Shown piece by piece: positions 1 to 64,000 of a stretch of 64,000 nt of DNA. The position numbers and the translations under genes are program-made. Source of the stretch: Chamaelirium japonicum. Taxonomy: Eukaryota; Streptophyta; Magnoliopsida; Liliales; Melanthiaceae. Under the pieces are notes generated by a model that was given only the letters and a program-made list of their open reading frames with translations, ran no database searches and was not told the origin of the DNA. Each line of letters opens with the position of its first letter. The first letter of the stretch is position 1. The stretch spans positions 80,046,579-80,110,578 of the forward strand of contig OX393556.1 of the NCBI GenBank assembly GCA_947650365.1, in the 5' to 3' direction.

Positions 1-1988
1 ATCCATTCTAATTCATTCGCACGAATGTATCCATTCTAATTCATTCATATGATCCATTCTAATTCATTCGCACTATCCATTCGAATTCACTCATACGATC
101 TATTCATTTTCATTCTTACGATCCATTCTAATTCATTCCCACGATCCATTCTAATTCATTCATATGATCCATTCTAATTCATTCGTACGATCCATTCTAA
201 TTCATTCGCACGATCCATTCTAATTCATTCATACGATCCATTCTAATTCATTCCTATAATCTATTCTAATTCTTCACACGAATGTATCCATTCTAATTCA
301 TTCGTACGATCCAATCTAATTCATTCGCACGATCGATTCTAATTCATTCATACAATCCATTCTAATTCATTCGTACGATCCATTCTAATTCATTCGCACA
401 ATCTATTCTAATTCATTCATACGATCCATTCTAATTCATTCGTACGATCCATTCTAATTCATTAATACGATCCAATCTAATTCATTCATACGATCCATTC
501 TAATTCCTTCGTACGATCCATTCTAATTCATACAATCCATTCTATTTCTTTCATACGATCCATTCTAATTCATTCGTACGATCCATTCTAATTCATTCGC
601 ATGAATGTATCCATTATAATTCATTCGTACGATCCATTGTAATTCATTCGTACGATCCATTCTAATTCATTCATACGATCCATTCTAATTCATTCGCACG
701 AATGTATCCATTCTAATTCATTCGTACGATCCATTCTAATTCATTCGCACGATCCATTCTAATTCATTCATACATTCCATTCTAATTCTTTCACACAATC
801 CATTCTAATTCATTTGTACGATGCATTCTATTTCATTCGTACGATCCATTCTAATTCATTCGTACGATCCATTCTAATTCATTCGCACGATCCATTCTAA
901 TTCATTCGTACGATCCATTCTAATTCATTCGTACGATCCAATCTAATTCATTCGTACGATCCATTCTAATTCATTCGTACGATCTATTCTAATTCATTCG
1001 CACGATCCATTCTAATTCATTCATACGATCCATTCTAATTCATTCATACGATCCATTCTAATTCATTCGTACGATCCATTCTAATTCATTCGCACGATCT
1101 ATTCTAATTCATTCGTACGATCCATTCTAATTCATTCATACGATCCATTCTAATTCCATCGTACGATCCATTCTAATTCCTTAGTACGATCCATTCTAAT
1201 TCATTCGTATGATCCCTTCTAATTCATTCGTACGATCCATTCTAATTCCTTCGTACAATCAATTCTAATTCATACGATCCATTCTATTTCATTCATACGA
1301 TCCATTCTAATTCATTCTCACGATCCAATCTAATTCATTCATAAGATCCATTTTAATTCATTCGCACAATCTATTCTAATTCATTCATACGATCCATTCT
1401 AATTCATTCGTACGATCCATTCAAATTCATTCGCACGATCCATTCTAATTCATTCGCATGAATGTATCCATTCTAATTCATTCGTATGTATCCATTCTAA
1501 TTCATTCGTACGATCCATTCTATTTCATTCATACGATCCATTCTTACTCATTCATACGATTCATTCTAATTCATAAGTACGATCCATTCTAATTCATTTG
1601 CACGATCCATTCTAATTCAGTCGTACGATCCATTCTAATTCAGTCGCACAATCTATTCTATTTCATTCGTACGATCCATTCTAATTCATTCGTACGATCC
1701 ATTCTAATTCATTCGTACGATCCATTCTAATTCATTCGCACGATCCATTCTAATTCATTCATACGATCCATTCTAAGTCATTCGTACGATCCATTCTAAT
1801 TCATTCGCACGATCCATTCTAATTCATAATTACAATCTATTCTAATTCATTCATACGATCCATTCTAATTCATTCGTACAATCCATTCTATTTTGTTCGT
1901 ATGATCCATTCTTACTCATTCGTACGATCCATTCTAATTCATTCGTACGATCCATTCTAATTCATTCGCACGAATGTATCCATCCTTT
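1..1988 (+). repeat. Forward satellite block, open at left window edge
   Basis: About 85 units read ATTCTAATTC on the + strand, with scattered 28 bp GAATGTATCC units (near 24, 283, 603, 704, 1,460 and 1,974). It ends in an aberrant CATCCTTTGC unit that leads into the first inversion. Confidence 0.95.
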
Positions 1989-1993
1989 GCACG

Positions 1994-2301
1994 AATGGAT
2001 ACATTCATGGGAATGAATTAGAATGGATTGTACGAATGAAATAGAATGGATCGTACGAATGAATTAGAATGGATACAATCGTGCGAATGAATTAGAATGG
2101 ATCGTACGAATGAATTAGAATGGATACATTCGTGCGAATGAATTAGAATAGATTGTGCGAATGAATTAGAATGGATCGTACGAATGAATTAGAATGGATT
2201 GTATGAAGGAATTAGAATGGATACATTCGTGCGAATGAATTAGAATGGATCGTACGAATGAATTAGAATAGATTGTGCGAATGAATTAGAATGGATCATA
2301 C
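1994..2301 (-). repeat. Reverse satellite block
   Basis: Units read GAATTAGAATGG. The block opens with a CATGGGAATG unit, which is the reverse complement of a marker of the 321 bp higher-order phrase. Confidence 0.93.
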
Positions 2302-2350
2302 GTACGAATGTATCCATTCTAATTCCTTCGTACGAATGGATCCATTCTAA
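2302..2350 (+). repeat. Short forward insert of two units
   Basis: Two forward units between reverse blocks. The right edge is a perfect palindrome centred on AATT. Confidence 0.88.
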
Positions 2351-2362
2351 TTAGAATGGATC
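2339..2362. repeat. Perfect 24 bp palindrome at an orientation switch
   Basis: The core TCCATTCTAATTAGAATGGA (2,341-2,360) is exactly self-complementary and gains two more paired bases on each side. Forward units change to reverse units exactly at the AATT dyad, with no spacer. Confidence 0.95.
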
Positions 2363-3545
2363 GTACGAATGAAATAGAATAGATCGTACGAATGAATTAG
2401 AATGGATCGTGCGAATGATTTAGAATGGATCGTACGAATGAATTAGAGTGGATACATTCGTACGAAGGAATTAGAATGGATCGTACGAATGAATTAGAAT
2501 GGATTCATTCGTGCGAATGAATTAGAATGGATTCATTCGTGCGAATGAATTAGAATGGATCGTATGAATGAATTAGAATGGACTGTATGAATGAATTAGA
2601 ATGGATCGTACGAATGAATTAGAATGGATACATTCGTGCGAATGAATTAGAATGGATCATACGAATGAGTAAGAATGGATCGTACGAATAAAATAGAATG
2701 GATTGTACGAATGAATTAGAATAGATCATACAAATGAATTAGAATGGATTGTACGAATGAATTAGAATGGATCGCGCGAATGAATTAGAATGGATCGTGC
2801 GAATGACTTAGAATGGATCGTGCGAATGAATTAGAATGGATCGTACGAATGAGTAAGAATGGATCATACGAATGAAATAGAATGGATCGTACGAATGAAT
2901 TATAATGGATCGTGCGAATGAATTAGAATGGATCGTACGAATGAATTAGAATAGATTGTGTGAAGGAATTAGAATGGATCGTACGAATGAATTAGAATAA
3001 ATCGTACGAATGAAATAGAATGGATCGTACGAATGAATTGGAATTCATTCGTACGAATGAAATAGAATGGATCGTACGAAGGAATTAGAATGGATCGTAC
3101 GAATGAATTAGAATGGATACATTCGTGCAAAAGAATTAGAATGGATTTTTATGAATGAATTAGAATGGATCGAATGAATGAATTAGAATGGATCGTGCGA
3201 ATGAATTAGATTGGATCGTATGAATGAATTAGAATGGATCGTACGAATGAATTAGAATAGATTGTGCGAATGAATTAGAATGGATCGTACAAATTAATTA
3301 GAATTGATCGTACGAATGAATTAGAATAGATTGTGCGAATGAATTAGAATGGATCGTACGAATGAATTAAAATGGATCGTATGAATGAATTAGAATGGAT
3401 TGTATGAATGAATTAGAAGGATCGTGCGAATGAATTAGAATGGATCGTGCTAATGATTTAGAATGGATCGTATGAATGAATTCGAATGGATCGTGCGAAT
3501 GAATTAGAATGGATTGTACGAATGAATTAGAATGGATCGTGCGAT
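2351..3545 (-). repeat. Reverse satellite block
   Basis: About 51 reverse units, including an intact 97 bp four-unit phrase at 2,628-2,724. It ends in GCGATTAATTC, another switch at AATT. Confidence 0.94.
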
Positions 3546-4131
3546 TAATTCTAATTCATTCGTACGATCCATTCTATTTCATTCGTACGATCCATTCGAA
3601 TTCATTAATACGATCCAATCTAATTCATTCATACGATCCATTCTAATTCCTTCGTATGAATGAATTAGAAGGATCGTGCGAATGAATTAGAATGGATCGT
3701 GCGAATGATTTAGAATGGATCGTATGAATGAATTAGAATGGATCGTGCGAATGAATTAGAATGGATCGTATGAATGAAATAGAATGGATCGTATGAATTA
3801 GAATGGATCGTACGAAGGAATTAGAATGGATCGTATGAATGAATTAGATTGGATCATATTAATGAATTAGAATGGATTGTACGAATGAATTAGAATGAAT
3901 CGTACGAATGAGTAAGAATGGATCGTATTAATGAATTAGAATTGATCGTGCGCACGATCCATTTTTATTCATTCATACAATCCATTCTAATTCATTCGCA
4001 CAATCCATTCGAATTCACTCATACGATCCATTCAAATTCACTCATATGATCCATTCTAATTCATTCGCACGATCCATTCTAATTCATTCATACAATCGAT
4101 CCAATCTAATTCATTCATACGATCCATTCTA
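3546..4131. repeat. Mosaic of three short blocks (F, R, F)
   Basis: Forward 3,546-3,654, reverse 3,655-3,950, forward 3,951-4,131. The last switch, near 4,130, is CCATTCTAATGGATC, where a forward unit is cut after CTAA and continues as a reverse unit. Confidence 0.9.
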
Positions 4132-4886
4132 ATGGATCGTACAAATGAATTAGAATGGATCGTATGAATGAATTCGAATGGATCGTACGAAGTAATTAGA
4201 ATGGATCGTACGAAGGAATTAGAATGGATCGTATGAATGAATTAGAATGATTCGTGCAAATGAATTAGAATGGATCGTATTAATGAATTAGAATGGATCG
4301 TATGAATGAATTAGAATGGATCGTGCGAATGAATTAGAATGGATCGTACGAATGAATTAGAATGGATCGTTTGAATGAATTAGAATGGATCGTGCGAATG
4401 AATTAGATTGGATCGTCCGAATGAATTAGAATGGATCGTGCGAATGAATTAGAATGGATCGTGCGAATGAAATATAATGGATACATTCGTGCGAATGAAT
4501 TAGAATGGATCGTACGAATGAATTAGAATGGATCGTGCGAATGAAATAGAATGGATACATTCGTGCGAATGAATTAGAATGGATCGTATAAATGAATTAG
4601 AATGGATCGTACAAATGAAATAGAATTAGAATGGATCGTATGAATGAATTAGAATGGATCGTGCGAATGAATTAGAATGGATAGTACGAATGAATTAGCA
4701 TCGTATGAATGAATTAGACTGGATACATGCGTACGAATGAATTAGAATGGATCATACGAAAGAATCGTACGAATGAATTAGAATGGATCGTACGAATGAA
4801 TTAGAATGGATCGCGCGAAAGAATTAGAATGGATCGTACGAAGGAATTAGAATGGATCGTACGAAGGAATTAGAATGGATCGTACG
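4127..4886 (-). repeat. Reverse satellite block
   Basis: Reverse units running into copy 1 of the 1,588 bp duplication, which begins at about 4,391. A shortened unit with GAATTAGCATCG at 4,693 is a useful landmark shared with the second copy. Confidence 0.93.
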
Positions 4887-5978
4887 AATGTATCCATTCC
4901 AATTCACTAGCACGATCGTACGAATTAATTAGAATGGATCGTGCGAATGAATTAGAATGGATTGTATAAATGAATTAGAATGGATCGTGCGAATGAATTA
5001 GAATGGATCGTACGAATGAATTAGAATGGATCGTGCAAAAGAATTAGAATGGATTGTATGAATGAATTAGAATGGATCGTGCGAATGAATTAGAATGGAT
5101 CGTACGAATGAATTAGAATGAATCGTACGAATGAATTAGAATGGATACTTTCGTGCAAATGAATTAGAATGGATCATGCGAATGAATTAGAATGGATCGT
5201 ATGAATGAATAAGAATGGATCGTACGAATGAAATAGAATAGATCGTACGAATGAATTCGAATTGATTGTGCTAATGAATTAGAATTGATCGTACGAATGA
5301 ATTAGAATAGATTATGCGAATGAATTAGAACGGATCGTACGAATGAATTAGAATGGATCGTACGAATGAATTAGATTGGATCGTATGAATGAATTAGAAT
5401 GGATCGTACGAATGAATTAGAATGGATACATTCATGAAAGAATTAGAATGGATCGTATGAATGAATTAGAATGGATCGTATGAGTGAATTAGAATGGATC
5501 GTACGAATGAATTAGAATGGATTGTACGAATGTATCCATTCTAATTCATTCGTACGATCCTTTCTAATTCCTTCGTACGGATCCATTCTAATTCCTTCGT
5601 ACGATCCATTCTAATTCCTTCATACGATCTATTCTAATTTCATTCGTATGATCCATTCTAATTCCTTCTTACGATCAATTCTTATTCATTCCCATGAATG
5701 TATCCATTCTAATTTATACGTACGATCCATTCTAATTCATTTATACATACGATCCATTCTAATTCATTACATTCGTGCGAATGAATTAGAATAGATCGTT
5801 TGTATGAATTAGAATGGATTGTGCGAATGAATTAGAATGGATCGTACGAATGAATTAGAATGGATCGTATGAATGAATTAGAATGGATCGTACAAAGGAT
5901 GGATACATTCGTACGAATGAATTAGAATGGATCGTACTAATGAATTAGAATGGGTCGTGTGAAAGAATTAGAATGGAT
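4391..5978. repeat. 1,588 bp segmental tandem duplication, copy 1
   Basis: The landmarks TTAGCATCGTATG (4,695), CACTAGCACGATCG (4,903), CTTCGTACGGATCC (5,571) and GTGTGAAAG (5,957) all recur exactly 1,588 bp downstream. The length is 69 units plus 1 bp. The segment contains its own orientation switches (forward 4,887-4,918 and 5,527-5,769), so they were copied with it. Confidence 0.93.
5527..5769 (+). repeat. Forward block inside duplication copy 1, with partial 321 bp phrase
   Basis: About ten forward units. From about 5,636 they carry the markers CCCATGAATGTATCC, a TATACGTACGATCC unit and TTTATACATACG of the 5' half of the 321 bp higher-order phrase. The left switch runs through a shared CGAATG. 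Confidence 0.9.
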
Positions 5979-7566
5979 CGTGCGAATGAATTAGATTGGA
6001 TCGTACAAATGAATTAGAATGGATCGTGCGAATGAATTAGAATGGATCGTGCGAATAAAATATAATGGATACATTCGTGCGAATGAATTAGAATGGATCG
6101 TACGAATGAATTAGAATAGATCGTGCGAATGAAATAGAATGGATACATTCGTGCGAATGAATTAGAATGGATCGTATAAATGAATTAGAATGGACCGTAC
6201 AAATGAAATAGAATTAGAATGGATCGTATGAATGAATTAGAATGGATCGTGCGAATGAATTAGAATGGATAGTACGAATGAATTAGCATCGTATGAATGA
6301 ATTAGACTGGATACATGCGTACGAATGAATTAGAATGGATCATACGAAAGAATCGTACGAATGAATTAGAATGGATCGTACGAATGAATTAGAATGGATC
6401 GCGCGAAAGAATTAGAATGGATCGTACGAAGGAATTAGAATGGATCGTACGAAGGAATTAGAATGGATCGTACGAATGTATCCATTCTAATTCACTAGCA
6501 CGATCGTACGAATTAATTAGAATGGATCGTGCGAATGAATTAGAATGGATTGTATAAATGAATTAGAATGGATTGTGCGAATGAATTAGAATGGATCGTA
6601 CGAATGAATTAGAATGGATCGTGCGAAAGAATTAGAATGGATTGTATGAATGAATTAGAATGGATCGTGCGAATGAATTAGAATGGATCGTACGAATGAA
6701 TTAGAATGAATCGTACGAATGAATTAGAATGGATACTTTCGTGCGAATGAATTAGAATGGATCATGCGAATGAACTAGAATGGATCGTATGAATGAATAA
6801 GAATGGATCGTACGAATAAAATAGAATAGATCGTACGAATGAATTAGAATTGATCGTGCTAATGAATTAGAATTGATCATACGAATGAATTAGAATAGAT
6901 TGTGCGAATGAATTAGAACGGATCGTACGAATGAATTAGAATGGATCGTACGAATGAATTAGATTGGATCGTATGAATGAATTAGAATGGATTGTACGAA
7001 TGAATTAGAATGGATACAATAATGAAAGAATTAGAATGGATCGTATGAATGAATTAGAATCGATCGTATGAGTGAATTAGAATGGATCGTACGAATGAAT
7101 TAGAATGGATTGTACGAATGTATCCATTCTAATTCATTCGTACGATCCATTCTAATTCCTTCGTACGGATCCATTCTAATTCCTTCGTACGATCCATTCT
7201 AATTCCTTCGTACGATCTATTCTAATTTTATTCGTATGATCCATTCTAATTCTTTCTTACGATCAATTCTTATTCATTCCCATGAATGTATCCATTCTAA
7301 TTCATACGTACGATCCATTCTAATTCATTTATACATACGATCCATTCTAATTCATTACATTCGTGCGAATGAATTAGAATAGATCGTTTGTATGAATTAG
7401 AATGGATTGTGCGAATGAATTAGAATGGATCGTACGAATGAATTAGAATGGATCATATGAATGAATTAGAATGGATCGTACAAAGGATGGATACATTCGT
7501 ACGAATGAATTAGAATGGATCGTACTAATGAATTAGAATGGATCGTGTGAAAGAATTAGAATGGAT
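5979..7566. repeat. 1,588 bp segmental tandem duplication, copy 2
   Basis: Collinear with copy 1 at a constant offset of 1,588 bp. Differences are scattered substitutions, by eye one or two per hundred bases, such as CCATTCTAATTCACTAG here against CCATTCCAATTCACTAG in copy 1. Forward sub-blocks lie at 6,475-6,506 and 7,115-7,357. Equal spacing over the whole length implies a single recent unequal exchange. Confidence 0.93.
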
Positions 7567-8658
7567 TGTATGAATGAATTAGAATTGATCGTGCGAATGA
7601 ATTAGAATGGATCGTACGAATGAATTAGAATGGATCGTACGAATGAATTAGAATGGATCGTATGAATGAAATAGAATGGATCGTATGAATTAGAATGGAT
7701 CGTACGAATGAAATAGAATAGATCGTACGAATAAATTAGAATGGATACTTTCGTGCGAATGAATTAGAATGGATCGTACAAATGAATTAGAATGGATACA
7801 TTCGAGCAAAAGAATTAGAATAGATTGCATGAATGAATTAGAACGGATCGTGGTAATGAATTAGAATGGATCGTACGAATGAATTAGAATGGATCGTACG
7901 AATGAATTAGAATGGATCGTGCGAATGAATTAGAATGGATCGTACGAATGAATTAGAATGGATCGTACAAATGAATTAGAATGGATCGTATGAATGAATT
8001 AGAATGGATCGTACGAATGAATTAGAATGGATACAATCATGCGAATGAATTAGAATGGATTGTACGAATGAATTAGAATGGATCGTACGAATGAATTAGA
8101 ATGCATACATTCGTGCGAATGAATTAGAATGGATCGTATGAATGAATTAGAATGGATCATATGAGTGAATTAGAATGGATACATTCGTGCGAATGAATTA
8201 GAATGGATCGTATGAATGAATTAGAATGGATCGTACGAATGAATTAGAATGGATACATTCGTGCAAATGAGTTAGAATAGATCATACGAATGAGTAAGAA
8301 TGGATCGTACGAATGAAATAGAATGGATTGTACGAATGAATTAGGATGGATCGTACAAATGAATTAGAGTAGATTATATGAATGAATTAGAATGGATCGT
8401 ACGGATGAATTAGAATGGATTGTGCGAATGAATTAGAATGGATCGTACGAATGAATTAGAATGGATACATTCGTGTGAATAAATTAGAATAGATCGTACG
8501 AATGAGTAAGAATGGATCATACGAATGAAATAGAATGGATTGTATGAATGAATTAGAATGGATTCATTCGAATGAATTAGAATGGATTGTACGAATGAAT
8601 TAGATTGGATCGTACGAATGAATTAGAATGGATCGTACGAATGAATTAGAATGGATAC
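7358..8658 (-). repeat. Reverse satellite block
   Basis: Reverse units with two intact 97 bp phrases (8,253 and 8,465). The right part, from about 8,250, is collinear with 58,437 onward. It ends at the aberrant junction GGATACACGATCC. Confidence 0.94.
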
Positions 8659-8890
8659 ACGATCCATTCTAATTCACTCACACGATCCATTCTAATTCAT
8701 TCGTACGATCCATTCTAATTCTTTCACACGATCCATTCTATTTCATTCATACGATCCATTCTAATTCATTCGCACGATCCATTCTAATTCATTCATATGT
8801 TCCATTCTAATTCATTCGTACGATCCATTCTAATTCATTCGCACGATCTATTCTAATTCATAAGTACGATCCATTCTAATTTATTTGCGC
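8250..8890. repeat. Distant paralogous segment, member 1 (pairs with 58,437-59,085)
   Basis: Landmarks match at offsets of 50,187-50,192 bp: GATCATACGAATGAGTAAG (8,280/58,467), the 97 bp phrase (8,465/58,652), GATTCATTCGAATG, the reverse-to-forward junction ATACACGATCC (8,655/58,847) and TAAGTACGATCC (8,861/59,053). Confidence 0.88.
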
Positions 8891-9189
8891 GATCAATTCT
8901 AATTCCATTCTATTTCATTCGTACGATCCATTCTTACTCAATCGTATGATCCATTCTAATTCATTCGCACGAATGTATCCATTCTAATTCATTCGTACGA
9001 TCCATTCTAATTCATTCGCACGATCCATTCTAATTCATTAATACGATCCAATCTAATTTATTCATACGATCCATTCTAATTCATTCGCACGAATGTATCC
9101 ATTCTAATTCATTCGTATGGTTCTAATTCATTCATACAATCCATTCTAATTCTTTCACACGTCATACGATCCATTCTAATTCCTTCGTA
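8659..9189 (+). repeat. Forward satellite block
   Basis: About 22 forward units. It ends at CCTTCGTACGAATG, a switch on the CGTACG dyad. Confidence 0.93.
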
Positions 9190-9467
9190 CGAATGAATTA
9201 GAAAGGATTATAAGAAGGAATTAGAATGGATACATTCGTGCGAATGAATTAGAATGGATCGTACGAATAAATTAGAATAGATTGTGCGAATGAATTATAA
9301 TGGATCGTATTAATGAATTAGATTGGATCGTATGAATGAATTAGAATGGATCGTGCGAATGAATTAGAATGGATCGTACGAATGAATTAGAATGGATCAT
9401 ACGAATGAATTAGAATGGATCGTATGAATGAATTAGAATGGATCGTACGAATGAATTAGAGTGGATC
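9190..9467 (-). repeat. Reverse satellite block
   Basis: About 12 reverse units; the last one is the GAGTGG variant, which joins a forward CACACAATCC unit. Confidence 0.92.
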
Positions 9468-9742
9468 ACACAATCCATTCTAATTCATTCATACGATCCA
9501 TTCTAATTCATTCGCACGAATGTATCCATTCTAATTCATTCGCACGATCCATTCTAATTCATTGATACAATCCATTCTAATTCTTTTGCACGAATGTATC
9601 CATTCTAATTCATTCGTACGATCCATTCTAATTCATTCGCACGATCCATTCTTACTCATTTGTACGATCCATTCTAATTCATTCGCACGATCAATTCTAA
9701 TTAATTCGTACGATCCATTCTAATTCATTCGCACGAATGTAT

Positions 9743-9839
9743 CCATTCTAATTCTTTCGTACAATCCATTCTATTTCATTCGTACGATCCATTCTTACTC
9801 ATTCGTACGATCCATTCTAATTCATTCGCACGAATATAT
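9743..9839 (+). repeat. 97 bp four-unit phrase, forward copy
   Basis: Order: a unit ending CGTACAAT, a CTATTTC unit, a CTTACTC unit, then a 28 bp unit ending GCACGAATATAT. Lengths 23+23+23+28. Confidence 0.93.
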
Positions 9840-10019
9840 CCATTCTAATTCATTTGTACGATCCATTCTAATTCCTTCGTACTATCCATTCTATTTCATT
9901 TATACGATCCATTCTAATTCATTCGTACGATCCATTCTTACTCATTAGCACGATCCATTCTAATTCATTCGTACAATCCAATCTAATTCATTCGCACGAT
10001 CCATTCGAATTCACTCATA

Positions 10020-10560
10020 CGATCCATTCTAATTCATTCGTATGATCCATTCTAAATCATTTGTATCCATTCTATTTCATTCGCACGATCCATTCTAATT
10101 CATTCGCACGATCCATTCTAATTCATTCGCAAGATCCATTCTATTTCATTCGTACGATCCATTCTAATTCATTCATACGATCCATTCTAATTCATTCACA
10201 CGATCCATTCTAATTCATACGTACGATCCATTCTATTTCATTCGTACGATCCATTCTAATTCATTCGTACGATCCATTCTAATTCATTCGTACGATCTAT
10301 TCCAATTCATTCGTACGATCCATTCTAATTCATTCGTATGATCCATTCTAATTCATTTGTATCTATTCTATTTCATTCGAACGATCCATTCTAATTCATT
10401 CGCACGATCCATTCTAATTCATTCGCACGATCCATTCTATTTCATTTGTACGATCCATTCTAATTCATTCATACGATCCATTCTAATTCATTCGCACGAT
10501 CCATTCTAATTCATACGTACGATCCATTCTATTTTATTCGTACGATCCATTCTAATTCAT
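10020..10560 (+). repeat. Local tandem duplication, period about 297 bp
   Basis: TTTGTATC (10,060 and 10,357) followed by CTATTTC and two CGCACG units, then CATACGTACGATCC (10,217 and 10,513), recur with an offset of 296-297 bp. The short TTTGTATCC unit is rare elsewhere, so the match is specific. Confidence 0.85.
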
Positions 10561-10820
10561 TCGTACAATCCATTCTATTTCATTCGTACGATCCATTCTT
10601 ACTCATTCATACGATCCATTCTAATTCATTCGTACGATCCATTCTAATTCATTCATACGATTCATTCTAATTCAGTTGCACGAATATATCCATTCTAATT
10701 CATTCGTATGATCCATTCTAATTCATTCGTACGATCCATTCTAATTCATTCGCACAATCTATTCTAATTCATTCGTACGATCAATTCTAATTCATTAGGA
10801 CGATCCATTCTAATTCATTC

Positions 10821-11845
10821 GGAATGGATCATACGAATGAATTAGAATGGATCGTATGAGTGAATTCGAATGGATCGTGCGAATGAATTAGAATGGATTG
10901 TACGAATGAATTAGAATGGATCGTATGAATGATTTAGATTGGATCGTATGAATGAATTAGAATGGATCGTGCGAATGAATTAGAATGGATCGTACGAATG
11001 AATTAGAATGGATCGTATGAATGAATTAGAATGGATTATGCGAATGAATTAGAATGGATCGTACGAATGAATAAAAATGGATACATTCGTGCAAATGAAT
11101 TAGAATGGATCGTACGAATGAGTAAGAATGGATCGTACAATTAGAATGGATCGAACGAATGAATTAGATAAGATCGTATGAATGAATTAGAATGGATCGT
11201 ACGAATGAATTAGAATAGATCGTACGAAGGAATTAGAATGGATCGTATGAAGGAATTAGAATGGATACATTTGTGCGAATGAATTAGAATGGATCGTATG
11301 AGTGAATTAGAATGGATCATATGAATGAATTAGAATGGATCGTATGCATGAATTAGAATGGATATATTCGTGCGAATGAATTAGAATGGATCGTATGAAT
11401 GAATTAGAATAGATTGTGCGAATGAATTAGAATGGATCGTACGAATGAATTAGAATGGATCGTACGAATGAATTAGAATGGATCGTACGAATGAGTAAGA
11501 ATGGATTGTACGAATGGATCGTACGAATGAGTAAGAATGGATCGTACGAATGAATTAGAATGGATCGTACGAATGAATTAGAATGGATCATACGAATGAA
11601 TTAGAATGGATCGTGCGAATGAATTAGAATGGATCGTGCGAATGAATTTGAATGGATCATGCGAATGAATTAGAATGGATCGTACGAATGAGTAAGAATG
11701 GATCGTACGAATGAAATAGAATGGATCGTACGAATGAATTAGAATGGATCATGCGAATGAATTAGAATGGATCGTACGAATGAATTAGAATAGATTGTGC
11801 GAATGAATTAGAATGGATCGTACGACGGAATTAGAAAGGATCGTA
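10821..11845 (-). repeat. Reverse satellite block
   Basis: About 44 reverse units. The left switch is CATTCGGAATGG and the right switch is GGATCGTAATTTATTCG. Confidence 0.93.
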
Positions 11846-12373
11846 ATTTATTCGTACGATCCATTCTATTTCATTCTTACGATCCATTTTTACGATCCAT
11901 TCTAATTCATTCGTACGATCCATTCTAATTCATTCGCACAATCTATTCTAATTCACTCGTACGATCCATTCTAATTCATTAGCACAATCCATTCTAATTC
12001 ATTCATACAATCCATTCTAATTCATTCGTACGATCCATTCTAATTCATTCGCACGACTGTATCCATTCTAATTCATTCGTGCGATCCTTTCTAATTCATT
12101 CATACGATCCAATCTAATTTATTCATACGATCCATTTTAATTCATTCGTACGATCCATTCTAATTCCTTCGTATGATCCATTCCAATTCATTCATACGAT
12201 CCATTCTAATTCATTCGTACGATCCTTTCTAATTCATTCGCACGATCGATTCTAATTCATTCGCACGATCCATTCTAATTCATTCATACGATCCATTCTA
12301 ATTCTTTCGCACGATCCATTCTAATTCATTCATACAATCCATTCTAATTCTTTAGCACGAATGTATCCATTCT
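11846..12373 (+). repeat. Forward satellite block
   Basis: About 22 forward units. It ends CCATTCTTATTAGAATG, a near-palindromic switch at the middle of the unit. Confidence 0.93.
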
Positions 12374-12732
12374 TATTAGAATGAATTAGAATGGATACAA
12401 TCCTGTGAATGAATTAGTATGGATCGTACGAATGAATTAGAATAGATTGTGCGAATGAATTAGAATGGATTGTATGAATGAATTAGAATGGATAAATTCG
12501 TGCGAATGAATTAGAATGGATTGTATGAATGAATTAGATTGGATCGTATAAATGAATTAGAATGGATCGTGCGAATGAATTAGAATGGATCGTACGAATG
12601 AATTAGAATGGATCGTACGAATGAATTAGAATGGATACATTCGTACGAATGAATTAGAATGGATCGTATGAATGAATTAGATTGTACGAAGGAATTAGAA
12701 TGGATCGTACGAATGAAATAGAATGGATCGTA
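12374..12732 (-). repeat. Reverse satellite block
   Basis: About 15 reverse units, with a GGATAAATTCGTGCG unit at 12,489 that belongs to the 321 bp phrase. The right switch GATCGTAATCTAATTC recurs 4,959 bp downstream at 17,690. Confidence 0.92.
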
Positions 12733-13193
12733 ATCTAATTCATTCATACGATCCATTCTAATTCATTCGCACAATGTATTCTAATTCATTCGTACAATTC
12801 ATTCTATTTCATTCGTACGATCCATTCTTACTCATTCATATGATCTATTCTAATTCATTCGCACTAATATATCCATTCTAATTCATTCGTACGATCCATT
12901 CTAATTCATTCATACGATCCATTCTAATTCATTTGCACGAATATATCAATTCTAATTCATTCGTACGATCCATTCTAATATCTTCGTACGATCAGTTCTA
13001 ATTCATTCGCACGATCCTTTCTAATTCATTCGTACGATCCATTCGAATTCATTCGCACAAATGTATCCATTCTAATTCATTCGTACGATCCATTCTAATT
13101 CATTAGCATGAAAAAACTCGATCCACTCTAATTCATTCGTACGATCCATTCTAATTCTTTTGTACGACCCATTATATTTCATTCGTTTGATCC
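12733..13193 (+). repeat. Forward satellite block with the A-tract marker
   Basis: About 19 forward units. The rare A6 marker unit lies at 13,101-13,130. It ends at an aberrant TGATCCACATGC junction. Confidence 0.92.
13101..13130 (-). repeat. Rare T6-tract variant, inverted copy
   Basis: CATTAGCATGAAAAAACTCG followed by ATCCACTCTA is the reverse complement, with few differences, of the T6 marker at 18,864 and 51,781. All three lie between a GAGTGG unit and a CTAATG unit. Confidence 0.88.
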
Positions 13194-15123
13194 ACATGCT
13201 AATGAATTAGAATTGATCGTAGGAATGAATTAGAATGGATCGTGCTAATGAATTAGAATGGATCGTACGAATGAATTAGAATGGATCGTACGAATGAATT
13301 AGAATGGATACATTCGTGCGAATGAATTATAATGGATTGTACGAATTAATAAGAATGGATCGTACGAAGGAATTAGAATGGATCATACGAATGAAATAGA
13401 ATGGATCGTACGAAGGAATTAGAATGGATTGTACGTACGAAGGAATTAGAATGGATCGTACGAAGGAATTAGAATGGATCGTACGAATGAATTAGAATGG
13501 ATTGTACGAAAGAATTAGAATGGATACATTCGTGCGAATGAATTAGAATGGATCGTACGAATGAATTAGAATGGATCGTATGAATGAAATAGAATGGATC
13601 GTATGAATTAGAATGGATCGTACAAAGGAATTAGAATGGATCGTATGAATGAATTAGATTGGATCGTATTAATGAATTAGAATGGATCGTACGAATGAAT
13701 TAGATTGGATCGTACGAATGAGTAAGAATGGATCGGATTAATGAATTAGAATTGATCGTGCGAATGAATTAGAATGGATCGTACGAATGATTTAGAATGG
13801 ATCGTACGAATGAATTAGAAAGGATCGTGCGAATGATTTAGAATGGATCGTACGAATGAGTAAGAATGGATCATACGAATGAAATAGAATGGATTGCGCA
13901 AATGAATTAGAATGGATCATACGAATGAATTAGAATGGATCATACGAATGAATTAGAATGGATCGTACGAATGAATTATAATGGATAGATCGTATGAATG
14001 AATTAGAATGGATCGTACAAAGGAATTAGAATGGATCATACGAATGAAATATAATGGGTCATACAAAGGAATTAGAATGGATCGTACGTGAATTAGAATG
14101 GATCGTACGTATGAATTAGAATGGATTCATTCGTGCGAATGAATTAGAATGGATCGTGTGAATGAGTTAGAATGGATCGTTTGAATGAATTAGAATGGAT
14201 CGTACTAATGAATTAGAATGGATCATACGAATGAATTAGAATGGATACATTCGTGCGAATGAATTAGAATGGATCGTACGAATGAGTAAGAATGGATCGT
14301 ACGAATAAAATAGAATGGATTGTACGAATGAATTAGAATGGATCGTACGAATGAATTAGAATGGATACATTCGTGCAAATGAATTAGAATGGATCGTACG
14401 AATGAATTAGAATGGATTGTGCGAATGAATTAGAATGGATCATATGAATGAATTAGAATGGATCGTACGAATGAATTTGAATGGATCGTACGAATGAATT
14501 AGAATGGATACATTCGTGCGAATGGATTACATTGGATTGTACGAATGAGTAAGAATGGATCGTACGAATGAAATAGAATGGATCGTACAAATGAATTAGA
14601 ATGGATCGTATGAATGAATTAGAATGGATCGTACGAATGAATTAGAATGGATTGTACGAATGAATTAGAGTGGATCGTGTGAAAGAATTAGAATGGATTG
14701 TATGAATGAATTAGAATAGATTGTGCGAATGAATTAGAATGGATCGTACGAATGAATTAGAATGGATCGGGCGAACGAATTAGAATGTATACATTCGTGC
14801 GAATGAATTAGAATGGATCATACGAATGAGTAAGAATGGATCGTACGAATGAAATAGAATGGATTGTACAAATGAATTAAAATGGATCGTATGAATGAAT
14901 TAGAATGGATACATTCGTGCGAATGAATTAGAATGGATCGTGTGAAAGAATTAGAATGAATTGTATGAATGAATTAGAATGGATCGTATGAATGAATTAG
15001 AATGGATCGTACGAATGAATTAGATTGGATCGTATGAATGAATTAGAATGGATCGTGGGAATGAATTAGAATGGATCGTATGAATGAATTAGAATGGATC
15101 GTACAAAGGATGGATACATTCGT
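13194..15123 (-). repeat. Reverse satellite block
   Basis: About 82 reverse units, with intact 97 bp phrases at 14,245 and 14,789 and two GAAAG/TTGTATG dimers near 14,668 and 14,938. It ends in the GTACAAAGGATGGATAC variant. Confidence 0.94.
14245..14341 (-). repeat. 97 bp four-unit phrase, reverse copy
   Basis: A 28 bp ATACATTCGTGCG unit, a GAGTAAG unit, a unit with AAATAG (here GAATAAAATAG) and a TTGTACG unit, in that order. Confidence 0.93.
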
Positions 15124-15173
15124 GACGATCCAATCTAATTCATTCGTACGATCCATTCTAATTCATTCGCACG
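15124..15173 (+). repeat. Two-unit forward insert
   Basis: Two forward units between reverse blocks; both edges lie at CACG/CGTG-type cores. Confidence 0.88.
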
Positions 15174-15618
15174 AACGAATGAATTAGAATGGATCGTACG
15201 AATGAATTAGAATGGATCATACGAATGAAATAGATGGATATATTCGTGCGAATGAATTAGAATAGATCGTATGAATGAATTAGAATGGATCGTGCGAATG
15301 AATTAGAATGGATCGTATGAATGAATTAGAATTGATCGTATGAATGAATTAGAATGGATCGTACAAAGGATGGATGCATTCGTGCTAGTGAATTAGAATA
15401 GATTGTGCGAATGAATTAGAATGGATCGTACGAATGAATTAGATTGGATCGTATGAATGAATTAGAATGGATCGTGCGAATGAATTAGAATGGATCGTCG
15501 GAATGAATTAGACTGGATCGTACGAATGAATTAGAATGGATCGTACGAAGGAATTAGAATGGATCGTACGAAAGAATTAGAATGGATCGTACGAATGAGT
15601 TTGAATGGATACATTCGT
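15174..15618 (-). repeat. Reverse satellite block
   Basis: About 19 reverse units, including a second GTACAAAGGATGG variant at 15,361. It ends at ATTCGTCGCACAATC. Confidence 0.92.
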
Positions 15619-15950
15619 CGCACAATCTATTCTAATTCATTCATACGATCCATTCTAATTCAGTCGTACGATCCATTCTAATTCATTCATACAATTCATT
15701 CTAATTCTTTCACACGATCCATTCTAATTCATTCGTACGATCCATTCTAATTCATTCGTACGATCTATTCTTATTTAATCGTATGATCCATTCTAATTCA
15801 TAGATACGATCCATTCTAATTCATTCGTATGATCCATTCTAATTCATTTGCACGAATGTTTCCATTCTAATTCATTCGTACGGATCCAATCTAATTCATT
15901 CATACAATCCATTCTAATTCATTCGTACGATCCATTCTAATTCATTCGCA
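15619..15950 (+). repeat. Forward satellite block
   Basis: About 14 forward units. It ends in ATTCGCACGGAATGG, an abrupt change to reverse units. Confidence 0.92.
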
Positions 15951-16507
15951 CGGAATGGATCGTACGAATGAATTAGAATGGATACATTTGAGCGAATGAA
16001 TTCGAATGGATCGTACGAATGAATTAGAATGGATAAATTCATGTGAATGAATTAGAATGGATCGTATGAATAAATTAGAATGGATCGTATGAATGAATTA
16101 GAATGGATCGTACGAATGAAATAGAATGGATCGTACGAATGAATGAATTTGGATCGTGCTAATGAATTAGAATGGATCATACGAATTATGAATAAATTAG
16201 AATGAATTAGAATGGATCGTACAAATGAATTAGAATGGATCATACGAATGAATTAGAATGGATCGTACGATTGAATTAGAATGGATACATTCGTGCGAAT
16301 GAATTAGAATGGATCATACGAATGAGTAAGAATGGATCATACGAATGAAATAGAATAGATTGTACGAATGAATTAGAATGGATCGTACGAATAAATTAGA
16401 ATGGATACATTCGTGCGAATGAATTTGAATGGATCGTATGAATGAATTATAATGGATCGTATGAGTGAATTAGAATAGATCGTACGAATCAATTAGAATG
16501 GATTGTA
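15951..16507 (-). repeat. Reverse satellite block
   Basis: About 24 reverse units with an intact 97 bp phrase at 16,285-16,381. Irregular spacing near 16,140-16,200 leaves a 63-codon open frame on the complement (16,052-16,243). It encodes only the satellite's own 23-residue periodic peptide, so it is not called as a gene. Confidence 0.92.
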
Positions 16508-17998
16508 CGAATGTATCCATTCTAATTCATTCGTATGATCCATTCTAATTCCTTCGTACAATCCATTCTAATTCATTCGTACGATCCATTCTAATTCATT
16601 CGTATGGATACATTCGTGCGAATGAATTAGAATGGATCGTATGAATGAATTAGAATAGATTGTGCGAATGAATTAGAATGGATCGTATGTATGAATTAGA
16701 ATGGATACAGTCATGGGAATGAATTAGAATGGATCATACAAAGGAATTAGAAGAATGAATTAGAATGGATCGTGCGAATGAATTAGATTGGATCGTATGA
16801 ATGAATTAGAGTGGATACATTCGTACGAAGGAATTAGAATGGATCGTAAGAATGAATTATAATGGATACATTCGTGCGTACGATCCAATCTAATTCATTC
16901 ATACGATCCATTCTAATTCATTAATACGATCCAATCTAATTCATTCATACGATCCATTCCAATTACTATGTACGATCCTTTATAATTCATACGATCCATT
17001 CTATTTCATTCGTACGATCCATTATAATTCATTCATACGATCCATTCTAATTCATTAATACGATCCAATTTAATTCATTCATACGATCCATTCTAATTCC
17101 TTCGTACGAATGAATTAGAATGGATATATTCGTGCAAATGAATTAGAATGGATCGTACGAATGAGTAAGAATAGATCGTACGAATGAATTAGAATGGATC
17201 GTACGAATGAATTAGAATGGATACATTCGTGCGAATGAATTAGAATGGATTGTATGAATGAATTAGAATGGATCGTATGAATGAATTAGAATGGATCGTG
17301 CGAATGAATTAGAATGGATCGTGCGAATGAATTAGAATGGATCGTACGAATGAATTAGAATGGATCGTACGAATGAAATAGAATGGATCGTACGAATGAA
17401 TTAGAATGGATCGTGCGAATGAAATAGAATGGATTTGCACGAATGTATCTATTCTAATTCATTCGTACGATCCATTCTAATTCAATCGTACAATCCATTC
17501 TAATTCATTCGCACGATCCATTCGAATTCACTCATACGATCCATTCTAATTCATTCAAACGATCCATTCTAATTCATTCGCACGAATGTATGGATTGTAC
17601 GAATGAATTAGAATGAATCATTTGAATGAAATAGAATGGATTGTACGACGGAATTAGAATGGATCATACGAATGAAATAGAATGGATCGTAATCTAATTC
17701 ATTGATATGATCCATTCTAATTCATTCGCACAATCTATTCTAATTCATTCGTACGATCCATTCTAATTCATTCGTACGATCCATTCTAATTCATTCGCAC
17801 GAATGTATCCATTCTAATTCATTCGTACGATCCATTCCAATTCATTCACACAATCTATTCTAATTCATTCGTACGATCAATTCTAACTCATTAGCACGAT
17901 CCATTCTAATTCATTCGTACGATCTATTCTAATTCATACGTACAATCCATTCTTACTCATTCGTATGATACATTCTAATTCATTCGCACGAATGTATC
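16508..17998. repeat. Finely interleaved mosaic of eight blocks
   Basis: F 16,508-16,605; R 16,606-16,878; F 16,879-17,107; R 17,108-17,433; F 17,434-17,590; R 17,591-17,691; F 17,692-17,998. The switch GTATGGATACATTCG at 16,603 recurs at 62,433, and GATCGTAATCTAATTC at 17,686 matches 12,727. The switch at 17,107 is CCTTCGTACGAATG, on the CGTACG dyad. Confidence 0.9.
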
Positions 17999-19265
17999 CT
18001 ACGAATGAATTAGAATGGATATATTCATGCAAATGAATTAGAATGGATCATATGAATGAATTAGAATGGATCGTACAAATGAATTAGAATGGATCGTACG
18101 AATGAATTAGAATGGATCGTACGAATGAATTAGAATGGATCATACGAATGAGTAAGAATGGATCGTATGAATGAATTAGATTGGATCATATCAATGAATT
18201 AGAATGGATCATACGAACGAATTAGAATGGATCGTACGAATGAATTAGAATGGATCGTGCGAATGAATTAGAATGGATCGTACGAATGAATTAGAATGGA
18301 TATATTCGTACGAAGGAATTAGAATGGATCGTACGAATGAATTAGAATGGATACATTCGTGCGAATGAATTAGAATGGATCGTATGAATGAATTAGAATG
18401 GATCGTACGAATGAATTAGAATGGATCGTACGAATGAATTAGAATGGATCGTACGAATGAATTAGAATGGATCGCATGAATGAATTAGATTGGATCGTAT
18501 AAATGAATTAGAATGGATCGTACGTATGAATTAGTATGGATACATTCATGGGAATGAATTAGAATGGATCGTACGAATGAATTAGAATGGATACATTCGT
18601 GCGAATGAATTAGAATGGATTATACGAATGAATTAGAATGGATCGTATGAATGAATTAGAATGGATCGTGCGAATGAATTAGAATGGATCGTACGAATGA
18701 ATTAGAATGGATCGTGCGAATGAATTAGAATGGATCGTACGAATGAATTAGAATGGATCGTATGAATGAATTAGAATGGATCGTACGAATGAATTAGAAT
18801 TGATCGTATGAATGAATTAGATTGGATCATACGAATAAGTAAGAATGGATCGTATGAATAAATTAGAGTGGATCGTGTTTTTTCGTACTAATGAATTAGA
18901 ATGGATTGTATGAATGAATTAGAATGGATACATTCGTGCGAAAGAATTAGAATGGATCGTATGAATGAATTAGATTGGATCGTATGAATGAATTAGAATG
19001 GATCATGCGAAGGAATTAGAATGGATACATTCGTGCGAATGAATTAGAATGGATCGTGCGAATGAATTAGAATGGATCGAATTAGAATGGATACATTCAT
19101 TCGAATGAATTAGAATGGATCATACGATTGAGTAATAATGGATTGTACGAATGAAATAGAATAGATCGTATGGAATGGATCGTACAAAGTAATTAGAATG
19201 GATCGTACAAAGGAATTAGAATGGATCATACGAATGAAATATAATGGGTCGTACAAAGGAATTAC
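17999..19265 (-). repeat. Reverse satellite block with the T6 marker
   Basis: About 54 reverse units. The rare T6 variant lies at 18,864-18,893. It ends in GTACAAAGGAATTACACG, a switch inside a unit. Confidence 0.93.
18864..18893 (+). repeat. Rare T6-tract variant, direct copy 1
   Basis: A 30 bp stretch, TAGAGTGGATCGTG then TTTTTTCG then a CTAATG ending, in which T6 interrupts the normal core. A near-identical copy is at 51,781-51,810 and an inverted one at 13,101-13,130. Confidence 0.9.
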
Positions 19266-20098
19266 ACGAATGTATGCATTCTAATTCATTCGTACGATCC
19301 ATTCTAATTCATTCGCATGATCCATTCTAATTCATTCATAAATCCATTCTAATTCTTTTGCACGAATGTATCCATTCTAATTTATTCGTACGATCCATTC
19401 TAACTCATTCGTACGATCCATTCTAATTCATTCGTATGATCCATTCTAATTCATTCGTACAATCCATTCTATTTCATTCGTACGATCCATTCTTACTCAT
19501 TCGTACGATCCATTCTAATTCATTCGCACGAATGTATCCATTCTAATTCATTCGTATGATCCATTCTAATTCATTCGCACGATCCATTCTAATTCATTCG
19601 TACGATCCATTCCAATTCATTCGCATGAATGTATCCATTCTAATTCATTCCTACAATCCATTCTAATTCATTCGTACGATCCATTCTAATTCGTTGGTAC
19701 GATCCATTCTAATTCCTTCGTACGTACGATCCATTCTAATTCCTTCGTACGATCCATTCAATTTCATTCGTATGATCCATTCTAATTCCTTCGTACGATC
19801 CATTCTTATTCATTCGTACAATCCATTCTAATTAATTCGTACGATCCATTCTAATTCATTCGCACAATCCATTCTAATTCATTCATACGATCCATTCTAA
19901 TTCATTCGTACGATCCATTCTAATTCATTTGCACGATCCATTCTAATTCATTCGTACGATCCATTCTAATTCATTCGCACGAATATATCCATTCTAATTC
20001 ATTTGTACGATCCATTCTAATTCATTCATACGATCCATTCTAATTCATTAGCATGATCCATTCTAATTTATTCGTACGATCAATTCTAATTCATTAGA
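19266..20098 (+). repeat. Forward satellite block
   Basis: About 35 forward units, with an intact 97 bp phrase at 19,441-19,537 and a GTACGTACG short unit near 19,721. Confidence 0.93.
19441..19537 (+). repeat. 97 bp four-unit phrase, forward copy
   Basis: All four positions are in the consensus state: CGTACAAT, CTATTTC, CTTACTC, GCACGAATGTAT. This is the best reference copy in the window. Confidence 0.95.
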
Positions 20099-20949
20099 AC
20101 GTGGTTCATACGAGTGAAATATAATGGGTCGTACAAAGGAATTAGAATGGATCATACGAATGAATTAGAATCGATCTTGCGATTGAATTAGAATAGATCC
20201 GTATGAATGAAATAGAATCGATCGTATGAATTAGAATGGATCGTACGTGTACGAATGAATTAGAATGGATACATTCGTGCGAATGAATTAGAATGGATCG
20301 TAGAATGGATCGTATGAATGAATTAGATTGGATCGTATGAATGAATTAGAATGGATCGTACGAATGAATTAGAATAGATCGTATGAAGGAATTAGAATGG
20401 ATCGTACGAAGGAATTAGAATGGATACATTCGTGCAAATGAATTAGAATGGATCGTATGAATGAGTAAGAATGGATCGTACGAATGAAATAGAGTGGATT
20501 GTACAAATGAATTAGAATGGATCGTACGAATGAATTAGAATGGATACATTCGTGCGAATGAATTAGAATGGATCGTACGAATGAATTAGAATGGATACAT
20601 TCGTGCGAATGAATTAGAATGGATCGTACGAAGGAACTTGAATGGATCGTACGAAGGAATTAGAATGGATCGTACGAATGAATTAGAATTGATCATACGA
20701 ATGAATAAGAATGGATCGTACGAATAAAATAGAATGGATCGTACGAATGAATTAGAATGGATCGTGCTAAGAATTAGAATAGATTGTGCGAATGAATTAG
20801 AATGGATCGTACGAATGAATTAGATTGGATCGTATGAATGAATTAGAATGGATCGTGCGAATGAATTAGATTGGATCGTACGAATGAATTAGAATGGATC
20901 GTATGAATGAATTAGAATGGATCGTACGAATGAATTAGAATGGATCGTG
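20099..20949 (-). repeat. Reverse satellite block
   Basis: About 36 reverse units with an intact 97 bp phrase at 20,424-20,520. The run around 20,296 (GATCGTAGAATGG and the next five units) matches 63,290 onward unit for unit. Confidence 0.93.
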
Positions 20950-21689
20950 TATCCATTCTAATTCATTCGTACGATCCATTCTAATTCATTCATACGATCC
21001 ATTCTAATTCATTCGCACGAATGTATCCATTCTAATTCATTCGTACGATCCATTCTAATTCATAAGTACGATCCATTCTAATTCATTCATACAATCCATT
21101 CTAATTCATTTGCACGATCCATTCTAATTCATTCATACGATCCATTCTAATTTATTCGTACGATCCATTCTAATTCATTCATACGATCCATTCTAATTCA
21201 TTCGTACGATCCATTCTTACTCATTCGTACGATCCATTCTAATTCATTCGCACGAATATATCAACTCTAATTCATTCGTACGATCCATTCTAATTCATTC
21301 GTACGATTCATTCGTATGATCCTTTCTAATTCATTCGTACGAATGTATCCACTCTAATTCATTCATACGATCCATTCTAATTCATTCGTACGATCCATTC
21401 TAATTCATTCGTACGATCCATTCTAATTCATTCGCACGATCCATTCTAATTCATTCGCACGAATGTAACCATTCTAATTCATTCTTACGATCTATTCTAT
21501 TTCATTCGTACGATCCATTCTAATTCATACGAACCATTCTATTTCATTCATATGATCCATTCTAATTCATTCGCACGATCCATTCTAATTCATTCGTACG
21601 AACCATTCTAATTCATTCGTATGATCCATTCTAATTCATTCGTACGATCCATTCTAATTCATTTGCACGAATATATCCATTCTAATTCA

Positions 21690-21955
21690 TTCGTATGATC
21701 CATTCTAATTCATTCGTACGGTCCATTCTTATTCATTCCCATGAATGTATCCATTTTAATTCATACGTACGATCCATTCTAATTCATTTATACGATCCAA
21801 TCTAATTCATTCATACAATCCATTCTAATTCATTCGCACGAATTTATCCATTCTATTTTATTTGTACGATCCATTTTAATTCATTCACATAATCTATTCT
21901 AATTCATTCGAACGTTCCATTCTAATTCATTAGCACGATCCATGCTAATTAATTC
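21690..21955 (+). repeat. 321 bp higher-order phrase, partial forward copy
   Basis: The ordered markers CCCATGAATGTATCC, CATACGTACG, TTTATACGATCCAATC, GCACGAATTTATCC, ACGTTCC and TTAGCACGATCCATGC match the full copy at 42,826. The first two units are altered and the CCATTATTACG end is missing. Confidence 0.88.
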
Positions 21956-22310
21956 ATACGATCCATTCTAATTCCTTCGTACGATCCATTCTAATTCATT
22001 TGTACGATCCATTCTAATTCATTCGCACGATCCATACGATCCAATCTAATTCATTCATACGATCCATTCTAATTCATTCGTATGTATCCATTCTAATTCA
22101 TTCATACGATCCATTCTAATTCATACGTACGATCCATTCTAATTCATTCGAACGATCCTTTCTAATTCATTAATACGATCCATTCTAATTCATTCGTACG
22201 ACGCACGATCCATTCTAATTCATTCATACGATCCAATCTAATTCATTCATACGATCCATTATAATTCATTCGTATGTATCCATTCTAATTCATTCATACG
22301 ATCCATTCTA
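21931..22310 (+). repeat. Paralogous segment, member 1 (pairs with 22,902-23,300)
   Basis: TAGCACGATCCATGC (21,931/22,902), GTACGACGCACG against GTACGACACACG (about 22,197/23,189) and CGTATGTATCC (about 22,271/23,263) recur at offsets of about 970-992 bp, with small indels. Confidence 0.8.
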
Positions 22311-22695
22311 ATTCCTTCGTACAATCCATTCTAATTCATTTATATGATCCAATCTAATTCATTCATACAATCCATTCTAATTCATTCCCACGAATGTACG
22401 ATCCATTCTTACTCATTCGTACGATCCATTCTAATTCATTCGCACGAATGTATCCATCCTAATTCATTCGTACGATCCATGCTAATTCATTCGCACAATC
22501 CATTCTAATTCATTCGTACGATCCATTCTAATTCATTCGCACGAATATATCCATTCTAATTCATTCGTACGATCCATTCTAATTCCTTCGTACGATCTAT
22601 TCTTATTCATTCGCACGATCCATTCTAATTCCTTCATTCTAATTCATTCGCACGAATATATCCATTCTAATTCATTCGTACGATCCAATCTAATC

Positions 22696-22788
22696 GTACG
22701 AATGAATTAGAATGGTTATTATGAATGAATTAGAATGGATCGTGTGAAAGAATTAGAATGGATTGTATGAATGAATTAGAATGGATCG
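22696..22788 (-). repeat. Short reverse insert of four units
   Basis: Contains one GTGTGAAAG / TTGTATG dimer. The right edge GGATCGATCC is a switch on GATC. Confidence 0.9.
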
Positions 22789-23316
22789 ATCCATTCTAAT
22801 TCATTCGCACGAATGTATCCATTCTAATTCATTCATACAATCCATTCTATTTTATTCGTACGATCCATTCTAATTCATTCGTACATTCCATTCTAATTCA
22901 TTAGCACGATCCATGCTAATTCATTCGCACAATCTATTCTAATTCCTTCGTACGATCCATTCTAATTCATTCATACAATCTATTCTAATTCCTTCGTACG
23001 ATCCATTCCAATTCATTCATACGTACAAATTCATACGTACGATCCATTATTACGATCCATTCTAATTCATTCATACGATCCATTCTAATTCCTTCGTACG
23101 ATTCATTCTAATTCATTCGTACGATCCATTCTAATTCATTCGCACGATCCATTCTAATTCATTAATACGATCCATTCTAATTCATTCGTACGACACACGA
23201 TCCATTCTAATTCATTCATACGATCAAATCTAATTCATTCATACGATCCATTCTAATTCATTCGTATGTATCCATTCTAATTCATTCATTCGATCCATTC
23301 TAATTCATTCGTACGA
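22789..23316 (+). repeat. Forward satellite block
   Basis: About 22 forward units. They include the short CCATTATTACGATCC unit near 23,046 and member 2 of the 0.97-0.99 kb-spaced segment. Confidence 0.92.
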
Positions 23317-23860
23317 TTAGAATGGATCGTATGAATGAATTAGAATGGAAACATTCGTGCGAATGAATTAGAATGAAGGAATTAGAATGGATCGTGCGAA
23401 TGAATAAGAATGGATCGTACGAAGGAATTAGAATGGATCGTACAAATGAATTAGAATGGATACATTCGTGCGAATGAATTAGAATGGATCGTACGAATGA
23501 ATTAGAATGGATTGTGCGAATGAATTAGAATGGATCGTACGAATGAATTAGAATGGATACATTCGTGCGAATGAATTAGAATGGATCGTACGAATGAGTA
23601 AGAATGGATTGTTCATTCGTGCGAATGAATTAGAATGGATTGTATGAATAAATTAGATTGGATCGTATAAATGATTTAGAATGTATCATACGAATGAATT
23701 AGAATGGATACATTCGTGCGAATGAATTAGAATGGATCGTACAAAGGAATTAGAATCATGGGAATGAATTAGAATGGATCGTACGAAGGAATTAGAATAG
23801 ATCGTACGAAGGAATTAGAATGGATCGTACGAATGAATTAGAATGGATACATTCGTGCGA
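23317..23860 (-). repeat. Reverse satellite block
   Basis: About 23 reverse units. The left switch CGTACGATTAGAATGG cuts a unit at ATTAG; the right switch is GTGCGAATCCATTC. Confidence 0.92.
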
Positions 23861-25529
23861 ATCCATTCTATTTCATTCGTACGATCCATTCTAATTCATT
23901 CATACGATCTATTCTTACTCATTCGTACGATCCATTCTTACTCATTCGTATGATCCATTCTAATTCATTCGCATGAATTCATCCATTCTAATTCATTCGT
24001 ACGATCCATTCTATTTCATTCGTACGATCCATTCTAATTCATTTGCACGATCCATTATAATTCTAATTCCTTCGTTCGTACGATCCATTCTAATTCCTAC
24101 GTACGATCCATTCTATTTCATTCATACGTTCCAATCTAATTCATTCATACGATCCATTCTAATTCATTCGCACGAATGTAACAATTCTAATTCATTCGTA
24201 TGATCCATTCTATTTCATTCGTACGATCCATTCTTACTCATTCTTACGATCCATTCTAATTCATTCGCGCTATCCATTCTAATTCATTCGTACAATCCAT
24301 TCTTACTCATTCGTATGATCCATTCTAATTCATTCGCACGAATGTATCTATTCTAGTTCATTCGTACGATCCATTCAAATTCATTCGTATGATCTATTCT
24401 AATTCATTCGTACGATCCATTCTAATTCGTTCATACGATCCATTCTAATTCTTTCGCACGAATGTATCCATTCTAATTCATTCGTACGTTCCATTCTAAT
24501 TCATTCGCACGAATGTATCCATTCTAATTCATTCGTACGATCTATTCTAATTCATTCGCACAATCTATTCTAATTCATTCGTATAATCCATTCTATTTCA
24601 TTCGTACGATCCATTCTTACTCATTCGTACGATCCATTCTAAATCATTCGTACGATCCATTCTAATTCATTTGCACGATCCATTCTAATTCATTCGTACA
24701 ATCCATTCTAATTCATTTGCACGAATATATCCATTCTAATTCATTCGTACGATCCATTCTAATTCATTTATATGATCCATTCTAATTCATTCATACAATC
24801 CATTCTAATTCATTCACATGATCCATTCTAATTCATTCGTACGTTCCGTTCTAATTCATTAGCACGATCCATGCTAATTCATTCGCACGATCCATTCTAA
24901 TTCATTCGCACGAATGTATCCATTCTAATTCATTCGTATGATCCATTCTAATTCATTCGCATGAATGTATCCATTCTAATTCATTCCTACGATCCATTCT
25001 AATTCATTCGTACAATCCATTCTAATTCATTCATACAATCGATTCTAATTCATTCGTACAATTCATTTTAATTCATTCGCACGATCCATGCTAATTCATT
25101 CCTACGATCCATTCTATTTCATTCGTACGATCCATTATTATGATCCATTCTAATTCATTCGTACGATCCATTCTAATTCATTCGTACAATCCATTCTACT
25201 TCATTCGTACGATCCAGTCTTACTCATTCGTACTCGTACGATCCATTCTAATTCATTCGCACGAATGTATCCAGATCCATTCTAATTCGTTCGCACGATC
25301 CATTCTAATTCATTCGTACAATCCATTCTTACTCATTCGTACGATCCATTCTAATTCATTCGCACGAATGTATCCATTCTAATTCATTCGTACGATCTAT
25401 TCTAATTCATTCGTACGATCCATTCTAATTCATTCGTACGATCCATTCTAATTCATAAGTATGATCCATTCTATTTCATTCGTACGATCCATTCTAATTC
25501 ATTCGTATGATCCATTCTAATTCCTTCGT
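23861..25529 (+). repeat. Forward satellite block
   Basis: About 71 forward units, rich in CTATTTC and CTTACTC units. These remove the TAA that normally closes one of every three units in a given frame, so open frames of 76 and 80 codons appear at 23,973-24,203 and 25,140-25,382. Both translate to the satellite periodic peptide only. A partial 321 bp phrase lies near 24,755-24,875. Confidence 0.94.
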
Positions 25530-26479
25530 ACGAATGAATTAGAATGGATTGTATGAATGAATTAGAATGGATCGTATAAATAAAATAGAATGGATCGTAC
25601 GCATGAATTAGAATGGATACATTCATGGGATCGTACGAATGAATTAGAATTGATACATTCGTGCAAAAGAATTAGAATGGATTGTATGAATGAATTAGAT
25701 TGGATCGTGCAAATGAATTAGAATGGATCGTACGAATGAATTAGAATGGATACATTCGTGCGACTGAATTAGAATGGATTGTACGAATGAATTAGAAAGG
25801 ATCGTACGAATGAATTAGAATGGATCTTATAAATGAAATAGAATGGATACATACGAATGAATTAGAATGGATCGTATGAATGAATTAGATTGGATCGTAT
25901 GAATGAATTAGAATGGATCGTGCGTCGTACGAATGAATTAGAATGGATATTATTAATGAATTAGAATAGATCGTGCGAATGAATTAGATTGGATCGTCCG
26001 AATGAATTATAATGGATTGTATGAATGAATTAGAATGGAAACATACAAATGAATTAGAATGGATCGTATGAATAAATTAGATTGGATACATTCGTGCGAA
26101 TGAATTAGAATGGATCATGCGAATGAATTAGAATTGATCGTACGAATGAATTAGAATGCGTACGAATGACTTAGAATGGATCGTACGAATGAATTAGAAT
26201 GGATCGTACGAATGAAATAGAATGGATTATACGAGTGAATTAGAATGGATCGTATGCATTCGTGCGAATGAGTTAGAATGGATCGTATGAATGAATTAGA
26301 ATGGATCGTATGAGTGAATTACAATGGATCGTGCGAATGAATTAGAATGGATCATACGAAAGAATTAGATTGGATCGTATGAATGAATTAGAATGGATCG
26401 TGCGAATGAATTAGAATGGATCGTACGAATGAACTAGAATAGATTGTGCGAATGAATTAGAATGGATCGCACGAATGAA

Positions 26480-26710
26480 TTAGAATGGATCGTGCGAATG
26501 AATTAGAATGGATCGTACGAATGAATTAGAATGGAACGTACGAATGAATTAGAATGGATCGTACGAATGAATTAGAATGGATCGTGCGAATGAATTAGAA
26601 TGGATCGTACGAATGAATTAGAATGGATCGTAGGAATGAATTAGAATGGAACGTACGAATGAATTAGAATGGATCGTACGAATGAATTAGAATGGATCGT
26701 ACGAATGAAT
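26480..26710 (-). repeat. Locally homogenised run with 115 bp period
   Basis: GGAACGTACG at 26,533 and 26,648 is spaced exactly five units (115 bp) apart, and the units between are almost free of variants. This suggests a recent local amplification. Confidence 0.85.
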
Positions 26711-27898
26711 TAGAATGGATCGTACGAATGAATTAGAAAGGATACATTCATGCGAATGAATTAGAATGGATCGTGCGAATGAATTAGAATGGATCGTACG
26801 AATGAATTAGAATATATCGTATGAATGAATTAGAATAGATTGTGCGAATGAATTAGAATGGATCGTATGAATGAATTAGATTGGATCGTATGAATGAATT
26901 AGAATGGATCATGCGAATGAATTAGAGTAGAATAAGAATGGATCGTATGAATTAGAATGGATCGTACGAAGGAATTAGAATGGATCGTATGAATGAATTA
27001 GATTGGATCGTGCGAATGAATTAGAATGGATCGTACGAATGAATTAGAATAGATTGTGCGAATGAATTAGAATGGATCGTACGAATGAATTAGAATGGAT
27101 CGTAATAATGGATCGTACGAATGAAATAGAATGGATAGTACGAATGAATTAGCATGGATCGTGCGAATGAATTAGAATGGATCGTACGAATGAATTAGAA
27201 TGGATCATATGAATGAATTAGAATAGATTGTGCGAATGAATTAGAATGGATCGTACGAATGAATTAGAATGCATACATTCGTGCGAATGAATTAGAATGG
27301 ATCGTACGAATGAGTAAGAATGGATCGTACATTCGTTCAAATGAATTAGAATGGATTGTATGAATGAATTAGATTGGAACGTATAAATGAATTAGAATGG
27401 ATTGTACGAAGGAATTAGAATGGATCGTATGAATGAATTAGAATTGATACATACGAATGAATTAGAATGGATCATATGAATGAATTAGATTAGATCGTAT
27501 GAATGAATTAGAATGGATCGTGCGTCGTAGGAATGAATTAGAATGGATCGTATTAATGAATTAGAATGGATCGTGCGAATGAATTAGAATGGATCGTACA
27601 AATGAATTAGAATGGATCGTATGAATGAGTTAGAATGGATACGTACGAATGAATTACAATTGATCGTATAAATGAATTAGATTGGATCGTATGAATGAAT
27701 TAGATTGGATCGTATGAATGAATTAGAATGGATCGTGCAAATGAATTAGAATGGATCGTGCGAATGAATTAGAATAGATCGTACGAATGAATTAGAATGG
27801 ATACATTCGTGCAAAAGAAATAGAATGGATTGTATGAATGAATTAGAATGGATCGTGCTAATGAATTAGAATGGATCGTATGAATGAATTAGAATGGA

Positions 27899-28219
27899 TC
27901 GTAATAATGGATCGTACGAATGAAATAGAATGGATCGTAAGAATGAATTAGCATGGATCGTGCTAATGAATTAGAATGGAACGTACGAATGAATTAGAAT
28001 AGATTGTGTGAATGAATTAGAATGGATTGTACGAATGAATTAGAATGGATAAATTCGTGCGAATGAATTAGAATGGATTGTATGAATGAATTAGATTGGA
28101 TCATATAAATGAATTAGAATGGATCATACGTATGAATTAGAATGGTTACATTCATGGGAATGCATAAGAATGGATCGTACGAAGGAATTAGAATGGATCA
28201 TACGAATGAAATAGAATGG
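27899..28219 (-). repeat. 321 bp higher-order phrase, full reverse copy
   Basis: From TCGTAATAATGG to GAAATAGAATGG. Read on the complement it has the same ordered series of variants as 42,826-43,146 and exactly the same length: eleven 23 bp units, two 28 bp units and one 12 bp remnant. The flanking reverse-to-forward junction and about 65 bp beyond it also match the other copy. Confidence 0.9.
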
Positions 28220-28221
28220 AT

Positions 28222-28881
28222 CCGTACGATCCATTCTAATTCATTCGCACGATCCATTCTAATTCATTAATACGATCCAATCTAATTCATTCATACGATC
28301 CATTCTAATTCATTCATACGATCCATTCTAATTCATTCGTATGATCCATTCTAATTCATTCGCACGATCCATTCTAATTCATTAATACGATCCATTCTAA
28401 TTCATTCGCACGATCCATTCTATTTCATTCGTACGATCCATTCTTACTCATTCGTACGATCCATTCTAATTCATTTACACGAATATATCCATTCTAATTC
28501 ATTCGTACGATCCATTCTAATTCCTTCGTACGATCCATTCTAATTCATTCGCACGAATGTATCCATTCTAATTCATTTGTATGATCCATTCTAATTCATT
28601 TGTACGATCCAATCTAATTCATTCATACGATCCAATCTAATTCATTCGCACGATCTATTCTAATTCATTCATACGATCCAATCTAATTCATTCATACGAT
28701 CCATTCTAATTCATTCGCACGAATGTATCCATTCTAATTCATTCGTACGATCCATTCTAATTCATTCATACAATCCATTCTAATTCATTCGTACGATCCA
28801 TTCTAATTCATTCGAACGATCCATTCTAATTCATTCATATGATCCAATCTAATTCATTCGTACGATCCATTCATTCGTACG
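28222..28881 (+). repeat. Forward satellite block
   Basis: About 28 forward units. It begins at TCCGTACGATCC, the same switch as at 42,820 but with one extra C, and ends in a truncated CATTCATTCGTACG unit. Confidence 0.92.
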
Positions 28882-29611
28882 ACGAATAAATTAGAATGGA
28901 TCGTGCGAATGAATTAGAATGGATCGTACGAATGAAGTAGAATGGATCGTGCGAATGAATTAGAATGGATCGTACGAATGAATTAGAGTGGATTCATTCG
29001 TACGAAGGAATTAGAATAGATCGTATGAATGAATTAGAATGGATACATTCGTGCGAATGAATTAGAATAGATCGTATGAATGAATTAGAATAGATTGTGC
29101 GAATGAATTAGAATGGATCGTACGAATGAATTAGATTGGATCGTACGAATGAATTAGGATGGATCATACGAATGAGTAAGAATGGATCGTATGAATGAAT
29201 TAGATTGGATCGTGCGAATGAATTAGAATGGATCGTACGAATGAATTAGAATGGATAGTACGAATGAATTAGAATGGATACATTCGTGCAAAATAATTAG
29301 AATGGATTGTATGAATGAATTAGAATGGATCGTGCGAATGAATTAGAATGGATCGTACGAATGAATTAGAATGGATCATACGAATGAGTAAGAATGGATC
29401 GTATGAATGAATTAGATTGGATCGTATGAATGAATTAGAATGGATCATACGAATGAATTAGAATGGATCGTACGAATGAATTAGAATAGATACATTCGTG
29501 CAAAAGAATTAGAATGGATTGTATGAATGAATTAGAATGGATCTTGCGAATGAATTAGAATGGATCGTACGAATGAATTAGAATGGATATATTCGTGTGA
29601 ATGAATTAGAG
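28882..29611 (-). repeat. Reverse satellite block
   Basis: About 31 reverse units. It ends GAATTAGAGTACGATCC, a switch inside GAGTGG. Confidence 0.92.
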
Positions 29612-29829
29612 TACGATCCATTCTTACTCATTCGTAAGATCCATTGTAATTCATTCGTACGAATGTATCCACTCTAATTCATTCGTACGATCCATTCTAA
29701 TTCATTCGTACGATCCATTCTAATTCATTCATATGATCCATTCTATTTAATTCGTAAGATCCATTCTTACTCATTCGTACGATCCATTCTAATTCATTGC
29801 ACGAATGTATCCATTCTAATTCATTCGTA
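29612..29829 (+). repeat. Forward satellite block
   Basis: About nine forward units, beginning with a CTTACTC unit. It ends CATTCGTACGAATTAG, a switch on the CGTACG dyad. Confidence 0.9.
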
Positions 29830-31178
29830 CGAATTAGAATGGATCTTGTGAAAGAATTAGAATGGATTGTATGAATGAATTAGAATGGATCGTATGAATG
29901 AATTAGATTGGATCGTATTAATGAATTAGAATGGATCGTACGGATGAGTAAGAATGGATCATAAGAATGAAATAGAATGGATCGTATGAATGAATTAGAA
30001 TAGATTGTGCGAATGAATTAGAGTGGATCGTACGACGAATGAATTAGAATGGATCGTGCGAATGAATTAGAATGGATCGTACGAATGAATTAGAATGGAT
30101 CGTACGAATGAATTAGAATGGATCGTGCGAATGAATTAGAATGGATCATGCGAATGAATTAGAATGGATCGTGCGAATGAATTAGAATGGATCGTACGAA
30201 TGAGTAAGAATGGATTGTACCGATGAAATAGAATGGATCGTACGAATGAATTAGAATGGATCGTGTGATTGAATTAGAATGGATCGTACGAATGAATTAG
30301 AATAGATTGTGCAAATGAATTAGAATGGATCGTACGAATGAATTAGAATGGATCGTACGAATGAATTAGAATGGATCGTACGAATGAATTAGAATGGATC
30401 GTACGAATGAATTAGAATGGAACGTATGAATGAATTAGAACGGATCGTACGAATGAATTAGAATGGATCGTATGAAAGAATTAGAATTGATCGTGCGAAT
30501 GAATTAGAATGGATCGTATGAATGAAATAGAATGGATCGTATGAATTAGAATGGAACGTACGAAGGAAATAGAATGGATCGTATGAATGAATTAGATTGG
30601 ATCGTATTAATGAATTAGAATGGATAATACTAATGAATTAGAATGGATCGTACGAATGAATTAGAATGGATCGTACGAATGAAATAGAATGGTTCGTATG
30701 AATTAGAATGGATCGTACGAAGGATTTGGAATGGATCGTATGAATGAATTAGAATGGATACATTCGTGCAAATAAATTAGAATGGATCGTACGAATGAAT
30801 TAGAATAGATTGTGCGAATGAATTAGAATGGATTGTACGAATGAATTAGAATTGATCGTACGAATGAATAAGAATAGATTGTGCGAATGAATTAGAATGG
30901 ATCGTACGAATGAATTAGAATGGATCGTATGAATGAATTAGAATGGATCATACGAATGAATTAGAAAGGATCGTGCGAATGAATTAGAATGGATCGTGCG
31001 AATGAATTAGAGTGGATCGTACGAATGAATTAGAATAGATCGTGCGAATGAATTAGAATGGATCATATGAATGAAATAGAATGGATCGTATGAATTAGAA
31101 TGGTTCGTACGAAGTTATTAGAATGGATCGTACGAATGAATTAGAATGGATCATACGAATGAGTAAGAATGGATCGTA
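29830..31178 (-). repeat. Reverse satellite block
   Basis: About 58 reverse units, with a GAAAG/TTGTATG dimer near 29,844. It ends in GATCGTACTCTAATTC. Confidence 0.93.
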
Positions 31179-32053
31179 CTCTAATTCATTCGCACGAATG
31201 TATCCATTCTAATTCATTCGTACGATCCATTCTAATTCATTCGCACGATCCATTCTAATTCATTCATACAATCGATCCAATCTAATTCATTCATACGATC
31301 CATTCTAATTCATTCGCACGAATGTATCCTTCCTTTGTACGATCCATTCTAATTCATTCATACGATCCATTCTAATTCATTCGTACGATCCATTCTAATT
31401 CATTCGCACGATCCATTCTAATTCATTCATACGATCCAATCTAATTCATTCGCACGATCCATTCTAATTCATTCATACGATCCATTCTAATTCATTCATA
31501 CAATCCATTCTAATTCTTTCACACGATCCATTCTAATTCATTCGTACGATCCATTCTAATTCATTCGCACGATCCAATCTAATTCATTCGCGCGATCCAT
31601 TCTAATTCATTCATACGATCCAATCTAATTCATTTGCACGAATATATCCATTCTAATTCAATCGTATGATCCATTCTAATTCATTCGTACGATCCATTCT
31701 AATTCATTCGCACAATCTATTCTAATTCATTCGTACGATCCATTCCAATTCATTCGCACGATCAATTCTAATTCATTCACACAATCTATTCTAATTCATT
31801 CGTACGATCCATTCTAATTCATTCGTACGATCCATTCTAATTCATTCGCACGATCCATTCTAATTTATTCGCACGATCCATTCTAATTCATTCATACGAT
31901 CCATTCTAATTCATTCGCACGAATGTATGCATTCTAATTCATTCGTACGATCCATTCTGATTCATTCGCACAATCTATTCTAATTCCTTCGTACGATCCA
32001 TTCTAATTCAATCGTATGATCCATTCTAATTCATTCGCACGAATGTATCCATT
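31179..32053 (+). repeat. Forward satellite block
   Basis: About 37 forward units. Its right end (from about 31,920) begins copy A of the large duplication. The CGAATGTATCCTTCCTTTG variant at 31,318 is the forward form of the GTACAAAGGATGG units seen elsewhere. Confidence 0.93.
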
Positions 32054-32608
32054 CGTGTGAATGAATTAGAATGGATCATACGATTAAATAAGAATGGATC
32101 GTACGAATGAAATAGAATGGATTGTACGAATGAATTAAAATGGATCGTACGAATGAATTAGAAAGGATCGCACAAATGAATTAGAATGGATCATACGAAT
32201 GAATTAGAATGAATTATACAAAGGAATTAGAATGGATTGTATGAATGAATTAGAATGGATCGTATGAATGAATTAGAATGGATCGTACGAAGGAATTAGA
32301 ATGGATCGTACGAAGGAATTAGAATGGATCGTACGAATGAATTAGAATAGATCGTACGAATGAATTAGAATGGATACATTCGTGCGAATGAATTAGAATG
32401 GATCGTGCAAATTAATTAGAATGGCTCGTACGAATGAATTAGAATGGATCATACGAATGAATTAGAATGGATCATACGAAGGAATTAGAATGGATCGTAC
32501 GAAGGAATTAGAATGGATCGTATGAAGGAATTAGAATGGATCGTACGAATAAATTAGAATAGATTGTACGAATGAATTAGAATGGATCGTACGAATGAAT
32601 TAGAATGG

Positions 32609-32705
32609 ATACATTCGTGCAAATGAATTAGAATGGATCGTACGAATGAGTAAGAATGGATCGTACGAATGAAATAGAATGGATTGTACGAATGAATTAG
32701 AATAG
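32609..32705 (-). repeat. 97 bp four-unit phrase, reverse copy in duplication A
   Basis: Intact order and length, followed directly by the GATTCATTCGAATG remnant. In copy B the corresponding phrase has one extra GAAATAG unit. Confidence 0.9.
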
Positions 32706-34098
32706 ATTCATTCGAATGAATAAGAATGGTTCGTGTGAAAGAATTAGAATGGATTGTATGAATGAATTAGAATGGATCGTATGAATGATGAATTAGAATG
32801 GATCGTACGAATGAGTAAGAATAGATCTTACGAATGAATTAGAGTGGATACATTCCGTACGATCCATTCTAATTCATTCATATGATCTATTCTAATTTAT
32901 TCATACAATCCATTCTAATTCATTCGTACGAAGAAATTAGAATGGATCGTACGAATGAATTAGAATGGATCGTACGAATGAATTAGAATGGATCGTACGA
33001 AGGAATTAGAATGGATCATACGAATGAATTAGAATGGATACATTCGTGCGAATGTATCCATTCTAATTCATTCGTACGATCCATTCTAATTCATTCGTAC
33101 GATCCAATGAATTAGAATAGATTGTGCGAATGAATTAGAATAGATCGTGCGAATGAATTAGATTGGATCGTACGAATGAAATAGAAAAGATCGTACGAAT
33201 GAATTAGAATGGATCGTACGAAGGAATTAGAATGGATCGTACGAATGAATTAGAATGGATTGTGCGAATGAATTAGAATGGATCGTACGAATGAATTAGA
33301 ATGGATCGTACGAAGGAATTAGAATGGATCGTACGAAGGAATTAGAATGTATCCATTCTAATTCATTCATACAATCTATTCTAATTCATTCGTACGATCC
33401 ATTCTAATTCATTCGTACAATCCATTCTATTTCATTCGTACGATCCATTCTTACTCATTCGTACGATCCATTACGATCCGTTCTAATTCATTCATAAGAT
33501 CCAATCTAATTCATTTGCACGAATATATCCATTCTAATTCATTCGTACGATCCATTCTATTTCATACGTACGATCCATTCTTACTCATTCGTATGATCCA
33601 TTCTAATTCATTCGTACGATCCATTCTAATTCATTCGTACGATCCATTCTAATTTGTTCGCACGATCAATTCTAATTCATTCATACAATCCATTCTAATT
33701 CTTTCACACGATCAATTCTAATTCATTCGTACAATCCATTCTATTTCATTCGTACGATCCATTCTTACTCATTCGTACGATCTATTCTAATTCATTCGTA
33801 CGATCAATTCTAATTCATTCGTACGATCTATTCTAATTCATTCGTACGATCCATTCTAATTCATTCGTATGATCAATTAGAATGGATCGTATGAATGAAT
33901 TAGAATGGATCATACGAATGAGTAAGAATGGATCGTACGAATGAAATAGAATGGATTGTACGAATGAATTAGAATGGATCGTACGAATGAATTAGAATGG
34001 ATACATTCGTGTGAATGAATTAGAATGGATCATACGAATGAATTAGAATGGATCGTACGAATAAATTAGAATAGATCGTACATTCTAATTCCTTCGTT

Positions 34099-34138
34099 CG
34101 ATCCATTCTAATTCCTTCGTACGAATTAGAATGGATCG
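34099..34138. repeat. Short inverted repeat, copy A
   Basis: Two 16 bp arms (34,099-34,114 and 34,123-34,138) around an 8 bp spacer CTTCGTAC. One mismatch interrupts further pairing that is perfect in copy B. Confidence 0.88.
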
Positions 34139-37100
34139 TACGAAGGAATTAGAATGGATCGTATGAATGAATTAGAATGGATACATTCGTGCGAATGAAT
34201 TAGAATGGATCGTATGAACGAATTAGAACGCACGAATGTATCCATTCTAATTCATTCGTACGATCCATTCAAATTCATTCGCACGATCCATTCAAATTCA
34301 TTCACACAATCTATTCTAATTCCTTTATACGATCCATTCTAATTCATTCGCACGAATGTATCCATTCTAATTCATTCGCACGATCTAGTCTAATTCTTTC
34401 GCACGAATGTATCCATTCTAATTCATTTGTACGATCCATTCTAATTCCTTCGTACGATACATTCTAATTCATTAGCACGATCCATTCTAATTCATTCGTA
34501 CAATCCATTCTTATTCATTCGTACGATCCATTCTAATTCATTCGTACGATTCATTCGTATGATCCATTCTAATTCATTCGTACGAATGTATCCACTCTAA
34601 TTCATTCATACGATCCATTCTAATTCATTCTTACGATCCATTCTAATTCCTTCGTACGATCCATTCTAATTCATTCGTACGATCCATTCTAATTCATTCG
34701 CACGATCCATTCTAATTCATTCATACGATCCATTCTAATTCATTCATACGATCTATTCTAATTCTTTCGCACGAATGTATCCATTCTAATTCATTCGCAC
34801 GAATGTATCCATTCTAATTCATTCGTACGATCCATTCTAATTCCTTCGTACAATCTATTCTAATTCATTAGCATGATCCATTCTAATTCATTCGTACGAT
34901 CCATTCTAATTCATTCGTACGATCCATTCTAATTCATTCGCACAATCTATTCTAATTCATTCGTACGATCCATTCTAATTCATTCATACAATCCATTCTA
35001 ATTCATTCGCACGATCCATTCTAATTCATTCGCACAATCTATTCTAATTCATTCATACGATCCATTCTAATTCATTCGCGCGAATGTATCCATTATAATT
35101 CATTCGTACGATCCATTCTAATTCCTTCGTACGAATGTATACACTCTAATTCATTCGTACGATCTATTCTAATTCATTCGCACGATCCATTCTAATTCAA
35201 TCGTATGATCCATTCTAATTCATTCGCATGAATGTATCTATTCGTGCGAATGAATTAGAATGGATCATATGATTAAATAAGAATGGATCGTACGAATGAA
35301 ATAGAATGGATTGTACGAATGAATTAAAATGGATCGTACGAATGAATTAGAAAGGATCGTACGAATGAATTAGAATGGATCGTACGAATGAATTAGAATG
35401 GATTATACGAAGGAATTAGAAGGGATTGTATGAATGAATTAGAATGGATCGTATGAATGAATTAGAATGGATCGTACGAAGGAATTAGAATGGATCGTAC
35501 GAAGGAATTAGAATGGATCATACGAATGAATTAGAATAGATCGTACGAATGAGTTAGAATGGATACATTCTTGCGAATGAATTAGAATGGATCGTGCGAA
35601 TTAATTAGAATGGCTCGTACGAATGAATTAGAATGGATCGTACGAATGACTTAGAATGGATCATACGAAGGAATTAGAATGGATCGTACGAAGGAATTAG
35701 AATGGATCGTACGAAGGAATTGGAATGGATCGTACGAATGAATTAGAATAGATTGTGCGAATGAATTAGAATGGATCGTATGAATGAATTAGAATGGATA
35801 CATTCGTGCGAATGAATTAGAATGGATCGTACGAATGAGTAAGAATGGATCGTACGAATGAAATAGAATGGATCGTACGAATGAAATAGAATGGATTGTA
35901 CGAATGAATTAGAATAGATTCATTCGAATGAATTAGAATGGATCGTGTGAAAGAATTAGGATGGATTGTATGAATGAATTAGAATGGATCGTATGAATGA
36001 TGAATTAGAATGGATCGTACGAATGAATTAGAATGGATCGTACGAATGAATTAGAATGGATACATTCCGTACGATCCATTCTAATTCATTCGTACGAACT
36101 ATTCTAATTTATTCATACAATCCATTCTAATTCTTTCGTACGAAGAAATTAGAATGGATCGTACGAATGAATTAGAATGGATCGTACGAATGAAATAGAA
36201 TGGATCGTATGAATGAATTAGAATGGATCGTGTGAATGAATTAGAATGGATCGTATGAATGAAATATAATAGATTGTATGAATTAGAATGGATCGTACGA
36301 ATGAATTAGAATGGATCGTATGAAGGAATTAGAATGGATCATACGAATGAATTAGAATGGGTACATTCGTGCAAATGTATCCATTCTAATTCATTCGTAC
36401 GATCCATTCTAATTCCTTCGTACGATCCAATGTATTAGAATAGATTGTGCGAATGAATTAGAATGGATCGTGCGAATGAATTAGATTGGATCGTACGAAT
36501 GAAATAGAATAGATCGTATGAATGAATTAGAATGGATCGTACTAAGAAATTAGAATGGATCGTACGAATGAATTAGAATGGATTGTGCGAATGAATTAGA
36601 ATGGATCGTACGAATGATATAGAATGGATCATACGAAGGAATTAGAATGGATCGTACGAAGGAATTAGAATGGATCGTACGAAGGAATTAGAATGTATCC
36701 ATTCTAATTCATTCATACAATCTATTCTAATTCATTCATACGATCCATTCTAATTCATTCGTACAATCCATTCTATTTCATTCGTACGATCCATTCTTAC
36801 TCATTCGTACGATCCATTACGATCCGTTCTAATTCATTCATACGATCCAATCTAATTCATTTGCACGAATATATCCATTCTAATTTATTCGTACGATCCA
36901 TTCTATTTCATTCGTACGATCCATTCTTACTCATTCGTATGATCCATTCTAATTCATTCGTACGATCCATTCTAATTCATTCGTACGATCCATTCTAATT
37001 TATTCGCACGATCAATTCTAATTCATTCATACAATCCTTTCTAATTCTTTCACACGATCCATTCTAATTCATTCGTACAATCCATTCTATTTCATTCGTT

Positions 37101-37403
37101 CGATCCATTCTTACTCATTCGTATGATCCATTCTAATTCATTCGTACGATCTATTCTAATTCATTCGTACGATCCATTCTAATTCATTCGTATGATCAAT
37201 TCGAATGGATCGTATGAATGAATTAAAATGGATCATACGAATGAGTAAGAATGAATCGTACGAACGAAATAGAATGGATTGTACGAATGAATTAGAATGG
37301 ATCGTACGAATGAATTAGAATGGATACATTCGTGCGAATGAATTAGAATGGTTCATACGAATGAATTAGAATGGATCGTACGAATGAATTAGAATAGATC
37401 GTA

Positions 37404-37479
37404 CATTCTAATTCCTTCGTACGATCCATTCTAATTCCTTCGTACGAATTAGAATGGATCGTACGAAGGAATTAGAATG
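37404..37479. repeat. 76 bp inverted repeat with perfect 34 bp arms
   Basis: Arms 37,404-37,437 and 37,446-37,479 are exact reverse complements around an 8 bp spacer CTTCGTAC. The left arm is forward and the right arm reverse. It is the longest perfect close inverted repeat I found. Confidence 0.92.
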
Positions 37480-37689
37480 GATCGTACGAATGAATTAGAA
37501 TGGATACATTCATGCAAATGAATTAGAATGGATAGTATGATGAATTAGAACGCACGAATGTATCCATTCTAATTCATTCGTACGATCCATTCTAATTCAT
37601 TCGCACGATCCATTCAAATTCATTCGCACAATCTATTATAATTCATTTATACGATCCATTCTAATTCATTCGCACGAATGTATCCATTC

Positions 37690-37800
37690 TAATTCATTCG
37701 CACGATCTATTCTAATTCTTTCGCACGAATGTATCCATTCTAATTCATTCGCACGATCTATTCTAATTCTTTCGCACGAATGTATCCATTCTAATTCATT
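37690..37800 (+). repeat. 51 bp tandem repeat, two copies
   Basis: The pair CACGATCTATTC (23 bp unit) plus CTTTCGCACGAATGTATCC (28 bp unit) occurs at 37,701 and 37,752, an offset of exactly 51 bp. Copy A of the large duplication has it once. Confidence 0.88.
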
Positions 37801-38129
37801 CGCACGAATGTATCCATTCTAATTCATTCGTACGATCCATTCTAATTCCTTCGTACGATCCATTCTAATTCATTAGCACGATCCATTCTAATTCATTCGT
37901 ACAATCCATTGTTATTCATTTGTACGATCCATTCTAATTCATTCGTACGATTCATTCGTATGATCCATTCTAATTCATTCGTACGAATGTATCCACTCTA
38001 ATTCATTCATACGATCCATTCTAATTCATTCTTACGATCCATTCTAATTCCTTTGTACGATCCATTCTAATTCATTCGTACGATCCATTCTAATTCATTC
38101 GCACGATCCATTCTAATTCATTCATACGA

Positions 38130-38792
38130 TCCATTCTAATTCATTCATACGATCTATTCTAATTCTTTCGCACGAATGTATCCATTCTAATTCATTCGCA
38201 CGAATGTATCCATTCTAATTCATTCGTACGATCCATTCTAATTCCTTCGTACAATCTATTCTAATTCATTAGCACGATCTATTCTAATTCATTCGTACGA
38301 TCCATTCTAATTCATTCGTATGATCCATTCTAATTCATTCGCATGATCCATTCTAATTCATTCGTACGATCCATTCTAATTCATTCGTACAATCCATTCT
38401 AATTCATTCGCACGATCCATTCTAATTCATTCACACAATCTATTCTAATTCATTCATACGATCCATTCTAATTCATTCATACGATCTATTCTAATTCTTT
38501 CGCACGAATGTATCCATTCTAATTCATTCGCACAAATGTATCCATTCTAATTCATTCGTACGATCCATTCTAATTCCTTCGTACAATCTATTCTAATTCA
38601 TTAGCACGATCTATTCTAATTCATTCGTACGATCCATTCTAATTCATTCGTATGATCCATTCTAATTCATTCGCATGATCCATTCTAATTCATTCGTACG
38701 ATCCATTCTAATTCATTCGTACAATCCATTCTAATTCATTCGCACGATCCATTCTAATTCATTCACACAATCTATTCTAATTCATTCATATG
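38130..38792 (+). repeat. 332 bp tandem duplication, two copies
   Basis: GATCTATTCTAATTCTTTCG (38,151/38,483), TTAGCACGATC (38,269/38,601) and TCACACAATC (38,431/38,763) all recur at 332 bp. That is twelve 23 bp units and two 28 bp units. Copy A carries a single version near 34,741-35,070. Confidence 0.92.
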
Positions 38793-39049
38793 ATCCATTC
38801 TAATTCATTCGCGCGAATGAATCCATTCTAATTCATTCGTACGATCCATTCTAATTCCTTCGTACGAATGTATCCACTCTAATTCATTCGTACGATCCAT
38901 TCTAATTCATTCGCACGATCCATTCTAATTCATTCGTACGATCCATTCTAATTCATTCGCACGATCCATTCTAATTCATTCGTATGATCCATTCTAATTC
39001 ATTAATACGATCCAATCTAATTCATTCATACGATCCATTCTAATTCATA

Positions 39050-39897
39050 TGAATTAGAATGGATCGTGCGAATGAATTAGAATGGATCGTACGAATGAAT
39101 TAGAATGGATCGTATTAATGAATTAGAATGGATCGTGCGAATGAATTAGAATGGATCGTACGAATGAATTAGAATGGATCGTACGAATGAATTAGAATGG
39201 ATCGTACGAATGAATTAGAATGGATCGTGATAATGAATTAGAATGGATCGTGCGAATGAATTAGAATTGATTGTACGAATGAATTAGAATGGATCGTATG
39301 AATGAATTAGAATGGATCGTGCGAATGAATTAGAATGGATCGTATGAATGAATTAGAATGGATCGTGCGAATGAATTAGAATGGATCGTACGAATGAATT
39401 AGAATGGATACATTCGTGCGAGTGAATTAGAATGGATTGTATGAATGAATTAGAATGGATCGTATGAATGAATTAGAATGGATCGTGCGAATGAATTAGA
39501 ATGGATCGTACGAATGAATTAGAATGGATCGTATGAATGAATTAGAATGGATCGTGCGAATAAATTAGAATGGATCGTGCGAATGAATTAGAATGGATCG
39601 TGCGAATGAATTAGAATGGATCGTACGAATGAATTAGAATGGATCGTACGAATGAATTAGAATGGATCGTGCGAATGAATTAGAATGGATCGTATGAATG
39701 AAATAGAATGGATCGTATGAAGGAATTAGAATGAATCGTATGAAAGAATTAGATTGGATCATGGATACATTCGTGCGAATGAATTAGAATGGATCGTACG
39801 AATGAATTAGAATGGATTGTACGAATGAATTAGAATAGACCATGCGAATGAATTAGAATGGATCGTACGAATGAATTAGAATGGATACATTCGTGCG
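39050..39897 (-). repeat. Reverse satellite block, highly uniform
   Basis: About 36 reverse units, mostly consensus and alternating GTACG, GTGCG and GTATG cores up to about 39,720. The low variation suggests recent homogenisation. Confidence 0.92.
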
Positions 39898-40248
39898 TTC
39901 TAATTCATTCATACGATCCATTCTAATTCATTCGCACGAATGTATCCATTCTAATTCATTCTTACGATCCATCTAATTCCTTCGTACGATCCATTCTAAT
40001 TCGTACAAAGGAATTAGAATGGATCGTACGAAGGAATTAGAATGTACGATTTATTCTAATTCATTCGTACGATCCATTCTAATTCATTCGTATGATCCAT
40101 TCTATTTCATTCGCACGATCCATTCTAATTTATTCACACGAATGTATCCATTCTAATTCATTCGTACGATCCATCTAATTCCTTCGTACGATCCATTCTA
40201 ATTCGTACGAAGGAATTAGAATGGATCGTACGAAGGAATTAGAATGTA
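39898..40248. repeat. 202 bp tandem pair, each copy holding a small hairpin
   Basis: CGATCCATCTAATTCC (about 39,965 and 40,167) starts two copies offset by 202 bp. Each holds an inverted repeat with perfect 20 bp arms and 8 bp spacer: 39,983-40,030 (spacer GTACAAAG) and 40,185-40,232 (spacer GTACGAAG). The reverse sub-blocks are only about 40 bp each. Confidence 0.9.
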
Positions 40249-40845
40249 CGATCTATTCTAATTCATTCGTACGATCCATTCTAATTCATTCGTATGATCC
40301 ATTCTAATTCATTCGCACGAATGTATCCATTCTAATTCATTCGTACAATCCATTCTAATTCTTTCGTACGATCCATTCTATTTCATTCATACGATCCATT
40401 CTTACTCATTCGTATGATCCATTCTAATTCATTCATACGATCCATTCTAATTCATTCATACAATTCATTCTAATTCATTCATACGATCCATTCTAATTCA
40501 TTCGTACGATCCATTCTAATTCATTCGCACGAATGTATCCATTCTATTTCATTCGTACGATCCATTCTATTTCATTCGTACGATCCATTCTAATTCATTC
40601 GTACGATCCATTCTAATTCCTTCATACGATCCATTCTAATTCATTCGCACGATCCATTCTAATTCATTCGTACGATCCATTCTAATTCATTCGCACGAAT
40701 GTATCCATTCTAATTCATTCGTACGATCCATTCTAATTCCTTCGTACGATCCATTCTAATTCATTCGTACGATCCATTCTAATTCATTCATACGATCCAT
40801 TCTAATTGATTTGCACGAATATATTCAGTCTAATTCATTCGTAGG
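40248..40845 (+). repeat. Forward satellite block
   Basis: About 25 forward units. It ends CATTCGTAGGATACATTCG, a switch sequence found again at 43,238 and 45,513. Confidence 0.92.
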
Positions 40846-41669
40846 ATACATTCGTGCGAATGAATTAGAATGGATCATATGAATGAGTAAGAATGGATCG
40901 TACGAATGAATTAGAATAGATCGTACGAATGAATTTGAATGGATCGTGCTAATGAATTAGAATTAATCGTATGAATGAATTAGAATAGATTGTGCGAATG
41001 AATTAGAATGGATCGTACGAATGAATTAGAATGGATACATTCGTGCGAATGAATTAGAATGGATCGTACGAATGAATTAAGATGGATCGTACGAATGAAT
41101 TAGAATAGATTGTGCGAATGAATTAGAATGGATCGTATGAATGAATTAGATTACGATCCATTCTATTTCATTCGTATGATCCATTCTAATTTCTTCGTAC
41201 AATCCATTCTATTTCATTCGTATGATTCATTCTAATTCATTCGTACAATCCATACATTCGTGCGAATGAATTAGAATGGATCGTATGACTGAATTAGAAT
41301 GGATCGTATGAGTGAATTCGAATGGATCGTGGGAACGAACTAGAATGGATTGTACGAATGAATTAGAATGGATCGTACAAATGAATTAAAATAGATACAT
41401 TCGTGCGAATCCATTCTATTTCATTCGTACGATCCATTCTTACTCATTCGTACAATCCATTCTAATTCATTCGCATACGAATGAATTAGAATGGATCATA
41501 CGAATGAATTAGAATAAATTGTGCGAATGAATTAGAATGGATCATAGGAATGATTTAGAATGGATACATTCGTGCGAATCCATTCTATTTCGTTCGTACG
41601 ATCCATTCTAATTCATTCGTACGATCCATTCTTACTCATTCGTACGATCCATTCTAATTTATTCGCATA
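40846..41669. repeat. Finely interleaved mosaic of six blocks
   Basis: R 40,846-41,153; F 41,153-41,253; R 41,254-41,410; F 41,409-41,475; R 41,476-41,579; F 41,578-41,669. The pair of switches GTGCGAATCCATTC then TTCGCATACGAATG occurs twice (41,404/41,471 and 41,573/41,664), so the last four blocks look like a tandem copy of a forward-reverse cassette of about 170-190 bp. Confidence 0.88.
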
Positions 41670-42514
41670 CGAATGAATTAGAATGGATCATACGAATGAA
41701 TTAGAATAGATTGTGCGAATGAATTAGAATAGATCGTACGAATGAATTAGAATGGATACATTCGTGCGAATGAATAAGAATGGATCGTATGAATGAATTA
41801 GAATGGATCGTGCGAATGAATTAGAATGGATCGTACGAATGAATTAAAATGGATACATTCGTGCGAATGAATTAGAATGGATCGTATGAATGAGAAAGAA
41901 TGGATTGTATGAATGAAATAGAATGGATCGTACGTATCAATTAGAATGGATACATTCATGGGAATGAATTAGAATGGATGGTACGAAGGAATTAGAATGG
42001 ATCGTACGAAGGAATTAGTATGGATCGTATGAATGAATTAGAATGGATACATTCGTGCAAAAGAATTAGATTGGATTGTATGAATGAATTAGAATGGATC
42101 TTAGAATGGATCGTACGAATGAGTAAGAATGGATCGTACGAATGAAATAGAATGGATTGTACGAATGAATTAGAATAGATTGTGCGAATGAATTAGAATA
42201 GATCGTACGAATGAATTAGAATGGATACATTCGTGCAAATGAATTAGAATGGAACATACGAATGAATTCGAATGGATCGTGCGAAGGAATTAGAATGGAT
42301 CGTACGAAGGAATTAGAATGGATCGTATGAATGAATTAGAATGGATACATTCGTGCGAATGAATTAGAATGGATCGTACGAATGAGTAAGAATGGATCGT
42401 ACGAATGAATTAGAATAGATCGTACGAATGAATTAGAATGGATACATTCCTGCGAATGAATTAGAATGGATCGTATGAATGAATTAGAATGGATCGTACG
42501 AATGAATTAGAATT
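41670..42514 (-). repeat. Reverse satellite block
   Basis: About 36 reverse units, with a partial reverse 321 bp phrase (CATGGGAATG) around 41,930-42,010. Confidence 0.92.
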
Positions 42515-42820
42515 ACGATCCAATCTAATTCATTCATACGATCCATTCTAATTATTTCGCACGAATGTATCCATTGTAATTCATTTGTACGTTCTATTCT
42601 AATTCATTCGCACAATCTATTAATGGATCGTGCGAATGAATTAGAATGGATCGTACGAATGAATTAGAATGGATCTTATGAATGAATTAGAATTGATTGT
42701 GCGAATGAATTAGAATGGATCGTACGAATGAATTAGAGTGGATACATTCGTGCGAATGAATTAGAATGGATCGTATTAATGAATTAGAATGGATCGTGCA
42801 AATGAATTAGAATGGATCGT
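42515..42820. repeat. Short forward then reverse block
   Basis: F 42,515-42,621, then R 42,622-42,820. The last 65 bp of the reverse part are the inverted counterpart of 28,220-28,285. Confidence 0.9.
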
Positions 42821-42833
42821 ACGATCCATTCTA
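42808..42833. repeat. Perfect 26 bp palindrome at an orientation switch
   Basis: Centred between 42,820 and 42,821 on CGTACG, with core GGATCGTACGATCC and 13 paired bases on each side. Reverse units meet forward units with no base lost or gained. Confidence 0.95.
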
Positions 42834-43241
42834 TTTCATTCGTATGATCCATTCTAATTCCTTCGTACGATCCATTCTTATTCATTCCTATGAATGTATC
42901 CATTCTAATTCATACGTACGATCTATTCTAATTCATTTATACGATCCAATCTAATTCATTCATACAATCCATTCTAATTCATTCGCACGAATTTATCCAT
43001 TCTAATTCATTCGTACGATCCATTCTAATTCATTCGCACAATCTATTCTAATTCATTCGTACGTTCCATTCTAATTCATTAGCACGATCCATGCTAATTC
43101 ATCCGTATGATCCATTTTATTTCATTCGTACGATCCATTATTACGATCCATTCTAATTCATTCGTACGATCCATTCTAATTCATTCATACGATCCGTTCT
43201 AATTCATTTGCACGAGTATATCCATTCTAATTCATTCGTAG
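42821..43241 (+). repeat. Forward satellite block
   Basis: About 17 forward units, mostly the 321 bp phrase. It ends CGTAGGATACAATCG. Confidence 0.92.
42826..43146 (+). repeat. 321 bp higher-order phrase, full forward copy
   Basis: Ordered variants: CTATTTC, CGTATG, CCTTCG, CTTATTC, CCTATGAATGTAT, CATACGTACG, TTTATACGATCCAATC, CATACAATCC, GCACGAATTTAT, GCACAATCTATTC, GTACGTTCC, TTAGCACGATCCATGC, CTATTTC-like, CCATTATTACGA. The same series is read on the complement at 27,899-28,219. Confidence 0.9.
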
Positions 43242-44174
43242 GATACAATCGTACGAATGAATTAGAATGGATCATACGAATGAGTAAGAATAGATCATAC
43301 GAATGAATTAGAATAGATCGTATGAATGAATTAGAATGGATCGTGCTAATGAATTAGAATCGATCGTATGAATGAATTAGAATAGATACATTCGTGCGAA
43401 TGAATTAGAATGGATCATACGAATGAGTAAGAATGGATCGTACGAATCAAATAGAATGGATTGTACGAATGAATTAGAATGGATCGTAACGAATGAATTA
43501 GAATAGATTGTGCGAATGAATTAGAATGGATCGTGCGAATGAATTAGAATGGATCGTACGAATGAATTAGAATGGATCGTATGAATGAATTAGAATGGCT
43601 CGTGTGAATGAATTCGAATGGATCGTACGAATGAATTAGAATGGATACATTCGTGCGAATGAATTAGAATGGATACATTCGTGCGAAAGAATTAGAATAG
43701 ATCATATGAATGAATTAGAATGGATCGTTTGAATGAATTAGAATGGATCGTGCGAATGAATTAAAATGGATTGTACGAATGAATTAGAATGGATCGTATG
43801 AATGAATTAGAATGGATCGTACGAAGAAATTAGAATGGATCGTACGAATGAATTAGACTGGATATATTCGTGCGAATGAATTAGAATGGATACATTCGTG
43901 CGAAAGAATTAGAATAGATCGTATGAATGAATTAGAATGGATCGTATGAATGAATTAGAATGGATTGTGCGAATGAATTAGAATGGATCGTATGAATGAA
44001 TTAGAATGGATCATATAAAGGAATTAGAATGGATCGTATGAATGAATTAGAATGGATCGTATGAATGAATTAGAGTGGATACATTCGTACGAATGAATTA
44101 GAATGGATCATACGAATGAATCGTACGAATGAATTAGAATGGATCGTACTAATGAATTAGAATGGATTGTACGA
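43242..44174 (-). repeat. Reverse satellite block
   Basis: About 40 reverse units with an intact 97 bp phrase at 43,386-43,482. Two related runs beginning GGATACATTCGTGCGAAAG start near 43,670 and 43,886. Confidence 0.92.
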
Positions 44175-44524
44175 ATGTATCCATTCTAATTCATTCGTAC
44201 GATCCATTCTAATTCCTTCGTACGATCCATTCTAATTCATTTGCACGAATATATCCCTTCTAATTCATTCGTACGATCCATTCTAATTTATTCGTATGAT
44301 CCATTCTAATTCATTTATACGATCCAATCTAATTCATTCATACAATCCATTCTAATTCATTCGCACGAATTTATCCATTCATTCGTACGATCCATTCTAA
44401 TTCATTCGCACGATCCATTCTAATTCATTTATACGATCCATTCTAATTCCTTTGTACGATCCATTCTAATTCATTCATACGATCCATTCTAATTCATTCG
44501 TACGATCCATTCTAATTCATTCAC
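44172..44524 (+). repeat. Forward satellite block
   Basis: About 15 forward units, with a fragment of the 321 bp phrase (TTTATACGATCCAATC to GCACGAATTTATCC) at about 44,315-44,380. The left switch passes through a shared CGAATG. Confidence 0.91.
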
Positions 44525-44594
44525 ATGGAATGGATCGTACGAATGAATTAGAATGGACACATTCGTGCAAAAGAATTAGAATGGATTGTATGAT
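44525..44594 (-). repeat. Short reverse insert of three units
   Basis: Left edge ACATGGAATGG, right edge GTATGATACGATCC. Confidence 0.88.
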
Positions 44595-45516
44595 ACGATC
44601 CAATCTAATTCATTCATACGATCCATTCTAATTCATTCGTACGATCCATTCTAATTCATTCACACGATCCACTCCACTTCATTAATATGATCCATTCAAA
44701 TTCATTCGTACGACGCACGATCCATTCTAATTCATTCGCACGAATGTATCCATTCTAATTCATTCATACGATCCATTCTAATTCCTTCGTACGATCCATT
44801 CTTACTCATTAGCACGATCCATTCTAATTCATTCGTACAATCCATTCTAATTCATTCGCACGATCCATTCTAATTCATTCATACGATCCATTCAAATTCA
44901 TTCATACAATCCATTCTAATTCTTTTATACGATCCATTCTAATTCATTCGTACAATCAATTCTAATTCATTCGTACGATCCATTCTAATTCATTCGTACG
45001 ATCCATTCTAATTCATTCATACGATATATTCTACTTCATTCGCACGATCCATTCTAATTCATTCATACGATCCATTTTAATTCATTCATACAATCCATTC
45101 TAATTCATTCGCACGATCCATTCTAATTCATTCGTACGATCCATTCTAATTCATTCATATGATCCTTTCTAATTCATTCGCACGAATGTATCCATTCTAA
45201 TTCATTCGTACGATCCATTCTAATTCATTCGTACGATCTATTCTAATTCATTCATACGATCCATTCTAATTCATTCGCACGAACCATTCTAATTCATTCG
45301 CACAATCTATTCTAATTCATTCGTACGATCCATTCTAATTCATTAGCACGATCCATTCTAATTCATTCGTACGATCCATTCTATTTCATTCGTACGATCC
45401 ATTTCTAATTCATTCGTACGATCCATTCTAAATCATTCGTACGATCCATTCTAATTCATTCATACGATGCATTCTAATTCATTTGCACGAATATATCCAT
45501 TCTAATTCATTCGTAG
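44595..45516 (+). repeat. Forward satellite block
   Basis: About 39 forward units. A GACGCACG marker lies at 44,709. It ends in the recurrent GTAGGATACATTCG switch. Confidence 0.93.
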
Positions 45517-46564
45517 GATACATTCGTGCGAATGAATTAGAATGGATCATACGAATGAGTAAGAATGGATCGTACGAATGAAATAGAATGGATTGTACGA
45601 ATGAATTAGAATGGATCGTACGAATGAATCAGAAAGGATCGTGCGAAAGAATTAGAATGAATTGTATGAATGAATTAGAATGGATCGTGCGTCGTACGAA
45701 TGAATTAGAATGGATCGTATTAATGAATTAGAATGGATCGTGCGAATGAATTAGAATGGATCGTACGAATGAATTAGAATGGATCGTACGAAGGAATTAG
45801 AATGGATCGTACGAATGAATTAGAATGGATCTTATGAAGGAATTAGAATGGATCGTACGAGGGAATTAGAATGGATCGTACGAAGGAATTAGAATGGATC
45901 GTACGAATGAATTAGAATGGATACATTCGTGCGAATGAATTAGAATGGATCGTACGAATGAGTAAGAATGGATCGTACGAATGAAATAGAATGGATCGTA
46001 CGAGTGAATTCGAATGGATTGTGCGATTGAATTAGAATGGATCGTACGAATGAATTAGAATGGATCGTACGAATGAATTAGAATGGATACATTCGTGCGA
46101 ATGAATTAGAATGGATAGTACACATGAGTAAGAATGGATCGTACGAATGAAATAGAATGGATTGTTCGAAGGAATTAGAATGGATCATACGAATGAAATA
46201 GAATGGATCGTGTGAAAGAATTAGAATGGATTGTATGAATGAATTAGAATGGATCGTATGAATGAATTAGAATAGATTGTGCGAATGAATTAGAATGGAT
46301 CGTACGAATGAATTAGAATGGATACATTCGTGCGAATGAATTAGAATTGATCGTACGAATGAGTAATAATGGATCGTACGAATGAAATAGAATGGATTGT
46401 ACGAATGAATTAGAATGGATTCATTCGAATGAATTAGAATGGATCGTGTGAAAGAATTAGAATGGATTGTATGAATGAATTAGAATGGATCGTATAAATG
46501 AATTAGAATGGATCGTACGAACGAATTAGAATGGATCGTACGAATGAATTAGAATGGATACATT
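45517..46564 (-). repeat. Reverse satellite block with three 97 bp phrases
   Basis: Intact phrases start at 45,518, 46,087 and 46,322, the densest cluster seen. From about 46,320 the block parallels 32,610-32,855 and 35,810-36,066, down to the GGATACATTCCG junction, so it is a third, partial member of that duplication. Confidence 0.93.
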
Positions 46565-46640
46565 CCGAACGATCCATTCTAATTCATTCGTACGATCTAT
46601 TCTAATTCATTCATACAATCCATTCTAATTCATTTGTACG
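46565..46640 (+). repeat. Three-unit forward insert
   Basis: The same insert, between ACATTCCG and GTACGAAG, is seen at 32,856-32,929 and 36,067-36,143. Confidence 0.9.
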
Positions 46641-49268
46641 AAGTAATTAGAATGGATCGTACGAATGAATTAGAATGGATCGTACGAATTAAATAGAATG
46701 GATCGTACTTATGAATTGAATGGATCGTACGAATGAATTAGAATGGATCGTACGAATGAATTAGAATAGATCATACGGATGAATTAGAATGGATATATTC
46801 GTGCGAATGAATTAGAATGGATCGTACGAATGAGTAAGAATGGATTGTACGAATGAATTAGAATGGATCGTGCGAATGAATTAGAATGGATCGTGCGAAT
46901 GAATTAGAATGGATCTGGATACATTCGTGCGAATGAATTAGAATGGATCGTACGAATGAATTACAATGGATCGTACGAGTACGAATGAGTAAGAATGGAT
47001 CGTACGAATGAAATAGAATGGATTATACGAATGAATTATATAGAATGGATCGTACGAATGAATTAGAATGGATCGTGTGAAAGAATTTGAATGGATCGTA
47101 CGAATGAATTAGAATGGATACATTCGTGCAAAAGAATTAGTATGGATTGTATGAATGGAATAGAATGGATCGTGCTAAAGAATTACAATGGATCGTACGA
47201 ATGAATTAGAATGGATCGTATGAATGAATTAGAATACATTGTGCGAAACGTACGAATGAATTAGAATAGATTGTGCGAATGAATTAGAATGGATCGCATG
47301 AATTAATTAGAATGGATAAATTCGTGCGAATGAATTAGAATGGATTGTACGAATGAATTAGAATGGATCGTACGAATGAATTGGAATGGATCGTACGAAT
47401 GAATTAGAATGGATACATTCGTGCGAATGAATTAGAATGGATCATACGAATGAGTAAGAATGGATCGTACGGATGAAATTGAATGGACTGTATGAATGAA
47501 TTAGAATGGATTCATTCGTGCGAATGAATTAGAATGGATCGTACGAATGAATTAGAATGGATCGTACGTATGAATTAGAATGGATACATTCATGGAAATG
47601 ATTAAGAATGGATCGTACGAATGAATTAGAATAGATCGTACGAATGAATTGGAATGGATATATTCGTGCAAATGAATTAAAATGGATCGTATGAATGAAT
47701 TAGAATGGATCGTGCGAATGAATTCGAATTCATTCGTACGTGCGAATGAATTAGAATGGATCGTACGAATGAATTAGAGTGGATACATTCGGACGAAGGA
47801 ATTAGAATGGATCGTACGAATGAATTAGAATGGATTGTATGATTGAATTAGAATGGATCATACGAATGAGTAAGAATGGATCGTACGAATGTATTCGTGC
47901 GTGTGAAAGAATTAGAATGGATTGTATGAATGAATTAGAATGGATCGTATGAATGAATTAGAATGGATCGTACGAATGAATTAGAATGGATACATTCATG
48001 CGAATGAATTAGAATAGATTGTGTGAATGAATTAGAATGGATCGTACGAATGAATTAGAATGAATTGTATGAATGAATTAGAATGGATCGTGCGAATGAA
48101 TTAGAATGGATCGTATGAATGAATTAGAATGGATCGTACGAATGAATTAGAGTGGATACATTCGTGCAAAAGAATTAGAATGGATTGTATGAATGAATTA
48201 GAATGGATCGTACGAATGAATTAGAATGGATACATTCGTGCGAATGAATTAGAAGGGATCGTATGAATGATTTAGATTGGATAATATGAATGAATTAGAA
48301 TGGATCGTGCGAATAAATTAGAATGCATCGTACGAATGAATTAGAGTAGATCGTATGAATGACTTAGAATGGATCGTACTTATGAATTAGAATGGATCAT
48401 ACGAATGAAATAGAATGGATCGTATGAAGGAATTAGAATGATCGTACGAAGGAATTAGAATGGGTCGTATGAATGAAATAGAATGGATCGTACGAATGAA
48501 TTAGAATGGATCGTAATAATGGATCGTACGTATGAATTTGTACGTATGAATGAATTAGAATGGATCGTATGAATGAATTAGAATGGATCGTGTGAATGAA
48601 TTAGAATGGATCGTACAAATGAATTAGAGTGGATACATTCAAGCGAATGAATTAGAATGGATCGTACGAATGAGTAAGAATGGATCGTACGAATGAAATA
48701 GAATGGATTGTACGAATGAATTAGAATGGATCGTACGAAAGAATTAGAATGGATTGTATGAATGAATTAGAATGGATCGTATGAATGAATTAGAATGGAT
48801 CGTGCGAATGAATTAGAATGGATCGTCCGATAGGAATGAAATATAATGGGTCGTACAAAGGAATTAGAATGGATCGTACGAAGGAATTAGAATGGATCGT
48901 ATGAAGGAATTAGAATGGATCATACGAATAAATTAGAATTGATACATTCGTGCGAATGAATTAGAATGGATCGTACAAATAAGTAAGAATGGATCGTACG
49001 AATGAAATAGAATGGATCGTACAAATGAATTAGAATAGATCGTGCGAATGAATTAGAATGGATCGTACGAATGAATTAGAGTGGATACATTCGTACGAAG
49101 GAATTAGAATGGATTGTACAAATGAATTAGAATGGATACATTAATGTGAATGAATTAGAATGGATCGTAAGAATGAATTAGAATAGATTGTGCGAATGAA
49201 TTAGAATGGATCGTGCGAATGAATTAGAATGGATCGTACGAATGAATTAGAATGGATACATTCGTGCG
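46641..49268 (-). repeat. Long reverse satellite block (2.6 kb)
   Basis: About 112 reverse units with intact 97 bp phrases at 47,413 and 48,633 and a TCGTAATAATGG short unit near 48,514. The right switch is GTGCGTTGTAATTC. Confidence 0.94.
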
Positions 49269-49324
49269 TTGTAATTCATTCATACGATCCATTCTAATTC
49301 ATTCGCACGAAAGAATTAGAATGT
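49269..49324. repeat. Two-unit forward block then the shortest reverse block
   Basis: F 49,269-49,309, then only about 15 bp of reverse sequence (AAAGAATTAGAATG), then forward again. It may be a small snap-back or template-switch scar. Confidence 0.82.
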
Positions 49325-50703
49325 ACGATCTATTCTAATTCATTCGTACGATCCAATCTAATTCATTCGTATGATCCATTCTAATTCATTCGCACGAATG
49401 TATCCATTCTAATTCATTCGTACGATCCATTATAATTCATTCGTACAATCCATTCTATTTCATTCGTACGATCCATTCTTACTCATTGTTATGATCCATT
49501 CTAATTCATTCATACGATCCATTCTAATTCATTCATACGATCCATTCTAATTCATTCGTACGATCCACTCTAATTCATTCGTACGACCCATTCTAATTCA
49601 TTAATACGATCTATTCTAATTCATTTGTATGATCCATTCTAATTCATTCGCACGAATGTATCCATTCTAATTCATTCGTGCGATCAATCCTAATTCATTC
49701 GTACAATCCATTATATTTCATTCGTACGATCCATTCATACTCATTCGTATGATCCATTCTAATTCATTCATACAATCTATTCTAATTCATTCATATGATC
49801 CATTCTAATTCATTCGTACGATCCATTCTAATTCATTCGCACGATCCATTCTAATTCATTCATACGATCCAATCTATTTCATTCGTACGATCCATTCTAA
49901 TTCCTTCATACGATCCATTCTAATTCCTTCGTACGATCCATTCTAATTCATTCATACGATCCATTCTAATTCATTCGCACGAATGTATCTATTCTAATTC
50001 ATTCGTACGATCCATTCTAATTCATTCGCACGAATGTATCCATTCTAATTCCTTCGTACGATCCATTCTAATTCCTTCGTACGATCCATTCTAACTTCTT
50101 CGTACGATCCATTCTATTTCATTCGTATGATCCATTCTAATTCATTCGTACGATCCATTCTAATTCCTTCGTACGATCCATTCTAATTCATACGATCCAT
50201 TCTATTTCATTCATACAATCCATTCTATTTCATTTGCACGATCCATTCTAATTCATTCATACGATCCATTCTAATTCATTCGTACGATCCATTCTAATTC
50301 ATTCGCACGATCCAATCTAATTCATTCATACGATCCATTCTAATTCATTCGTACGATCCATTCTAATTCATTCGCACGATCCATTCTAATTCATTCATAC
50401 GATCCATTCTAATTCATTCGTACAATCTATTCTAATTCATTCGCACGATCCATTCTAATGCATTCGCACGATCCATTCTACTTCATTCGCACGATCCATT
50501 CGAATTCACTCATACGATCCATTCTAATTCATTCATACGATCCATTCTAATTCATTCGTACGATCCATTCTAATTCGTTCGTACAATCCATTCTATTTCA
50601 TTCGTACGATCCATTCTTACTCATTCGTACGATCCATTCTAATTCATTCGCACAATCTATTCTAATTCATTCGTACGATCCATTCTAATTCACTAGCACT
50701 ATC
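49325..50703 (+). repeat. Forward satellite block
   Basis: About 58 forward units, with two damaged 97 bp phrases (near 49,420 and 50,563) in which the last unit lacks the 5 bp insert. Confidence 0.94.
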
Positions 50704-50777
50704 GTACGAATTAATTAGAATGGATCGTACGAATAAAATAGAATAGATCATACGAATGAAATAGAATGGATTGTACG
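50704..50777 (-). repeat. Three-unit reverse insert
   Basis: The left junction CACTAGCACTATCGTACGAA resembles the CACTAGCACGATCG junctions of the 1,588 bp duplication (4,903 and 6,491). The right edge is GATTGTACGATCC, on the CGTAC dyad. Confidence 0.88.
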
Positions 50778-51398
50778 ATCCATTCTAATTCATTCGCACG
50801 ATCCATTCTAATTCATTCGTATGATCCATTCTAATTCATTCGCACGAATGTATCCACTCTAATTCATTCATACGATCCATTCTAATTCATTCATAGAATC
50901 CATTCTAATTCATTCGTACGATCCATTCTAATTCATTCGCACGATCCATTCTAATTCATTTTTACGATCCAATCTAATTCATTCATACGATCCATTCTAA
51001 TTCCTTCGCACGATCCACTCTAGTTCCTTCGTACGATCAAGTCTATTTCATTCGTATGATTCATTCTAATTCATAAGTACGATCCATTCTAATTCATTCA
51101 AACGATCCATTCTAATTCATTCGTACGATCCATTCTAATTCATTCGCACGATCCATTCTAATTCATTCATACAATCCAATCTAATTCATTCATACGATCC
51201 ATTCTAATTCATTCGCACGAATGTATCCATTCTAAATCATTCGTAGGATCTATTCTAATTCCTTCGTACGATCCATTCTAATTCATTCGTACGATCTATT
51301 CTAATTCATTGGTACGATCCATTCTAATTCATTTATACAATCTATTCTAATTCTTTCACACGATCCTTTCTAATTCATTCGTACAATCCATTCTAATT
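50778..51398 (+). repeat. Forward satellite block
   Basis: About 26 forward units. It ends CTAATTGATCGTAATGG, a switch at AATT. Confidence 0.92.
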
Positions 51399-52464
51399 GA
51401 TCGTAATGGATACATTCATGGGAATGAATAAGAATGGACCGTACGAAGGAATTAGAATGGATCATACGAATGAAATTAGAATGGATCGTACGAAGGAATT
51501 AGAATGGATCGTACGAAGGAATTAGAATGAATCGTACGAATGAATTAGAATGGATCGTATGAATGAATAAGAATGGATATATTCGTGCGAATGAATTAGA
51601 ATGGATCGTACGAATGAGTAAGAATGGATCGTACGAATGAAATAGAATGGATTGTACGAATGAATTAGAATGGATCATACGAATGAATTAGAATGGATCG
51701 TATGAATGAATTAGAATGGATCGTGTGAAAGAATTAGAATGGATTATATGAATGAATTAGAATGGATCGTATGAATGAATTAGAGTGGATCGTGTTTTTT
51801 CGTGCTAATGAATTAGAATGGATCGTACGAATGAATTAGAATGTGCAAATGAATTAGAATGGATCGTACTAATGAATTAGAATGGATCGTACGAACGAAT
51901 TAGAATGGATCGTACGAATGAGTAAGAATGGATTGTACGAATGAATTAGAATGAATCGTACGAATGAATTAGAATGGATCATACGAATGAATTAGAATGG
52001 ATCGTATGAATGAATTAGAATGGATCCTATGAATGAATAAGAATGAATCGTACGAATGAATTAGAATGGATATATTCGTGCGAATGAATTAGAATGGATA
52101 CGTACGAATGAATAAGAATGGATATATTCGTGCGAATGAATTAGAATAGATTGTGCGAATGAATTAGAATGGATCGTACGAATGAATTAGAATTGATTGT
52201 ACGAAGGAATTAGAATGGATACATTCGTGCGAATGAATTAGAATGGATCGTACGAATGAATTATAATAGATTGTGCGAATGAATTAGAATGGATCGTATG
52301 AATGAATTAGATTGGATCGTATGAATGAATTAGAATGGATTGTGCGAATGAATTAGAATGGATAGTAAGAATGAATTAGAATGGATCATACGAATGAATT
52401 AGAATGGATCATACGAATGCAATAGACGGATACATTCGTGCGAATGAATTAGAATAGATCGCAT
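51399..52464 (-). repeat. Reverse satellite block with the T6 marker
   Basis: About 45 reverse units. It starts with a partial reverse 321 bp phrase (CATGGGAATG, 51,405-51,475), has an intact 97 bp phrase at 51,577-51,673 and the T6 variant at 51,781-51,810. Confidence 0.93.
51781..51810 (+). repeat. Rare T6-tract variant, direct copy 2
   Basis: TAGAGTGGATCGTG, T6, then CGTGCTAATG. It differs from the copy at 18,864 by one base (GTGC against GTAC). Confidence 0.9.
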
Positions 52465-54491
52465 GTTCTATTCATTCGTACGATCCATTCTAATTCATTC
52501 GTATGATCCATTCTTATTCATTCGCACAATCTATTCTAATTCATTCGTACGATCCATTATAATTCATTAGCACGATCCATTCTAATTCATTCATACAATC
52601 CATTCTAATTCTTTCACACGATCCATTCTAATTCATTCGTACGACCCATTCTAATTTCTATTCTAATTCATTCATACGATCCATTCTTATTCATTCGCAC
52701 GATCCATTCTAATTCATTCATACGATCCATTCTAAGTCATTCGTACGATCCATTCTAATTCATTCGCACGATCGATTCTAATTCATTCATACAATCCATT
52801 CTAATTCTTTTGCACGATCCTTTCTAATTCATTCGTACGATCCATTCTAATTCATTCGTACAATCAATTCTAATTCATTCGTACGATCCATTCTAATTTA
52901 TTCGTACAATCCATTATATTTCATTCGTACGATCCATTCTTACTCATTCGTACGATCTATTCTAATTCATTCGCACGAATGTATCCATCTATTTCATTCG
53001 TATGATCCATTCTAATTCATTCGTTTGATCCATTCTAATTCATTCGTACGATCCATTCTAATTTATTCGCACGATCCATTCTAATTCATTCATACGATAC
53101 ATTCTAATTCATTCACACAATCTATTCTAATTCATTCGTACGATCCATTCTAATTCATTCGCACGAATGTATCCATTCTAATTCCTTCGTACAATCCATT
53201 CTAATTCATTCGTACGATCCATTCTAATTCATTCGCATAATCTATTCTAATTCATTCGCATGAATGTATCCATTCTAATTCATTCGTACGATCCATTCTA
53301 ATTCATTCGCACGAATGTATCCATTCTAATTCATTCGTACGATTCATTCTAATTCATTCGTACGATCCATTCTAATTCATTCGCACGAATGTATCCATCC
53401 TTTGTACGATCCATTCTAATTCATTCATACGATCCATTCTAATTCATTCGTACGATCCATTCTAATTCATTCGCACGATCCATTCTTACTCATTCGTACG
53501 ATCCATTCGAATTCACTCGTACGATCCATTCTAATTCGTTCATACGATCCATTCTAATTCATTCATATGATCCATTCTAATTGCTTCGTACAATCCATTC
53601 TAATTCATTCGTACGATCCATTCTAATTCATTCGCACGATCCATTCTTACTCATTCGTACGATCCATTCGAATTCACTCGTACGATCCATTCTAATTCAT
53701 TCATACGATCCATTCTAATTCATTCATACGATCCATTCTAATTCCTTCGTACGATCCAATCTAATTCATTCGTACGATCCATTGTAATTCATTCGCACGA
53801 TCCACTCTCATTCATACGATCCATTCTATTTCATTCATACGATCCATTCAAATTCATTCGCACGATCTATTCTAATTCATTTGTATCCATTCTATTTCAT
53901 TCGTACGATCCATTCTATTTCATTTGTACGATCCATTCTAATTCATTCGCACAATCTATTCTAATTCATTCACACGATCCATTCTAATTCATTCGTATGA
54001 TCCATTCTAATTCATTCGTACAATCCATTCTAATTCATTCGCACGAATGTATTCTAATTCATTCGTACGATCCATTCTAATTCATTAGCACAATCTATTC
54101 TAATTCATTTGTACTATCCATTCTAATTCATTCATACGATTCATTCTATTTCATTCGCATGATCCATTCTAATTCATTCATACGATCCATTCGAATTCAT
54201 TCATACAATTCATTCTAATTCTTTCACACGATCCATTCTATTTCATTCATACGATCCATTCTAATTCATTCGCACGATCCATTCTAATTCATTCATACGA
54301 TCCATTCTAATTCATTCATACGATCCATTCTAATTCATTCGCACGATCCATTCTAATTCATTCATACGATCCAATCTAATTCATTCATACGATCCATTCT
54401 AATTCATTCGTACAATCCATTCTAATTCATTCGCACGATCCATTCGAATTCACACATACGATCCATTCTAATTCATTCGTATGATACATTC
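52465..54491 (+). repeat. Longest forward satellite block (2.0 kb)
   Basis: About 86 forward units, with an intact 97 bp phrase at 52,888-52,984 and a 161 bp tandem duplication near 53,440-53,761. A CCATCCTTTG unit lies at 53,395. Confidence 0.94.
53440..53761 (+). repeat. 161 bp tandem duplication, two copies
   Basis: The run CGCACG, CTTACTC, CGAATTCACTCG recurs with ATTCACTCGT at 53,511 and 53,672, exactly seven units apart. Confidence 0.9.
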
Positions 54492-56201
54492 CGAATGAAT
54501 TAGAATGGATCGTGCTAATGAATTAGAATTGATCGTACGAATGAATTAGAATGGATCGTGTGAATGAATTAGAATGGATCATATGAATGAATTAGAATGG
54601 ATACATTCATGGGAATGAATAAGAATGGATCGTACGAATGAATTAGAATGGATCGTGCGAATGAATTAGAATGGATCGTACGAATGAATTAGAATGGATC
54701 GTACGAATGAATTAGAATGGATCGTACGAATGAATTAGAATGGATCGTACGAATGAATTAGAATGGATCGTGCGAATGAATTAGAATGGATCGTACGAAT
54801 GAATTAGAATGGATCGTATGAATGAATTAGAATGGATACATTCATGGGAATAAATAAGAATGGTTCGTATGAATGAATTAGAATGGATCGTGCGAATGAA
54901 TTAGAATGGATCGTACGAATGAATTAGAATGGATCGTATGAATGAATTAGAATGGATACATTCCTGGGAATGAATAAGAATGGATCGTACGAATGAATTA
55001 GAATGGATCGTGCGAATGAATTAGAATGGATCGTACGAATGAATTAGAATGGATCGTACGAATGAATTAGAATGGATTGTACGAATGAATTAGAATGGAT
55101 CGTACGAATGAATTAGAATGGATTGTGCGAATGAATTAGAATGGATTGTGCGAATAAATTAGAATGGATCGTACGAATGAATTAGAATGGATACATTCGT
55201 GCGAATGAATTAGAATGGATCGTATGAATGAGTAAGAATGGATCGTACGAATGAAATAGAATGGATTGTACGAATGAATTAGAATGGATTCATTCGAATG
55301 AATTAGAAAGGATCGTGTGAAAGAATTAGAATGGATTGTATGAATGAATTAGAATGGATCGTATGAATGAATTATAATGGATACATTCATGGGAATGAAT
55401 AAGAATGGATCGTACGAATGAATTAGAATGGATACATTCGTGCGAATGAATTAGAATGGATCATACGAATGAATTAGAATGGATCGTATGTATGAATTAG
55501 AATGGATCATACGATTAAATAAGAATGGATCGTACAAATGAATTAGAATGGATCGTACGAATGAATTAGAATGGATCGTGTGAAAGAATTAGAATGGATT
55601 GTATGAATGAATTAGAATGGATCGTTTGAATGAATTAGAATGGATCGTACGAAGGAATTAGAATGGATCGTACGAATGAATTAGAATGGATCGTATGAAT
55701 GAATTAGAATGGATCGTGCGAATGAATTAGAATGGATCGTACGAATGAATTAGATTGGATCTTATGAATGAATTAGAATGGATCGTGCGAATGAATTAGA
55801 ATGGATCGTACGAATGAATTAGAATGAATCGTATGAATGAATTAGAATAGATTGTATGAATGAATTAGAATGGATCATACGAATGAGTAAGAATGGATCG
55901 TACAAATGAAATAGAATGGATTGTACGAATGAATTAGAATGGATCGTACAAAGGATGGATACATTCATGCGAATAAATTAGAATGGATCGTACGAATGAA
56001 TTAGAATGGATCGTATGAATGAATTAGAATGGATCGTGCGAATGAATTAGAATGGATCATACAAATGAATTAGAATGGATCGTATGAATGAATTAGAATA
56101 GATCGTGCGAATGAATTAGAATGGATCGTACGAATGAGTAAGAATGGATCGTATGAATAAATTAGATTGGATCGTATTACTGAATTAGAATGGATCGTGC
56201 G
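54492..56201 (-). repeat. Reverse satellite block
   Basis: About 73 reverse units. The left part is a uniform local amplification marked by GGGAATGAATAAG. An intact 97 bp phrase lies at 55,191-55,287, followed by GATTCATTCGAATG and the GAAAG dimer as in the 32.6, 35.9 and 46.3 kb copies. Confidence 0.94.
54611..55065 (-). repeat. Local amplification with 120 bp period
   Basis: GGGAATRAATAAGAATGG markers at 54,611, 54,846 and 54,966 are spaced 235 and 120 bp. The 120 bp unit is four 23 bp units plus one 28 bp unit, and 235 is 120 plus five more 23 bp units. Confidence 0.87.
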
Positions 56202-56346
56202 CACAATCTATTCTAATTCATTCGCACGATCCATTCTAATTCATTCATACGATCCATTCTAATTCATTCGTACAATCCATTCTAATTCATTCATATGATC
56301 CAATCTAATTCATTCATACGATCCATTCTAATTCATTCGTACAATC
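56202..56346 (+). repeat. Short forward block
   Basis: About six forward units. The left edge is GTGCGCACAATC, on the GTGCGCAC palindrome; the right edge CAATCAATTAGAATGG is a switch at AATT. Confidence 0.9.
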
Positions 56347-57364
56347 AATTAGAATGGATCGTATGAATGAATTAGAATGGATCGTGAATGAATTAGAATG
56401 GATCGTATGAATGAATTAGAATAAAGGAATTAGAATGGATCGTACGAAGGAATTAGAATGGATCGTACGAAGGGATTAGAATGGATCGTATGAATGAATT
56501 AGAATGGATACATTCGTGCGAAAGAATTCGAATGGATCATATGAATGAATTAGAATGGATCGTACGAATGAATTAGAATAGATCGTACGAATGAATTAGA
56601 ATGGATCGTACGAATGAATTAGAATAGATACATTCGTGCGAATGAATTTGAATGGATCATACGAATGAGTAAGAATGGATCGTACGAATGAAATAGAAGG
56701 GATTGTACGAATGAATTAGAATGGATCGTGCGAATGAATTAGAATCGATCGTACGAATGAGTAAGAATGGATCGTACGAATGAAATAGAATGGATCGTAC
56801 GAATGAATTAGAATGGATCGTACGAATAATTAGAATTGATAGATTCATGCGAATGAATTAGAATGGATCGTACGAATGAGTAAGAATGGATCGTACATTC
56901 GTGCGAATGAAATAGAATGGATTGTACGAATGAATTAGAATGGATCGTACGAATGAATTAGAATGGATACATTCGTGCAAAAGAATTAGAATGGATTGTA
57001 TGAATGAATTAGAATGGATCATACGAATGAAATAGAATGGATCGTACGATTGAATTAGAAATGGATCGTATAAATGAATTAGAATAGATCGTGCGAATGA
57101 ATTAGAATAGATTGTGCGAATGAATTAGAATGGATCGTACGAATGAATTAGAATGGATTGTATGAATGAATTAGAATGAATCGTACGAATGAATTAGCCT
57201 CGTATGAATGAATTAGAATGGATCGTACGAATGAATTAGAATGGATCGTACGAATGAATTAGAATGGATCGTATGAATGAATTAGATTGGATCGTACGAA
57301 TCAATTAGAATGGATCATACGAATGAATTAGAATGCATCGTACGAATGAATTAGAATGGATACA
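56347..57364 (-). repeat. Reverse satellite block
   Basis: About 43 reverse units, rich in GAGTAAG and GAAATAG units. A 63-codon open frame on the complement (56,657-56,848) arises from those variants and encodes only the periodic satellite peptide. Confidence 0.93.
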
Positions 57365-57762
57365 CGATCCATTGTAATTCATTCATACGAATGGATCGTA
57401 CGAATGAATTAGAATGGATCGTATGAATGAATTAGAATGGATCGTGCGAATGAGTTAGAATGGATCGAACGATACGAATGAAATATAAAGGGTCGTACAA
57501 ACGAATTAGAATGGATCGTACGAAGGAATTAGAATGGATCGTACGAAGGAATTACAATGGATCGTACAAATGAATTAGAATGGATACATTCGTGCGAATG
57601 AATTAGAATGGATTGTACGAATAAGTAAGAATGGATCGTATGAATGAATTAGAATGGATACATTCGTGCGAATGAATTTGAATGGATCGTGCAAATGAAT
57701 TAGAATGGATCGTACGAATGAGTAAGAATGGATCGTACGAATGAATTAGAATGGATCGTACG
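57365..57762. repeat. One forward unit then reverse block
   Basis: F 57,365-57,389 is a single unit (GATCCATTGTAATTC); R 57,390-57,762 follows. A 60-codon periodic frame (57,603-57,785, complement) crosses the next switch and is not a gene. Confidence 0.88.
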
Positions 57763-58083
57763 TCTAATTCATTCATACGATCCAATCTAATTCATTCATA
57801 CGATCCATTCTAATTCATTCGTACGATCCATTCTAATTCTTTCGTACGATCCATTCTAATTCATTCATTCGATCCATTCTAATTCATTCGCATGAATATA
57901 TCTATTCTAATTCATTCGCACGAATGAATCCATTCTAAATCATTCGTACAATCCATTCTAATTCCTTCGTACGATCCATTCTATTTCATTCGTATGATCC
58001 TTTCTAATTCATTCGTACGATCCATTCTAATTCCTTCGAACGATCCATTCTAATTCATTCGATCCATTCTATTTCATTCGTAT
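57763..58083 (+). repeat. Forward satellite block
   Basis: About 14 forward units. It starts at GATCGTACGTCTAATTC and ends at CATTCGTATGAATTAG. Confidence 0.91.
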
Positions 58084-58852
58084 GAATTAGAATGGATCGT
58101 ATGAATGAATTAGAATGGATCGTATGAATGAATTAGAATGGATCGTACGAATGAATTAGATTGGATTGTATGAATGAATTAGAATGGATCGTGCGAATGA
58201 ATTAGAATGGATCGTACGAATGAATTAGAATGGATCGTACGAATGAATTAGAATGGATCGTACAAAGGATGGATACATTCGTGCGAATGAATTAGAATGG
58301 ATCGTACGAATGAATTAGAATGGATCGTATGAATGAATTAGATTGGATCGTATGAATGAATTAGAATGGATCGTGCGAATGAATTAGAATGGGATCGTAC
58401 GAATGAATTAGAATGGATAGAGTCATGAAAATGAATTAGAATGGATCGTATGAATGAATTAGAATGGATCATACGAATGAGTAAGAATGGATCGTACGAA
58501 TGAAATAGAATGCATTGTACGAATGAATTATAATGGATCATACGAATGAATTAGAATAGATTGTATGAATGAATTAGAATGGATCGTACGAATGAATTAG
58601 AATGGATTGTGTGAATGAATTAGAATGGATCGTACGAATGAATTAGAATGGATACATTCGTGCGAATGAATTAGAATGGATCGTACGAATGAGTAAGAAT
58701 GGATCGTATGAATAAAATAGAATGGATTGTAAGAATGAATTAGAATGGATTCATTCGAATGGATTAGAATGGATCGTATGAATGAATTAGAATGGATCGT
58801 ACGAATAACTTAGAATGGATACATTCGTACGAATGAATTAGAATGGATACAC
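58084..58852 (-). repeat. Reverse satellite block
   Basis: About 32 reverse units with an intact 97 bp phrase at 58,652-58,748. A 67-codon periodic open frame (58,338-58,541, complement) is a by-product of variant units. Confidence 0.92.
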
Positions 58853-59085
58853 GATCCATTCTAATTCATTCATACGATCCATTCTAATTCATTCGTACGA
58901 TCCATTCTAATTCTTCCACACGATCCATTCTATTTCATTCATACGATCCATTATAATTCATTCGCATGATCCATTCTAATTCATTAATACGATCCATTCT
59001 AATTTATTCGCACGATCCATTCTAATTCATTTGCACGATCCATTCTAATTCATAAGTACGATCCATTCTAATTCATTTGTACGAT
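58437..59085. repeat. Distant paralogous segment, member 2 (pairs with 8,250-8,890)
   Basis: Unit order, the 97 bp phrase, the GATTCATTCGAATG remnant and the ATACACGATCC orientation junction all match the left segment at offsets of 50,187-50,192 bp. The net length difference over about 600 bp is 5 bp. Confidence 0.88.
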
Positions 59086-60747
59086 CCATTCTAATTCCTT
59101 CACACGATCCAATCTAATTCATTCGTACGATCCATTCTAATTCATTCGCCCAATCTATTATAATTCATTAGCACGATCCATTCTAATTCATTCGTTCGAT
59201 CCATTCTATTTCATTCGTACGATCCATTCTAATTCATTCGTACGATCCATTCTAATTCATTCGTACGATCCATTCTAATTCCCTTGTACGATCCATTCTA
59301 ATTCCTTCGTACGATCCATTCTAATTCCTTCATACGATCCATTCTAATTCATTCACACGAATGTATCCATTCTAATTCATTTATACGATCCATTCTAATT
59401 CATTCGTACAATCCACTCTATTTCATTCGTACGATCCATTCTTACTCATTCGTACAATCCATTCTAATTCATTCGCGCGAATGTATCCATTCTAATTCCT
59501 TCGTACGATCCATTCTAATTCCTTATACAATCCATTCTATTTCATTCGTACGATCTATTCTTACTCATTCGTACGATCCATTCTAATTCATTCGTACGAT
59601 CCATTCTAATTTATTCGCATGATCCATTCTAATTCATTCATAAAATCCAATCTAATTCAATCATACGATCCATTCTAATTCATTCGTATGATCCATTCTA
59701 ATTCCTTCGTACGATCAATTCTAATTCATTCATACGATCCATTCGAATTCATTCGTACGAACCACTCTAATTCATTCGCACGATCCATTCTAATTCATTC
59801 ATACAATCCATTCTAATTCTTTCACACGATCCATTCTAATTCATTCGCACAATCTATTCTAATTTAATCGTACGATCCATTCTAATTCATTCGTATGATC
59901 CATTCTAATTCATTCGTACGATCCATTCTATTTCATTCGTACGATCCATTCTATTTCATTCATACGATTCATTCGCACGATCCATTCTAATTCATTCGCA
60001 CGATCCATTCTAATTCATTCGTATGATCCATTCTAATTCATTCATACATTCCATTCTATTTCATTCGTACGATCCATTCTTACTCATTCGTACGATCCAT
60101 TCTAATTCATTCGCACGAATGTATCCATTCAAATTCATTCGTATGATCCATTCTAATTCATTCATACGATCCATTCTAATTCATTCGTACGATCCATTCT
60201 AATTCATTCGCACGATCCATTCTAATTCATTCGTACGATCCATTCTTATTCATTCGCACGAATGTATCCATTCTAATTCATTTGTACGATCTATTCTAAT
60301 TCATTCGTACAATCCATTCGATTTCATTCGTACGATCCATTCTTACTCATTCGTACGATCCATTCTAATTCATTCGCACGAATGTATCCATTCTAATTCA
60401 TTCGTACGATCCATTCTAATTCATTCATACGATCCATTCTAATTCATTTGCACGAATATATCCATTCTAATTCATTCGTACGATCCATTCTAATTCCTTC
60501 GTACGATCCATTCTAATTCCTTCGTACAATCCATTCTAATTCATTCGCACGATCTATCCTAATTCATTCGCACGATCCATTCTAATTCATTCATACGATC
60601 CAATCTAATTCATTCATACGATCCATTCTAATTCCTTCGTACGATCCATTCTATTTCATTCGTATGATCCATTCTAATTCCTTCGTACGATCCATTCTTA
60701 TTCATTCCCATGAATGTATCCATTCTAATTCATACGTATGATCCATT
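58853..60747 (+). repeat. Forward satellite block
   Basis: About 80 forward units with three intact 97 bp phrases (59,390, 60,028 and 60,291). It ends in a partial 321 bp phrase (60,645-60,745) cut at CATACGTATGATCCATTAG. Confidence 0.94.
60291..60387 (+). repeat. 97 bp four-unit phrase, forward copy
   Basis: Exact length and order; the second unit reads CGATTTC instead of CTATTTC. It lies 263 bp after the copy at 60,028. Confidence 0.92.
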
Positions 60748-61261
60748 AGAATGAATAAGAATGGATCGTACGAAGGAATTAGAATGGATCATACGAATAA
60801 AATAGAATGGATCGTTCAAAGGAATTAGAATGGATCGTATGAATGAATTAGATTGGATCGTATGAATGAATTAGAATGGATCGTGCGAATGAATTAGAAT
60901 GGATCGTGCGAATGAATTAGAATGGATTGTATGAAGGAATTAGAATGGATCATACGAAGGAATTAGAATGGATCGTGCAAAAGAATTAGAATGGATTGTA
61001 TGAATGAATTAGAATGGATCGTGCTAATGAATTAGAATGGATCGTACGAATGAATTAGAATAGATTGTGCGAATGAATTAGAATGGATCGTACGAATGAA
61101 TTAGAATGAATCGTAATAATGGATCGTACGAATGAAATAGAATGGCTCGTACGAATGAATTAGCATGGATCGTGCTAATGAATTAGAATGGAACGTACGA
61201 ATGAATTAGAATAGATTGTGCGAATGAATTAGAATGGATCGTACGAATGAATTAGAATGGA
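60748..61261 (-). repeat. Reverse satellite block
   Basis: About 22 reverse units. From 61,111 (TCGTAATAATGG) it is a partial reverse copy of the 321 bp phrase, which abuts a forward copy of the same phrase. Confidence 0.92.
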
Positions 61262-61519
61262 TCCATTCTATTTCATTCGTATGATCCATTCTAATTCCTT
61301 CGTAGGATCCATTCTTATTCATTCCCATGAATGTATCCATTCTAATTTATACGTACGATCCATTCTAATTCATTTATACGATCCAATCTAATTCATTCAT
61401 ACAATCCATTCTAATTTATTCGCACGAATTTATCCATTCTAATTCATTCGTACGATCCATTCTAATTCATTCGCATAATCTATTCTAATTGATTCGTACG
61501 TTCCATTATAATTCATTCA
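61111..61519. repeat. Inverted pair of partial 321 bp phrases
   Basis: The reverse part (61,111-61,260) runs from TCGTAATAATGG through GAATTAGCATGG, GTGCTAATG and GGAACGTACG. A forward copy follows at 61,263-61,519 (CTATTTC through CCCATGAATGTAT and GCACGAATTTAT to GTACGTTCC). They meet at GAATGGATCCATTC, which is self-complementary. Confidence 0.87.
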
Positions 61520-62435
61520 CACAATCTATTCTAGTTCATTCGTACGATCCATTCTAATTCATTCGCACGATCCATTCTAATTCATTCGTACAATCCATTC
61601 TATTTCATTCATACGATCCATTCTAATTCATTCATACGATCCATTCTAATTCATTCGTACGATCCATTCTAATTCATTCGTACGATCCATTCTAATTCAT
61701 TCGCACGAATGCATCCATTCAAATTCATTCGTACGATCCATTCTAATTCATTCGTACGATCCATTCTATTTCATTCGTACGATCCATTCTAATTCATTTG
61801 TACGATCCATTCTAATTCCTTCGTACAATCTATTCTAATTCATTCGCACGATCCATTCTAATTCATTCGTACGATCCATTCGAATTCATTCGCACGATCC
61901 ATTCTAATTCATTCGCACAATCTATTCTAATTCATTCGCACGAATGTATCCAATCTAATTCATTTGTGCGATCCATTCTAATTCATTCGCACGATCCATT
62001 CTAATTCATTCGCACGATCCATTCGAATTCATTAATATGATCCAATCTAATTCATTCATACGATCCATTCTAATTCATTCATACAATCCATTCTAATTCT
62101 TTCACACGATCCATTCTAATTCATTCATACGATCCATTCTAATTCATTCGTACGATTCATGCTAATTCAATCCATTCTAATTCATTCGTACGATCCATTC
62201 TTACTCATTCATACAATCTATTCTAATTCATTCGCACGAATTTATCCATTCTAATTCATTCGTACGATCCATTCTAATTCATTCGCACAATCTATTCTAA
62301 TTCATTCGCATGAATGAATCCATTCTAATTCATTCGTACAATCCTTTGTATTTTATTCGTACGATCTATTCTTACTCATTCGTATGATCCATTCTACTTC
62401 ATTCGCACGAATGTATCCATTCTAATTCATTCGTA
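61262..62435 (+). repeat. Forward satellite block
   Basis: About 50 forward units with an intact 97 bp phrase at 62,320-62,416. It ends CATTCGTATGGATACATTCG, the switch also found at 16,603. Confidence 0.93.
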
Positions 62436-62829
62436 TGGATACATTCGTGCGAATGAATTAGAATAGATCGTATGAATGAGTTAGAATAGATTGTGCGAAT
62501 GAATTAGAATGGATCGTACGAATGAATTAGAATGGATACATTCGTGCGAACGAATTAGAATGGGTCGTACGAATGAATTAGAATGGATCGTACAAATGAA
62601 ATAGAATGGATTGTACGAATGAATTAGAATGGATAGTACGAATGAATTAGAATGGATCGTGTGAAAGAATTAGAATGGATTGTATGAATGAATTAGAATG
62701 GATCGTATGATTGAATTAGAATGGATACATTCGTGCGAATGAATTAGAATGGATCGTGCGAATGAAATAGAATGGATCATACGAATGAATTAGAATGGAT
62801 CATACGAATGAATTAGAATAGATTGTGCG
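62436..62829 (-). repeat. Reverse satellite block
   Basis: About 17 reverse units. The first five parallel 16,606 onward; a GAAAG/TTGTATG dimer lies near 62,650. Confidence 0.91.
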
Positions 62830-62886
62830 ACGAATGTATCCATTCTAATTCATTCGTACGATCCATTCTAATTCATTCATACGATC
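62830..62886 (+). repeat. Two-unit forward insert
   Basis: Left edge GTGCGACGAATGTATCC; right edge CATACGATCATAGATCG. Confidence 0.88.
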
Positions 62887-63712
62887 ATAGATCGTACGAA
62901 GGAATTAGAATGGATCATACGAATGAATTAGAATGAATGGATCGTACGAATGAATTAGAATGGATCGTACGAATGAATTAGAATGGATACATTTGTGCGA
63001 ATGAATTAGAATGGATCGTACGAATGAATAAGAATGGATCGTACGAATGAAATAGAATGGATTGTACGAAGGAATTAGAATGAATCATACGAATAAAATA
63101 GAATGGATCGTACGAAGGAATTAGAATGGATCGTACGAATGAATTAGAATGGATCGTACGAATGAATTAGAATGGATCGTACGAATGAAATAGAATGGAT
63201 TGTACGAATGAATTAGAATGGATCATACGAATGAATTAGCATGGATCGTGCTAATGAATTAGAATGGAACATACGAATGAATTAGAATGGATCGTAGAAT
63301 GGATCGTATGAATGAATTAGATTGGATCGTATGAATGAATTAGAATGGATCGTACGAATGAAGTAGAATAGATCGTACGAAGGAATTAGAATGGATCGTA
63401 CGAAGGAATTAGAATGGATACATTCGTGCGAATGAATTAGAATGGATCGTACGAATGAATTAGAATGGATCGTACGAATGAATTAGAATGGATCGTACGA
63501 ATGAAATAGAATGGATTGTACGAATGAATTAGAATGGATCGTACGAATGAATTAGAATGGATACATTCGTCCAAAAGAATTAGAATGGATCGTACGAATG
63601 AATTAGAATGGATCGTACGAATGAATTAGAATGGATCGGATCGTGCGAATGAATTAGAATGGATCGTATGAATGAATTAGAATGGATTGTACGAATGAAT
63701 TAGAATAGTTTC
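62887..63712 (-). repeat. Reverse satellite block
   Basis: About 35 reverse units. The stretch from GATCGTAGAATGG at 63,290 to about 63,450 matches 20,296-20,450 unit by unit. Confidence 0.92.
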
Positions 63713-64000
63713 GTACGATCCATTCTAATTCATTCCCATGAATGTATACATTGATCGTACGAATGAATTAGAATGCATTCTATTTCATTCATACGATCTA
63801 TTCTAATTCATTCATACAATCCATTCTAATTCATTCCAATTTATTCATAATTCGTACAATCTATTCTAATTCATACAATCTATTCTAATTTATTCATACG
63901 ATCCATTCTAATTCATTCGCACGAATGTATCCATTGTAATTCATTCATACGATCCATTCTAATTTATTCGCACGAATGTATCCATTCTAATTCATTCATA
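63713..64000. repeat. Right-edge mosaic, open at window edge
   Basis: F 63,713-63,752 (with CCCATGAATGTATAC), about 21 bp of reverse sequence, then F 63,774-64,000 with several shortened units (TTCCAATTTATTCATAATTC). This is the least regular stretch of the window. Confidence 0.85.

Follow-up and report, generated by a model that had tools for sequence, protein, structure and literature searches.

Frequent orientation switches in a Chio-like satellite array and their preference for a self-complementary motif

The DNA analyzed here, a single stretch of 64,000 nt (the window), consists throughout of one satellite with a period of 23 bp. The satellite changes strand 114 times, and the points at which it does so fall preferentially in a short dyad of the repeat unit and often share a few bases between the two strands. 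Judged by the published description of the repeat units, the window is almost certainly part of a Chio1/Chio2 centromere-unit array of Chionographis japonica (now listed in NCBI as Chamaelirium japonicum) or of a close relative. The preference of the junctions for the dyad and the few shared bases at the joints are an addition to this known satellite, and one that needs the whole assembly. Our high confidence in the overall explanation (a Chio array with switching at the dyad and subsequent copying) refers mainly to the identity of the array, and the switching mechanism is held more tentatively.

Results

Two unit lengths make up the array

The Chio-like array occupies positions 1..64000, on both strands in turn, and continues beyond the window on either side. 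In a circular profile model that allows units of 23 bp and 28 bp, 94.3% of the bases across the whole window agree with a unit. The lowest 60-bp window still shows 81.7% agreement, and thus no foreign insert was seen. The model places 2,731 unit ends, of which 2,380 belong to a 23-bp major unit (read on the + strand here as ATCCATTCTAATTCATTCGTACG) and 351 to a 28-bp minor unit (ATCCATTCTAATTCATTCGCACGAATGT). The two differ by 5 bp and one substitution (GTACG versus GCACGAATGT). The first-pass annotation, made from the letters alone, had described blocks built from the same 23 bp unit throughout; this is right for the major unit and overlooks the minor one. Exact copies are found on both strands, with 158 of the 23-mer on + and 219 on -, 47 of the 28-mer on + and 53 on -, and 369 (+) and 495 (-) of the 9-mer TTCGTACGA. 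The exact 23-mer had no matches in either viral_contigs or genome_contigs, and a tRNA scan of the window found no tRNA genes.

The dyad of the unit, TCGTACGA, has 849 sites in the window. Units of 28 bp are found throughout the window, and their 5 extra bp stretch the dyad to CATTCG-CA-CGAATG. These extra bases may have originated by copying of the opposite arm.

Strand changes are frequent and irregularly spaced

The circular profile model divides the window into 115 blocks with a mean length of 556 bp, and assigns 28,437 bases to the + strand and 35,563 to the - strand. At a switch cost of -7 the blocks range from 15 to 2,691 bp (median 327), which bears out the earlier description of about 115 alternating blocks from about 15 bp to 2.7 kb. 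With retrained emissions the count went from 127 to 111 blocks as the switch cost was varied over six values between -5 and -20, and a k-mer two-state model gave 121. The strand-aware repeat scan that the first-pass annotation had proposed thus yields 114 switches, versus none in a simulated one-direction array of 64 kb with the same unit profile (one array, returned as 1 block at all three costs). The first block (1..1992) is on the + strand and ends with a switch after base 1992. The longest, of 2,691 bp, lies on the - strand at 25532..28222, bounded by switches at 25531 and 28222. Block lengths are compatible with an exponential law (CV 1.04; KS p = 0.15).

Many junctions are copies of one another

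Junctions with similar surroundings recur across the window. When junctions are linked by 400-bp flanks that match to 89% or more across at least 370 aligned bases, 45 of the 114 junctions fall into 20 families, and 12 of the 30 linking pairs are inverted. The limit of 89% stands just 1.5 sd above a control of in-register window pairs drawn at random (up to 150 pairs; mean 85.4%, sd 2.4), and chance may thus account for some of the weaker families; the control maximum of 96.6% is presumably itself a duplicate pair. Stricter limits leave 17 families with 35 junctions at 92% and 9 families with 18 junctions at 95%.

Whole segments were duplicated as well. Using 40-mers that occur two to four times, we located 30 duplicated segments of at least 150 bp, of which 16 are direct and 14 inverted. 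The longest of all, a direct one with copies of about 1.5 kb, pairs 4470-5953 with 6058-7541 (span 4470..7541, + strand); each copy carries 4 switches, and the flanks of the shared junctions are 97.8-99.3% alike. Several direct duplicate pairs with runs of switches, their members some 3.2 to 3.7 kb from each other, lie within 31993..38873 (+ strand), a stretch that resembles a higher-order repeat. An inverted case is provided by the three switches at 17591, 17690 and 17999 (17591..17999), which recur about 23 kb away at 41251, 41152 and 40843 in inverse order and orientation, with flanks that are 95.0, 95.5 and 92.2% alike. Switches are therefore inherited and copied, and not all of them are separate events. 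With 45 of the 114 junctions in apparent-copy families, a count of 115 inversions overstates the number of events. The earlier proposal that a process favoring inversion has acted many times here is thus sustained with regard to repeated flipping, and its event count is inflated by copied junctions.

The copied junctions also bear on whether the switches are real. Satellites are prone to mis-assembly, and chimeric or mis-joined reads could in principle produce strand changes as artefacts of the assembly or library. However, individual junctions turn up repeatedly with flanks that have diverged (20 families, or 17 families with 35 junctions at the 92% limit), unlike artefacts, and this argues against assembly error or read chimeras. 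In addition, the published C. japonica assembly (umbrella project PRJEB58432), from which the window probably comes, was built with 58.5x HiFi reads and reports mixed orientation (PMC10264360). We regard an artefact as highly improbable.

Flanking arms and registers do not fit the simplest events

Fold-back replication was among the processes suggested by the first-pass annotation. A nascent strand that folds back and copies itself would leave long mirror-image arms at each switch. The dyad should allow single-strand hairpins: the predicted folding of single-stranded DNA gives -9.3 kcal/mol (z -4.2) for a dimer of the 28-bp unit and a less stable -2.8 kcal/mol (z -1.65) for a dimer of the 23-bp unit. 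At 60748, moreover, the arms are 97.2% alike over 150 bp. Nevertheless, 53 of the 114 junctions have 150 bp or more to each side, and in these the two arms of a junction resemble each other no more than re-paired arms do (mean 88.3% in both cases, p = 0.58). Over 500 bp the best three candidates fall short of near-identity (419, 453 and 437 identities; 25-45 mismatches and 15-28 gaps), and the copies of the 14 inverted duplicate segments lie about 2.3 kb apart at the closest. Simple fold-back replication thus finds no support, since the flanking arms are not mirror copies. Old fold-backs could be hidden if their arms have since diverged. As an explanation of the switches we consider fold-back improbable.

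Inversion in place, in which a segment between two breaks in the array is turned round, would leave the two flanks of a block in the same register. This is the case for 19 of 113 blocks, with 14.7 expected. However, when blocks are turned back, only 7 of 113 come into register at each of their two ends, versus 5.3 expected, a comparison that has low power after later events. We think it unlikely that in-place inversion accounts for the switches. Given these null results for both the arms and the restoration of register, the window gives no sign of simple fold-back or of clean inversion.

Breaks concentrate in the dyad

We took the dyad region to be unit positions 17-23 and 1, together with the insertion of the 28-bp unit. 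With junctions merged into 64 families, 75 of the 128 break sides lie within this region, compared with 37.0% of 2,916 simulated sides, although the region was defined after the junction list had been viewed, in line with the published motif. In 22 of the 64 families the dyad region takes in both break sides, compared with 12.8% of the joins when 20 arrays were simulated (p = 8e-6), and the excess over 12.8% persists under stricter merging (16 of 49 families, p = 3e-4; 11 of 39, p = 0.008). Among all 114 junctions, 58.3% of sides are in the dyad region and 31.6% of junctions have both sides there. In most families, 42 of the 64, at least one break side lies outside it.

Some junctions are arranged more precisely. 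An exact mirror register about TCGTACGA is found in 12 of 89 families, with 3.9 expected; other ways of removing duplicates give 10 of 69 (p = 8e-4), 8 of 64 (p = 0.006) and 4 of 49 (p = 0.16). The mirror class of the 28-bp unit shows no enrichment (4 of 64, p = 0.3). The insertion of the 28-bp unit lies at most 10 bp from the junction in 17 of 64 families, compared with 10% of positions, and this excess is absent at 150 bp. Junction class does not correlate significantly with the strand complementarity of the 23-bp unit (Spearman p from 0.07 to 0.42).

Junctions share a few bases between strands

For each junction we scored the overlap, that is, the bases compatible with units of both strands. 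As a control, the 83 blocks with a length of 110 bp or more were trimmed, rejoined and put through the whole model, which gave 876 random joins, and overlaps of at least 4 bp occurred in 3.5% of these. Allowing for the 28-bp unit, such overlaps occur in 26 of 89 junction families (p = 4e-17 versus the control), and in 16 of 64 (p = 6e-10) and 14 of 49 (p = 1e-9) under other de-duplications. When only the 23-bp unit is considered, the overall distribution of overlaps is not shifted (p = 0.57), and overlaps of at least 4 bp make up 12.4% versus 3.0%. The effect is smaller with register-blind clusters (13 of 58, p = 9e-7, and 5 of 27, p = 0.005, versus 4.3%). Register-blind clustering of 50-bp cores left 27 clusters at 0.88, 9 at 0.84 and 2 at 0.80, the last two being too few; it chained unlike junctions together, and we therefore adopted the same-register clusters.

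Two junctions illustrate the overlaps. A +/- junction within the dyad, at 25525..25536 (TTCGTACGAATG), has 12 bp that suit the unit of either strand, and junctions of this kind are also found at 3653, 9190 and 17107. At 5522..5532, a -/+ junction (TTGTACGAATG), 11 bp fit the units of both strands and the right side is a 28-bp unit; similar junctions are found at 4890, 16513 and 44177.

Discussion

A possible route to alternating orientation

The mechanism that we favor, tentatively and at rather less than even confidence, begins with stalling or breakage at the dyad, which is followed by microhomology-mediated switching to an opposite-strand repeat and then by duplication. The dyad TCGTACGA, which is longer in the 28-bp unit, is identical on both strands, which would let an end that has stalled or broken at this point pair with a unit in the opposite orientation. 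Replication might stall, or the DNA might break, at the dyad, and the annealing partner could be an opposite-orientation unit in the same or another array. Pairing of a few bases would then be followed by synthesis or end joining, and the direction of the array would be reversed. Later unequal exchange or gene-conversion-like copying, both direct and inverted, would multiply the junctions. Hairpin-driven exchange, another of the processes named in the first-pass annotation, gains some support from the enrichment of breaks in the dyad (22 of 64 families versus 12.8%) and from the microhomology at the junctions.

It is also possible, although we would not wager on it, that the self-complementary motif is itself a hot spot for strand switching, with broken ends re-annealing by microhomology and the 28-bp variant adding further switch points. 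If so, the motif would drive turnover of the array and its scrambled orientation, and perhaps its spread along the chromosome. The authors of a 2025 paper have suggested that hairpins of TTCGTACGA may cause breaks and ectopic repair (PMC12722358), and a review lists microhomology-mediated end joining and inverted-repeat recombination among the causes of centromeric rearrangement (PMC10813616). In the parts of the main texts covered by the literature search, we found no junction-level analysis of Chio. The switch points in the window offer a direct record with which the hairpin-break suggestion can be tested across the assembly and its 100 published centromere units.

Comparison with known satellites

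The closest known system is the CENH3-associated satellite of the holocentric C. japonica, with units Chio1 (23 bp) and Chio2 (28 bp), of which Chio1 lacks 5 bp present in Chio2 and differs from it by one substitution (Kuo et al. 2023, PMC10264360). The window has the same two monomers, a dominant one of 23 bp (2,380 of 2,731 unit ends) and a minor one of 28 bp (351 ends), and they differ by the same 5 bp and one base. Chio units carry dyad symmetries, one of them a conserved 8-bp dyad (PMC10264360), which is probably TCGTACGA, and the 9-mer TTCGTACGA is common to Chio and the related Chama satellite (PMC12722358); the window has this 9-mer on both strands as well as an 8-bp dyad. Chio arrays mix forward and reverse orientation (PMC10264360) and are described as having 'frequently alternating orientation' (PMC12722358), as in the window with its 114 intermingled switches. 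Thus, the headline observation of the first-pass annotation was already in print. Compared by published description rather than by the letters of the monomers, the window shows no difference from Chio in the parts of these sources that describe it; six strings from the unit had no match in the paper texts. By analogy with Chio (PMC10264360, PMC12722358), the array would have a CENH3-bound centromere role.

Two other systems differ from the window in informative ways. Chama, the 60-bp centromeric satellite of the sister species Chamaelirium luteum, shares TTCGTACGA and the potential to form hairpins, yet it is consistently oriented (PMC12722358), whereas the window switches 114 times. The window is not a Chama array, which is ruled out by the period of 23 together with the switches. 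The uniform orientation of Chama despite the shared 9-mer indicates that the dyad alone is insufficient for switching. The TmSat1 and TmSat2 satellites of Tribolium madens form macro-dyads, with inverted subarrays and recurring inversion sites (PMC13081366), and in this they resemble the window. However, their monomers are longer, and most of their arrays consist of two subarrays of several kb (PMC13081366). The inversion sites of T. madens are also highly conserved (PMC13081366), whereas the window contains many types of junction, at about one switch per 0.56 kb.
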